Source: Actinomycetota bacterium (lineage in GTDB: Bacteria > Actinomycetota > Actinomycetes > Mycobacteriales > Mycobacteriaceae). Taken from it: a stretch of 58,333 nucleotides of DNA. A program made the position numbers and the translations under genes. The stretch spans positions 1-58,333 of the forward strand of contig JAFDWN010000041.1 of NCBI GenBank assembly GCA_018268465.1. The letters are read 5' to 3'. Position 1 is the first letter of the stretch; the number at the start of each line of letters is the position of its first letter. This document shows positions 1-58,333 of the stretch, in pieces. The notes below the pieces were generated by a model that had not been told where the DNA came from, ran no database searches, and worked only from the letters and a program-made list of their open reading frames with translations.

Positions 1-37
1 CCGGTTCATCGGTGGATCGAGGCTTAATCCGCCGGCG

Positions 38-64
38 GTGCGGTCACGGATCGAGTGACCGCAC
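38..64 (-). terminator. Hairpin downstream of the gab operon
   Basis: A perfect 10-bp inverted repeat (38-47 with 55-64) encloses a 7-nt loop just past the gabD stop codon. No T-tract follows, which is common for mycobacterial hairpin terminators. It is inferred to end the minus-strand gabT-gdh-gabD transcript. Confidence 0.5.
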
Positions 65-82
65 GGCCGGCGAACGCGGGCG

Positions 83-1537
83 TCAGTACCCGCCGACGCT
101 GAAGTACTGGGTCTCCTGGAATTCGTGCAGACCGTCGCGCGCACCCTCACGCCCCAGTCCGCTCTGTTTGGTCCCGCCGAAGGGTGCGGACGGGTCGGAC
201 ACCACACCCCGGTTGATTCCGACCATTCCGGCGTCGATGCCGCCGGCGATGCGCAGGGCATCCTGGAGTTTTCCGGCGTAGACATAGGCGGCGAGCCCGT
301 ACTCGGTGTCGTTCACCCAGTCCCGCAGGGTCGCCTCGTCGTCCCACACCACCACGGGGGCGACCGGACCGAAGATCTCCTGGGAGAGGATCTCGGCGTC
401 CGGAGCGACGTCGGTCAGCAGTGTCGGGGCGACGAAATGGCCGCCGTCGGGGATGTCGGCCTGCGCGGCGACGGTGGCCCCCGCGGCGACCGCCCCGTCG
501 ACCAGTGCGCGCACCCCGTCGGCCGCACGCGCGGTGATCAGCGGGCCCACCTGCGAACCGGCGTCGGACGCCGGTCCCACCCTCAGCGCCGCGACGGCGG
601 CGCCGAACTGGGCCACGAACTCGTCGGCCACGTCGGCGTGGACGTAGAAGCGGTTGGCTGCGGTGCAGGCCTGACCGCCGCCGCGGAATTTGGCGATCAT
701 CGCGCCGTCGACCGCCGCACGCACATCGGCGTCGGCCGTGACGACGAACGGTGCGTTACCGCCCAGTTCCATGCTGGTATTGACCACCCGATCGGCGGCC
801 TGCTTGAGCAACACCCGCCCCACACCGGTCGATCCGGTGAACGAGATCGTGCGGATCCTGCTGTCGGCCAACCACGTTCCCACGACGCGGGGGGCATCCG
901 TGGTGGGTACCACGTTGACGACCCCGCCGGGCACGCCGGCCTCGGCGAGCAGACCACAGATGGCCAGCGCGGTCAGCGGCGTCTCGGCGGCGGGTTTGAG
1001 CACGACGGTGCAGCCGGCCGCCAGCGCGGGCGCAATCTTGCGGGTCGCCATCGCGGCGGGGAAGTTCCACGGGGTGACCAGTGCGGCCACTCCCACCGGC
1101 CGGTGGGTGACGATGGTGTGGGCACCCCCTGCCGGGCTCATCCCGTAGGAGCCGCCGGTACGGACGCATTCCTCGGCGTACCAACGGAAGAACTCCGCGG
1201 CATAGGTCACCTCCGCGCGCGCGTCGGCCTGGGACTTGCCGTTCTCGGCGCAGATCAGCGCGGTCAGCCGGGCGGTGTCGGCGACCATGAGATCGAAAGC
1301 GCGCCGCAGGATCTCGGCCCGCTCACGCGGCGAGGTCGCCGACCATTCGCCGAAGGACGCGGCGGCGGCGTCGACGGCGGCGGTCGCCTCCGCCTCGCCG
1401 CCGTCGGACACCTCCGCGATCACCTCGGCCGTCGCGGGGTCCTCCACCACGAACGTGGCGGAGGTGCCCTGCGGATGTCCGCCGATGAGCACGGCGTGTT
1501 TGGGATCCAGGTCGGCGATCAGGTCATGGACGGTCAT
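83..1537 (-). CDS. gabD: Succinate-semialdehyde dehydrogenase (NAD(P)+), aldehyde dehydrogenase family
   Basis: This 484-residue protein has the full length and motifs of the aldehyde dehydrogenase superfamily. They include the TPWNFP substrate/cofactor segment, FTGSTGVG of the Rossmann fold, MELGG with the general-base Glu near residue 257, and GGGQACTAANR with the nucleophilic Cys near 291. EIFGPV and the FGGTKQSGLGREG tail are also present and are typical of the SSADH/GabD branch. The gene lies 16 bp after a glutamate dehydrogenase-like gene, which in turn overlaps gabT. The inferred role is therefore oxidation of succinic semialdehyde, made by GabT from GABA, to succinate in the cytoplasm. 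Assignment to SSADH rather than another aldehyde dehydrogenase rests mainly on gene context. Confidence 0.85.
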   Translation of the reverse strand: MTVHDLIADLDPKHAVLIGGHPQGTSATFVVEDPATAEVIAEVSDGGEAEATAAVDAAAASFGEWSATSPRERAEILRRAFDLMVADTARLTALICAENGKSQADARAEVTYAAEFFRWYAEECVRTGGSYGMSPAGGAHTIVTHRPVGVAALVTPWNFPAAMATRKIAPALAAGCTVVLKPAAETPLTALAICGLLAEAGVPGGVVNVVPTTDAPRVVGTWLADSRIRTISFTGSTGVGRVLLKQAADRVVNTSMELGGNAPFVVTADADVRAAVDGAMIAKFRGGGQACTAANRFYVHADVADEFVAQFGAAVAALRVGPASDAGSQVGPLITARAADGVRALVDGAVAAGATVAAQADIPDGGHFVAPTLLTDVAPDAEILSQEIFGPVAPVVVWDDEATLRDWVNDTEYGLAAYVYAGKLQDALRIAGGIDAGMVGINRGVVSDPSAPFGGTKQSGLGREGARDGLHEFQETQYFSVGGY

Positions 1538-1553
1538 CGCGATCTCCTCGGGG

Positions 1554-2822
1554 TTACGGGTAGAGCCCGCGCAGCTGCGCGGCCTGGGCGACTCGCTCGA
1601 CCGCCAGGCAGGTCGCGGCGGTGCGCAACGGCAGGTCGAGTTTGGTGGCGTGTGCGTTGACGTGATCCCACGCGGTCAGCATGCGTTCGGCCAGCCGGGT
1701 CTCGACCTCGTCGGCGCGCCACCAGTACGCCTGGTTGGCCTGCACCCACTCGAAGTACGACACGATGACACCGCCGGCGTTGGCCAGGATGTCGGGGACG
1801 ACGAGCCGTCCCGCGCGGTTGAGGATGTCGTCGGCTTCCGGGGTGGTGGGGCCATTGGCGCCTTCGACGATCACCGCGGCACGTACCCGGTGCGCGTTGC
1901 CGCCGTGGATGACTCCCTCCACGGCCGCGGGCACCAGCAGGTCGACGTCGGTCTGCAGCAGGTCCTCGTTGCCGATCGGGTCGGCGGCGGCGTAGCCGAC
2001 CACCGAGCCGGTCGCCTCCACATGGGCTTCCAGCGCCGGAATGTCGAGTCCGCAGGCCGCGGCGACGGCACCGTACTGGTCGGATACGGCGACGACCCGC
2101 ACCCCGGCGTCGAAGAGGAACCGCGCGGTGTGGCGGCCCACTTTGCCGAAGCCCTGTACGGCGGCGGTGGCGCCTTCGGGCTGGATGCCCCGGTGGCGCA
2201 TCGCCGCCAGGGCGACGTGCACGACGCCGCGCGAGGTCGCGGTGGCGCGGCCGAGTGAGCCGCCGAGGCTGACCGGCTTGCCGGTGCTCACGCCCAGGAC
2301 GGTGTGGCCGTGCTGCACCGAGAAGGTGTCCATCATCCAGGCCATGGTCTGTTCGTCGGTGCCGACATCGGGTGCGGGGATGTCGCGTTCCGGGCCGATG
2401 AGCGGACTGATCTCGCTGGTGTAGCGGCGGGTGACTCGCTCCAGTTCGGTCGCGCTGTACTGGCGGGGATCGATGCGCACTCCGCCCTTCGCGCCGCCGT
2501 ACGGTACGTCGAGCAATGCGCACTTCCAGGTCATCCACATGGCCAGGGCCCGCACCTCGTCGAGGGTGACGTCGGGTGAGTAGCGCAGCCCGCCCTTGGC
2601 CGGACCGCGAGACACGTTGTGCTGCACGCGGTGTCCGATCAGCAGCTCGATCTCACCATTGTCGCGGCGCAGCGGGATCCCGACGGTGACTTCGCGGCGC
2701 GGGGTGGCCAGCATCTGGTAGACACCGTCGTCGTAGCCGAGAATCGTTGTCGCCTCCCGCAATTGGGCGCGGGCGTCATCGAGTGGTCCGCTCTGGACCG
2801 GGATGTCGGTGGTGATGGTCAT
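1554..2822 (-). CDS. Glu/Leu/Phe/Val dehydrogenase (glutamate dehydrogenase-like)
   Basis: The protein has 422 residues, the usual length of the hexameric NAD(P)-dependent glutamate dehydrogenase family. Visible motifs are KGGLRYSP (substrate-binding Lys), PYGGAKGGV (the catalytic Lys motif), PAPDVGTDEQTM, VQGFGKVG (dinucleotide-binding glycine loop) and EGANGPTTPEA. It would interconvert glutamate, or another amino acid, with its 2-oxo acid. Its ATG overlaps the gabT stop in an ATGA arrangement, so the two are translationally coupled, and gabD follows after 16 bp. In this operon it could recycle the glutamate formed by GabT from 2-oxoglutarate back to 2-oxoglutarate. Substrate specificity cannot be fixed from sequence alone. 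Confidence 0.85.
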   Translation of the reverse strand: MTITTDIPVQSGPLDDARAQLREATTILGYDDGVYQMLATPRREVTVGIPLRRDNGEIELLIGHRVQHNVSRGPAKGGLRYSPDVTLDEVRALAMWMTWKCALLDVPYGGAKGGVRIDPRQYSATELERVTRRYTSEISPLIGPERDIPAPDVGTDEQTMAWMMDTFSVQHGHTVLGVSTGKPVSLGGSLGRATATSRGVVHVALAAMRHRGIQPEGATAAVQGFGKVGRHTARFLFDAGVRVVAVSDQYGAVAAACGLDIPALEAHVEATGSVVGYAAADPIGNEDLLQTDVDLLVPAAVEGVIHGGNAHRVRAAVIVEGANGPTTPEADDILNRAGRLVVPDILANAGGVIVSYFEWVQANQAYWWRADEVETRLAERMLTAWDHVNAHATKLDLPLRTAATCLAVERVAQAAQLRGLYP

Positions 2823-4165
2823 CGGATCTCCTGGAAGGTGCGGTCGAGGATGTCGAGTCCTTCGGCCAGCAGGTGGTCGGGCATGGTCAGCGGGGGCAGG
2901 AAGCGCAGCACGTTGCCGTAGGTGCCGCAGGTCAGCACGATGAGACCCTGCGCGTGGGCGGCGGCGGCGATACGCGACGTCAATGCCGGATCGGGTTCGG
3001 TGGTGCCCGGTGTCACGAGTTCGACGGCGATCATGGCGCCGCGGCCCCGGACGTCGCCGATGCGCTGATCACGCTCCTGCAGCGCGGTCAGACGCTGGGT
3101 CATGACCGCGCCGATTTCCCGGGCCCTGGCGATCAGGCCGTCGGAATGGATCGTGTCGATTACCGCCAGCGCGGCCGCGCAGGCGAGCGGATTGCCGCCG
3201 TAGGTGCCGCCGAGCCCGCCGACGTGGGCCGACTCCATGATCTCGGCCCGTCCGGTGACCGCCGAGAGCGGCAGGCCGCCGGCGATGCCCTTGGCCGACA
3301 CCAGCAGATCGGGCACAACACCCTCATGATCACAGGCGAACATCGCGCCGGTGCGGGCAAACCCGGTCTGGACCTCGTCGGCGATGAACACGACGCCGAC
3401 GCTGCGGCACCAGTCTGCCAGTGTGGCAAGGAATCCCGGAGCGGGGACGATGAATCCGCCCTCGCCCTGAATCGGTTCGATCACCACGGCGGCCAGGTTG
3501 TCCGCGCCGACCTGCTTGTCGATCAGCTGAATCGCCCGCCGGGCGGCGCCAGGACCGTCGAGGCCGCCGTCGCGGAACGGGAAGGACATCGGCGCGCGGT
3601 AGACCTCGGGCGCGAACGGGCCGAAGCCGCTCTTGTAGGGCTGGCTCTTGGCCGTCATGGACATGGTCAGGTTCGTGCGGCCGTGGTAGGCGTGGTCGAA
3701 CGCCACGACGGCCTGGCGGCGGGTGTGCGCGCGGGCGATCTTCACCGCGTTCTCCACGGCTTCGGCGCCGGAGTTGAACAGCACGGTGCGTTTGTCGTGG
3801 TCGCCGGGTGTGGCGGCGTTGAGCGCCTCGGCCACCCGGACATATCCCTCGTAGGGCGTCACCATGAAACAGGTGTGCGTGAACGCCGCCACCTGTTCGG
3901 TCACGGCGTCCACCACCGCGGGTGCGCTGTTGCCGACGGTGGTCACGGCGATGCCGGAGCCGAAGTCGATCAGCGAGTTGCCGTCGGCGTCGACGACGAC
4001 ACCGCCGCCGGCGGCGACGACGTAGACGGGCAGGGTGGTGCCCACGCCGCGCGGTACCGCAGCGGTCTTGCGGGCATGAAGCCGTTGTGACTCCGGGCCG
4101 GGGATGGCGGTGAGCAGCCGACGTTCCTGGTCGATGCGCGGGCCGATGCTCGTGCTCGTGGTCAA
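2819..4165 (-). CDS. gabT: 4-aminobutyrate aminotransferase (class III PLP aminotransferase)
   Basis: Class III aminotransferase motifs are plain. They are FNSGAEAVENAVKIAR (PLP phosphate binding), DHAYHGRTNLTM, EPIQGEGG, FIADEVQTGFARTG (PLP-binding Asp) and SAKGIAGGLPLSAVTGR with the Schiff-base Lys. The GLGGTYGGNPLACAAALAVI segment is typical of GabT. A start at TTG 4165 was chosen because GGAGG lies 5 nt upstream and residues match the family from that point, giving 448 residues; longer frames run into the divergent regulator's promoter region. The reaction is GABA plus 2-oxoglutarate to succinic semialdehyde plus glutamate. It is the first gene of the gab operon, divergent from a PucR regulator. 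Confidence 0.85.
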   Translation of the reverse strand: MTTSTSIGPRIDQERRLLTAIPGPESQRLHARKTAAVPRGVGTTLPVYVVAAGGGVVVDADGNSLIDFGSGIAVTTVGNSAPAVVDAVTEQVAAFTHTCFMVTPYEGYVRVAEALNAATPGDHDKRTVLFNSGAEAVENAVKIARAHTRRQAVVAFDHAYHGRTNLTMSMTAKSQPYKSGFGPFAPEVYRAPMSFPFRDGGLDGPGAARRAIQLIDKQVGADNLAAVVIEPIQGEGGFIVPAPGFLATLADWCRSVGVVFIADEVQTGFARTGAMFACDHEGVVPDLLVSAKGIAGGLPLSAVTGRAEIMESAHVGGLGGTYGGNPLACAAALAVIDTIHSDGLIARAREIGAVMTQRLTALQERDQRIGDVRGRGAMIAVELVTPGTTEPDPALTSRIAAAAHAQGLIVLTCGTYGNVLRFLPPLTMPDHLLAEGLDILDRTFQEIR

Positions 4166-4280
4166 GGGAACCTCCAAATACTTGCGGGCGGTGATAGCCG
4201 AAACGGTAGAGGTCCGACCGACGCCGGGGCAGGGCAAGAACGCACATGTCAAACACGGTTGGTTGTGCAAAACTGTCATC

Positions 4281-5753
4281 ATGGTGACCGTCGGAGCCGT
4301 ACTGGCCGACAAGGAACTCTCGCTCGTCCCCGTCTTCCTGCCCCACCCGGATATCGAGGTGAGGTGGGTCGCGACCAGCGAATTACCCGATCCCGCGCCG
4401 TTCTTCGAGGGGGGCGAGATCCTGCTGACGACGGGCCTGCAAACAGCGGACTGGGATCGCGAGTGGGACGGCTACGTGCGCAGCCTGGTCGATGCCGGGA
4501 TCGTGGGGATCGGCATCGGAACGGGTCTGACGTTCGCCAGTCCGCCGACCGGGCTGGTCGCCGCGTGCCGGTCCAACGACGTCAATCTGTTCGAGGTTCC
4601 GCACGGCATCCCGTTTGTGGCGATCAGCCACCGCACGTCGCAGATGCTGGCGGCCCAGCGGGAGGAAGCCGCCCGCCGGGCGTTGAGCTACCAGCGCAAG
4701 CTCACCGCGGCGGCGGCGACACCCAACGCCGAACTCGCCGTCATGGAAGCCCTTGCGCGCATCCTGGAGGGCGCCGTCGCGATCCTCGGTGCGGACGGGC
4801 ATGTGGTGCTCGGCGCGGTCGGGGAGCGGCGGGCCGAACTCGACCAGGCGGCCCTCGGACCCGAGGTGGTGCGGCTGCGCGACCGCGGCTCCCGTTCGGC
4901 AACGACACTGTCGGACGCCACGGGGACCACGGTCCTGCAACCGCTCGGTGTGTCGGGGCGGTCGTCGTTTCTCGCCGCGACGGGACCCAGCCGACTCTCC
5001 GATGCGCAACGCAGCGCGATCACCACCGCCGTCGCGCTGCTCGGCCTCATCGAGGAGCAGGCCCGCAGCGCCGCCGCCACCCGCAGGCGGCTGCGCTCGC
5101 GCGCCGTCGAGCTGGCACTCGCCGGCGATGCCCGCACGTCACAGCTGCTGCTCGACGTCGAGCCGGGAGCCCCCGAGATCCCGAAGGAGCTGCGAATCGT
5201 GTTGGCTGCGGGCGAGACCGAAAGCCTCACCGCGGCAGTGGAATCGCTGGCAGAGGCGCAGGTGATCGCCGCTGAGCACAACGACAGGCTGTGTGCCATC
5301 GCCCCGGCGGAGCAGGCGGTGACCCTTTCGTCGGAGCTCGCGGGCAACGGTCTTCTCGTCGGGGTCGGCAACACGGCCGGCGCCGCGGAGGCCGGGGTCA
5401 GCTACCGCACCGCCGCGCTGGCCCTGGCGCAGGCGACCCCGGCCATCCCGGTGATCACCTGGGACCGGGTGGTCGCCCAGGGGCCGTTGGGTCTCATCGA
5501 CCCGCAGGGCGCGCGGGCGTTCGCGACCGGCTTCCTCGGCGGCCTCGACGAGGACCAACTCGACACCCTGCGATGCTTCCTGCGCCACCATGGTTCGCGC
5601 CTCAAAGTGGCCGAAGAGCTCGGTCTGCACCGCAACACCGTGCGTAACCGGCTCGATGCGATCGAGGCCGGGCTCCCGGGTTCGCTCGACGATCCGCAGA
5701 CACGGGTCAGTGCGTGGATCGCGCTGCAGTCGCTGCCCGAGCGTGCGCGGTGA
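4281..5753 (+). CDS. PucR-family transcriptional regulator, probable GABA operon regulator
   Basis: The N-terminal part resembles the PucR ligand-sensing domain, with the pattern EVRWVATSELPDPAPFFEGG followed by EILLTTG. The C-terminus carries the PucR/CdaR helix-turn-helix: LRCFLRHHGSRLKVAEELGL then HRNTVRNRLDAIE. ATG 4281 (490 residues) is preferred over an upstream in-frame ATG because homology starts there. The gene is divergent from gabT with 115 bp between the starts, so it most likely controls the gab operon and itself. Activator or repressor action and the inducer, presumably GABA or a derived amino acid, are inference. Confidence 0.8.
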   Translation: MVTVGAVLADKELSLVPVFLPHPDIEVRWVATSELPDPAPFFEGGEILLTTGLQTADWDREWDGYVRSLVDAGIVGIGIGTGLTFASPPTGLVAACRSNDVNLFEVPHGIPFVAISHRTSQMLAAQREEAARRALSYQRKLTAAAATPNAELAVMEALARILEGAVAILGADGHVVLGAVGERRAELDQAALGPEVVRLRDRGSRSATTLSDATGTTVLQPLGVSGRSSFLAATGPSRLSDAQRSAITTAVALLGLIEEQARSAAATRRRLRSRAVELALAGDARTSQLLLDVEPGAPEIPKELRIVLAAGETESLTAAVESLAEAQVIAAEHNDRLCAIAPAEQAVTLSSELAGNGLLVGVGNTAGAAEAGVSYRTAALALAQATPAIPVITWDRVVAQGPLGLIDPQGARAFATGFLGGLDEDQLDTLRCFLRHHGSRLKVAEELGLHRNTVRNRLDAIEAGLPGSLDDPQTRVSAWIALQSLPERAR

Positions 5754-5817
5754 TTCGCCGACCAACCGGGGTGTTGGGTACTCAGGTGGGTCGGGTGCGT
5801 CCGTCGGCGCAATTGGG

Positions 5818-5829
5818 GTAGCTCGCTAC
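5818..5829 (+). promoter_or_regulatory. Palindromic box GTAG-CTCG-CTAC before the TIR-STAND-WD40 gene
   Basis: GTAG and CTAC arms flank 4 nt. Exactly 25 nt later is GAACAT (5855-5860), a -10-like hexamer 6 nt before ATG 5867, which implies a leaderless mRNA. The flank AATTG.GGTAG..CGCTACTC is repeated at 10114-10134 before the next gene. The same box and spacing occur at 10121, 46628, 48237 and 53880. Function is inferred. Confidence 0.5.
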
Positions 5830-5866
5830 TCTGCCGGCGTCGGACGCAATACGCGAACATCGGGAC

Positions 5867-8800
5867 ATGTCGCGGGTGTTCTTAAGCTACTCCCGCCGCG
5901 ACAAGGCCGCGGCGCAGGCGTTGAAGACCTGGCTCGAGCAGAACCTGCCGGGCTTGGACGGTGAGATCTTCCTCGATTCCGATCCCGAGACGGGGATCGT
6001 CGCGGGGACACGGTGGAAGGAAGCGTTGCGGCGGGCCAACGACCGCTGTGAAGCCGTCATCTGCCTGCTCTCGGCGCAGTGGGATGCCTCGCACGAATGC
6101 AAGACCGAGTACCGCAATGCAGAGGACCGCGGCAAGCCGATTTTCCCGGTCCGGCTGGAGGAGGCCGCCGGGGGTGAGATCACCGGCGAATGGGAACGTT
6201 GCGACCTCTTCGGCCCCGGCCCGATGACAGCGATCACCGTCAGCGGCGCCGATGAACCCGTGCTCTTTCTCACCTCGGGCCTGCGGCGGCTATACAAGGG
6301 CCTGCTGGCCATCGGGATTGCGCCGGACACCTTTCCCTGGCCCCCGCACGATGACCCCGACCGTTCGCCCTACCGCGGATGGCAGCCGCTGGAGCCAGCC
6401 GATGCCGCGATCTACTTCGGCCGTGATGTGCAGATCAACCGGGCGTTGACCACGATCCGTGCGTCGCGCAGCTCCGGGGAGCACCGTATGTTCGTGGTGC
6501 TCGGACCGTCCGGGGTCGGCAAGTCGTCATTTCTGCGCGCCGGGCTGCTGCCACGATTGCAGCGCGACGATCGCCACTTCGTGCCGATGGAAATCGTTCG
6601 GCCACAACGGCAACCGCTGACCGGTGAGCACGGCTTGGCCCGATCCGTGCACGATCTGCGTGCCCGGCTCGGCTTACCTCAGCCGGCACTGGGCACGATC
6701 AAGTCGGGCATCGCGGATGCCGACGCGGTGCGCGGCTGGCTCATCGAGGCCCAGCGGGCGGCGGTGGACCGACTCCTGGACGCCGGCGACGTGCGGACGC
6801 CACCGACGATCGTGCTCCCCGTCGACCAGGCCGAGGAGTTGTTCGGCGCCGATGCGGGAACGGAGACCGACCCGTTCCTGGCGGTAATTGCAGGTTTGCT
6901 TGCACAGGAGCCCTCGGAGCTGCAGTTCATGGTGATCGTGACCATTCGTACCGACCGCTACGAGCTCTTCCAGACCGCGCCGCGACTGGCCGCGGTGGAC
7001 CCGTACCCGTTCGACGACCTCAAGCCGATGCCACCGGATCGCTACCGCGAAGTGATCTGCGGACCTGCCGCCCGGGCGGAGAGCGCCGGCAGGCCGGTGG
7101 CGTGGGCGCCCGAATTGGTCGACCGGCTGCTGACGGATTGTGCGGCGGGCGCCGACGCGCTGCCGTTGCTGTCTCTCACGCTGGCCAGACTCCACGAGGA
7201 CTACGGCGACGGCGACATCACCGTGGCGGAATATGAGGCGATCGGCGGGATGCGGCGGGTGATCGAGACGGAGATCGACACGATCTTGTCCGTACCCGCC
7301 GAGCTTCGCCGCAATGACCTGGACATTCTCCACGGCGCATTCATTCCCTGGCTTGCCACGATCAATCCGGCGAACGACCAGCCGATGCGGCGCCCTGCCC
7401 GGTATTTCGACCTGCCCGCGGACTGCCACCAGCTGATCGACAAGCTGGTCGCCAGACGATTGCTGGTCAAGGGTGAGCGAAACGGCGACGTCGTCGTCGA
7501 GGTCGCGCTGGAAAGCCTGCTGCGCCAATGGGACATCATGGCGGCGTGGCTGCAGGCCGAGTCCGCCGACCTCAAGCACACCGACTCCGTCGAGCAGGCG
7601 GCCCGGGCGTGGGACGACAACGATCGCCACAGCGATTGGCTGCTGGAGGGGGGACGCCTCGCCGAGGCAGAAGCCCTTGCCGCCAAACCAGGTTTCCGCG
7701 ACCGGCTCAACACAGCCCGCGAATTCCTGTTGGCTTCGCGTCAGCGCGAAGACCGCCGCGCCGAGGAGGCGGTGCGTTCCGCCCGCGAACGGCAGCAGGC
7801 CGCCGAAGACATGGCCGCAGCGGCGCGCCGATACTCGCGCAGGCTGGTCAGCTTCCTCTTGGTGACCGTGGTGTTCGCCGCGGCCGCAGGAGTGGGGATG
7901 TTCGTCGCGGTGCGGGCGTACCGGGATGCGACCGCGCAGAGGTTGATCGCCGAATCGCGCAACATGCTGGAGGACGGAGCGGACGCGTCCATGTTGCAGC
8001 AGCTCCTGGCCGGCCGTAATCTGTCGGCTTCGCCCCGTGACGCGGAGTTCTACCCGATGGTTGCGAACGCCGCCAGCACCTGGAAGATCATGGCCAATCC
8101 GTCGCGGCCGGAAGGGCATGGCCTGGTGCCGGTCCAGAGTGTCGCCGTGAGTCGCGACGGAGCTCACATCGCCTCGGGGAGCAACGATCACACGGTGCGA
8201 TTGTGGAATGCCCGTACCGGGGCGCTCGAGCGGTCGATCGACGTCGGGGGAGCGGGGGCAGTGTGGAGTCTGGCGTTCAGCGCCGACGGTGCCCGCATCG
8301 TTTCGGGAAGTGAAGATGGGCGGATGCAAGTGTGGGACGCCGCCGCCGGCGACCGCATCGGTGTTCCCATGCAACACCCGTCGAGGGTGACCGGTATCTC
8401 CCTCAACGCCGACGGAACGAGGATCGCGACGGGCGGTGAGGACGGTGTGCGCATCTGGAACGCCGGTGGAGGTGCATACACCCGCGTCGGTGATCCCGGC
8501 ACGCTGGTGCGCGCCGTGTCCTTCAGTCCGACCGCGTCCGTGGTGGCGTCGGGCGACGAAGGCTCGGCCGTGCGGCTGTGGGACGCCGACGGCGGCGGCA
8601 TGGTCGCCGAGTCGCTCGCGGGCGACGCTCCGGTCATGAGTCTGGCGTTCAGCGGCGACGGATCCCGGCTCGCGGTGGCCCGAATCGACGGGACGATCGC
8701 GATTCTCGACGGGCGCACGTTGGAGACCATGGTCGAGCCCTTCCTCGCGCATCCCACCATCGTGCAGAGCGTGGCGTTCAGTCCCGACGGTTCCCGAATC

Positions 8801-10090
8801 GCCTCGGGCGGGGCCGACAACGTGATCAGCGTCTGGGATGCCGACTCCGGTTCAGCCATCGGCAGTCCGCTGCAGGGCCACCGTGGGCCCGTGTCGTCGG
8901 TGGCGTTTACCGCGGACGGAACCCGCATCGTGTCGGGCAGCCTGGACGGATCGGTCCGGATATGGGATTCGGTTATCGGTCTGCCGATTCCAGCGCAGCA
9001 AGGGGCAATCCGCGCGGTGGCGTTCAGCCCCGACCCGACTCGTATGGTGATCGCGTCCGGCGGCTCCGACGGCACGGTGAAGCTCTGGGATGCGTCGACG
9101 GCCAAGCTGATCGGGCGCCTGGGCGAGGCTTCCGCCACCACCGATCATGCGATCAACAGCCTCGCGTTCGACCCGCAGGGAAAGCGGATCGTGACGGCGG
9201 CATCCGACGGCCGGGTGTCACTGTGGGATGTCGCCGACCGCCGGCTGATCTCCGTTCTCCCGATGGCCGCGCCGGCGGGCGAACCGCTGCTGGACAATCC
9301 GCGGATGCAGAGTGTCGCGTTCGACCGGGACGGAACACGAATCGTCGCAGGCGGCTTCGACGGCGTGCTGCGATTGTGGGATGCGTTGATTCTCAGGCAG
9401 ATCGGCGCAGCAGGCGCGCATCGAACCGACAAGGACGGTCAGAAGGTGCCGTATCAGGTGTGGAGCGTCGCATTCAGCCCCGACGGCACCCGGGTGGCTT
9501 CGGGATCGGGATTCGACTCCGATTCCGGGCAGAACAACCTGATCCAACTGTGGGACACCGGCTCGATGACCGCCGACGGTGCTCCGATCGAGATCGGGGA
9601 GGCTCGCGAGTCGAATGTGTTCGCCGTCGGCTTCAACCCGGACGGTTCACGCATTGTCTCGGGTAGCACCGACGGAACCGCTCGCGTGTGGGATCTCGCG
9701 ACCCGCCAGCCCGTCGCGGTCCTCAGCGGAGACCAGAACCCGGTGTTCAGTGTCGCGTTCGCCCATACGAATCCGTGGATCGCCGCCGGCGACGCGCAGG
9801 GTACCGTCCGGCTCTGGGACATGGTCAACCAGCCACCCTCGGGCACACCTTTGGAGGGGCACCGCAGATGGGTGCACAGCGTGGCATTCAGCCCCGACGA
9901 CCGTCTGATCGTGTCGGGCAGCGCGGACGGAGACCTCCGGCTGTGGCCGACGCCGACCGACGTCGGCACCGCCATCTGCGGGAAGCTCACCGAGAACATC
10001 AGCCACAAGCAGTGGCGGGAATGGACGCAGTCCCGGTGGATTCGCTACTCCCGGCTCTGCCCGGATCTGCCTGTCTCGCCCGACGTGTGA
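5867..10090 (+). CDS. Membrane-anchored TIR-STAND NTPase-WD40 repeat protein
   Basis: The 1,407-residue protein has four parts. Residues 1-130 form a TIR domain (VFLSYSRRDK start; SHECKTE with Glu81 at the position of the NADase glutamate). Residues about 168-640 form an nSTAND-type NTPase: SPYRGWQPLEPADAAIYFGR hallmark, Walker A GPSGVGKSS at 213-221, Walker B-like TIVLPVDQAEELF near 314. One transmembrane helix lies near 660-685, before about 14 WD40 repeats (roughly 745-1375, each ending xVRLWDxx), enough for two seven-bladed propellers. STAND proteins act as ligand-triggered switches and TIR domains often cleave NAD+, so a defence or stress-sensing role is plausible, but no partner gene is adjacent. 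The propellers would lie on the opposite side of the membrane from the TIR-NTPase if the single helix spans it. A promoter box ending 37 nt upstream suggests leaderless expression. Confidence 0.85.
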   Translation: MSRVFLSYSRRDKAAAQALKTWLEQNLPGLDGEIFLDSDPETGIVAGTRWKEALRRANDRCEAVICLLSAQWDASHECKTEYRNAEDRGKPIFPVRLEEAAGGEITGEWERCDLFGPGPMTAITVSGADEPVLFLTSGLRRLYKGLLAIGIAPDTFPWPPHDDPDRSPYRGWQPLEPADAAIYFGRDVQINRALTTIRASRSSGEHRMFVVLGPSGVGKSSFLRAGLLPRLQRDDRHFVPMEIVRPQRQPLTGEHGLARSVHDLRARLGLPQPALGTIKSGIADADAVRGWLIEAQRAAVDRLLDAGDVRTPPTIVLPVDQAEELFGADAGTETDPFLAVIAGLLAQEPSELQFMVIVTIRTDRYELFQTAPRLAAVDPYPFDDLKPMPPDRYREVICGPAARAESAGRPVAWAPELVDRLLTDCAAGADALPLLSLTLARLHEDYGDGDITVAEYEAIGGMRRVIETEIDTILSVPAELRRNDLDILHGAFIPWLATINPANDQPMRRPARYFDLPADCHQLIDKLVARRLLVKGERNGDVVVEVALESLLRQWDIMAAWLQAESADLKHTDSVEQAARAWDDNDRHSDWLLEGGRLAEAEALAAKPGFRDRLNTAREFLLASRQREDRRAEEAVRSARERQQAAEDMAAAARRYSRRLVSFLLVTVVFAAAAGVGMFVAVRAYRDATAQRLIAESRNMLEDGADASMLQQLLAGRNLSASPRDAEFYPMVANAASTWKIMANPSRPEGHGLVPVQSVAVSRDGAHIASGSNDHTVRLWNARTGALERSIDVGGAGAVWSLAFSADGARIVSGSEDGRMQVWDAAAGDRIGVPMQHPSRVTGISLNADGTRIATGGEDGVRIWNAGGGAYTRVGDPGTLVRAVSFSPTASVVASGDEGSAVRLWDADGGGMVAESLAGDAPVMSLAFSGDGSRLAVARIDGTIAILDGRTLETMVEPFLAHPTIVQSVAFSPDGSRIASGGADNVISVWDADSGSAIGSPLQGHRGPVSSVAFTADGTRIVSGSLDGSVRIWDSVIGLPIPAQQGAIRAVAFSPDPTRMVIASGGSDGTVKLWDASTAKLIGRLGEASATTDHAINSLAFDPQGKRIVTAASDGRVSLWDVADRRLISVLPMAAPAGEPLLDNPRMQSVAFDRDGTRIVAGGFDGVLRLWDALILRQIGAAGAHRTDKDGQKVPYQVWSVAFSPDGTRVASGSGFDSDSGQNNLIQLWDTGSMTADGAPIEIGEARESNVFAVGFNPDGSRIVSGSTDGTARVWDLATRQPVAVLSGDQNPVFSVAFAHTNPWIAAGDAQGTVRLWDMVNQPPSGTPLEGHRRWVHSVAFSPDDRLIVSGSADGDLRLWPTPTDVGTAICGKLTENISHKQWREWTQSRWIRYSRLCPDLPVSPDV

Positions 10091-10120
10091 ACTCTGCCCG
10101 GCATGGCACCCCGAATTGAG

Positions 10121-10132
10121 GTAGTGCGCTAC
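10121..10132 (+). promoter_or_regulatory. Palindromic box GTAG-TGCG-CTAC before the secreted protein/RiPP-like pair
   Basis: The box is followed after 25 nt by the -10-like hexamer TAACGT (10158-10163), predicting a 5' leader of about 37 nt before ATG 10207. Its flanks match those at 5811-5831 in 18 of 21 positions. It is the second member of the five-site set. Confidence 0.5.
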
Positions 10133-10206
10133 TCGCGTGTGCAGCGGGCCGGGGACTTAACGTGCACTACACACGTCCTACAGGCGGGACACGAAAAGAG
10201 TTCGAC

Positions 10207-10533
10207 ATGAGTAGAGCCACAGCCAGAATCTTGGCTGCCGCGGTGGTCGCGTCGGGGGTCGCGATCGGACCGACGGTCAGCCCCGTGGCGACCTCGGCGC
10301 CGGCCGACTACTGCCTGGTGCCACCGGGAGTTCGGCCGGGGCCGGGGTGCGTCAAACAAGCGAAAACGCCACCGCCACCGAGGCCGCAGCTGCCGCCACG
10401 CAGTCCGAAGCCCGGGTCCGTTCCCCTTGGCTTCGCCCCCGGAGCGCCGGATGCCATCGGGTTATGGCCGCGGCCTAGCGAAGACAGCGTCGTGATGTGC
10501 ATCCCACTCGAAGGAAGGTACGAACTGACATGA
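10207..10533 (+). CDS. Small secreted Cys/Pro-rich protein
   Basis: The 108-residue product has an N-terminal signal peptide (basic start, hydrophobic ILAAAVVASGVAIG, likely cleavage after the ATSA region). A proline-rich mature part follows with three cysteines: DYCLVPPG, GPGCVKQ and VVMCIPLEG. No enzyme fold is recognisable. The start was chosen for the signal peptide; the ribosome site AAAAGAG is weak. Its TGA overlaps the ATG of the next small gene (ATGA at 10530-10533), so the two are probably translationally coupled. It lies downstream of a GTRG-N4-CTAC box shared with the TIR-STAND-WD40 gene. Confidence 0.65.
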   Translation: MSRATARILAAAVVASGVAIGPTVSPVATSAPADYCLVPPGVRPGPGCVKQAKTPPPPRPQLPPRSPKPGSVPLGFAPGAPDAIGLWPRPSEDSVVMCIPLEGRYELT

Positions 10534-10673
10534 TCACCACCGTCATCGATCGTCTGGTTGCGGACGACGTTCTGCTCCCGCAGGTCTCCGACGAAGATCT
10601 GGAAGCCGCCGCGGAGGAGACGGCGCTGTCGTACACGTATCAAACATCGGCGTACAACCGTTGCTGTAGTTGA
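10530..10673 (+). CDS. Candidate RiPP precursor peptide (47 aa)
   Basis: This short gene starts inside the stop of the upstream secreted-protein gene. Its N-terminal part ends in VSDEDLEAAAEE, which resembles the acidic D/E-x-L-x-x-A end of leader peptides in lanthipeptide-like precursors. The C-terminal part, SYTYQTSAYNRCCS, is rich in Ser/Thr/Tyr and ends in a vicinal Cys pair, as expected of a modifiable core. There is no signal peptide. No LanB/LanM/LanC, YcaO, radical-SAM or peptidase gene is present in the window, so a modifying enzyme would have to be encoded elsewhere. That the gene is translated is supported by the ATGA coupling; the RiPP assignment is inference. Confidence 0.45.
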   Translation: MITTVIDRLVADDVLLPQVSDEDLEAAAEETALSYTYQTSAYNRCCS

Positions 10674-10842
10674 TATTTCGTGACACGAATGCTGGATGCG
10701 CGAGCGGACCGCCGACGGGAATTGATTCCGATGGCACAGGCGATGGGCATGTTCGTGATGTCACGGGGCCGCTGAGAATCCGCTTCCAACGGAGGTCGCC
10801 ATCTCGGTGACGGTCGGCGGGCTCCGCTGATGCGGAGCCTGC

Positions 10843-12156
10843 TCAGGCCCGAGGGCCGCCGACCGGGCTCAGCCGAGAAGCAGCGATCGAATGCACGATC
10901 TCCGCGCTGCGCACGGCGATGTTGGACAGCAGCGATGACGTCAGCCCGTGGGTGTGTTCGGTGTTGCCCTGGATGTAGAGCCCGCCCGCGGTGGGCGGTG
11001 AGGTGGACAGCCGGTAGTCGCGCGACACGACGGGCTGGCCATCGGCCAGCACCAGGTCGTCGTAGAGGTCACCGAGGATGGCGCGCAGCGGCGTCGGCAG
11101 GAAGCCGGTGGCGTAGATGACGGCGTCGCAGTCGATCTGGTCGACGGCCCCGGTGGGGTGGTGCAGGATGTGCACCCGCACACCGTCCTCGTCCTCCTCG
11201 GTTTTGTGCACGCTCGACGCGCCCCGGATGAACAATCGTCGACGACCCGCGACCCGTTCGGCGTACTCGCGGGCGTAGAGATCCTCGATGAGGGTGAGGT
11301 CGACGGCCGAGTAGTTGGTGCTGCGGTGGTAGCTGATCAGCTGTCTGCGCACACCGGGGTCGGCGTCGTAGAAATCGTTGACGGCGCCGGGATCGAACAC
11401 GCGGTTGGCGAACGGGCTGTCGTCGGCCGGGCTGTACCCGTACTTGGCGAACACGCCGTGTACCTCCACCGACGGCGACATGGCATGCAGATGGCCGGCC
11501 ACCTCGGCGGCGCTCTGTCCCGCCCCGACGACGGCGAACCTGTTGTGTCTGCGGGACGGTAGCCGCCGCAGGTCGTGCAGGAAGCCGTGATTGTGGATCT
11601 GGCGGGCCGAGGGTGTGACGCCCTGCGGGAGTTGGGGGTGCAGTCCGCCGGCGATCACGACATTGCGGGCCCGTAGCCGTCCCGCGGCCGCGCCGGTCAC
11701 GTCGATGTCGAAGGCCCCGTCGGCATCGTGGATGGCGGTGACCCGCGACCCGTACTGCACCTCGGCGTCGACCTTGTCCGCGGCCCAGGACAGGTAGTCG
11801 TGGAACTCCAGCCGGGTCGGGAAGAAGGTCTTGTAGTTGATGAACTCGGTGAGCCTGCCCCGTTCGGTCAGGTACTTCAGAAAGGTGAAGTCGCTCTGTG
11901 GATTACGTTGTGTGACGAGGTCTTTGAGGAAGGAGATCTGCATGGTGGCGCCCGGTATCAGCATTCCGGTGTGCCAGCCGAATTCGGGTTTGGCCTCCAC
12001 GAACGCCGCGGTGAGCGGCCGGGTGACGCCCGGCAGGTTGTTGTGTTCCTGGACGGCGATCGCCAATGCCAGGTTGGAAGGCCCGAATCCGACCCCGACG
12101 AAATCCAGCACCCGGTGGTGGCCGTTTGACGATGGGGCGGCTGTCCCTGCCATCAC
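10843..12156 (-). CDS. L-ornithine N5-monooxygenase (SidA/PvdA/lysine-ornithine hydroxylase family)
   Basis: This 437-residue flavoprotein has the family's FAD motif ([12 protein letters not shown]), the [11 protein letters not shown] segment, an NADPH motif ([14 protein letters not shown]), [12 protein letters not shown] and the C-terminal ATGF. The family hydroxylates the side-chain amine of ornithine or lysine using NADPH and O2. Hydroxyornithine is the building block needed by NRPS modules 1, 3 and 5 here, so ornithine is the likely substrate. Its start overlaps the panD stop by an ATGA, so both are made from one iron-regulated message. Cytoplasmic. Confidence 0.9.
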
Positions 12157-12560
12157 GCGCCTGCCATCTGGTCGACGGCGCCCGGTACGGGCTGGGCGGG
12201 GTCGGATCCGAGTCCGACGATCCGGTTCGCCGAGTTCACGTGCACGACCCTGGCCAGGTGGCTGTCGCGCTCGGTGTCGTCCAGGGTGACGAAGGACATG
12301 ATGATGACGAGGTTGCCGGGTGAAACCAGATGTGCCGCCGCGCCGTTGATGCCGATGACGCCGGACGCCGGGGCTCCGGCGATGGCGTAGGTGACCAGGC
12401 GGGCGCCGGTGGTGATGTCGACGACGTGTACCTGCTCGCCTTCGACGATGTCCGCCGACGCCATCAATTCGGCGTCGATGGTGATCGATCCGACGTAGTG
12501 CAAGTCGGCTTGGGTGACCGTCGCCCGGTGAATCTTGCCCGCGAGCAATGTCCGTTGCAT
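12153..12560 (-). CDS. panD: Aspartate 1-decarboxylase paralogue supplying beta-alanine for the siderophore
   Basis: The 135-residue product matches Pan[21 protein letters not shown] with the early Lys, then YVGSITID containing the Gly-Ser self-cleavage site that generates the pyruvoyl cofactor. It further shows [20 protein letters not shown] and [20 protein letters not shown] 12560 (AAAGG just upstream) gives the family length. The reaction is L-aspartate to beta-alanine plus CO2. It overlaps the ornithine monooxygenase gene and follows an IdeR box, not the panBC pantothenate genes. Together with the beta-alanine-type A domain of NRPS module 2, this indicates a dedicated siderophore copy. 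Confidence 0.85.
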
Positions 12561-12635
12561 CCTCGACCTTTCCCCACCTGATCCAAGCGGCCCTGCCCGT
12601 TGCGCGAGTCCGCGGTGCAGCTCGTGCTGCAGCAT

Positions 12636-12654
12636 TAAGCGAAGGCTAACCTAA
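12636..12654 (-). promoter_or_regulatory. IdeR iron box before panD-monooxygenase
   Basis: The 19-bp site matches TTAGGTTAGSCTAACCTAA at about 15 positions, with one half site (GGCTAACCTAA) perfect. It lies 76 bp upstream of the panD start. IdeR with Fe2+ would repress the operon. Confidence 0.75.
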
Positions 12655-12789
12655 ATCACAGGCAATGCAATACCTCGCCGGGTAGTGCAATTGGGCCGCA
12701 GCGCAACCGAAACAGACTGCGAGCCAGCCATTTCTGTGGAGTACCTGTGAATTGCCTGCGAAGAGGAATCAACGCCGTCGCCTCGGAAA

Positions 12790-12808
12790 TTACCTTAGCC
12801 TAAGCTAA
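12790..12808 (+). promoter_or_regulatory. IdeR iron box before the siderophore-binding lipoprotein gene
   Basis: TTACCTTAGCCTAAGCTAA matches the mycobacterial iron-box consensus at 16 of 19 positions and is nearly palindromic. It lies 38 bp before the preferred start codon. Confidence 0.75.
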
Positions 12809-12846
12809 TGTGCTGGCTGCAATGATGCCGAGTGAAGGGACTACGT

Positions 12847-13824
12847 GTGAAGCTGCGTTTCGGGAGGTGGCGCGGTGCCGTGGCTGTCGTCGCCGTGATT
12901 CTCCTGGCGGGAATGGCAACTGCCTGCGGTACATCGCAAAACGATGCCGCGCCTACGGAGGGGGTGACGATCAGCCACAAGTTCGGTGAGACAACTGTCC
13001 CGGCAAATCCGAGCCGGGTGGTCACCGTCGGATGGACGGATCAGGATTTCGTGCTGCCATTCGGGGTGGTTCCCGTCAGCACCCGTGAATTCTTCGAGAA
13101 CTACAACAACTATCCCTGGGTCAAGGACGCCACCGACGGGAAGGGCGTAAGCACCTGGGGCAGCGACGAGATCGACTTCGAGGCGATCGCCGCGCAGAAA
13201 CCCGACCTGATTCTTGCGATCTACGAGTCGATCGACAAGCAGACCTATGAGCGGCTGTCACAGATCGCGCCGACGGTGATCCAGTCGGCGGACTACCCGG
13301 ACGAGGAAACGCCCTGGGACGTCCAGCTGCTGACCACCGGCCAGGCACTCGGCAAGGAACAAGAGGCGCGGGAACTGGTCGATCGGGTTCGCGGCCGCAT
13401 CGATGAGGCCCGTGACGCCAATCCCGAGTTCGACGGGAAAACTCTGGTGGTGGACTTCGGGCCGGAGAGCGGTGGGCACTACCTGTTGCCCGAGGGCGAT
13501 CCGCGCCGCGCGTTGTTCACCGCGCTGGGATTCAAGACCCAGGAGGTCGACGGCGACGTCAGCGAGGAGAAGCTGGAGTTGCTGGACCGGGACATCCTGT
13601 TCGTCAACGGCGCCACCAAGGAGCAGATGCTCGCCTCCCCGGCGTTCGCGCGTCTGGGGGTGGTGCGCGAGGACCGGACGCTCTACACCACATTCGATTC
13701 CAATCTCAGTGGCGCGCTGACCTACAGCGGGCCCGATGCGCTGCTCTACGCGCTCGACGTGCTCACCCCGCAGCTCGCCAACGCGCTCAACGGCAGACCG
13801 GTCGCCGATCTGTCCGACGCCTGA
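12847..13824 (+). CDS. Iron-siderophore-binding lipoprotein (ABC importer receptor, FecB/FepB-like)
   Basis: The protein begins with a basic region and hydrophobic stretch ending LLAGMATAC, a plausible lipobox with the lipidated Cys. A class III substrate-binding fold follows: PSRVVTVGWTDQDFVLPFGV, DEIDFEAIAAQKPDLILAIY, LSQIAPTV and the C-terminal FDSNLSGALTYSGPDALLYA. Of two in-frame GTG codons, 12847 is favoured because GAAGGGA sits 6 nt before it (the alternative is 12832). The protein would capture the ferric exochelin-like siderophore at the outer face of the membrane for the permeases encoded at 42484-44606. The gene converges with the NRPS gene and has its own iron box. It corresponds in role to the M. 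smegmatis Fxu receptor. Confidence 0.85.
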   Translation: MKLRFGRWRGAVAVVAVILLAGMATACGTSQNDAAPTEGVTISHKFGETTVPANPSRVVTVGWTDQDFVLPFGVVPVSTREFFENYNNYPWVKDATDGKGVSTWGSDEIDFEAIAAQKPDLILAIYESIDKQTYERLSQIAPTVIQSADYPDEETPWDVQLLTTGQALGKEQEARELVDRVRGRIDEARDANPEFDGKTLVVDFGPESGGHYLLPEGDPRRALFTALGFKTQEVDGDVSEEKLELLDRDILFVNGATKEQMLASPAFARLGVVREDRTLYTTFDSNLSGALTYSGPDALLYALDVLTPQLANALNGRPVADLSDA

Positions 13825-13836
13825 CGTCGTTCGCCA

Positions 13837-13869
13837 GAATGCCCGCCGGAGTGTCTCCGGCGGGCATTC
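13837..13869. terminator. Bidirectional hairpin between receptor and NRPS genes
   Basis: A perfect 15-bp inverted repeat (13837-13851 with 13855-13869) has a TGT loop and lies between the two convergent stop codons. The AAT/ATT ends give a short T-run in both directions, so it can serve as a terminator for both transcripts. Confidence 0.85.
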
Positions 13870-13875
13870 GCCGTC

Positions 13876-16800
13876 TCACGCGCCCAGGGCCGCCGCGATG
13901 AGCGGACCCAGCCGGGCCAATATGTCGGCATCCATCAGATCGGAGTGACGACAGTCCATCTCGACCACCCGCAGCCCGCCACGGACCTGATCGCGCCAGG
14001 CCACGGAGGCGACACCCAGCTGGTCCATCTCCAGCATCGCGTCGACGAAGAAGACGTCGCCGTCGTAGTGGCCGTAGTCGGCGCCGACGATGAAACGTTC
14101 GGCCGCCACGTAATTCTCGATGGCCAGGGCGATCTGATCGTCGTCGAGGATTCCGATCGCGTCGTCCTGGGCGTGCATCATCTCCACCGCTTCGGCGACG
14201 GTCATCCGGCGTCCGGCGTCGACGGGGAAGCCCATCTCGCGCAGCAGCGCGGCCAGCGCAGACCCGGAATCGAACGAGTCGCCCGCCGCCACTTCGGGAT
14301 ACGAGTCCAGCATGCCGAGGAAGGTCACCTCGCGGCCGCGTGTGCTCAGCTGCTGGGCGATGAGGAAGGCCACCGCGCCGCCGAACGACCAGCCCAGCAA
14401 CCGGATCGGGCCGTCGGGGGCGATCGCGACGATCGTGTCCGCATACCCGGCGGCCAGTTCGGTGAGGGTGTCGGGCAGCGACGTTCCGGAGAACAGCGGG
14501 GATTGCAATCCGTACAGCGGGATCTGCTCGGGCAGATGGCGTTTCAGGCCGGCGAACTGCCAGCTCAGCCCGCTGGCCGGGGGGAGGCAGAACAGGGGCG
14601 GCTCGGTGCCTGTGCTCCGCAGCGGCAGCACGGGCGCCAGACTGTCGGCCGGATCTCCGGTCGGGTCCGCCAGCCGGCGTGCCACCTGTGACACGGTGCA
14701 GGCCAGCATGAGATCAGCGACGGAGATGTCGGCGCCGAAGTCGCGGCGGATCGCGCCGGCCAACCGCACCAGCAGCAGCGAGTGTCCGCCCAGGGTGAAG
14801 AAGTCGGTGTCGACGGTGGTGACATCGACCCCCAGCACATCGGTGAACAGTTCGCAGAGCCGTCGTTCGTCGTCGGTCGCCGGGGGGCGGCCCTCCGCCA
14901 CATCGGGCGCCGGTTCGGGGAGCGCTTTGCGGTCCAGTTTGCCGCTGGGTGTCACGGGTAGCGTCGCCAGTGCGACATAGGACGACGGGGTCATGTGCGG
15001 CGGTAGCGTGGCCGCGCAGAATTCCCTCAGCGCCTGCGGGGACGGCGCCGGAATGCCCTCGGTGGGTACGTAATACGCCACCAGCCGATCGGATTTGACC
15101 ATCACGTGTGCGGTGGTGATGGCGGGGTGTGTGGTGAGTGTGGTTTCGATTTCGGTGGGTTCGATGCGGACGCCGCGGAGTTTGATTTGGTCGTCGGTGC
15201 GGCCGAGGTATTCGAGGTGGCCGTCGGTGCGGCGGCGCACGAGGTCGCCGGTGCGGTACATGCGGGTGGCGGTGTCGAAGGGGTTGGCGATGAAGCGTTC
15301 GGCGGTGAGGTGGTGGCGGTGGAGGTAGCCGTGGGCGAGTTGGATGCCGGCGAGGTAGAGCTCGCCGGGGGTGCCGTCGGGGACGGGGTGTAGGTAGTTG
15401 TCCAGGACGTAGGTGCGGACGTTGTGGCCGGGTTGGCCGAGGGCGACGGGGCCGTTGTCGGCGGTCCAGCCCAGGGCGTCGACGGAGGTTTCGGTGGGTC
15501 CGTAGAGGTTGTGTAGGGGGATGGGCAGGGTGGTGGTGAAGCGGTGGGCCAGGGGGGTGGGGAGTGCTTCGCCGCCGACGGTGACGCGGGTGAGGGTGGT
15601 GCAGTGGGCGGCGTGGGGTTCGTCGAGGAAGGCTTCGAGCATGGAGGGGACGAAGTCGATGGCGGTGATGTGGTGGGTGGTGATGGTGTGGGCGAGGTAG
15701 TGGGGGTCGCGGTGTCCGCCGGGTTGGGCGATGACGGCGGTGGCGCCGGTGCTCAGTGGCCAGAAGATTTCCCAGACGGAGGTGTCGAAGCTGATGGGGG
15801 TTTTGATGAGCATGCGGTCGCCGGGGTGTAGGGGGTAGGCGTGTTGGAGCCAGGTGATGCGGTTGACGATGCCGGCGTGGGGGATGGCGACGCCTTTGGG
15901 TCGGCCGGTGGAGCCGGAGGTGTAGAGGATGTAGGCCCAGGATGCGGGGTTGATGGGGGGGTGGGGTGTGGTGGTGGTGGGGTGGTTTTTGGCGTGTTGT
16001 ACGGGGGTGGGGTTGTCGATGACGGTGTGGGGTTGGGCGTCGGTGGTCATGTGGGCGAGGCGTTCTGGTGGGTAGTCGGGGTCCAGGGGTAGGAACGCGG
16101 CGCCGGTTTTGGCGACGGCGAGGAGGGCGACGATGAGTTCGAGGGATCGGGGTAGGGCGATGCCGATGATGGTGCCGGGTTGTGCGCCGGTGGTGGTGAG
16201 GGTGGCGGCGAGGTTGTTTGACCAGTGGTCGAGTTCGGCGTAGCTCAGGGTGGTGTCGTGGTAGATCAGTGCGGTGGCGTGGGGGGTGGTGTGGGCTTGG
16301 TGGGTGATGAGGGCGGCGAGGTCGGTGGGGGTGTCGGGGTGGGGGGTGTGGTCGGTGTTGTTGTGGTGTGTGAGGAGGTGTTGGCGTTCGCCGGTGTGGA
16401 GGATGTCGATGGCCGACAAGGGGTTTGTGGTGTCGGTGGCGATGTGGGTGAGCACGGTGGTGAGTCGTTGGGTGAGGTGTTCGACGGTGGTGTGGTCGAA
16501 GAGGTCGGCGCTGTATTCGGCGATGATGGTGGGTTGTTGGGGGTGGTCGATGAGGGTGAAGCCGAGGTCGAACATGGCTGTGGTGACGGGTGGTTGGGGC
16601 CAGTGGGTGGGTAGGCCGAGCATGTCGCTGTCGGTGTCGTCGGGTCGGTGGTAGCCGATGAAGACGTTGAATAGGGGGTTGCGTCCGGCCACGCGTGGGG
16701 GGTTGAGGTCTTCGACGATGCGGTCGAAGGGGATGTCCTGGTGGGCGAAGGCGGTGAGGTCGGTGGTGCGGATGCGGGTGAGCAGGTCGTCGATGGTGGG

Positions 16801-19800
16801 GTTGGCGGAGAGGTCGGTGCGCAGCACGACGGTGTTGACGAAGAAGCCGACGATGTCGTTGAGGGCGGTTTCGTCGCGTCCGGCGGTGGGGGTGCCCACG
16901 ATGATGTCGTCGCCGGCGCCGAGGCGGTGCAGCAGGATGGCCACGGCGGTGTGTAGCACCATGAGCATGCTCAGTTGTCGGGTGGCGGCCAGCTCGCGTA
17001 GTGCGGTGGTGATGTCCTCGGGTAGGTCGAGGGTGAGGGTGGCGCCGGTGCCGGTGGGGCGTTGGGGTCGGGGTCGGTCGGTGGGCAGGGTCAGTTCGTC
17101 GGGGGCGCCGGCGAGGGTGTCGCGCCAGAACTGTCGTTGTTGGTCGCCGACGCGGTCGAGTAGTTGGTGTTGCCAGAGGGTGTAGTCGGCGTAGTGCACC
17201 GGTAGTGGGGGTAGTGGGGTGTTTTGGCCGGTGCTGCGGGTGTGGTAGGCGGTGTTGAGGTCGCGTAGCAGGGGGGTGTCGGACCATTCGTCGCTGGTGA
17301 TGTGGTGCAGCAGCAGGGCGATGGTGTGGTGGTCGGGTGCGGTGCGCAGGATGCTCAGTCGTACCGGGATTTCGGTGCTCAGGTCGAAGTGGTGGGTCAG
17401 GGCGGTGGTGATGTGTTGGTCGAGTTCTGTGGTGGTGCAGTCGATTAGGTGTATGGGTGCGCGGGTCGCGGTGGGCAGGATGTGTTGGGCGAAGCCGTCG
17501 GTGTCTTCGGTGAACACGGTGCGCAGTGATTCGTGGCGGTCGATGACGTCGCCCAGGGCGGCCTGTAGTGCGGTCAGGTCGAGGGGGCCGTGCACGTTGA
17601 AGAGCAGTGGATAGTTGTAGGCGGTGCCGGTTTCGCCGAGGCGGTCCAGGATCAGCAACCGCTGTTGAGCCGGTGAGGCGGGCACTCGTGGCGGGCGTGG
17701 TCCTGCCAGCAGCGGTGGGCGGGTGTGGGTTTTGGGTGCGGTATCGATCAGTGCGGCCAGCTCGGCCACGGTGGGGGCGTCGAACACGTCACGGATGCTG
17801 ACCTCCACACCCAACTCCGCGCGCACCCGGCTCATCAACCGGATACTGGACAACGAATGTCCGCCCAGATCAAAGAAATCCGCGTCGGCCACGGACACCT
17901 CAACACCCAACACCTCACCGAACAACCCACACAACACCCGCTCGGTCACACCCACCGGCAACCGACCCGTCGCGGCGGCGGGGGACACCTCGGGTAGTGC
18001 GCGCACGTCCAGTTTGCCGTTGTCGGTCAGCGGCAGCGTCTCCAGCACCGCCAAACCCGCTGGCACCATGTAGGGCGGCAGCGCCCGTTTCAGATGGGCA
18101 CGGACCCGGGCGATCAACTCGCCGTGGTCGCCCGCGGTGGGGCCTGCGACGACGTAGCCCACCAATTGATGCGAACCCGGCGTATTCGGGTCGGGGCGGG
18201 CGATCACCGCCGCCTGCCTGACCTCCGGATGGGTGGCGATCACCGCCTCCACGTCGCCCGGTTCCACCCGGTAGCCGCGAATCTTCACCTGATCGTCGGT
18301 GCGGCCGAGGAAGTCGAGATAGCCGTCCGCGCGCCGGCGTACCAGGTCCCCGGTCCGGTACATCCGGCCCGGCTCCGCGGGATTGGCAACGAAACGTCCT
18401 GCGGTCAGCGCGGGCCGGCCCAGATACCCCTGCGCCAGGCCGGCGCCCGCGATGTAGAGTTCGCCGGCCGTGTCGTCTGCGACGGGCCGCAGCCAATTGT
18501 CCAGGACGTAGGCCCGGGTGTTCCAGATCGGCAATCCGACCGTGGGCGTGGCGCTGTCGTCGGTGCCCCCGCCCAGGGTGTTGATCGTGTACTCGGTAGG
18601 CCCGTAGAGGTTGTAGCCATAGCTGGTGTCGCTGTCGCGCAACCGGTCCCACACCGTCGACGACACGGCCTCGCCCCCGAGGAGCACCAGCACCGGCGGG
18701 TGACCGCCGCCGGCGGTGTCGAGCAGGCCCTGTTCGAACAGCAGTTGCGCATAGGTGGGGGTGACGTTGACGACGTCGATCTCGTACTCGTGGCAATAGC
18801 CGACCAATGCCGACGCGTCGCGGCGCAACTGTTCGTCGCAGATGTGGACCTCGTGGCCTTCGATGAGCCACAGCAACTCCTCCCACGACATGTCGAACGA
18901 GAACGACACGGTGTGGGCGATCCGCAGCCGCCGGCCGCCTGCCCTGGCGATCGCCGGGGCGAAGATCGCCTCACGGTGATTGAGGTGCATATTGGTCAGC
19001 CCTCGGTGGGGTGTCACCACACCCTTGGGCCGGCCCGTCGACCCGGATGTGTAGATGACGTACGCGGGATCGTCGAGCCGGGGTCGGTACCCGTCCCAGG
19101 CCGCCGGCACGCGGGCGTATTCGTCCGACACATCGGCGCTGTCGAGCACGATGGTCGGGCACGGGGCCAGCGCAGTGATCCGGTCGATGACGGTCGTGGT
19201 GGTGAGCACGCACACCGGCGTCGCGTCCTGGAGCATCACCGTCAGACGCTCGTCGGGATAGTCCAACTCCAGCGGCACGTAGGCCGCCCCGGCCCGCAGC
19301 ACCGCGAACAGCGCAACCACGGACTCGATTGACCGTGGAATCGCCAGTGCCACCGTGCATCCGGCGGCAATACCGCGTCCGCGCAGCAGCCACGCCAGCT
19401 GATCGACGCGGCGTTGCAGCTCGCGGTAGTCGATGCGTTCGGTCCCGCACACCAAAGCGGTCTGGGCGCCGGAGGTGTTGGTGCGGTCGGCCAGCAGATC
19501 CATCACAGTGGCATCGGGCAGGTCGTGGCGGGTGGAGTCGGCCTCGGCGAGCTGTGCGGCGATCTCGTCGCGCAACCGCAGATCCACCGCGGCGAGCAGC
19601 TGCGCGACGTCGCCGGCCGCGGAGAGCAGCACCTGGCGCAGTCGGTCCAGCAGCCTCCTTGCGTAGTCTGCGTCGACCACATCGGGCCGGTACTCGAGCT
19701 TCACCCACAGCTGGCGGCCCGGTGAGGCCACCCACGTCAGAGGGTAGTGGGAGGCATCGACGGAGTCATGGCCGACGATGCCGTGTTCGGCCTCCATATC

Positions 19801-22800
19801 GGTGAACGTGTCGTCGCCGAGGAAGTTCTGCAGCACGTACAGGCTGTCGAACAGCGGTACACCCCGCGTGAAGGCGCCGTTGTCGCCGTTGACCGTCCTG
19901 TCGTGCTCGGCTACGGCTCGTTGGATGTCGCCCAATCCCACGTACTCGTGGTCCATCAGGCGCAGTCGTTCGGCCTGTACCGCACGCATGGTCTCGGCCA
20001 ACGAGCGGGCCGGGTCCAGGCGTACACGCGTCGGAACGGTGTTGAGGAACAACCCGATGACCGACTCGATGCCGTCGAGATCGGTCGGGCGGCCGGCCAC
20101 CGTCGACCCGAAAACCACGTCGTCGCTGCCGGTCTCGTAGGCCAGCACGAGCGCCAGGGCGGTGCTGATCATGGCGTTGAGGGTCACGCCGGTGCGGCGT
20201 GCCTGCGTGGTCAGCTGCGCGGTCGCCGCGTCGTCGAGCGTGAACTCCAGCCGGTGGGCCAGGCTCGGATCGCTACCCACGGCGGCAGGCGCGAGCAGCG
20301 TCGGCGCAGCCAGACCGTCCAGGGCCCCGACCCATTCGCGGATCGACGTCTCCCGATCCCGGCCCGCCAGCCACCGTAGGTAGTCGGTGAAGTCCGCGGC
20401 GGACTCCGGCAACTCGGCGGGGACCCCGGAGCGGGCGGCGGCGTACTCCGCGAACAGTTCCCGCAGCAGCTGTTCCCGCGACCAGCCGTCGAGCAGCAGG
20501 AAGTGGTAACTGAAGATCAGCCGGTCGCGGCGGCCGGTGCGGACGATCGTCATCCGGGCCAGCGGCGGGCGCTCCAGGTCGAAGGTGCGCAGCCGGTCGT
20601 CCGCGGTGATCTGGGTGACTCGTTCCGAGACGTGTTGAGGAGCAACGTCTGTCAGGTCGATTACCTCGGGTTCGCACACCGGCGTGGCGGTGATGACGGC
20701 GAGTGGCCGCGGGAGGTCATCGGCCAGAAACGCCGAGCGCAGGACGGCGTTGCGGGCCATCACCGCCGAGTACGCGTTGCGCAGGGCTGCGGCGTCGATC
20801 GGCTCGGCGAAGTCGAAGACGTTCTGCACGACGTACACCGCCGCCGCGGCGTACCGAGCCTGGAAGTACACGCCCTCCTGGAGCGGTGACAGGGGCCAGA
20901 TGGTCTGCACGCCGGCCGCGGTGCGCACGACCACCCGGTCGATGTGCTCCTGGGACAACGCGACGAGGGGCAGATCGGACGGTGTGAGCGCGGTGGTATG
21001 CCGTGCCGAACCAGCGCTGTCCGCCAGCTCGCGCACCGCGGCACACCACAGCTCACCCAGTTCGGTCACGTCGTCGGCGGTCAACTCCCCGTCGGCGTAG
21101 GTCAGGGTGGCGCGCAGCCGTGGCCCTTCGGCCGTGTCGTCGCAGATCGCGTTGACCTCCAACAGATACGGTGTGCCGAGGTCGGGATCGGGGCCGGTGC
21201 GCAGTGCGTCGACCTCGGGTGCGCTGTCCCAGTCCCCGGTGCCGTCTGCGGCCCAGCGGCCGAGATAGTTGAACAGCAGCTGAGGCACCGGCAGGCGACC
21301 GAGTGCGGCGGTGGTCCGCGGATTGCAATAGCGCAACTGACCGAACCCCAAGCCGCCGTCGGGCACTTCGCGCAACCGCTCCTTGACGTGCTTGAGGGCG
21401 GTGACGTGATCGCCGTCCACGCACGCGGCCAGGCGCACCGGTGCGAGCGCGGTGAACCAGCCGACGGTGCGCGAGAGATCGACCCCGTCACCCCACCCGT
21501 CGCGGCCATGCCGCTCCAGGTCCAGAACCAACGGGGCCCCGGGGTCGCCGCCGCGGGCGATGCGCCACCGGCTGACCGCCAGATGCAGCGAGGTGACCAG
21601 GGTTTCGGTGATATCGGCGTTGGCTGCCGCCGGCACGACGGTCAGCAGCGCGGCGGTGTCCTCGACGGTGAAGCGCACGTCGTGGTCGCGGGTGGATCCG
21701 ACGGTGAGTGCGGCCGCGGTGCGCTCGGGGGCGAGTTCACCGCCGGGGGCAAGGGTGGCGGTCCAGTGCTCGAATTCTGCCAACCGCGCGGCCTGGTGGG
21801 CGTTTTCGTGCACCATCCTGGCATAGGAGCGGATCGACGTCGGGACGGGTGGCAGCGCGGGGATCCGACCGGCCTGTGCCTGCGCGCACGCATCGCTCAG
21901 ATCGTCGACGAGGATCCGCCACGACACGCCGTCGACACAGAGGTGGTGCACCACCAGGAGCAGCCGCCCCTGCCGTGCAGCGCCGAGGTCGAACCACACT
22001 GCCTGCACGACGACACCCGCATCCGGGTCGAGCCGGGCGGTCGCGGCGTCGGATTCCGCCGCGACGAGGTCGCGCAACGTGTCGTCGCCGAACCCGGCGG
22101 CGTCCACCCGCGACACCGAGATATGGTTCTCGGCAACGGTTTCCAATGACCACAACACCGGGACGGGCCGGTGCAGCCGGATCCGCAAGCCGTCGTGGCG
22201 GCGAATCACCGCGTTGACCGCGGCGTCGAGCTGGGCCAGGGTCACCCCGACGGGTGTGCGCAGCAGCTCCGTCTGGTTGAATCTGGCCACCGTGCCGCCG
22301 AGTTCGGCCAGCCGCTGCACGATCGGGGTCACCATCACCTCGCCGAGGTCTGGGCCGGGGTCGTCGGGGTCCTGCGTGGCCGGCACGCTGCCGAGTGCCG
22401 CGGCCAGCGCCGCGGGCGTCCGCTCGGTGAAGACCTGTTGCGGGGTGATCCGCATGCCCTGGCGACGGGCCCGGTTGACCAGCTGGATGGCGACGATGCT
22501 GTCGCCGCCCATGGTGAAGAAGTCGTCGCCCACGCCGACTGTCGTGGCGAGGATGTCGCTGCACAGGTTGGCAAGGAGCGCGGCGGTGTCGACGTCGCCC
22601 GTCGGCTCGGCGGTCTGTGGGACTGGTGGTGCGGCCTCGGCGGGGTCCGGCAACGCGGCGCGGTCCAGCTTCCCGTTCACGGTCAGCGGCAGTGCGTCGA
22701 GCACCACCAACGCCGACGGCACCATGTAGTCGGGCAGCCGTTCGGCGAGCTGGGCACGCACGTGGGTGATCTCGACGGGTTCGCGCCCCACCAGGTATCC

Positions 22801-25800
22801 GATCAACCGGTTGCGGCCGGAGTCGTCGGTGCGCACCGCGGCGGCAGCGTTGGCGACGCCGGGCAGCCCCGCCAGTGCGGACTCCACCTCGCCCAGCTCG
22901 ATGCGATACCCGCGGATCTTGACCTGCTGGTCCGAGCGTCCCACGTAGACCAGTTCCCCTGCCTCGGTCCACATCGCGGTGTCGCCACTGCGGTAGAGCC
23001 GCTCACCGGCGGCGTCGAATGGATTGGCCACGAAGCGCGCCGCCGTCAGACCGGGCTTGCCGACGTAGCCGCGTGCGAGCTGCCCACCGGCGATGTACAT
23101 CTCGCCGACCACGCCGGTCGGCACCGGCCGCAGATACCCGTCCAGGAGGTGGATCCGCAGCCCGGGAATGGCATTGCCGATGACGCTGTCGGGTACGGTG
23201 CTGTCCGTCGCGGCGAGCGGTCGATGCGAGACGTGCACACACGTCTCGGTGATCCCGTACATGTTGACCAGATGCGGCGACTGCGCGTCATGGCGCTGGT
23301 ACCAGTTGGCGAGCCTGGTGGTGTCGAGTGCTTCACCGCCGAAGATCACGTAGCGCAGGTCCAGTTTGCGGGGCCGGCGGTCCGCGTCGATGAGCGGATA
23401 GAACGCTGACGGGGTCTGGTTGCACACCGTGACGCGTTCGGCCGACAACAGCGTCAGGAACCGGTCGGGATCGCGGGTGACAGTCTGGTCGACCATCACG
23501 AGGCGGCCGCCGTGCAGCAGCGGCCCCCACAGCTCCCAGACGGAGAAGTCGAACGCCACGGAGTGGAACATCGTCCAGACGTCGTCGGGGCCGAAGTCGA
23601 AAAGCTCCGCGGCACTGTCGAACAGCGCCGCCACATTGCGGTGGGTCACCGCGACACCCTTGGGCGCACCCGTCGAGCCCGAGGTGTAGACGATGTAGGC
23701 GGCGTTGTCGGGATGGACCGCGACCCCGGGTCGCGCACCTCCGGTCGGGCGGGTCGCTTCGGCCAGGACCACGACGGGAGCGCCGCAGGCGGGCAGCCGG
23801 TCGGGGTGGTCGACCACGACGCAGGCGGGCGCCGAATCGCCGAGGATATGGGACAGGCGTGCCGGCGGGGACCCGATGTCGAGCGGTACGTAGGTCCCAC
23901 CCGCCTTCACGACGCCGATCACCGCGGCGATGAGATCGACCGAGCGGGGAAGGGCCACCGCGACCCGGGATTCCGGTTGCACGCCGCTGTCGAGAAGTGC
24001 CGACGCGACGGCTGCGGCGCGGGCATCGAGCTCGGCGTAGGTGACGTGCTCCGGCCCGCAGGTCACCGCGACGGAGCCGGGCGACCGCTGCACGACGTCG
24101 GCGAACATGCCGGCCAGGGTGCGCTCGGGTCCTTGACGTGACGCGGTCGCGGCGGTGCGCCGATGCTCGGCGGCAGTGCGCAGGTCCACGGCGTCGGCGG
24201 GGGTTTCGGGGTTCTGGGCGAATGTGGTCAGGATGCGCTCGATCCGTTCGGCGAATTGGTCGGCCTGCGGCGCGGTGAGCACCGTGGTGTCGTACTTGAT
24301 CTCGACGGCGAGCCGCTCGTCGAGGAAGGCGACGAAGGACACCGGGTAGTGCGGGGAGTCGGTGCCGGTGAATCCGTGGTAGCCGACGGTGCGTTCGTCG
24401 CCGTCTGCGGGGGCGGCCACGGCCGGGAAGTTCTCGACGACCACCATCGTGTCGAACATGTCCCGGATACCGGCCAGCCGGGCGAGCTCCGCCAGGCCCA
24501 GTTGCTGCGCGTCGAGTAGAACACTCTGCTGTTCCTGCAGGTCGGTCATCACGGTCGCGATCGGCGTCCCGGGTTGCCACGACATCGGCACGGGAATCGT
24601 GTTGATCAACAGCCCCACGACCGATTCGGTGCCCGCAAGCGAACCCCCGCGGCCGGAGACGGTCGACCCGAACACCACCTGCCTGCGTCCGAGGAGGCCG
24701 CCGAGCAGCAGACCCCACGCGCCGTGCAGCACGGTGCCGACGGTGACTCCGCGGTCGCGGGCCGTCCGGGTGAGCGCGCCGGTGAGTTCGGCGGACAGGT
24801 GCCGGACCACGCTGCGATGCGCACCGACGGCCCGCATGCGGCCCGGGAACAGCGCGGTGGCTTCGGCCCCGGCCAGCGCGGCGGCCCACGCCTGCCGAGC
24901 GGCTTCGCGGTCCCCGCCGGTGACGGCTTCGATGTGGTCGTGCAGGGTCGCGATCACCGGGTCTCGGAAGCCCCCCAGGCCTGCAGTGGACGCATTGTGG
25001 TGCTCGACGATGTCGCCGAAGATCACCGGATAGGACCAGCCGTCGGCCACGATGTGGTGCATCGTCTGGATCAGTCGGTGCTCACCGGGCCCGAGGCGCA
25101 CCAGCGTGTAACGCACCAGCGGCGCCTGGGCGAGGTCGAACGGACGCGAGAGATCCTCGCGCGCAAACATTTCGACGTCATCCATGTCGCCGTCGACGGC
25201 CCGCAAGGCGACGGGGACGTCTGACCACACCACCTGGGCCAGACGGCCGTCTTCGAGTTCGCGGAAGCTGGCACGCAGCGCCTGATGGCGGCGCATCACG
25301 GCGGTGAGGCCCGCGCGCAGAACCTCCGGGTCCACCGGCCCGCTCAGCTGCGCGATCTGCTGCACGCGATAGGTGTCCTGATGGTCGTCGAGTCCGTCGC
25401 CGTAGGCGCTGTGGAAGTACATCCCCTCTTGCAGCGGCAGCAGCGGCAGGACGTCGTCGACGGGTGCGGTCCGCTCGAGTTGCTCGACGTCGCCCTGGGT
25501 GAGGGCGATCAGCGGGAAATCCGACGGCGTGTGACCCGACAGGTCGACGCAGCGGGTCAGGGCGGTGAGTGCGTCGGCCCACAGGCTGGCGAGCGCTTCG
25601 ACGTCGGCCGCGTCGAGCAGGGCGCCCGGCCAGGCCAGCGTCATGGTGAGCACGGTCTCGATGTCGTCGCCGGTCCGGTCCTCGGCCAGCGCATTGATCT
25701 CCAGGGTGGCCGCGGGGTTGGCGGGATCGACGCCCTCGCGCAGGGCGCCGATGTGCGCGACGGGTTCCCAGGCGCGTCCGCTGCCACCGGCGAACCGGCC

Positions 25801-28800
25801 CAGATAGTTGAACAGGATGTGTGGTGCGCGACGGCGGATCGGCGAGCGCTCGTCCAGATAGCGCAGCGCACCGTAGCCGAGACCGCGGTTGGGGACCTGT
25901 CGCAACTGTTCCTTCACCGACTTCGCCGCCGCCGCCAGTGCCGGGCCCGCCGCGCGGACCTCGTCCCAGCCCAGCCTGCCCGGATCGATCCGGACCGGGT
26001 AGATGGCGGTGAACCAGCCGACCGTGCGGGACAGGTCGAGATGTCCTGGCATCACGTCAGATTCGCGGCCATGGCCCTCTAGATTCAGCAGTGCCGCGGA
26101 CCCCGCCCGGTGCCCGCGGTCGGAGCGCCACTGTGCCAGGGCGAGTGCCAACGCAGTCAGGAGCACCTCGTTGATACCGCCGTGCATGGCCGCGGGCACC
26201 GACGAGAGCAGCGCCGAGCTGACCTCAGGGGATAACGAGATCGTGTGTGAGCACACGGTGGCCGCGGTATCGACCGCGGGGTCCGGCGCCCGGCGGCCCA
26301 GCTCCGGGTCATCGGTCTCGAGCACCCGGTTCCAATGCGGCACTTCGGCATCGAACAAGGCGGCACCCTCGCCCACTGCGCCGATCACGGTGGACCAGGT
26401 GCGGAAGGACGTCGGGACATCGTCGAGCCGGATGGGCCCGCCCGCGGCCAACTGTGCCCACCCCCGCGCGAGATCGTCGCCGAGGATCCGCCAGGACACC
26501 CCGTCGACCACCAGGTGATGGATGGCCACAAGCAATTGACCTGCCGCGCCCGGTATGTCGTACCAGACGGCGCGCAGCATCACCCCGTTCTCCGGTGAAA
26601 GTCCGGCGGCCGCGGTGTCGGTCGCGGCCGCGACGCCGGCCGCGGTAAGTGCGCCCTCGCGGCGGGTGAGCACCGGCGTGCCGTCGGCCGGCACCTCGGG
26701 GACGGTCAGGGTCCACCCGTTCCCGTCGGCCTCGACGGCGAGTCGGGCCCGCAGCATCCCGTGCGTTTCCAGCAGCGACCGCAGGAGCAGCCACAGTTGC
26801 TCGACGGTGATCCCTGCGGGGGTGGTCAGCACCATCGACTGGTAGAAGTGCGCCAGTGGCGTGCGCGCCTGCGCTGTCTCGGCGAGCATCGGCGTCGGTG
26901 TGATGACTCCGATGCCACGGTCGGGGGCGACGGCGGGCGCCGGATCGGCGCCGGCCACCCGGGCCAGTGCGGAGATCGTCCTCCGCCTGAACACGTCCCG
27001 GGGGGTGAGGTGCAGACCCGCTCTGCGGGCGCGGCCGCAGACGGCGATCGACGAGATGCTGTCGCCGCCCAGCGCGAAGAAGTCGTCGTCGACTCCGATA
27101 TCGCCGATGCCGAGCACCGACGAGACGATGTCGAGCAGCGCCGATTCCGTGGCGGTGCGGGGTGCGCGGGCGCCGGCGCGGGTGGCGGCGACGGGTTCGG
27201 GCAGTGCGGCCACGTCGAGTTTGCCGTTGACGGTCAGCGGCAGCGTATCGACCACGCCGTAGCGGGCCGGGACCATATACGGCGGCAGCACGCCGGCGAG
27301 GTGATCGCGCAGTCCCAGGACGAACGCCGCCTCGTCATCGGGCCGGACTGTGGGGATGACATATGCCGCAAGAGTTTTCACCGGCGGAGTCGACGAGGTT
27401 GTGCGCGCGACGACGGCGCACCGGGCTACTCCCGCCGCCGCGGCGAGCACGGATTCGACCTCGCCGAGTTCGACGCGGTAGCCGCGGATCTTCACCTGGT
27501 CGTCGGCGCGGCCCAGGTAGTCGAGCATCCCGGGCTCCTGCGCGCCGGGCCGGCGGCGGACCAGGTCGCCGGTGCGGTACATCCGCCCGCCGGGCACGTA
27601 GGGGTCGGCGACCATCGCGGCGGCGGTCAGGGCGGGCCGGCGATGGTAGCCCCGCGCCAGCCCGTCGCCGGCGATGTAGAGCTCGCCGGTCACACCGTCG
27701 GGCACCGGGCGCAGCGCCGCATCGAGGACGTATCCGCGGGTGTTGTGAATCGGTTGTCCGACAGCCGGTGTGACGCTGTCGCCGGTGCCCGCGCCGAGGG
27801 TGTTGATGGTGTACTCGGTCGGTCCGTAGAGGTTGTATCCGGAGGAGCCCGGATGCGCGCGCAGCGTCGACCAGACGTGGTCGCCGACAGCCTCACCGCC
27901 GAGCAGGACCAGCGCGGGGGTGTGGTCGTCGAGCAGACCGGCGTCCAGCAGGTGGTGGGCGTAGGTCGGGGTGACGTTGACGACGTCGATGTGGTGTTGG
28001 TGGCAGTAGCCGACGAGTGCGGTGGCGTCGCGGCGCAGCTCCTCGTCGCAGATGTGCACCTGATGGCCTTCGACCAGCCAGAACAACTCCTCCCACGACA
28101 TGTCGAAGGAGAATGACACCGTGTGCGCCACCCTGATCTGACCGCTGCGTCCTGCCGCGCGCACGCGTCGGACGGTCGGCTCGAAAATGGCCTCGCGATG
28201 GTTGAAGTACATGTTGGTCAGCCCGGCGAAGCCGGTGAGCACGCCCTTGGGGCGGCCGGTGGAACCGGAGGTGTAGATGAGATATGCCGGATGTGTGAGC
28301 CGCTTTGCCCCGGAGGCGAATTCGCCGAGTTCGGCCGCGGTGAGCGGATCGGGCGGGGTTGCCGCGAGCGCCGCGGCGGTGTCGGAATGGTCGACGAAAA
28401 GGACCGTGGTGCCCTGTCCGCGGGCACAGTCGGCCAGTTCGTGCTGTGCCGATGTGGTGAGTAACACCACCGGGCGCGCGTCGTCGACGATTCCGCGCAG
28501 CCGCTCGTTCGGCAGATCGAGCTCCAGCGGGAGATAGGCAGCGCCTGCGCGCAGTACCGCGAACAGTGCCACCACCATGTCGGTGGATCGCGGCAATGCC
28601 AGTGCCACGAACGATTCCGGTGCCGCGCCCTGTGCCCGCAGGAACCGGGCCAGCTGCGTGACCCGGTCGTCGAATTCGCCGAAGGTGAGGCGCTGCGATC
28701 CGAACACCACCGCGGTGTCGTCGGGATTGGTGCGGGCGCGGCGGGCGAGGAGCTCGGCGATGGTCACCGGCTCGACCGGCCGCGCGGTGGCCGACCACCG

Positions 28801-31800
28801 TCGTTCCAGAGCCTCGTTGCGCTGGGGGCCGACCAGGTCGACGCCGCCGACGGACATGTCGGGACGGTGCGCGAGGACCTCGAGGATGCGGATCAGCTGT
28901 GCGACCATCGCCCGCGCCCGCTCGTCGCCGATCATCCGGTGTTCGAGTTTGACGGTCAGTTCGCGCCCGGGCGTGAGCACCCAGGTCAGCGGGAAGTGGG
29001 TGGTGTCGTGGTAGCCGACGCCGACGATGCCGTGCGCGGTCTCCAGGTCGGCGAACGTGTCGTCGTCGAGGAAGTTCTGCAGCACCAACAGCGAATCGAA
29101 CAGCGGCCCACCCGAATCGCCCGCGGCACGCTGGATCTGGCCGAGGCCCAGGTGGTCGTGGCGCATCATGGCGATGCGCTGCTCGCCGATCGCGCACATC
29201 ACGTCCGCGACCGGGCGCGCTGGGGACAGGTCCACCCGTACCGGCACGGTGTTGAGGAACAGTCCGATGGTCTCGTCGATGCCGATCAGTTCGCCGGGAC
29301 GTCCGGCGACGGTGGTTCCGACGACCACGTCGGTGGTCCCGGCGTGGAAACCGGTGACGATGGACACGGCGGTCGTCACGACCGCGTTGAGGGTGACGCC
29401 CAGCTCGTGTGCCCGTGCGCGCAGCCGTTCGGACAGACGCTCGGGTACGTCCACCACGACGTGTCCCGGCGCGGTGCTGGCGGCGGCGGGGTGACCGGGT
29501 GGCACGCCGGTGGCCAGCGTCGGTCCGCTCAGACCGCTCAGCAGGGCGTTCCAGGCGTGTGACGCCTCGGTTTCGCCGACGGCCGCGAGCCAGTTCAGGT
29601 AGTGCACCACGTGGTCCCCGTGGGGTGCCACAGCGCCGTGTCTGCCGCCGGATTCGTACAGCGCGAACAACTCCCGCAGCACCAGTTCGCGAGACCAGCC
29701 GTCGAACAACAGGAAGTGGTAGGTCAACAGCATGCGGTCGCGGCCGCCGGGCAGGCGGATGACGGTGAGCCGCAGCAGCGGCGCGGCCGTGAGGTCGAAC
29801 GCCGTCACGCGATCGGTGTCGGCGGTGCGCTGTGCCGCGGCGGCGGCGTCACCCTCGGAATGGGCGCGGAGGTCGACGACCGCGATCGGGCAGGCAGGGC
29901 TCTCGATCACCACCTGGACCACCGCGGTGGCATCGGCATCGGGGGTGTCCTCGGCGTGGTCGACCGTGCGGAAACCGGTTCGCAGCTGCGGATGGCGGTG
30001 CAGAAGTGCCGACAGCGCCGACTGCATCCTGCCCACGTCGACGGGGCGGTCGAAATCGAAGGTGTTCTGGGCGATGTAGGCGGCCTCGGCCTGGTCGGTG
30101 TCCGGGAGCAGCGTGCACTGGTAATAGACGCCCTGCTGCAGCGGTGACAGGGCCCAGATATCTTGCACTGCCGAGGATTCGGTGGACAGAATCCGTTCGA
30201 TGGTCGCACCGGACAGTCGCACGGTACCGAATCGCGCCACGGGGCGGTCCGCAGCGCCGTCGCCGGGGGCCCGCCCGCGCAGCCGGGCGGCGACGCCGGC
30301 GGGGGTGCGGCCGCGGAACACGTCCTCGGTGCTCGTGCGGTATCCGGCGCGTCCGAGCCGGCTCGTCACCCGGATCGCGGCGATGCTGTCACCGCCCAAG
30401 GCGAAGAAGTCGGCATCGGCACTGACCGTGTCGCGGGACAACACCCCGGTCATCACGGCGACCACGGCGCGCTGTGCGTCGTCGGTGGGTGCCACCACGT
30501 CGCCCGGCGGGCCGCCGTTGCCGTCGAGCAGTCCCCGCAGCGCGGCGGTGTCGCGTTTGCCGTTGGGCAGCAGCGGAATCGCTTCGATCGTCTGTATCGA
30601 TGCCGGGACCAGGTGGCGGGGCAGGTCGGCGCCGACACGGGCCAGCAGCGCACCGGGCTCGCACGCCGCGGCGCCGGGCACGACGAACGCGACCAGGGCC
30701 GAACCCGCACCGATCACCGCCGCGTCGGCGGCTCCGCCGAGCCGCCGCAGTGCGGATTCCACCTCGCCCGGTTCCACCCGGTGGCCGTTGACCTGGAGCT
30801 GGTCGTCTGCGCGGCCGGCGAACACGATGCGCCCGTCGGCCAGCCGGGCGCCGAGGTCACCGGTTCGGTACAGCCGATCACCGTCGGGCGCGGCGACGAA
30901 TGTGGCCGCCGTCTGCGCGGCCCGGTGCAGGTAGCCCCGCGCCAGCTGAGCGCCGCCGACATAGATTTCGCCGATGACACCGAGCGGGGTGTCGTGCAGG
31001 AATCCGTCGAGGACACGAACTCCGGCACCGGGAACCACGGTGCCGAGCGTCACGCCGTCGCCGCCCTGCCGGCCGGTCAGCACGTCGCCGGCGACCTCGG
31101 ACGAGCCGTAGGAATTGACGACGGCCGCGTCGGGGGACGCTGCCTGCAGCGCCGCGACATGCGCTGGGCGCAGCGGCTCCCCGCTGACGATCCACCGTGA
31201 CAGATCGCGGACCGCCTCGGGGTGCTCGTCGGCCAGTGCCGCCGCCAGCGAGGGCACTGCCACCAACTGGCGCACGTCGTGGGTCGAGACGAGCTCGGCA
31301 AGGCGCTGCCCGTCGCGGACGGCGTCGTCCCCGGCCAGCACGACGCGGGCGCCGCCGGCGAGCCCGGCCAGCAACTCCGTCGTACCGTCGATGAACGACA
31401 GCGAGCTCTTGGCCAGTCGCGTCGGCGCGGGCCATTCGGCGACCGCCCACGCGATCCGATTGGCCAGTGCCCCATGCGTTCCCACTACCGCTTTGGGCTC
31501 TCCGGTGGAACCCGAGGTGAAAAGCACCGAGACCGCGTCCAGCGGACCCACATCGACGGGTTCGAACGGCCGGATGTCGCCGACGACGCCGGCCCGATCG
31601 TCGATCGGGACCACCTTGGTCGCGGCGGGTACGGCGCCGCCCAGCGCCATGCGACCGGCGGCGTCGACGAGGACCGCGCGCGGCTGTGCGTGCGCGAGCA
31701 TGAATTCGACGCGGACGCGTGGGTAGGACGGGTCGACGGGCAGGTAGGCAGCGCCCGCCGCGATGATCGCCCACACTGCGGCCACCGTATCGGCGGACCG

Positions 31801-34800
31801 CGCCGCGGCGAGGGCGACCACGTCGCCGCGGCGCACCCCCGCCGCAACCAGCCGGTGAGCCAGTTGGGCGGCGCGCGAGTCGAGTTCGCGATAGGTCAGT
31901 GAGTCCTCGCCGGACACGATGGCCGTCTCGCCGGGAGCCGATGCGATCGCCCCGGCGATCAGCGCCGTCACGGTCGTGGGCGGGCATCCGGTGCGCGGCG
32001 GTTCGGGCGTGCCCAGTTCCACGGCCGCGCACGTCAGCGCGGGATCGTCCGTGACCGCGGTGATGAGGTCGACGAATGCCCGGGTGACCGTGTCGGCGAA
32101 GATGTCCGACACCTGTTCACGGTTGTTGGTGACGGTCACCGACACGGTGTCGCGGACGGTGATCATCACGGTGAGCGGATAGTGCGGCGCCTCGACGACG
32201 CCGATCTCACCGAGTGTCAGACCGCCCCGGGAGTGGGTGGTCGCCCCGAGGTTCTCGATGACCACGAGGGTGTCGAACAGGTCGGGGGTCCCCGCGATCC
32301 GGTGGGCCTCGGTCAGCGGCAGATGGTGGTGTTCGACCACCGCGGCCTCGGCGGCGGCCAGCCGCGCGGCCACGCGCCCGGCAGTCTCACCGGGCGACCA
32401 GCGCACCCTAACGGGCACCGTGTTGACCAGCAGGCCCACCATCCGTTCGATACCGTCCACTTCGGCGCCACGGCCGGACACCACGGAGCCGAATACGACA
32501 TCGGTGCTGCCGGTGAGGCGCCCCACGGTCAGGCCCCACGCGGTGTGCAGCAGGGTGCCGGCCGTGACCGACGAGCGGCTCGCCGCCGCGTTGAGCACCG
32601 CGCGGGATCCGATGACGGCGCTGCGGCTTCCGAATCCGTCTGTCGCGCTGGCGCGTGACCGTGCGGCGGCGCCGTCGGCGGCCGCGATCCGGGTGGGCCC
32701 GGCGATCCCGCCGAGCACCTGCGTCCAGGCGGCGCGGTCGGCGTCCTGGGCGTCGGCTCCCCGCCCGCCGAGCCAGTCCACGAAACTCTCGAACCGCGGG
32801 GCAGGCCCGTCGAAGTCGGCACCGGCGTACGCGGTCAGCAGGTCGTCGAGCACGATCGGCACCGACCAGCCGTCGGCGACGATGTGGTGCACCGTCTGGA
32901 TCATGGTGTGCGCCTCGTCGTCGCGGCGCACCAGGGTGTAACGGGTCAGCGGCGGCGCGGCCAGGTCGAACCGGCGCCGCCTGTCCCATTCCGCGTGCCG
33001 GGCGACCAATGCGGTGACGTCGTCGTGACCGCGCCCGTCGACCACCTCGAAGTCCGGCGGCACGGGTGTCGCGTGGACCGCCACCGGCGTGCCGTCCGCC
33101 ACGGTGGTGAATGCCGCGGCCAGCGCCCGGTGGCGGGTGACGACAGCTTCGGTGGCGCGCTGAAGTCGCTCGTGGTCCAGCGGCCCGGTGATGTCGACGA
33201 TCTGCTGCACCGCGTAGGGATCGCGACGCCGGTCGAATGTCGAGTGGAAGTAGATGCCCTGCTGGGTGGGTGTCAGGGGCAGCACGTCCCGCAGCCCGGG
33301 GTAGGACCGCTCGAGATCGGCGACGTCGCCGGAGTCGAGGTGGACTCGCGGAAAGTCGGAGACACTGTGACCCGCGACGTGTTCGTCGGCGGCGATGGTG
33401 GCGAGGAGGTCTGCCCAATGCCCCGCCAGCCGGGCGATGTCATGTCGTGCCACCGCACCCGAGGGCCAGCTGAACGTCGCACGCAGCACCGTCCGGCCGC
33501 CGCGGTCGTTGGCCTCGGCGTTGACTTCCAGTAGCCGGGGCAGCGGCATGGCCGGGTCGCGGTCCTCCATGACCGTGACATGGTCGTCGGCGAATGCCCA
33601 TGGGCGGCCGGTGGTCGCGAACCGGCCGAGGTAGTTGAACAGCACCTGCGGGGCCGCGGCGAGTGTCACGTCGGGTTCGTCGCCCGACCTCAGGTAGCGC
33701 AGCGCGCCGTAGCTGAGACCGTGCGCGGGCACCGTCCGCAGCTGATCCTTGATCGACCGCACCGCCGCGGCCAGCTGCGGGCCGCCCGACAATGCGGCGT
33801 GCCAGTCGAATTCGTCGCCGCGCAGCGCGACCGGATACAGCGTGGTGAACCAGCCGACGGTCTCCGACAGGTCGATATCGCCGACGTCGCGGCGCGTGAT
33901 CCGGTGTGGTTCGCGTCCGTGGCCTTCCAACTCCACGAGTACGGCATCGGCGGCGGCATCGCCGTCACGGTCGGCGCGCCACGACCGCAGCGCCAGATAG
34001 AGCGCGGCCACCAGGGCGTCGTTGACATGGCCGTGGATGCGGTCGGGCACCGCGGTGAGGATCGCCTCGGTGACGTCGGCCGGCACCTCGACGGTCAGGC
34101 GGGCCTCGGTCGCGACGGTGTCGCGCGCCGGATCCAGCGGCCGGTCGCCCCAGGGGCGCTCCGCAACCTCGCACACCCGCCGCCAGTATCCGGCGTCGCC
34201 GTCGAACACACCGGCGCCGCTGGCCTCGGCCTGACGCTGCGCCCAGGCCCGCCACGAGGTGGCGACGGCGGGCAGCCGGATCGCGCCGCCGGCGGCGGCA
34301 AGGCGGTGGGCCGCGGCCAGGTCGTCGGCCAGGATGCGCAGCGATACCCCGTCGACGACGATGTGGTGCGCTATCACCACCAGCCGGCCCTGCGCCGAGG
34401 GCCGGCGCAGCCAGCCGAATGCGACCATGACCCCGCCGGCCGCATCGAGTGCTCCGGCCAACTCGTCGCGCAGGCTCGCCACCGCGGCCGTGTCGCCGAG
34501 TTCGACGGTGAGCAGCCGGATCTCGGGCGCGATCGGGGGGATGGTCAGGCTGGCCGCGGTGGCTGCGGACGCCCAGAGGACGTGGTGACGCGCGACGACC
34601 GCCATGAGCACCGTTCGCAGGGTGTCTTCGTCGAGGCCGGCGGGGGTGACCAGCGACATGCCCTGGTAGAACCGGTCCAGTACCGAAGCGCCGGCAGCCG
34701 CGCCGACACCGTCGAGCCAGCGCAGGATGGGGGTGGCCGGTGCCGGTCCGGTCGGTTCGGCCGCGGCGGCCGCCCAGCGGGCGTCGTCGGCCTCGGTCAG

Positions 34801-36630
34801 CAGTGGCGCGAGCGCCCGGGCGGTGCGGTGGGTGAACATATCGCGCGGGCGCAGCGTGTAGCCCTGCGCGCGGACCCGGCTGAGCACCCTGATGGCGACG
34901 ATGCTGTCGCCGCCGAGCCCGAAGAAATCGTCGTCGGCTCCGACCGACTCGATCTCCAGCGCCTCGGCGAACGCGCGGCACAGGACCTTTTCCCGCAGTG
35001 TCCGCGGCGGGGTGATCGCTCCCGCCGCGGCGGTGACGGGGGCGGGCAGCGCGCGGCGGTCGGCTTTCCCGTTGGCCGTCAGGGGCACTCGTTCCAGCGG
35101 GGCGAACAGGGTGGGGACCATGTAGTCGGGGACCCGCGTAGCCAACCAGTCCGCGATCTCGCGATGCAGGGCAGCGTCATTCGCGACTCCGTCGACGGCG
35201 ACGAGGTAGCCGACCAGTGCCTGCGCGCCGCCGTGCTGGTAGACGTCGACGACGGCCTGGCGCACCGCCGGGTGGTCGGCGAGCTGGGATTCGATCTCCT
35301 CCAGTTCGATCCGCCGCCCCCGGATCTTGACCTGATTGTCCGCCCGGCCCAGGAACTCCAGCGAACCGTCGGCGGTCCACCGGGCCAGATCGCCCGTGCG
35401 GTACATGCGGGATCCGTTGTCGTCGAACGGGTTCGCCACAAACCGCGATGCCGTCAGCGCGGCCGCGTTGACGTAGCCGCGGCCCAGCAGGAATCCGGCG
35501 GCGTAGAGTTCGCCGCCGACGCCGGGCGGCACCGGGCGCATATCGTCGTCGAGTACGTAGAGCTGGGTATGCGGGTTGGGCCGGCCGATCGAGGTGGCGA
35601 TCCGCTCGGCGGTGTCGCGGTAGATCACGTGGGAGACGCCGATCGTCGCCTCCGCCGGGCCGTACCCGTGGTACAGCGTGGTGGAGAGCTGGCTGCGGAA
35701 CCGCGCGAACAGGCCCGGGGTCAGGACCTCGCCGCCGCACCACACGTGGCGCAGCGATTCCAGCGCGCTTCGTGCACCGCCGGACCGGGCGAGCCGATCG
35801 AGTTCGAGCAGGGTGTCCAGCATCGACGACACCAGGTAGACGAAGGTCACCCGCTCGCGGCGGATGAGGTCGAGCAGGTATTCGGGGTCCTTCTCACCGC
35901 CGGGTTCGGCGATCACCACGCGTCCGCCGCTGATCAGCGGTAGCAGAATCTCGTTCACCGAGATATCGAAGGACAGCGGCGCTTTGAACAGCGCGGCGTC
36001 GTCGCGGCCGTCCTTGCCGAACCACAGGATCCGGTCGCGCTGCCACACCAGCCGCTCGGCGATCGCCTCGTGGCGGATCATCGCGCCCTTGGGTTTGCCG
36101 GTCGACCCCGACGTGAAGATGACGTAGGCCAGTTGTGCCGGTGCCACCGCGACGGCGGGTGCCTGCTCCGGCAGCCCGGCGTGGATCCACTCGTCGAGGT
36201 CGACGGCTAAACGCGTGACATGCCAATCGGAGTCGTCGTCCTTCGCGACGAAGGCCGTCGTGGCGCCCGCGTCGGCCAGGACCTGGGCGCGCCGGTGCTG
36301 CGGCCAGGAGGGATCCAGCGGTACGAACGACGCGCCGGCGGTCATCGCGGCCAGGACGCACACCACCATCTCTGCCGAGCGGGGCACCCCGACGGCGACC
36401 ATCGCCTCGGGCCGCGCGTCCCCGTCACGCAGCGCGTGCGCCAACTGCGCCACGCGCCTGCCGAGTTCCCGATACGTCAGCCGGCGGTCACCGTCGACGA
36501 CGGCGACGGCGTCGGGGGAGATCGCACACTGGGCGGCGAACAACGAGGGCACCGTGGACGTCTGCGCGGGGGTGGAGCGGTCGTTCCACAGCTGCAACAG
36601 CTCAGCCATGTCGAGTGAGTGCGTGGTCAC
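13876..36630 (-). CDS. Six-module non-ribosomal peptide synthetase for an exochelin-type siderophore
   Basis: About 7,584 residues from GTG 36630 (GAAGGG 10 nt upstream; ATG 36666 would add 12). Domain order with approximate active-motif positions: A1 172, T1 573, E1 755; C2 1247, A2 1703, T2 2078; C3 2304, A3 2786, T3 3188, E3 3371; C4 3858, A4 4314, T4 4707, E4 4895; C5 5375, A5 5860, T5 6256; C6 6442, A6 6903, T6 7280, TE Ser 7412 (GWSFGG). Pocket residues I read: A1 DINYWGGIGK (acyl-hydroxyornithine type), A2 IDTAISSGDK (Asp shifted as in beta-alanine domains), A3 and A5 DMENLGLINK (hydroxyornithine), A4 DFWNIGMVHK (threonine), A6 DTWDTGLVDK (unassigned). Predicted chain: D-fhOrn, beta-Ala, D-hOrn, D-allo-Thr, L-hOrn, X. 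It lies in one operon with MbtH and two exporter halves. Confidence 0.93.
15100..17760 (-). other. Compositionally foreign block covering C6-A6 of the NRPS
   Basis: Inside the intact NRPS frame, this block has a plus strand made mostly of G and T, so its codons are dominated by CAC, ACC, CAT and ATC. The protein becomes rich in Thr, His and Pro (runs such as TTHHITAID and [11 protein letters not shown]). Flanking modules lack this. The change is abrupt on both sides: near 15,100, after the A6 core at [11 protein letters not shown], and near 17,760, just after T5. It spans a C-A didomain and leaves T6-TE native-like. Inference: recombinational module replacement. Confidence 0.7.
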
Positions 36631-36703
36631 GAGTCGGCAACCCTTCGTCGTGTGGTGGATTCGCATGTCCGAATGGGGCTTTCGCGCACCCCCGCGGTGT
36701 CGA

Positions 36704-38476
36704 TCAGGTGTGCATACTCCACGCCCGCCACAGCCGGGCGTACCGTCCGTCGAGGGCGAGCAGTTCGCTGTGGGTGCCGTTCTCGACGATGCGGCCCTCT
36801 TCCATCACCGCGATCTGGTCGGCGGCGGCCGCTTGGGTGAGGCGGTGCGCGACGACGAGCGTCGTGCGGTTTCTGGTGGCGGCGGCCGCGGCAGCCTCGA
36901 GTTCTGCGGCGTGCGCGCTGCCCGCCTCGGCGGTGGCCTCGTCGAGGACCACCACCTGTGGGTCGGCGAGCACGAGCCGGGCCATCGCGATGTGCTGCGC
37001 CTGCGCCGCGGTCAGGGTGACCCCCTGCTCGCCGACCGGGGTGTCGAGACCGTCGTCGAGGGCGCTCACCCACCCGTCGGCGCCGACCGTGCGCAGTGCC
37101 GACCAGACGTCGTCGCGGCTCGCCTGCGGCGCGATCAGCTGCAGATCGTCGATGAGACGTCCGGAGAACACGTGCACTTCCTGAGTGATCGTGGAAACCC
37201 ACCGGCGTAATTGGTCGCGTTCGATCTCGCCGACGTCGGCGCCGCCGATGAGGGCCTTGCCCCGGGTCGGGGTGAGCAGGCCCGCGACCACGGCGGCCAG
37301 GGTGCTCTTACCCGCCCCGGTGGTGCCGACGAGTGCGCAGCGGGTGCCGGCCGGAATGCTCAACGACACGTCGTGCAGGACGTCCGGCCCGGCGCCGTAG
37401 GCGAAGGAGACACGGTCGATCTCGACCGCCGATCCGGACGGCACCGCGGTGGCGGGCAGGTCGTGGTCGGCCGGGCTGCGAAGGTCGACGACGCCGACGA
37501 GGCGTGCCAGGCAGGCGGCCGCGGCCTGGATCTCGTCGAAGTTGTACATCAGTTCACCGACCGGGTTGAACAGTCGGTGGAACATCAACGCCGCGGCGGT
37601 GACCGCGCCGACGGTGACCTCACCCGAGCGGACCAGCAGGAACCCGACCACCAATGTGGCGGTGAGACCGATGAATTCGGCGCGGTTGACCCGCCCGACC
37701 AATCGGGTGAACAACGTGAACACGGCGACGGAGATGTCGCGGGCGCGCGCGGATGCCTGTTCGATCTGCTCCAGGTGGCGGTCGTGCGTCTCGTAGGCGT
37801 CGATGGTCCTGGCGCCCTGGATGGACTCGACGGTGGCCTGTGCACGCTGTGCCATCGCCACTCGCTGTTCGGCGTACATCGGCGCCGACCGGGGCAGGTA
37901 CCACCACAATCCCGCGACGTAGGCCGGGATGCAAAGCGCGCCCGCGAGCCCGAGCCGCCAGTCGAGACTGGACATGCCGACCAGGGTGACGACACCGAGG
38001 AAGAATGCGTTGAGCATGTCGGGAAGCACCTGCGACACCGCCTTGGCGACCGCGGCGACGTCGGCACCCACCCGGGACAGCAGATCACCCCGGCCGCTTT
38101 CCTCGATCATGGTGGCGGGCAGGTTCAGTGAGCGCTCCAGCACATCCTCGCGCAGATCGGCCACGGTCCGTTCGCCGAGCCGGCTGATCAGATACGCCGA
38201 CATCCCCGTGCCCAGCCCGCCGACGAGGGCGGCCGCGCCGATCGCGCCACCCAGTGCGATGAGGCTGCCGACCGGGCTGCCGTCGCTGACCCGGTCGACC
38301 AGGGTGCCCAGCAGGTAGATGGGCACCGTCGCGGCCGCGGCCACCGCCAGCCCGACGATCACGGTGGCGGCGGTCGCACCGCGGCGGCGGCGCAGCTCCG
38401 CGGTGAGCCACAACCAGGTGCGTGCCGGCGTTGCCACCGGCAGTACGGGTGCGGTGATGGATTCGCTGATCGTCAT
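36704..38476 (-). CDS. ABC exporter half protein with canonical Walker motifs (ExiT-like)
   Basis: The 590-residue protein has an N-terminal six-helix transmembrane domain (about residues 35-310) and a C-terminal nucleotide-binding domain (about 345-585). Walker A ([11 protein letters not shown]) and Walker B plus catalytic Glu ([10 protein letters not shown]) are canonical. The signature is degenerate, LTAAQ instead of LSGGQ. The neighbouring half transporter has the opposite defects, so the pair should form one working ATP site. It lies 28 bp after that gene and 73 bp before the NRPS start. By context it exports the siderophore, like ExiT of M. smegmatis but as a separate half protein. Confidence 0.85.
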
Positions 38477-38504
38477 GGGTTTCTGAACCTCGGGGTTTCC
38501 GTGC

Positions 38505-40247
38505 CTACCGGCTGACCAGGTCGCGGTATGCCGGGTGCGCGCCCACCAGGGTGCGGTGGGTGCCGTCGGCGGTGACGCGACCGCCGACGATCAGCACGAC
38601 ACGGTCGGCGGCGGCGAGCAGCGCGGGACTGGCGGTGAGGACGACCGTCGTTCGCCCGCCGTCCGAACGGAGCCGGCGGATACCGTCGGCGATGGCCTGC
38701 TCGGTGACGGCGTCGACCGCGGTGGTCGGATCGTGCAAGACCAAGACGTCCGGGTCGGCGGCCAGCGCCCTGGCCAGCGTCCAGCGTTGCCGCTGTCCAC
38801 CCGACAGACTGGCGCCGCGTTCGGCGACGGGATGGGCAAGACCGTCGGGATGCAGGGCGACGACGTCGACGGCGCAGGAGGCTTCGAGCGCCGAACGGAC
38901 TGCCGCGGAGTCGGTTTCACCGCAGACGGCGAGATTGGACTCCAGCGTCCCGCTGAACAGGTCGCCGTGATGGTGCTCGACCAGCAGGGCCCGGCGGCGC
39001 TGGCCGTCGGGGATGTCCTCGATGCGGCGGCCGCCGACACACACGGTGGCGGCACGGTCACCGTTTCCCCGGGATCTCAGCTGTCCGGACAGCACGTCGA
39101 TGAGAGCGGTCGCGTCGCGCGCGTCCGACGTGAGCACCGCGACGAACTCGCCGGGTGCCACGCGCAGCGACAGGTCGTGCAGGCCCGCATGCGTGCAGTC
39201 GCTCAGGGTGAGCATCCCCGTGGCCGGCCGGTCGGGGGCGGTGGCGCCGCCGCGCCGAGGTGAGCGGCGGGTGGGCGCCGACAGGACGGCGGCCACCCGA
39301 TTGGCCGATGCGCGCGCTTCGGCCACCCAGCTCGGCACGACCGCCAACAGCGAGAACGGCTCGATGAGGAACTGAGCCAAACCGATGACCGTGATCAGGG
39401 CGCCCAGCGACAGATCCCCCCGCAGTGCGAAGTACGCGGCCGCCACCGCCACCGCCATCGCGGCCAGTGCTCCGGCCGCCGACGCGGCACCCGCGTGCAC
39501 GCTCTGAAGGCGGGCCGCCCGCAGGGTGGCAGCCAGTGAGCGGCGGCTGGCGGCGCGGTAGCGCGATGCGGCATTGGCCTGGGCGCCGATGCCCTGCAGC
39601 GGGCGCTGTCCGCTGATCAGATCCGTGGCCAGCGCGGTGGCGCGGCCGACTTCGGCCTGCTGATCCTCGACGCGGCTGGCGATCATCGGCGCCGTGAGTT
39701 GCAACCCGGCCACCACGAGGGGCACCCCGATGAGCACCATGAGCCCCAACGGCAGGTCGATGGTCAGCAGCACGGCGCCACAGGCCACCGTGGCGACGAC
39801 GGCGCCGACGACGCGAGGCACGTAATCGAGGACGTAGGACGTCTCTTCGGCATCGGTGGACGAGATCGACAGCAGCTCACCGACTTTGAATTCGGTCTCG
39901 ATTCCGAGCGGTGCGACGATCCGGCGACTCAGCTCGACGCGCAGCGAATGCGACTCCTGGGCGATGGCGACCATCAACAGGCGGGCGCCGAAGCGGTACA
40001 CGAGCGTCAGGGCGCAGAACAGGGCGGCGAGTATCGCGACCCACCCGATGATCGCGGGGATGCTCCCCGTCGCGACGGCGCGGTCGACGATCACGCCGAT
40101 CAGCACCGGGACGGCGACCTCGCAGAGTTGATGCAGCGCGATCAGACCGGTACCCGTGGTCAACCGGCGCAGATTGCGGGTGACCGTGCGGCGCAGCACC
40201 GCCGCACCGGTCCATCGGGTGGATGCGTCCTCTGTCGGAGAGCTCAC
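38505..40247 (-). CDS. ABC exporter half protein with degenerate ATP site (ExiT-like)
   Basis: The 580-residue transmembrane plus nucleotide-binding protein is of the type-IV exporter class. Its signature motif [15 protein letters not shown] is intact. Walker A is lost: [12 protein letters not shown] stands where GxxGxGKS/T is expected, with no Lys. Walker B reads [11 protein letters not shown], with His-Asp in place of Asp-Glu. This fits the degenerate partner of a heterodimeric exporter whose other half is at 36704-38476. GTG 40247 overlaps the mbtH stop (GTGA). Substrate is inferred from position inside the siderophore operon. Confidence 0.85.
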
Positions 40248-40489
40248 GCCGGTGCGGTCGGCGACGCCGCGGCGCGCATTTGCTCGCGCAGTGACCGGGG
40301 TCGCAGATCGGTCCAGTTCTCGTCGACGTAACGCAACGCGCTGGCGCGATCAGCACCGTCGGGACCACCGAACACCACCGTCCAACCAGCCGGGACAGCG
40401 GCGAAGGCCGGCCATAGTGAATGCTGTTCCTCGTCGTTGACGAGCACCAGGAACCGACCGTTCTCGTCGTCAAAAGGATTGCTGGACAC
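40244..40489 (-). CDS. mbtH: MbtH-like NRPS accessory protein
   Basis: The 81-residue protein shows the MbtH family pattern: [34 protein letters not shown], then [19 protein letters not shown] 40489 was chosen because the family starts there and a strong GGGAGGAG site lies just upstream; a longer frame has an unrelated basic extension. MbtH proteins bind adenylation domains and are needed for their solubility or activity, here presumably those of the NRPS in the same operon. It is the first gene of the operon mbtH-exporter-exporter-NRPS. The name refers to the family; this is the exochelin-locus copy, not the mycobactin one. Confidence 0.9.
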
Positions 40490-40615
40490 AGAGACTCCTC
40501 CCGCTTTGCCGTCGGGCGCGACCGGGTCCGCCCTGCGGCGTCTCACGGATCGGGCCTTGGCCTGTCTGCGGCAGCGGGGGCGATGGTGCCCGCCGGTGCC
40601 GGAACGGATGCTATC

Positions 40616-40634
40616 AAAGGTTAGGCTAACCATT
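40616..40634. promoter_or_regulatory. IdeR iron box between mbtH operon and fxbA
   Basis: The core AGGTTAGGCTAACC is a perfect match to the inner 14 bp of the iron-box consensus (14/19 overall). It lies in the divergent interval, 41 bp before fxbA and about 125 bp before mbtH, so it could repress both. Confidence 0.75.
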
Positions 40635-40675
40635 GTGGGCTAGGCCGCAGTCGGAGAGAAGTCTGGGAGGTTGCT

Positions 40676-41620
40676 GTGAAGGTGGTCATGTTCGGCTATC
40701 AGACGTGGGGGCATCGTACGCTGCAGGCGCTGCTGGCCTCGCGGCACGACGTGTGTCTTGTCGTCACGCATCCGGCGAGCGACCATGTCTACGAATCGAT
40801 TTGGGCCGACTCGGTCGAAGATCTCGCGCGCGGCGCGGGGATCGAGGTGTTCCTGGCCAAACGTCCGACCCCCGAACTCATCGAACGGGTGACCGCCCTG
40901 GCGCCGGACGTGATGGTGGCGAACAACTGGCGCACCCGGCTGCCCCAGGAGCTCTTCGAGATTCCCAGGTACGGCACCCTGAATCTGCACGACTCGCTGC
41001 TGCCGAAATTCACCGGGTTCTCACCGGTGATCTGGTCGCTGATCAGCGGTGCCAGCCACACCGGGCTGACGGCGCATCTGATGGACGCCGAGTTGGACAC
41101 CGGCGACATCCTGGTGCAGCGCGCCGTCGAGATCACCCCCGCCAGCACCGGCACCAGCCTCGTGCTGGACACACTGGATCTGGTGCCCGAGGTGCTGGCG
41201 GAATCCCTGGACCGGCTCGAATCCGGTACTGCCGTGCCGATTCCGCAGGATCTCGGCGAGCGCACGTTCTTCCACAAACGTTCGGACCGCGACAGCCTGG
41301 TGGACTGGTCATGGCCGGCGGCCGACATCGAACGGTTCATCCGTGCCCTGTCCGATCCGTATCCGAACGCCTACAGCTATTTCCGCGGTGAACGCCTCCG
41401 CCTGATCGCCTCGCACGTGTCGCGGTGCACCTACGGGGGGACGGCGGGACGGGTCTTCATCGAAGAGGACGGCGGCATGGTCATCGTCGCGGGCTCGGAT
41501 GCCTACCGCGGGAGTTCTCCGGGGTTGGTGCTCGACGTGGTGCGCACCGACGACGGGGTGGACCACAAGGCGATGGACTACTTCGGCCAGGGCGGGGGCT
41601 ATCTCACCGCCGTGCCGTGA
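40676..41620 (+). CDS. fxbA: Hydroxyornithine formyltransferase (FxbA-like)
   Basis: The 314-residue protein belongs to the methionyl-tRNA formyltransferase-like family. The N-terminal nucleotide-like fold begins VVMFGYQTWGHRTLQALL. The formyl-folate active-site region reads LNLHDSLLPKFTGFSPVIWSL (LHxSLLPxxxG pattern with catalytic Asn/His), followed by LDTGDILVQ. A formyltransferase C-terminal domain ends the protein. It would transfer formyl from 10-formyl-tetrahydrofolate to N5-hydroxyornithine, giving the first residue of the peptide and fitting the A1 code. GTG 40676 is preceded by GGGAGG. The gene is divergent from mbtH, and its 3' end overlaps the importer ATPase gene by 17 bp. Confidence 0.9.
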   Translation: MKVVMFGYQTWGHRTLQALLASRHDVCLVVTHPASDHVYESIWADSVEDLARGAGIEVFLAKRPTPELIERVTALAPDVMVANNWRTRLPQELFEIPRYGTLNLHDSLLPKFTGFSPVIWSLISGASHTGLTAHLMDAELDTGDILVQRAVEITPASTGTSLVLDTLDLVPEVLAESLDRLESGTAVPIPQDLGERTFFHKRSDRDSLVDWSWPAADIERFIRALSDPYPNAYSYFRGERLRLIASHVSRCTYGGTAGRVFIEEDGGMVIVAGSDAYRGSSPGLVLDVVRTDDGVDHKAMDYFGQGGGYLTAVP

Positions 41621-42428
41621 CGTGCGGTGAGGCCCGCGGCACCACCAGCGGTGTGCCCGTCTGCGGGTCCTCGATGATCTGGCATTTGAGTCCGTACACC
41701 GCCTCCACCAGTTCCTCGGTGATGACCGAACTCGGGTCACCCTGCGCGACAATGTTCCCGGACTTCATCGCGATGATCTGGTCCGCGTAGCGGCAGGCGT
41801 GGTTGAGGTCGTGCAGCACGGCCACCACGGTGCGGTTCTGTTCGCGGTTGAGTTGGGCGAACAGGTCGAGCAGTTCCACCTGATGGGCGATGTCGAGATA
41901 GGTCGTCGGCTCGTCGAGAAGTACCAGCGGGGTCTGCTGGGCGAGCACCATCGCGACCCACACCCGCTGACGCTGCCCCCCGGACAGCTCGTCGACAAGC
42001 CGTCCGGCCAGCTCGCCCACGCCGGTGCACGCCATGGCGTCGGCCACCGCGACCGCATCTGCGCGCGACCACTGCCGCAGCACCTTTTGGTGTGGGAAGC
42101 GGCCCCGCGAGACCAGGTCGGCCACGGAGATGCCCTCGGGAGCGATCGACGTCTGGGGGAGCAGGCCCAGGCGCCGCGCCACCTCCTTGGTATGCAGGGC
42201 GCCGATATCCTGGCCGTCGAGGATCACCTGGCCGCCAGACGGTTTCAACAGTCGGGCGAACCCCCGCAGCAGCGTCGACTTCCCGCACGCGTTGGGGCCG
42301 ACGATCGCGGTGAACCGTCCGTCGAGGACGTCCACGGTGAGGTCGCCGATGATGGCGGTGTCCTCGTACCCGATCGATAGACGCTCGGCGCGCAACCGGG
42401 GAACCGGTTGACCTGAAGACCCCGTCAT
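41604..42428 (-). CDS. Ferric-siderophore ABC importer, ATP-binding protein (FepC-like)
   Basis: The 274-residue ATPase has Walker A (GPNACGKSTLL), Q-loop (GLLPQTS), signature [17 protein letters not shown], Walker B LVLLDEPTTYLD and the switch His (AVLHDLNHACRYAD). The PxTxLDIAHQVELLDL pattern is typical of FepC/FecE/FhuC iron-siderophore ATPases. It is the last gene of the minus-strand import operon, 55 bp after the second permease gene. It should power import of the ferric siderophore captured by the lipoprotein encoded at 12847-13824. It corresponds to one of the M. smegmatis fxu genes; I do not assign the letter. Confidence 0.9.
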   Translation of the reverse strand: MTGSSGQPVPRLRAERLSIGYEDTAIIGDLTVDVLDGRFTAIVGPNACGKSTLLRGFARLLKPSGGQVILDGQDIGALHTKEVARRLGLLPQTSIAPEGISVADLVSRGRFPHQKVLRQWSRADAVAVADAMACTGVGELAGRLVDELSGGQRQRVWVAMVLAQQTPLVLLDEPTTYLDIAHQVELLDLFAQLNREQNRTVVAVLHDLNHACRYADQIIAMKSGNIVAQGDPSSVITEELVEAVYGLKCQIIEDPQTGTPLVVPRASPHVTARR

Positions 42429-42483
42429 GGTGGATCACCTTCTCGTGAAATGGTTTCCGCGGCTATCGCGATCGAGTGCCCGA

Positions 42484-43560
42484 TCAGCGTTTGCGCGCCT
42501 GGCTGATCAGGAGGTAGATCAGGTACATACCACCGAGGGACACCGTCACCGCGCCCACCGGCAGTTCGCTTCCGCGCAGGAGTTGCTGGGCGATGACGTC
42601 GCTGACCAGCAGCAGCGCCGCACCCATCACCGCCGAGGGAACGAGGCCGACACCGGGGCTGGCGGTGAGCCGCCGGGCGATCTGCGGCGCTGCCAGCGCG
42701 ACGAAGGAGATCGGGCCCGCCGCCGCGCAGGCCAGTGCCACCAGGCCGACACCGACCACGAGGTAGGCCATGCGAGCGCGATCCGGCCGCACCCCGAGCG
42801 CCCCCGCGGCGTCGTCACCCATCTGCAACACCGGCAGCTGGGGGCCCAGCGCCACCAGCGCGAATGTCACGCCGAGCAGGCACACCGTCATCGGGAATAC
42901 CTGCATCCAGCTCAACCCGTTGAGCGTGCCCTGTTGCCAGACCGCCGCGGTGACCGCGGTGTGGTAGTCGAGTTTGATGACGATCCACTGATTCACCGAG
43001 TTCAGTACCGCGCTGATCGCGATACCCACGACGATGAGCCGATAGCCCGCCAGTCCGTTGCGGTAGGACAGCGCATACACGACGACGGCGGTGGCCAGCC
43101 CGCCCACCAGCGCTCCCGCCGCCACCATGTAATACCCCCCGCCGATCCCGGCGATCACGGCCAGCGCCCCGGTGTAGGCGCCGGAGTTGACCCCGATGAT
43201 GTCGGGGCTGCCCAGCGGATTGCGGGTCAGCGCTTGGAAGATCGCACCCGAGACGGCCAGAGCCGCGCCGATCAGCAGCGCCATCAGAATGCGCGGCAGA
43301 CGCCATTCGAGGATGACCACCCGGTCGAATGTGGTGTTGGAACCCGACAGGACGCCCAGCACGTCATCGGGCGCCACGGCGTATTTGCCGATCCCGACCG
43401 CGAAGACGCCGACGACGACAATGCCGGCCAGCAGCGCGGTGACCACGAGGACGGCCCGGCGCGACATGCGTGCCGACACACCGCCGGTGCGCACGACGAA
43501 CTGCGGTCTGCCGAAGTCCAGTCGCGCGTCGCCGGTTGCGGGTTCGGTCTTCGTCGTCAT
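42484..43560 (-). CDS. Ferric-siderophore ABC importer permease (FepG/FecD-like)
   Basis: A FecCD-family permease of 358 residues, with about nine to ten hydrophobic helices. It has the family patterns WRLPRILMALLIGAALAVSG, RNPLGSPDIIGVNSGAYTGA and GPISFVALAAPQIARRLT. ATG 43560 was chosen because it overlaps the stop of the upstream permease gene (ATGA), implying translational coupling; a longer frame merely runs into that gene. With the permease at 43557-44606 it should form the membrane channel of the siderophore importer. Confidence 0.9.
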   Translation of the reverse strand: MTTKTEPATGDARLDFGRPQFVVRTGGVSARMSRRAVLVVTALLAGIVVVGVFAVGIGKYAVAPDDVLGVLSGSNTTFDRVVILEWRLPRILMALLIGAALAVSGAIFQALTRNPLGSPDIIGVNSGAYTGALAVIAGIGGGYYMVAAGALVGGLATAVVVYALSYRNGLAGYRLIVVGIAISAVLNSVNQWIVIKLDYHTAVTAAVWQQGTLNGLSWMQVFPMTVCLLGVTFALVALGPQLPVLQMGDDAAGALGVRPDRARMAYLVVGVGLVALACAAAGPISFVALAAPQIARRLTASPGVGLVPSAVMGAALLLVSDVIAQQLLRGSELPVGAVTVSLGGMYLIYLLISQARKR

Positions 43561-44606
43561 GAGCGGTCGGCTCCGCGCTTGCGGATCAGCCAGATCAGGA
43601 CCGGCGCGCCGAGGAACGCGGTGACGATGCCGGCCGGCAGTTCGGACGGACGGATGACCACGCGGCCGAGGATGTCCGCGGCCAAGAGCAGCGCCGGTGC
43701 GGTGACGATTGCGTAGGCCAGTATCCAGCGCCAATCCGGGCCGGTGAAGCGGCGCACCGCGTGGGGCACCATCAGGCCGACGAAGCCGATCGGTCCCGCG
43801 CCGGCGGTGGCGGCCCCGGCCAACAGGGTGACGGCCACCAGGCTCAGCGCCTGGGTGCGGGCGACGTTTCCGCCCATACTCTTGGCCAGGTCGTCACCGA
43901 GGGCGGTGATGTTGAGGGAACGCGCCACGACGAGGCAGAGCAGGGCGCCGACGGCGATGAATGGGGCGATGGCGGCCGCGACGTCGAGCGGACGGCCGTC
44001 GAGGGCGCCGGCATCCCAGAACCGCATGTTGTCGAACGCCCGCGGATTGTGCAGTCGCACGACGAACCCGATGCCGTCCATCACCGCCCCTACCGCGACG
44101 CCGGCCAGCAGGACCCGCACCGGCGTGACGGTGGCGCGGCCGGTCATGCCGACGAGGTAGACCAGCAGCATCGCGAACAATGCGCCGGCGAAGGCGAACC
44201 AGATGTAGGTCCAGATCCCCGTCATGCCGAGGAATGCGATGGCGCAGACGACGAACAGGGCTGCACCGGAGTTGATTCCGAGTATCTCGGAGTCGGCCAG
44301 CGGGTTGCGCCCGACGGCCTGGATCAGGGTTCCCGACAGGCCAAGGGCGAGTCCGACGAGCAGGGCCAGCACGGTGCGGGGGATGCGCAGGTCGTGCACG
44401 ATCCACTCGTCGCCGATGTCGCGATAGTCGGTGACGGCGTGCCACACCGTCGCCAGGTCGACGTTCTCGGTGCCGATCGCCAGGCTGGCCACGCACATGA
44501 CGGCCAGCAGCGCGGTGGCGACCGCCAGTCCGGCTACGCGGCGGCGCCGAGCGGCAGCGGGCGGCGCGGGCAGCCGTTCGGCCAGTGCCGGTGCGGGAGC
44601 GGCCAT
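43557..44606 (-). CDS. Ferric-siderophore ABC importer permease (FepD/FecC-like)
   Basis: A FecCD-family permease of 349 residues: LRIPRTVLALLVGLALGLSG, GRNPLADSEILGINSGAAL, GPIGFVGLMVPHAVRRFTGP and a C-terminal FLGAPVLIWLIRK. It starts 6 bp after the siderophore-interacting reductase gene and overlaps the next permease by 4 bp, so all four import genes form one operon. It would heterodimerise with that permease in the cytoplasmic membrane. Confidence 0.9.
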   Translation of the reverse strand: MAAPAPALAERLPAPPAAARRRRVAGLAVATALLAVMCVASLAIGTENVDLATVWHAVTDYRDIGDEWIVHDLRIPRTVLALLVGLALGLSGTLIQAVGRNPLADSEILGINSGAALFVVCAIAFLGMTGIWTYIWFAFAGALFAMLLVYLVGMTGRATVTPVRVLLAGVAVGAVMDGIGFVVRLHNPRAFDNMRFWDAGALDGRPLDVAAAIAPFIAVGALLCLVVARSLNITALGDDLAKSMGGNVARTQALSLVAVTLLAGAATAGAGPIGFVGLMVPHAVRRFTGPDWRWILAYAIVTAPALLLAADILGRVVIRPSELPAGIVTAFLGAPVLIWLIRKRGADRS

Positions 44607-44612
44607 GGCGGG

Positions 44613-45503
44613 CTAGAGACCCACTCGTTCGAGTGCCTCGTCAAACTCCTCGGATGCCAATTTGTCGCCCTTGCCGTCAGCGAGGGCCTTTTCGTATACG
44701 GGCAGCACGGAATCCTGCACCAGGGCGAACTTCTCGTCCCATGTCTCGGAGTCGAACCGCCAATAGCCCGTGACGTCGAGCTGTCCGATCGCCCATCCGC
44801 TGCTGCGGAAATGCTTTCGCACGGACCGGGATTCGGCGGCCTCCCCGGCGAACCAGCAGTAGCCTCGGCCGCCCGGCAGCGGATATTCCCGGACGAGCCG
44901 GGCGAGTTCGCTGGGGGCGTGCCCGTTGCCGGTGCCGATGCTGGGCACCACCGTCACATCGGGGTGCTGCGGCAGGTATTCGAGATCCTCGGCGTCTGCA
45001 ACTTCGACGATCGCGGTGACCGGCACGCCGGTACCCAGTTCTTCGACGATGCGGGCGGTCGCCGGTAGACCGGATAGGTCGGTGACGAGAAGCTGCCACT
45101 CGGTCGTCGGTTCGGGCCGGTACCACGACCGGGCGTAGTCGAGTCCGACCCGGTCACCGGGTCCCGTTGTGCGGGCCCAAGCGGTCCCGTCTCCGTGGGC
45201 GTGCAGGACGACGTCGAGGTCGATCAGGACGCCGTCGGGGTGGTGGGTGTGCCGGCGCACGGTGTAGTTTCGGCCGTCTCCCGGGTGGTCGGGGTCGACG
45301 TACCGAGTGCCGTCGTCGCGGATGACGGCCGGTGGCGGGATGCGTCGTCCGTCGGGTGTCACGGTGGGGAAGTAGACGCCGACCGCGGAGTCCCCGGCCT
45401 CGCGGATCGACAGTGCGTCCGGATCGTCGACCCGCAGGGTGATCCGGCGCAAGCGCGGATTGAGCGGCATCGTGGCCGTGACCGATGCGTACGAGAAACT
45501 CAC
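44613..45503 (-). CDS. Siderophore-interacting flavin reductase (ViuB/SIP family)
   Basis: The 296-residue protein matches the siderophore-interacting protein family. The N-terminal FAD-binding barrel has NYTVRRHT (RxYTxR-type flavin motif), DVVLHAHGDGTAWARTTGPG and GVYFP. The C-terminal NAD(P)H domain has WQLLVTDLSGLPATARIVEE, GYCWFAGEAAESRSVRKHFR and WAIGQLDVTGYW. It would reduce Fe3+ in the imported siderophore to release Fe2+ in the cytoplasm. It is first in the import operon. GTG 45503 lies 7 nt after a -10-like TAACCT inside the iron box, suggesting a leaderless start; the next in-frame ATG is 45467. Confidence 0.85.
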   Translation of the reverse strand: MSFSYASVTATMPLNPRLRRITLRVDDPDALSIREAGDSAVGVYFPTVTPDGRRIPPPAVIRDDGTRYVDPDHPGDGRNYTVRRHTHHPDGVLIDLDVVLHAHGDGTAWARTTGPGDRVGLDYARSWYRPEPTTEWQLLVTDLSGLPATARIVEELGTGVPVTAIVEVADAEDLEYLPQHPDVTVVPSIGTGNGHAPSELARLVREYPLPGGRGYCWFAGEAAESRSVRKHFRSSGWAIGQLDVTGYWRFDSETWDEKFALVQDSVLPVYEKALADGKGDKLASEEFDEALERVGL

Positions 45504-45508
45504 CGGGG

Positions 45509-45527
45509 TTAGGTTACCCTAAGGTAA
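45509..45527 (-). promoter_or_regulatory. IdeR iron box overlapping the promoter of the import operon
   Basis: TTAGGTTACCCTAAGGTAA matches the iron-box consensus at 16 of 19 positions. Its end is only 5 nt from the GTG start of the reductase gene, so bound IdeR would cover the -10 and the start site. Confidence 0.8.
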
Positions 45528-45679
45528 TCTGTGGGTCGGAACCGCCGTGCCGTTGTGCCCCGATACCTTCGGGCCCGCACATTCTCCGGTGCTCACGGGG
45601 CGAACCCAGCTAGGGTCCGTGGCGGGACCGTCGGGCATTGACCACCGAGACGGCGCGCCCACCATACGAGGAGCGATCG

Positions 45680-46543
45680 GTGACGGAGACCGCGGCAGCC
45701 AACCAGATCGTCCTGACACGCCGGTCGCCGGCGTATTGGCGCATCACATTCGACCATCCGCCGCTGAACATCTTCGGGCCGGAGACCATTCCGGAGCTCG
45801 ACGCGATCATCACCGCGCTGGAGACCGACGAGCGCGTCACGGTCGTGGTCTTCGACAGCGCGGTGGACGGGTTCTTCCTGACGCACTACAACTTCGTGGC
45901 GAAGCTGGAGGAGTCGACGCGGCTGCCGGCGGGCCGGACCGGCCTGCAGCAGCTTCCCGATCTGCTCGCGCGGCTGAGCCGCGCGCCGGTCGTCTCGATC
46001 GCCGCCATCCGGGGGCGTGCGACAGGTGTGGGCAGCGAACTGGCGCTGGCCAGTGACATGCGGTTCGCCAGCCGGGAGAAGGCGATCCTGTCGCAATGGG
46101 AGGTCGGCGCGGGTCTGGTGCCCGGCGGCGGGCCGATGGCGCGCCTGCCCCGCCTGATCGGACGCGGACGCGCGCTGGAGGTCCTGCTCGGCGCCGACGA
46201 TATCGACGGCGAACTGGCCGAGTTGTATGGCTACGTCAACCGTGCGCTGCCCGATGCCGAGCTCGACGGGTTCGTCGACGCGCTCGCGAGGCGAATCGCG
46301 TCGTTCGACAAACGGGCGATCGCCGAGACGAAGCGTCTGGTCGATGTGAACAGTCTGCCCAGCGACGCCGAGATCGCGCCGGAGTGGGACGCATTTCTCG
46401 GTGCCCTGGGCCGCCCTGAAACCCAGGCGCGGATCCGGACATTGTTCGACCGCGGCTTCCATGAACCCGGCGATGTCGAGACGCGGCTCGGCTATCACGT
46501 CGGCCTGCTCGGCGACGGCGCGGACACGCCGGACAGCGGATAA
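45680..46543 (+). CDS. Enoyl-CoA hydratase/isomerase (crotonase) family protein
   Basis: The 287-residue protein has a crotonase core. ITFDHPPLNIFGPETI opens the fold, VSIAAIRGRATGVGSELALASDMRFA carries the oxyanion-hole glycine and the acidic position, and ILSQWEVGAGLVPGGGPMARLPRLIGRGRALEVLL follows. GTG 45680 is preferred because GAGGAG lies 6 nt upstream; an in-frame TTG at 45638 has no ribosome site. It is divergent from the siderophore import operon but shows no functional link to it. Its substrate is unknown. Confidence 0.8.
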   Translation: MTETAAANQIVLTRRSPAYWRITFDHPPLNIFGPETIPELDAIITALETDERVTVVVFDSAVDGFFLTHYNFVAKLEESTRLPAGRTGLQQLPDLLARLSRAPVVSIAAIRGRATGVGSELALASDMRFASREKAILSQWEVGAGLVPGGGPMARLPRLIGRGRALEVLLGADDIDGELAELYGYVNRALPDAELDGFVDALARRIASFDKRAIAETKRLVDVNSLPSDAEIAPEWDAFLGALGRPETQARIRTLFDRGFHEPGDVETRLGYHVGLLGDGADTPDSG

Positions 46544-46627
46544 CCGGCTGCCGCATCGGGGCGGGAACACGGACAGTAGTCGGCGTCGTCGCGCGTAGCC
46601 GACCTGGCCGGGACACGGCCGATTCGA

Positions 46628-46639
46628 GTGGTCGGCTAC
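46628..46639 (+). promoter_or_regulatory. Box GTGG-TCGG-CTAC before a small secreted peptide gene
   Basis: The box is followed after exactly 25 nt by GACGAT (46665-46670), a -10-like hexamer, 41 nt before ATG 46711. The GGTCGGCTAC part also pairs perfectly with GTAGCCGACC at 46595-46604, so the site is within a larger inverted repeat. It belongs to the same set as 5818, 10121, 48237 and 53880. Confidence 0.4.
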
Positions 46640-46710
46640 CTACGGTTCGGGTGCGCCGCGGCGCGACGATCAAACCGTTGATATCCATCGTGCGAACCAG
46701 GGAGCTTCTC

Positions 46711-46881
46711 ATGGCTACTCGAGTTGGTCGAAAGACACAGGGCAAGAGAAGACTTCGCACGCACCTGACCCGGCTGGGGCTCGCGGTATCGGCGGCCGTT
46801 GTCACGCTGATGGGACCGGCCACCGCGATCGCCGAGGCCAGACTGGCTGGCAATCACAACGAGGTGATGGTCCGGCGTTGA
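46711..46881 (+). CDS. Very small exported peptide (56 aa)
   Basis: ATG 46711 follows AGGGAG at good spacing. The product has a very basic N-terminus (RVGRKTQGKRRLRTHLTRLG) and a hydrophobic signal core (LAVSAAVVTLMGPATAIA). A predicted signal-peptidase site near AIA leaves a mature peptide of only about 13-16 residues ending RLAGNHNEVMVRR. No family is recognised. The promoter box and 5' leader length match those of the other small secreted genes in the window. A peptide signal or toxin would fit, but nothing here proves it. Confidence 0.5.
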   Translation: MATRVGRKTQGKRRLRTHLTRLGLAVSAAVVTLMGPATAIAEARLAGNHNEVMVRR

Positions 46882-47179
46882 GATGTCGGCCGGTGTCACG
46901 GTTCCGCGGGCCCGCACCGTGCGGTCTCGGCGATTCGGCGACAGGGGGAGCGCCTGCCGAGGACGGACACGGGCGGTGACCGGCCGTGGCGCCGGCCGGC
47001 TCGGGTCGGCGGTCCAGGCCCGACGGCGCGCCGGCTGTGTGGACGTGCACTCGACATCTTCGAGACCGGTTTGGGCCGTGATCATCCAAAGACCGCGCGC
47101 AGCAGGGCGACGCTGGCCGAAATCGCATCCGGCCGAAAAGAGTTCGACGTACTGTAGCTCGAAGACAATACTGGACACG
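46882..47179 (+). other. Apparently non-coding interval
   Basis: The frame is open upstream of the phosphotransferase, but its translation is Arg-rich and shows no domain. I see no clear promoter motif, repeat or RNA structure. A palindromic half site, GTAGCTCG (47155-47162), echoes the box at 5818 but lacks the second arm. Confidence 0.4.
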
Positions 47180-48145
47180 GTGCTGACCCCTGACCAGCTC
47201 TCCGCCCGAACCGCCCGCGCGGTGGCGGCCGCGACGGGCGCCGGCCACGAACTCGGAGTGCGTTCGGAGGACCCGAGGGTGCTCCACGACATGTTCTCCG
47301 TCGTCGTCCATCTCGCTCCGGCACCGGTGGTGGTGCGGGTGCCGACGGTGCTGCCCCGTCCCTATATCGACGTGCCCACCCGGCTGACGGCCCAGCAGCG
47401 TTCCGAGATCGCGGTGGCGGGCTGGTTGGCCGACCGCGGCCACCCCGTGATTGCGCCGAGCCCACTGGTGCCCCGCGAACCCGTTCAGCGGGAAGGCTTC
47501 TCGATGACGTTCTGGCAGTACGTCGAGGAGTTCCCGGATACCGATCCCGATGTGGAACGGCGCTGCGCGATGACCGCTCGCCTGCACGCCGCGCTGCGCG
47601 GTTACCACGGCCGTGGCCTCGGTTTCTGGACGCCGTTTCGGACCTACATCCCCGATGGGCTCACCGCACTCGCACACCGACCGGATCTGCTGAACGTCGC
47701 GGATGCTGAACGGGCACAACGAGACTGGTCTGTTCTGGCACCGTTGCTCGCGTCTCGGACCGCCTTCGAAACCGCCTTCCCCGGCGCCGGGACCCAAACG
47801 ATCCACGGCGACGCGCCCTTTCACAACGTGATCGTCACCGCGACCGGCGAACGCTGGTCGGACTTCGAACTCGTCACCTCCGGGCCGGTGGAGTCCGACG
47901 TCGCGATGGCGGGTCCGCAAGGCCGCGCCGCCTATGACCGGGCCGCGGACGGATTGGGGCTGCGTCGGCTCGATGAGCGCGTGCTGAGGATCACCGAGTC
48001 CGCCGGGCTGCTGGCCGCGGTTGCGTGCCTGGCCATGGCGCCGCAGCTGCCCATGCTCGTCGACGCCGTGCGACCGGCCGTCGACACCTGGCGGTCCGCG
48101 TCGCCGGCCGCGGACGTGATCCCGCAACCGCGCGATCACGCGTAG
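47180..48145 (+). CDS. Aminoglycoside/choline-type phosphotransferase (APH family)
   Basis: The C-terminal half has the APH kinase-like catalytic loop HGDAPFHNVIVT (HGDxxxxN) and the metal-binding WSDFELV (the DFE position of DxD/DFG). The N-terminal lobe contains VVVRVPTVLPRP and the family's LARLHAALR-like segment reads MTARLHAALRGYHG. GTG 47180 gives 321 residues, normal for the family; upstream in-frame sequence is not protein-like and no strong ribosome site is visible, so the start is uncertain. The phosphorylated substrate is unknown, and resistance cannot be claimed from this sequence. Confidence 0.7.
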   Translation: MLTPDQLSARTARAVAAATGAGHELGVRSEDPRVLHDMFSVVVHLAPAPVVVRVPTVLPRPYIDVPTRLTAQQRSEIAVAGWLADRGHPVIAPSPLVPREPVQREGFSMTFWQYVEEFPDTDPDVERRCAMTARLHAALRGYHGRGLGFWTPFRTYIPDGLTALAHRPDLLNVADAERAQRDWSVLAPLLASRTAFETAFPGAGTQTIHGDAPFHNVIVTATGERWSDFELVTSGPVESDVAMAGPQGRAAYDRAADGLGLRRLDERVLRITESAGLLAAVACLAMAPQLPMLVDAVRPAVDTWRSASPAADVIPQPRDHA

Positions 48146-48236
48146 TACTGCGCGCCACGAGTATCCGTGGCCGGGGATCGCCGCCGTTCCCGCGGGTAGC
48201 TGGAGTCGTCGTGACGCGCGACGGCGCCGAAATCGG

Positions 48237-48248
48237 GTGGTGGACTAC
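48237..48248 (+). promoter_or_regulatory. Box GTGG-TGGA-CTAC before a secreted protein gene
   Basis: Exactly 25 nt after the box lies GACGAT (48274-48279), identical to the -10-like hexamer at 46665 and at the same spacing. It lies 41 nt before ATG 48321, again the same distance as at 46711. Confidence 0.4.
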
Positions 48249-48320
48249 CGCCTTCGTGGTTTCGCCGCGGCATGACGATGGATCCGTCCACCAATAGGTG
48301 GCTCAATCAGGGGGATTATC

Positions 48321-48620
48321 ATGACAATTCGCACACGGGTCGGCACCCGCTCGACTGCCGCCGGAAAGTCCGCAGCCGCCGTCGCGTCCTGTGCGGCGTT
48401 CGTCGGTCTGGGTCTGTTCGCCGGCGGTGGCACCGCCGCCGCCGAAGGATTGGACGCCACGCCGCTGCCGCCGGCCGTCATCGACCTCGACGGCACTCAG
48501 ACCTACGACACCTCGTCTTTCCCGATGGCCCCGACGTGGCCGGCGCCACCGGCGTGGGGGTCGCATCCCGCGGATCCGTCGTGGCCGGGTGTTTCGTCGC
48601 ATCCGTGCTGCTCGCGCTAG
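48321..48620 (+). CDS. Small secreted protein with C-terminal Cys pair
   Basis: The 99-residue product has a long signal peptide (basic MTIRTRVGTRSTAAGKS, hydrophobic AAVASCAAFVGLGLFAGGG, probable cleavage at TAAA-EG). The mature part of about 57 residues is rich in Pro and Trp and ends SHPCCSR. ATG 48321 follows a GGGGGATTATC leader. No family is recognised. The vicinal Cys pair near the C-terminus resembles that of the small gene at 10530-10673. Promoter box and leader length link it to the other small secreted genes here. Confidence 0.6.
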   Translation: MTIRTRVGTRSTAAGKSAAAVASCAAFVGLGLFAGGGTAAAEGLDATPLPPAVIDLDGTQTYDTSSFPMAPTWPAPPAWGSHPADPSWPGVSSHPCCSR

Positions 48621-48641
48621 TGGGATTGGCCGCACAGTGGG

Positions 48642-50896
<2,255 letters not shown>

Positions 50897-51048
50897 AAGG
50901 CTCCTCGTGCAGTGGGTGTTCCGGTGCGTGGGGTCCTGAGTCGACGATCTCACATCAGCGCGCACGGGTGCGCCGTCGTGCGCCGGCCACCGTCCGGTCA
51001 TGCCCGACGGCGGCCCGTGTGGTGTCCGTCGGCGTCAGCCCGGGCTGG

Positions 51049-52677
51049 TCACAGTGGGATCGCCCCGGCGTAGGGCACCCCGCTGAGATAGGCGAAGTCG
51101 CGGTCGAAGGTCACGAGGTCGTCGAGGTCGAAGTCGGCCAGGCGGCGGTGGCCGCACGCCCGCGCCAGGACGACCATCAGGTCCACCGCCGAGCGCAGAA
51201 ACCGCTCCAGACGCTCCGCCGCGGCCTGCGAGGGCAGTCGGCTGCGCAGGTGCGGGTTCTGCGTGGCGATGCCGACCGGGCAGGTGTTCGTGTTGCACGC
51301 GCGCATACCGACGCAGCCGATGGCTTGCAGGGCCGCGTTGGACAGTCCGATCGCGTCGGCGCCCAGCGCCAGCGCCTTGACCATATCCGCCGGGGTGCGG
51401 ATGCCGCCGGTGGCTGCCAGCGTCACCTGGCCGGCCTGGCTGCGATCGAGATGCCGGCGTGCGCGGGCCAGCGCGGGAATGGTCGGCACCGAAATGTTGT
51501 CGCGGAAAATCGTTGGTGCGGCTCCCGTTCCACCGCCACGACCATCGAGGATGATGTAGTCGACGCCGATCTCCAGTGCCGCGTCGATGTCGCGCTCGAT
51601 GTGCTGTGCGCTCATCTTGTATCCGACCGGTATGCCCCCGGATACGTCGCGAACCTCGGCGGCGAAATCCCGGAACTGCTGCAGCGACGTCCAGTCCGGG
51701 AACCGCGCCGGCGAGATCGCCGACGTCCCCGGTGGCAGGCCGCGAACCTCGGCGATCCTGCCGACCACCTTGGTGCCTGGCAGATGTCCGCCCGTGCCCG
51801 TCTTGGCGCCCTGGCCGCCCTTGAAGTGGAACGCCTGGACTTTGCGGACGTGGTCGAAGCTCCAGCCGAACCTGCCGGAGGCGAGCTCGTAGAAGTACCG
51901 CGAATTCTCCTGCTGCTCTTCGGGAAGCATGCCGCCCTCACCCGAACAGATTCCGGTGCCGGCGAGTTCGGCCCCCCGCGCCAAAGCGATCTTGGCTTCC
52001 TCGGAGAGCGCACCGAAGCTCATGTCGCTCACGAAGACGGGGATGTCGAGCACCAACGGCCGATTGGCGGCCGGGCCGATGACCGTCTCCGTGTTGACGG
52101 GTTCGTCGTCGAGCAGCGGCAACCGTGCGAGCTGCGCGGTGACGAGCTGGATGGAATCCCATTCAGGCAGCTGGTCGCGCGGAACCCCCATTGCCGCCGT
52201 CGGCCCGTGCTTGCCGACCCTGCTCAAGCCATGCGCCGCGAATTCGTGGATCTGGGTAACGTACGGCTCTTCGGCGGTGTTGGTGGGGCTGATCCACCTG
52301 CCCTGGTAGCCGTCGTCGTCGTAGGTTCGTGGGTTGGCGCGCGCGTACTCGGCCACCGCCGCGTCATCGACAAAGACCGAGCCGTCGGACACCCACGCGG
52401 GGAATGCCGTGAGCGATACCGCGGGGTTGACGGGGGAGACGCCGGTCTCGATCTCGTAGCGCCACCCGTGGACGCCGCAGACGACGACGTCGCCGTCGAC
52501 TCGGCCGTCGGCCATCAGCGCCCCGCGGTGGGCGCAGCGACCGTAGAGCGCCGAGACGTCGCCGCCCCGGCGGATCAGCACGATATCGACACCGGCAGCC
52601 GACACGGCATACGGAGTGTTCTCGGGCACCTCGGAAATCGACGCGAGACGCGTGGCCGTTTTCGGTTCAGTTGTCAC
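51049..52677 (-). CDS. Rieske [2Fe-2S]-glutamate synthase-like FMN fusion protein
   Basis: The N-terminal 100 residues carry a Rieske motif (CAHRGAL, then CGVHGWRYE: C-x-H and C-x-x-H). The rest matches the FMN-binding central domain of glutamate synthase: VFVSDMSFGALSEEAKIALA, CSGEGGMLPEEQ, KGGQGAKTGTGGHLPG, DGRGGGTGAAP, LAATGGIRTPADMVKALALG and CNTNTCPVGIATQ (cysteines for a 3Fe-4S cluster). No glutamine amidotransferase domain is present. GTG 52677 is preferred; the frame continues upstream but the extra residues are not protein-like. It is divergent from a MarR gene that may regulate it. The electron path and substrate are unknown. Confidence 0.8.
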   Translation of the reverse strand: MTTEPKTATRLASISEVPENTPYAVSAAGVDIVLIRRGGDVSALYGRCAHRGALMADGRVDGDVVVCGVHGWRYEIETGVSPVNPAVSLTAFPAWVSDGSVFVDDAAVAEYARANPRTYDDDGYQGRWISPTNTAEEPYVTQIHEFAAHGLSRVGKHGPTAAMGVPRDQLPEWDSIQLVTAQLARLPLLDDEPVNTETVIGPAANRPLVLDIPVFVSDMSFGALSEEAKIALARGAELAGTGICSGEGGMLPEEQQENSRYFYELASGRFGWSFDHVRKVQAFHFKGGQGAKTGTGGHLPGTKVVGRIAEVRGLPPGTSAISPARFPDWTSLQQFRDFAAEVRDVSGGIPVGYKMSAQHIERDIDAALEIGVDYIILDGRGGGTGAAPTIFRDNISVPTIPALARARRHLDRSQAGQVTLAATGGIRTPADMVKALALGADAIGLSNAALQAIGCVGMRACNTNTCPVGIATQNPHLRSRLPSQAAAERLERFLRSAVDLMVVLARACGHRRLADFDLDDLVTFDRDFAYLSGVPYAGAIPL

Positions 52678-52864
52678 GTATACCAATTCTGCGGCATATC
52701 CCGGTCGTGGCGTCGGCGGGCCCGCCCATCCGGGGAACCGAAGCGTCTTGAGCACGAGCATGTCGGCGACATCCTGCCCGACAAGGCGCATATCGGCGAA
52801 GCCGTCAACACCACCGGCGGGTCCTTGAGCGGGCTCACCGTCGGCCTCGTCGAGATGTGTCAAC

Positions 52865-53311
52865 ATGGTTGACGTGCCTGAGTACGAGGATCAACCGCTG
52901 GGCTATCTGCTGTACCGCACGATGGCCACGCTGCGTCCCTACGTGACCACGGAACTTCGCCCGTTGGGAATCGGGCTGCCGGAGTTCGTATGCATGCGGA
53001 ATCTGTCTTTGTGGCCGGCGCAATCCAACGCCGAACTGGCCCGCCACGCCAACGTGTCGCCGCAGGCCATGAACCTGGTGTTGCGCGGATTGCAGGATAT
53101 GGGCGCCGTGGCGCGGCCGGCCGCGGTGTCGTCGGGGCGTGCGTTGCCTGCGCGGTTGACGAGCAAGGGCAAGGCCCTTCTCAAGCGTGCCGAGGCTGCC
53201 GTCCAGGTCGCCGACGAGCGGCTATTGGCCGCGCTCACCGCGGCGGAGCGCCATGAACTCAAGAGGCTGCTCGATGCGGTGGGTTCGCCGGCCGGCGGTG
53301 TCGAAACGTGA
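52865..53311 (+). CDS. MarR-family transcriptional regulator
   Basis: The 148-residue protein shows the MarR layout. A helical N-terminus (LGYLLYRTMATLRPYV) precedes the winged helix-turn-helix (SNAELARHANVSPQAMNLVL, then RGLQDMGAVARP), with the wing GRALPARLTSKGKALL and a C-terminal dimerisation helix. It is divergent from the Rieske-glutamate synthase-like gene with 187 bp between the starts, so it likely controls that operon and itself. A hairpin terminator follows its stop. Ligand unknown. Confidence 0.85.
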   Translation: MVDVPEYEDQPLGYLLYRTMATLRPYVTTELRPLGIGLPEFVCMRNLSLWPAQSNAELARHANVSPQAMNLVLRGLQDMGAVARPAAVSSGRALPARLTSKGKALLKRAEAAVQVADERLLAALTAAERHELKRLLDAVGSPAGGVET

Positions 53312-53332
53312 GCGGATGTACCGGTCCGCGAG

Positions 53333-53367
53333 CGCGACAGCACAGGTGATGCGTGCGTGCTGTCGCG
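53333..53367. terminator. Hairpin between MarR and DUF732-like genes
   Basis: A perfect 11-bp inverted repeat, CGCGACAGCAC (53333-53343) with GTGCTGTCGCG (53357-53367), has a 13-nt loop between two convergent genes. It is probably a bidirectional terminator. Confidence 0.6.
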
Positions 53368-53450
53368 GCCTCCCGAACCGAATGACAACGGTGTGATTTA
53401 TCCACACTGTGGATAGCTCATGTGCATAACCCGCAAAGTGTCGCGGAAGG

Positions 53451-53801
53451 TCACGCAATCTCGATGCCCAGCGCGTCCTCGAATGCGCCGATGTGTTGCG
53501 GGCAGGACGAACCCATGGCCACGCCGACGGCGAAAGCGGCTGTGTCGTAGTTGAACCCACCGCGGGCCGACACTTCGTTGATGATCGATTCAATCGGGTG
53601 AATCGCGGGTGCCGGCTCGGCGAACCGGTAGTCGAGAATGCTGCAGATCTCCCGCTGGTGGTCGAGGCCGTAGTTCAGCGCGAAGGTCTCGTCGACGCCG
53701 GGGACGTCCGGTACGTCCGGTAGGGGCTGTGCGTTGGCGACTCCGGTGGAGGTCACGATGATGGCCACAGCTGCGGCGATCATCAAGCTCGCTCTGGTCA
53801 T
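53451..53801 (-). CDS. Secreted DUF732-like protein
   Basis: The 116-residue product has a clear signal peptide (LMIAAAVAIIVTSTGVANA, cleavage before QPLPD). The mature domain has two cysteines spaced as in the mycobacterial DUF732 family: REICSILDYRF, then AAFAVGVAMGSSCPQH. GAGGAC lies just before ATG 53801. Function of the family is unknown. A GTAG-N4-CTAC box at 53880-53891, followed 25 nt later by the -10-like AATACT, gives the same promoter layout as the other small secreted genes in this window. Confidence 0.75.
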   Translation of the reverse strand: MTRASLMIAAAVAIIVTSTGVANAQPLPDVPDVPGVDETFALNYGLDHQREICSILDYRFAEPAPAIHPIESIINEVSARGGFNYDTAAFAVGVAMGSSCPQHIGAFEDALGIEIA

Positions 53802-53879
53802 GGTGTCCTCATTTCTGTCGCCTTCGGGCGGACATCGTCATGGTTTCGAGTATTTGGCCGGGTCACCGGGCGCGCTAGC

Positions 53880-53891
53880 GTAGGGGACTAC
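53880..53891 (-). promoter_or_regulatory. Palindromic box GTAG-N4-CTAC before the DUF732-like gene
   Basis: Read on the minus strand, the box is followed after 25 nt by AATACT (53849-53854), a good -10 match, 47 nt before the start codon. It is the fifth site of the set, but its outer flanks do not resemble the others. Confidence 0.45.
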
Positions 53892-54064
53892 GTGCAAAGT
53901 CCGATGTTTGCCGGGCCGGATGGGTGCGGCGTCCCCAGCACTACGTGTCGACGCCAACGCGACCCGGTAGTCGTCGTGGTTTCCGATCCGGTCGGCCAGT
54001 TACCTGGGTCGCCGATACGCGGGGGACTGGCGGGGGTGCGCCGGGCCCCGTGTGGACCGGACGA

Positions 54065-54811
54065 TCAGCGCTTCATCAGGGCGAAGACTCCCCAGCCCAG
54101 ATACTCACGCATGTAGCGCGTGTACCGTGCGGGCTCGGTGGTCAGCTCGGCCCGCACCTCGGGTGCCAATTCGTCGTCAGGGTTCTGGTCGAGCCAGCAG
54201 CGCATGTTGAGCCACTGGGCTGCGGTGTACCGATCCCAGCTGTCCTGATCGGCCAGCACCATTTCGACGACGTCGTATCCGAGGTCGCCGAATTGCTCGA
54301 TCAGCTCGGGCAGTGGCATGAAGTCGGTCAGGCGCGTGGCGTGACACGCCCGCGCCGTCTCTTCATCCGGTGGAGTCCGGCGCCAGTAGGGCTCGCCGAT
54401 CAGCATCGCACCGCCGGTCCGGAGACTACGACTGAGCAACTCGGCCGTTCCAGAGACACCGTCGCCGATCCATGTGGCGCCGATGCACGCGGCGAGATCG
54501 ACCGGCTCGTCCGCGACATAGCCGGAGGCGTCGCCGTGGACGAACTGTACCCGGTCGGCGACGCCGAGCTCGACAGCGCGGGACCGGGCCTGGGCCGTGA
54601 AGACCGTGCTGATGTCCACGCCTGTCCCTGTGATGCCCCAATCGCGCGCCCAGGTACACAGCATCTCGCCCGAGCCGCTGGCCAGGTCGAGTACCCGTGT
54701 TCCCCGCGGCATACGGAGCGCTTCGCCCAATGCGGCGTACTTAGCCGGGGTGAGCGGGTTGTGGATGCGATGGTTGCCTTCGCGAATGGTGAAAATGCGA
54801 GGAAGGTCCAT
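54065..54811 (-). CDS. Class I SAM-dependent methyltransferase
   Basis: The 248-residue protein has SAM motif I VLDLASGSGEML, motif II-like TGTGVDIS, FVHGDASGY and an ACIGATWIGDGVSGT segment before LRTGGAMLIGEPYWRR. The ubiE/SmtA-like layout is clear but the acceptor is unknown. ATG 54811 is preceded by GAAAGGA at good spacing. It stands alone on the minus strand. The gene is followed by about 175 bp without coding signal. Confidence 0.75.
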   Translation of the reverse strand: MDLPRIFTIREGNHRIHNPLTPAKYAALGEALRMPRGTRVLDLASGSGEMLCTWARDWGITGTGVDISTVFTAQARSRAVELGVADRVQFVHGDASGYVADEPVDLAACIGATWIGDGVSGTAELLSRSLRTGGAMLIGEPYWRRTPPDEETARACHATRLTDFMPLPELIEQFGDLGYDVVEMVLADQDSWDRYTAAQWLNMRCWLDQNPDDELAPEVRAELTTEPARYTRYMREYLGWGVFALMKR

Positions 54812-54949
54812 GACGCAGTTCCTTTCCGTCATGCCTCGCGGTGGATTCGATTGGCTGCCAGGACCGCGTTCGTTGTCAGAACCCGAGCAGGCGAGCACAA
54901 CCCGTCGGCGTGACGACGTGGTGACCCCCGGTGAAAATTACCAGCCCTT

Positions 54950-55121
54950 GTCGCCAGGTCGCTCTGCGCGCCGCCCCCGGGCTCGCATCGTCGGTCCGAC
55001 GGACGGTGTGATGAAGGTGGTCGTCGACACCGCGACCGACCAGATCCTGGGCGCGGCACAGCGGCGCCACGACGTGCGGGAAGTCGTCAACATCGTCGCG
55101 CCGCAATGCGGCACGGCATAA
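54950..55121 (+). pseudogene. Remnant of a pyridine nucleotide-disulfide oxidoreductase
   Basis: The translation GVMKVVVDTATDQILGAA, followed by a degraded REVVNIVAPQ, resembles the dimerisation domain of mercuric reductase/lipoamide dehydrogenase-type flavoproteins (GFMKVxVDxxTDxILGAxxxGxxxxEVVN). The preceding RPRARIVGPTD could be the matching upstream stretch. The FAD and NAD domains are absent and the expected end is missing, so only a decayed 3' fragment remains. The remaining DNA between 54,812 and 55,170 shows nothing else. Confidence 0.5.
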
Positions 55122-55170
55122 CGGCCTCGGCGCTGCGCGACGCGATCTACACTCACCCGTCGATGTCCGA

Positions 55171-55857
55171 ATGCTTCAACCAACTGCTGGGGCTGCTGAA
55201 GTGCATATTGATCCTGCTGACACCGCCGTGGTGTTCATCGATCCGCAGATCGACGTCCTGAGCCCTGCTGGTCGTAACTGGGCGGCTGTCGGTGCCAGCG
55301 TCACCGAGAACAACACCGTGGAGCACATGACACAGATCCTGGATTCCGCTGTACAGCAAGGGTATTCGATCTTCATCTCTCCGCACTATTTCTACCCGGC
55401 GGACTCGCGGTGGCTGTTCAACGGGCCATTGGAGACCAGCGAGTTCGCGACGGGAACATTCGCGCGCACCGGTCCGCTGGATCTCACCGGGTTCGCCGGT
55501 TCCGGGGCCGATTGGCTGCCCGAACTATCGCAGTACATCGAGCGTGCCGACACCACCGTCGTCAGCCCGCACAAGGTCTTTGGGCCGCAGACCAACGATC
55601 TCGTCCTGCAGTTGCGCAAGCGCGGAGCCCGCCGAGTGATCCTCGGCGGCATGCTGGCGAACATGTGCGTCGAATCGCACCTGCGCCACCTCCTTGAGGA
55701 CGGGTTCGAAGTGGCGGTGGCCTTCGATGCGGTCGCGGGTCCACGCCATCCCGACTGGGGTGACGGATACCAGGCCGCGATGGTGAACTATCGCTTCCTC
55801 GCCCATGCCGTGCTGTCCACGACGGATGTCGTTGCAGCGATGCGGGCGCCGGGATGA
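55171..55857 (+). CDS. Cysteine hydrolase, isochorismatase-like family
   Basis: The 228-residue protein matches the isochorismatase-like hydrolases. TAVVFIDPQIDVLSPAG contains the catalytic Asp, TTVVSPHKVFGPQTNDL the catalytic Lys, and RRVILGGMLANMCVESHLRHLL the nucleophilic Cys preceded by the Gly-Gly-x-x segment. FEVAVAFDAVAGP completes the fold. Family members hydrolyse amides or isochorismate; the Cys type points to amidase or nicotinamidase-like chemistry. No strong ribosome site is visible, so the start could be further in. No functional link to neighbours is evident. Confidence 0.8.
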   Translation: MLQPTAGAAEVHIDPADTAVVFIDPQIDVLSPAGRNWAAVGASVTENNTVEHMTQILDSAVQQGYSIFISPHYFYPADSRWLFNGPLETSEFATGTFARTGPLDLTGFAGSGADWLPELSQYIERADTTVVSPHKVFGPQTNDLVLQLRKRGARRVILGGMLANMCVESHLRHLLEDGFEVAVAFDAVAGPRHPDWGDGYQAAMVNYRFLAHAVLSTTDVVAAMRAPG

Positions 55858-56100
55858 TCGTGACGATTGAATGCCTCGTCCGTTTGGTCGCGGCCTGATC
55901 ACGTTGTTGGGTGGCGATCCGTCGTCATCGGCGTAGCGCTGCGTCCTGCGAGTCGTCCAGCGGGATCAGAGTCTCCGCGGCGTCCGCACGCGGGCGCCAG
56001 GTACGGCATTCCAGCGCGAAGGCTGACCGCGCGGAAGGCCGGCCTTGTTTGAGTTCCTAAGCGGAGTCAAGTGGTTTACGGTCCGGAATAGCTTGTGATT

Positions 56101-56613
56101 TCACCACCTCGTGAGTCGAATAATCTCAGCGGCGATATCCGCGACGGCACGATCGTCAGTGGGGATGTGATGAGCCGAGGCGGTAGCGCCGACCTGCAGT
56201 CGCGTACCCATGTCGGCATTGGAGGCAAGATGCTGGTCGAGAGTAGAGCCGATCTCGCGGTGACTGAGGCGTTCGGCCGCCGTGGTGTCGGTGCAGGTGA
56301 GTAGCACTGCGACGACGTTAGGGTTGCCGCCGATGGCGGTAGCGAGGCGAGTGATCTGGTCGGGCAGCACGCTGACTGTGTTGATGTAAATCATCCGGTG
56401 ATAGCCCAGTGCCTGGTAATTCGCTGACATCGCCGAGAGGTTGCGTTCGGCCAGGTTGTGCTCCCAGGGCGGCGGGTGGGCCATGTCGAGGAAGTCACCG
56501 TCGATGAGGCAGTGCGAGATGTCGGCGGCACTGAGTTGAGCGTGCATTTCGAAGCCGACGCTGGTCTTGCCAGCCCCGGATCGCCCACCGATAAACACAA
56601 TGTCGCTGATCAC
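56101..56613 (-). CDS. Small P-loop NTPase/kinase-like protein
   Basis: The 170-residue protein begins with a Walker A loop (IVFIGGRSGAGKTSVGFEMH), then CLIDGDFLDMAHPP, a short lid-like TTAAERLSHREIG and a C-terminal DDRAVADIAAEII helix. This arrangement resembles adenylylsulfate/shikimate-kinase-like small-molecule kinases or AAA domain proteins of unknown substrate. Base composition is lower in GC than the siderophore genes, and an IS110 element lies directly upstream, so it may be laterally acquired. The 243 bp between the cysteine hydrolase gene and this one show no gene. Confidence 0.7.
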   Translation of the reverse strand: MISDIVFIGGRSGAGKTSVGFEMHAQLSAADISHCLIDGDFLDMAHPPPWEHNLAERNLSAMSANYQALGYHRMIYINTVSVLPDQITRLATAIGGNPNVVAVLLTCTDTTAAERLSHREIGSTLDQHLASNADMGTRLQVGATASAHHIPTDDRAVADIAAEIIRLTRW

Positions 56614-56659
56614 GCGGTGCAGTGTTGCCTGCCATCGGACTGCTTGGCGAGAGGTTTTC

Positions 56660-58069
56660 TCACGCTGAACTCACCGCGGGTTCTAGGGTGGTGGTGACGG
56701 GTCGGTGGATTGGAGCGCTTGGCGACTCCTGTTGTCCCCGGCCCGTCCTGCCTTTGAGCCGTTGAGATTGACGAGTGTTGGCGGCGTTGATCCTGGTCTG
56801 TCGGTCGACGCGGAAGTGAGCGGTGACGATGCGGCGGCCTTCGTCGGCGTCGATGATGTGTCCGCCGGTGTCACGCAAGACGTAGTGCTCTCCGGCGCGC
56901 CAACAGGTGGCAATCCGGGTCAACAATGCGGTGGCGATGTGGCAGATAGCCGAGTCGTGGTGGCGTTCGGTACCCATGAGTCGCTGATACTTGGCAGCCA
57001 GTTGCGGGTCGATCTTGCGAGCATGATCCGCGGCGGTAAACAGCGCTTCCCGGAGTAAGGGGTCACCGGCCTTGGTCAACCCGTGCTGCTGCTGGCTTTG
57101 GCCAGACTGGCTGAGCTTGGGCACCAGCCCTGAGTAGGCGCGAATCGCAGCCAGCGAGTGGAAGCGGTGCGGGTCACCCAGGCGGCCGGCGATAACGGCC
57201 GCGAGGACTGGCCCGATCCCGGGCGCCGAGGCGATAATGCCGGTTGGATCAGCCTCGGCGTAGAGGTTGGCCGCCCGCTCGTCGAGATCCTCGATCTGCT
57301 CGGTCAATGCTTGGGCCTGTTCGGCTTCGATCGCGATATCGGAGCCCAACTCGGCGAAGTCGATCCGCGCATCGGCACCAGCACCCCACAACTGCAAAGA
57401 CTCCTGGGCCGCCACCAGGATCAACGTCGCCTGTGGCTCGCGCCAGGCGCCGCGGGAGTGGCGAATCAGAAATCGCGTCAGCCGGGCGTGCCCCAGACGG
57501 ATCACCGCATGCGGATCGGCGTAGCGGGCCAACAGTGCCAGCGTGGTCTTGCCATAACGCGTCCCGAGAGCGTCGTACCAGGCAGGACCGAGCAATTCGA
57601 GTTGGGCATCCAGACGCTGAAAGACCGCCGTGCGGCGTTTGACGATCGACGAGCGCATCTTTACGACCCGCCGCAACGGATCGGCCGGTCCGTCGCTGGT
57701 GTGATCACGCAGGCCTTCAGGATGAAGCAGCGGTAGCCGAGACAACAGCTTGGAATCCAGGTGATCATTTTTGGCGTGTTTGGAGTAGTAGGCCCGCAAG
57801 TCAGCCGACTGCGTGGTGGGCACCATCGACACCTTCGCCCCGTGGTGGCGAAACCATGACGCCAGCGGCGCCCACGCGTTGCGGGTTGGCTCCATCACCA
57901 CCCGCAAGGTGTCATCGTCACCTAAATTACAAGCAGCCCAAAGCTTTTGAAGATCTACCGGCCTGGTGAAGAATCGCCGCCCCGTCCAGACGAACGTCCC
58001 GTCGGGTCGTGCGAGTGAAGCCTGATGAGCCGCTCGGCACGCCAAGTCGATACCCAGAATAAATTGCAC
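56660..58069 (-). CDS. IS110-family transposase
   Basis: The 469-residue protein has an N-terminal DEDD RuvC-like domain: ILGIDLACRAAH (Asp), RVVMEPTRNAW (Glu) and KNDHLDSKLLSRL (two Asp). A helical linker follows, then the Tnp_20 domain: SAPGIGPVLAAVIAGRLGD, AIRAYSGLVPKLSQSG and QHGLTKAGDPLLREALF, with the conserved Ser/Gly segment. GTG 58069 is preceded by GAAAGGA at 6 nt, giving the usual start VQFILGIDL; a longer open frame exists but has no ribosome site. The reading frame is intact, so the element may be active. In this family transposition is guided by a bridge RNA encoded next to the gene. Confidence 0.9.
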   Translation of the reverse strand: MQFILGIDLACRAAHQASLARPDGTFVWTGRRFFTRPVDLQKLWAACNLGDDDTLRVVMEPTRNAWAPLASWFRHHGAKVSMVPTTQSADLRAYYSKHAKNDHLDSKLLSRLPLLHPEGLRDHTSDGPADPLRRVVKMRSSIVKRRTAVFQRLDAQLELLGPAWYDALGTRYGKTTLALLARYADPHAVIRLGHARLTRFLIRHSRGAWREPQATLILVAAQESLQLWGAGADARIDFAELGSDIAIEAEQAQALTEQIEDLDERAANLYAEADPTGIIASAPGIGPVLAAVIAGRLGDPHRFHSLAAIRAYSGLVPKLSQSGQSQQQHGLTKAGDPLLREALFTAADHARKIDPQLAAKYQRLMGTERHHDSAICHIATALLTRIATCWRAGEHYVLRDTGGHIIDADEGRRIVTAHFRVDRQTRINAANTRQSQRLKGRTGRGQQESPSAPIHRPVTTTLEPAVSSA

Positions 58070-58195
58070 GATGTCCTTTCTCGAGATGGTGTGACTCGAG
58101 GCCAGCGCCGGCATTGCCCAGACATTCCGTAAGTAGGAGTCCACCAATCGCTGGCTCCAAGTTCCCGAACAGGGACACCCACCTGGCCGCGGGTC

Positions 58196-58269
58196 GTGCT
58201 CGCGAACGGCCACTCAAGTTTCAGGAATTCGGAAGGTTCCAGTCGGTAGCCTCGGCCGCCCGCGAGCAC
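58196..58269 (-). ncRNA. Candidate IS110 bridge RNA structure
   Basis: GTGCTCGCG (58196-58204) pairs with CGCGAGCAC (58261-58269). Inside it CGGCC (58207-58211) pairs with GGCCG (58254-58258), and GGAAGGTTCC (58231-58240) forms a small hairpin. Nested helices with internal loops upstream of an IS110 transposase match the known location of bridge RNAs. The RNA itself is inferred and its ends are unknown. Confidence 0.35.
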
Positions 58270-58293
58270 ACACCCAAACTAAATGTCGGTGCT

Positions 58294-58309
58294 TCGAACT
58301 AGTGTTCTA
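58294..58309 (+). promoter_or_regulatory. LexA (SOS)-like box
   Basis: TCGAAC-TAGT-GTTCTA differs from the mycobacterial LexA consensus TCGAAC-N4-GTTCGA at one base. It ends 3 nt before a possible ATG at 58313. Confidence 0.5.
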
Positions 58310-58312
58310 GTC

Positions 58313-58333
58313 ATGTCGTCGAATCCCGCTGCG
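58313..58333 (+). CDS. Possible start of a gene cut by the window edge
   Basis: Seven codons (MSSNPAA) follow the SOS-like box before the window ends. A LexA-controlled gene such as a 13E12/HNH repeat protein would fit, since these often have such boxes next to the start, but seven residues cannot identify it. Confidence 0.25.

Follow-up and report, generated by a model that had tools for sequence, protein, structure and literature searches.

The window, the whole analysed stretch of 58,333 nt from a contig of an Actinomycetota bacterium, carries a gene for a TIR-STAND-WD40 protein and four genes for small proteins, each preceded by a palindromic box and a -10-like hexamer. The features are listed below; the hexamers rest on the sequence and on shuffled controls, signal-peptide-like starts were recognized by eye, and E-values refer to model R1 described further on.

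5818..5829, + strand: box GTAGCTCGCTAC, upstream of the TIR-STAND-WD40 gene (R1 match, E 1.0e-4)
5855..5860, + strand: -10-like GAACAT, 25 nt past the box
5867..10090, + strand: TIR-STAND-WD40 protein, 1407 aa, predicted leaderless (PF20703, nSTAND1; PF00400, WD40; N-terminal TIR by eye)
10121..10132, + strand: box GTAGTGCGCTAC (R1 match, E 4.4e-7)
10158..10163, + strand: -10-like TAACGT
10207..10533, + strand: small protein, 108 aa, signal-peptide-like start
10530..10673, + strand: 47-aa ORF, overlapping the stop of the 108-aa ORF
46628..46639, + strand: box GTGGTCGGCTAC (R1 match, E 1.5e-5)
46665..46670, + strand: -10-like GACGAT
46711..46881, + strand: 56-aa ORF, signal-peptide-like start
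48237..48248, + strand: box GTGGTGGACTAC (R1 match, E 1.2e-6)
48274..48279, + strand: -10-like GACGAT
48321..48620, + strand: small protein, 99 aa, signal-peptide-like start (scanned with Pfam and NCBIfam)
53880..53891, - strand: box GTAGTCCCCTAC (R1 match, E 0.0102)
53849..53854, - strand: -10-like AATACT
53451..53801, - strand: small protein, 116 aa, signal-peptide-like start (DUF732-like below cutoff)

The 108-aa protein matched no Pfam or NCBIfam family, both of which were scanned, and a search of 197 other genomes of the genus at E<=1e-8 yielded no homologue of the 116-aa protein. The 47-aa ORF shows a weak likeness to class III lanthipeptides (NF038160, 13.3 bits, below the cutoff of 27). 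An ORF for an APH-family phosphotransferase starts at 46883, after the 56-aa ORF. The latter is the least certain target, since it has only 56 codons, with a signal-peptide-like start.

As claimed in an earlier sequence-only reading of this DNA, all five boxes lie at the positions and on the strands listed, each with its hexamer exactly 25 nt downstream, and the first two sites share 18 of 21 positions when counted by eye. GTRG-N4-CTAC without a spacing rule can be found at 8 separate positions of the window, so the spacing and not the motif is the evidence, as that reading had argued. The full layout, GTRG-N4-CTAC-N25-NANNNT, occurs five times, whereas 100 dinucleotide-preserving shuffles average 0.04 occurrences and never exceed 1. 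The start codon follows the hexamer by 6 nt in the TIR gene and by 43, 40, 41, and 47 nt in the small genes; with transcription placed, by inference, about 7 nt after the -10, these distances fit the proposed leaders of 0 nt and 35-41 nt, respectively. Collectively, these observations confirm that the five genes share a real promoter box and a fixed -10 layout.

The sequence-only reading had suggested a genome-wide search for the box with its spacing; when run, the search showed enrichment upstream of genes. GTAG-N4-CTAC occurs 42 times in the genome, and a NANNNT hexamer lies 25 or 26 nt downstream in 26 of the 28 sites counted as intergenic. Among intergenic sites, 22 orientations have the hexamer at offset 25 and 6 at offset 26, compared with about 1 at other offsets, whereas the 28 intragenic orientations have none at 25 and two at 26. 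Gene boundaries came from a purpose-written, simple codon-usage caller, which placed 15 of the 42 sites inside genes; 14 were counted as such, and L017, overlapping a predicted gene at that gene's 3' end, was taken as intergenic (25 of 27 intergenic sites have a spaced -10 if it is left out). For model R1, 24 of the 25 own-genome rows with 25-nt spacing served as training data; site L010 has a -10 in both orientations, and its second orientation was left out. At E<=0.0102, R1 finds 36 matches in the genome at 34 distinct places, 24 of which are its training sites. The window's five promoters are part of a regulon that comprises about 30 promoters in this genome. The TIR-STAND gene and the four secreted-protein genes, presented earlier as a set, form a local sample of this regulon, which has wider functions.

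Beyond this genome, R1 matches occur in 71 of 98 genomes of the genus and in 48 of 121 genomes of the family, covering 19 of 31 genera. In G141, a genome of another genus, the hexamer lies at offset 25 in 21 of 58 intergenic orientations, corresponding to 20 of 29 sites, or 21 of 29 when offset 26 is included; L246 has a -10 in both orientations, and L265 and L276 seem to have arisen by copying of a single repeat. The TIR-STAND genes were examined at 20 loci from 29 homologue-bearing genomes (16 resolved of the 19 besides our own), and no box was present upstream at the 16 resolved loci of other mycobacteria. Conservation at TIR-STAND homologues was rejected as proof. The sequence-only reading had named a lack of conservation in orthologous promoters as a refuting outcome; on this point the result is mixed, as the box is kept across species at other promoters, for example those of a LAL operon and a SARP-like gene. 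A TIR-STAND paralogue in the own genome, on contig C71, carries a 7-of-8 box.

The box recurs next to genes for LAL-type LuxR activators, which combine an ATPase with a LuxR helix-turn-helix (HTH); it lies just after these genes and sometimes before them. The 80 LAL loci that were retrieved through protein similarity contain 46 exact boxes, 44 of which have a -10 at 25 or 26 nt. Thirteen of the 46 lie between -20 and +600 nt from the LAL stop (p 3e-7 for position). Counting against the LAL reading, 63 of the 80 loci have no box within -20 to +150 nt of the stop. Across the 121 family genomes, 41 have both an R1 match and, at the cutoff used, a LAL gene, 5 only the LAL, 7 only the box (the 5 and the 7 speaking against the LAL reading), and 68 neither (Fisher p 2e-19); outside the own genus the counts are 35, 5, 7, and 67 (p 4e-17), both p-values being overstated because related genomes are not independent. 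By genus, the corresponding counts are 17, 0, 2, and 12. G034, with one weak LAL relative, has 7 cores, compared with 33 in G141 and 42 in the own genome.

Within the genus, LAL matches at E<=1e-40 are present in at least 94 of 98 genomes, and the division into LAL groups A and B was made by hand from E-values and ranges among the matches listed. Among these matches, two or more R1 matches occur in each of the 30 genomes with a close L188-type LAL, and 27 of the 68 genomes without one have none; as a further point against the LAL reading, G058, G071, G084, and G094 have 7-9 R1 matches without either close LAL group. The order box, hydrolase, LAL is kept in L188, L244, and L237. The L188 hydrolase, the only one of the three that was scanned, is Tle1-like. 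This arrangement suggests that the box-hydrolase-LAL loci probably represent conserved autoregulation.

LAL genes of the own genome lie at L188:4358-6961 and L180:5311-7935. Two LAL proteins have full lengths of 877 and 867 aa. The C-terminus matches PF00196 (GerE HTH), with E 3e-11 for L007 and 9e-13 for L028, both partial proteins, and the N-terminal half contains a Walker-like GDAGVGKTT, identified by eye. MalT was matched in NCBIfam by the HTH only, and when the LAL proteins were scanned with Pfam and NCBIfam, no autoinducer domain was matched beyond the HTH. For the ATPase half, the best NCBIfam match is AbsR2 of Streptomyces coelicolor (NF050132, 8e-69, far below its cutoff); we take AbsR2 and SCO6993, discussed below, to be the same or a close protein. 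The regulator, which the sequence-only reading had left open, can thus likely be named to family as a LAL-type LuxR protein.

Moreover, the bases beside the box covary with the HTH type of the LAL. For this comparison, nine LAL loci were added to the 80; under its rule, L078 has no box. The left flank ends in CA in 10 of 11 S-type LALs and in NCGA in all nine KL/KV-type LALs. HTHs reading RTVES...KTG pair with a left TGCA, and those reading KLD, KLG, or KVD with TCGA. The own-genome LAL L183 has the box flank TCAA, outside both classes, and neither class fits the flanks of the window cleanly; both points count against the LAL reading.

LAL-type proteins share with MalT an ATPase half, a repeat region, and a C-terminal GerE/LuxR HTH. 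LuxR-type class II activators act from a lux box near -42.5, and, as here, the palindrome adjoins or overlaps the -35; the LALs differ from quorum-sensing LuxR proteins in lacking an autoinducer-domain match in Pfam and NCBIfam. As described in the available parts of PMC6099782 and PMC9628970, MalT acts via short boxes in direct repeat, whereas the operators here are single palindromes at a fixed inferred position of -43.5, and a direct-repeat layout is absent. According to the available part of PMC9628970, SCO6993, a LAL of S. coelicolor, binds palindromes and its own promoter and is a repressor, in contrast to the activator proposed here; its authors could not predict a consensus site, and the four protected sequences quoted there contain no GTAG-N4-CTAC core. 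TpdR of Rhodococcus jostii is a LAL activator with two 7-nt inverted repeats, 4 nt apart, near the -35; T-33A abolishes promoter activity, and the binding site that its authors propose is a 15-nt direct repeat (PMC6099782, in part). Its inverted repeats resemble the box in placement, by description and not by a core match. IniR, the mycobacterial regulator of iniBAC, is described in the available part of PMC5760070 as a MalT-like ATPase regulator with a LuxR-like C-terminus, encoded near its target operon and specific to iniBAC; its domain plan is alike by description only, and it was rejected as a source of the motif since that part gives no box or motif. Searches with GTAGNNNNCTAC and variants, covering listings and passages, found no paper with this box, in line with the earlier statement that no such regulon had been described.

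Of 24 sites in the own genome, 8 have a degenerate -35, xxGAC at 17-nt spacing, as do 5 of the 19 in G141, against about 2% of control positions (the G141 count uses 19 of 21 offset-25 rows, with the minus strand of L246 and L276 left out). The -10 begins with T in only 5 of 24 and 2 of 19 sites, respectively, and roughly 2 nt separate the box from the degenerate -35. A complete lack of a -35 was rejected. The earlier proposal of an activator replacing -35 contacts stands as regards the activator, which fits best; the replacement does not, as a weak xxGAC persists and adjoins the box. With the inferred start, this placement and the fixed distance to the -10 correspond to a class II layout. In our judgement the box is very probably the putative operator of LAL-type LuxR activators. 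This reading draws on the computed box and spacing, their recurrence genome-wide and in other genera, LAL linkage and co-occurrence, and flank covariation; from these we infer binding, activation rather than repression, and the start sites, and likewise any pairing of individual LALs of the genome with individual sites and the nature of the inducing signal. The regulator would be roughly 870 aa long and would join a STAND-like ATPase half and a helical repeat region to the C-terminal HTH. An HTH dimer would occupy GTAG-N4-CTAC from about -49 to -38, centred near -43.5, touch the degenerate -35, and recruit RNA polymerase with the main sigma factor to the weak -10 (NANNNT, mostly with a non-T first base) in a class II manner. 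Paralogous LALs would use the common core box with different adjacent bases.

A LAL on the same operator might instead repress, with the box blocking polymerase and derepression turning the genes on: the box lies near enough to the -35 to interfere, and SCO6993 offers a reported repressor as precedent (PMC9628970, in part). However, the degenerate -10 and -35 fit promoters that need help. A centre near -43.5 with constant 25/26 spacing is usual for activators, and a repressor needs no constant spacing; we consider repression improbable. Another DNA-binding protein travelling with the LAL genes could also bind the box, as boxes precede two SARP-type genes (L006, BTAD by Pfam; the L018 family, by eye, with no Pfam match) and lie near cyclase-AAA genes at L034 (Pfam) and L040 (via similarity to L034). 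SARPs, however, bind direct repeats, and both candidates were set aside as regulator, since the gene recurring next to the box in other genera is the LAL and the flanks track its HTH type; this alternative is more improbable still. That the box is part of an alternative sigma factor promoter would explain the strict spacing to the -10, but the main sigma factor suits both NANNNT and the xxGAC that remains at 17 nt, and the core is a strict palindrome, which sigma -35 elements are not, making this very improbable. A chance arrangement of a common motif is refuted by the excess over shuffles in the window and by the genome-wide offset peak, seen again in another genus.

If the putative LAL operator is correct, the LAL-type family gains a candidate DNA site that was not found in the literature searched, as far as it was available; LAL genes are frequent in the genomes searched, and LAL operators are poorly defined (SCO6993 has no consensus in the available text). 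A core operator with constant geometry and an HTH-linked flank code would allow targets to be predicted from sequence across many genera. One response would then unite genes of unknown function that otherwise have no link to each other, for small secreted proteins, TIR-STAND, caspase, Tle1-like phospholipases, and Rv2525c-like hydrolases, and this grouping makes what LAL sensors detect testable by a simple reporter. Tentatively, and with the balance leaning against it, we suggest that paralogous STAND-ATPase transcription factors, cousins of NLR immune sensors in domain logic, run parallel regulons through the core box and flank code. A cue of attack or envelope damage might turn on secreted cell-wall hydrolases, LysM proteins, Tle1-like phospholipases, a Tc/VRP1-like protein, and proteases, with TIR-STAND and caspase effectors as a second line. 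If true, these regulons would form a transcriptional layer of conflict systems in Mycobacteriaceae and relatives.

Among the regulon targets are TIR-STAND, caspase, cell-wall hydrolase, and phospholipase-like proteins in addition to the small secreted ones. Eight target or regulator proteins were scanned with PADLOC; apart from weak HTH matches, the only matches were one to the caspase and one to the WD40 region.

All five promoters that the sequence-only reading had proposed in the window (G000:C35:1-58333, in an own genome of 6.88 Mb) lie where it placed them, with the hexamer exactly 25 nt after the palindromic box GTRG-N4-CTAC. The combined pattern of box, 25-nt spacing and hexamer occurs 5 times, as against 0.04 expected (100 shuffles, maximum 1). 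Because the core by itself stands at 8 window positions when spacing is ignored, the spacing is the evidence, as that reading had also argued. The five promoters precede the following genes.

Start codon 5867, 6 nt past the hexamer: TIR-STAND-WD40 protein, 1407 aa (PF20703, PF00400)
Start codon 10207, 43 nt past the hexamer: 108-aa protein
Start codon 46711, 40 nt past the hexamer: 56-aa protein
Start codon 48321, 41 nt past the hexamer: 99-aa protein
Start codon 53801, minus strand, 47 nt past the hexamer: 116-aa protein

The own genome holds GTAG-N4-CTAC 42 times; the 39 sites outside the window were fetched together with one GTGG site, and the remaining three lie within it. Based on a simple gene caller, 14 of the 42 cores are inside genes and 28 are intergenic, including L017, which the caller flagged as inside and which overlaps the 3' end of a predicted gene. 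Counting both orientations, the hexamer NANNNT starts at 25 nt 22 times and at 26 nt six times at the intergenic sites, where other offsets average about one; the cores inside genes show it 0 times at 25 and twice at 26. This test is not circular because the core alone served as input. The layout holds genome-wide, a check that the sequence-only reading had named: all intergenic sites but L002 and L025 (26 of 28) have NANNNT at 25 or 26 in one orientation or both. It is likewise repeated in another genus: in genome G141, 29 of 33 cores are intergenic. The -10 stands at 25 in 20 of these, once in both orientations, and at 26 in a further one; none of the four cores inside genes has this spacing. 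Two G141 boxes, L265 (contig C16) and L276 (C22), have identical flanks as printed and are probably copies of one repeat.

The consensus of 25 oriented occurrences is CCGAAWTCGA-GTAG-YNNR-CTAC-TCRNGNC with NANNNT at 25, and position -6 is A in 22 of 25. T is rarely first in the hexamer (5/24 own sites, 2/19 G141 sites). Moreover, GAC is found where a -35 TTGAC would end given a 17-nt spacer in 8/24 own and 5/19 G141 sites, never at 16- or 18-nt spacers, and at about 2% of control positions. The box therefore adjoins a degenerate -35, and the proposal of an activator replacing -35 contacts stands only in part, since a -35, though degenerate, remains. If the -10 occupies -12 to -7, the box would span -49 to -38.

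At L007 and L028, a LuxR helix-turn-helix (PF00196) lies at the C-terminus of a large protein (here LAL, the proposed reader of the box) that is encoded immediately upstream of the box. The same order occurs in the mycobacterial loci L071, L078 and L089, found with R1, a DNA model of the promoter built from 24 sites that gives 67 own-genome matches at E<=10 and 36 at E<=0.0102 (34 distinct places). LAL loci in named genomes were also gathered by protein alignment (A2) rather than DNA, which gave at least 161 relatives, with the best 80 loci analysed. Their 958,309 bases contain 46 exact cores, 44 of them with a -10 at 25 or 26. Thirteen cores, each with that -10, lie at -20 to +600 nt from the LAL stop, a clustering with binomial p 3e-7; they come from Mycobacterium and close relatives, Rhodococcus, Nocardioides and Pseudonocardiales. 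Under a stricter rule (core at least 7/8, -10 at 25/26, -20 to +150 nt from the stop), the box adjoins the LAL in 17 of these best 80 loci, so the majority of the 80 LAL genes have no box there. A Tle1-like hydrolase gene whose 7-of-8 box has its -10 at 25 nt precedes the own-genome LAL at L188:4358-6961; downstream of this LAL lie a box and an Rv2525c-like amidase gene. The order promoter, hydrolase (by eye), LAL is matched in G033 (L244) and G066 (L237), the latter with an extra box between hydrolase and LAL; in G141 (L235) the order is LAL, box, LAL. This box-hydrolase-LAL order suggests that the LAL is probably autoregulated.

Across the genus, 71 of 98 genomes have R1 matches at E<=0.01, the number per genome ranging from 0 to 33. 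Among the matches listed, a close relative of the L188 LAL (E<1e-180) occurs in 30 genomes, every one of which has 2 or more R1 matches (median 8); the other 68 have a median of 1, and 27 of them have none. The 37 genomes with an L007-type LAL, a group overlapping the former, have a median of 7, two having none. Among the 48 genomes in neither group, again by the matches listed, 44 have 0-3 matches and four (G058, G071, G084, G094) have 7-9; these four may use a more distant LAL. For 121 family genomes, 41 have both LAL and box, 5 LAL only, 7 box only and 68 neither (Fisher p 2e-19); outside the own genus the counts are 35, 5, 7 and 67 (p 4e-17), and at genus level 17, 0, 2 and 12 (p 6e-7), all p values treating each genome or genus as independent and ignoring kinship. 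In the box-only genus g14, the box adjoins a gene with a LAL-like helix-turn-helix below cutoff (L193, L198). The genus member G034 has no R1 match and, among the matches listed, one weaker LAL relative (E 4e-59); it has 7 cores, 4 intergenic and 1 with the spacing.

The flanks were compared with the helix-turn-helix in 25 pairs of LAL and adjoining box, 17 of them among the best 80 loci and 8 among nine others. In 10/11 LALs with RTVES...KTG, the tetranucleotide to the left of the core ends in CA (TGCA in most cases), versus 1/14 of all others (p 3e-5); it reads NCGA in 9/9 LALs with KLD, KLG or KVD, and TGGG in two with RSVEGHIFRASQRNG. The right flank is often the mirror of the left. These flanks are suggestive of a specificity code tied to helix-turn-helix type, rather than proof of one, because a LAL and its neighbouring box are inherited together. 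The window's own boxes fit either flank class poorly.

LAL regulators are a known kind, including MalT, SCO6993, TpdR and IniR. GTAGNNNNCTAC and five variants occur in no paper of the literature searched, in agreement with the sequence-only reading, which knew of no described regulon with this box. Since LALs are known and these strings are in no paper searched, the box genes are classed as a putative LAL regulon whose operator, a single palindrome at a fixed position, would be new. The excerpted SCO6993 paper reports palindrome binding whose consensus its authors call not predictable (PMC9628970). The TpdR promoter, in the excerpt of its paper, has 7-nt inverted repeats with 4 nt between them near -35, and T-33A abolishes activity, although the site preferred by its authors is a 15-nt direct repeat (PMC6099782). 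The excerpt of PMC5760070 states no motif for IniR.

Genes downstream of boxes were identified by Pfam scans, or by eye where stated.

Caspase-domain protein (PF00656)
Two Rv2525c-like glycoside-hydrolase proteins (PF08924), amidase and peptidoglycan-binding domains
M23 peptidase with peptidoglycan-binding domain
Matrixin-like protease and DUF5995 protein, at divergent boxes
Papain-like protein (PF00112)
Tle1-like phospholipase (PF09994)
L029:2775-5012, large protein with a match to VRP1 (Tc-toxin-related) just under cutoff (21.3 vs 22 bits)
SARP regulator (BTAD)
L021, MMPL transporter (by eye); a second, L187, has a core of only 7/8 (R1 E 6.5)
ABC transporter and polyketide synthase (by eye)
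Many small proteins, no family assigned

At L018 (own genome), L072, L079 and L095, a box accompanies a small gene judged SARP-like by eye, with a 37-38 aa ORF after it; in the last three, from other genomes, the gene lies close to ispD (by eye). Cyclase-AAA-type proteins (L034, L040, L180, L191), one confirmed by Pfam and the others by eye or similarity, group close to certain boxes and to a LAL gene on contig C55.

Conservation at orthologous promoters, another check named earlier, gave a mixed picture: the box was found upstream of 0/16 resolved TIR-STAND homologues in other mycobacteria, but it recurs at other promoters, such as those of the LAL operon and a SARP-like gene. The 116-aa protein has no homologue at E<=1e-8 among 197 other genus genomes. 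The own genome has a second TIR-STAND gene (G000 C71:129041, L231), which shares 66% identity with that of the window across the first 400 aa. Its 7-of-8 box stands at -51 and is followed by a -10-like hexamer at 26 nt (24 nt when judged by eye); the distance from box to start is nearly the one seen at the window gene.

Within the window, a 47-aa ORF (10530-10673) overlaps the 108-aa secreted ORF at its stop and weakly resembles class III lanthipeptides (13.3 bits vs cutoff 27); it is possibly a peptide product of the same box-driven unit. Positions 10843-46570 form a siderophore-type NRPS region with a 7596-codon ORF (NRPS by eye), a Lys/Orn N-monooxygenase (PF13434) and a formyltransferase (PF00551) by Pfam, and, by eye, an MbtH-like ORF and transporters; the region resembles an exochelin cluster.
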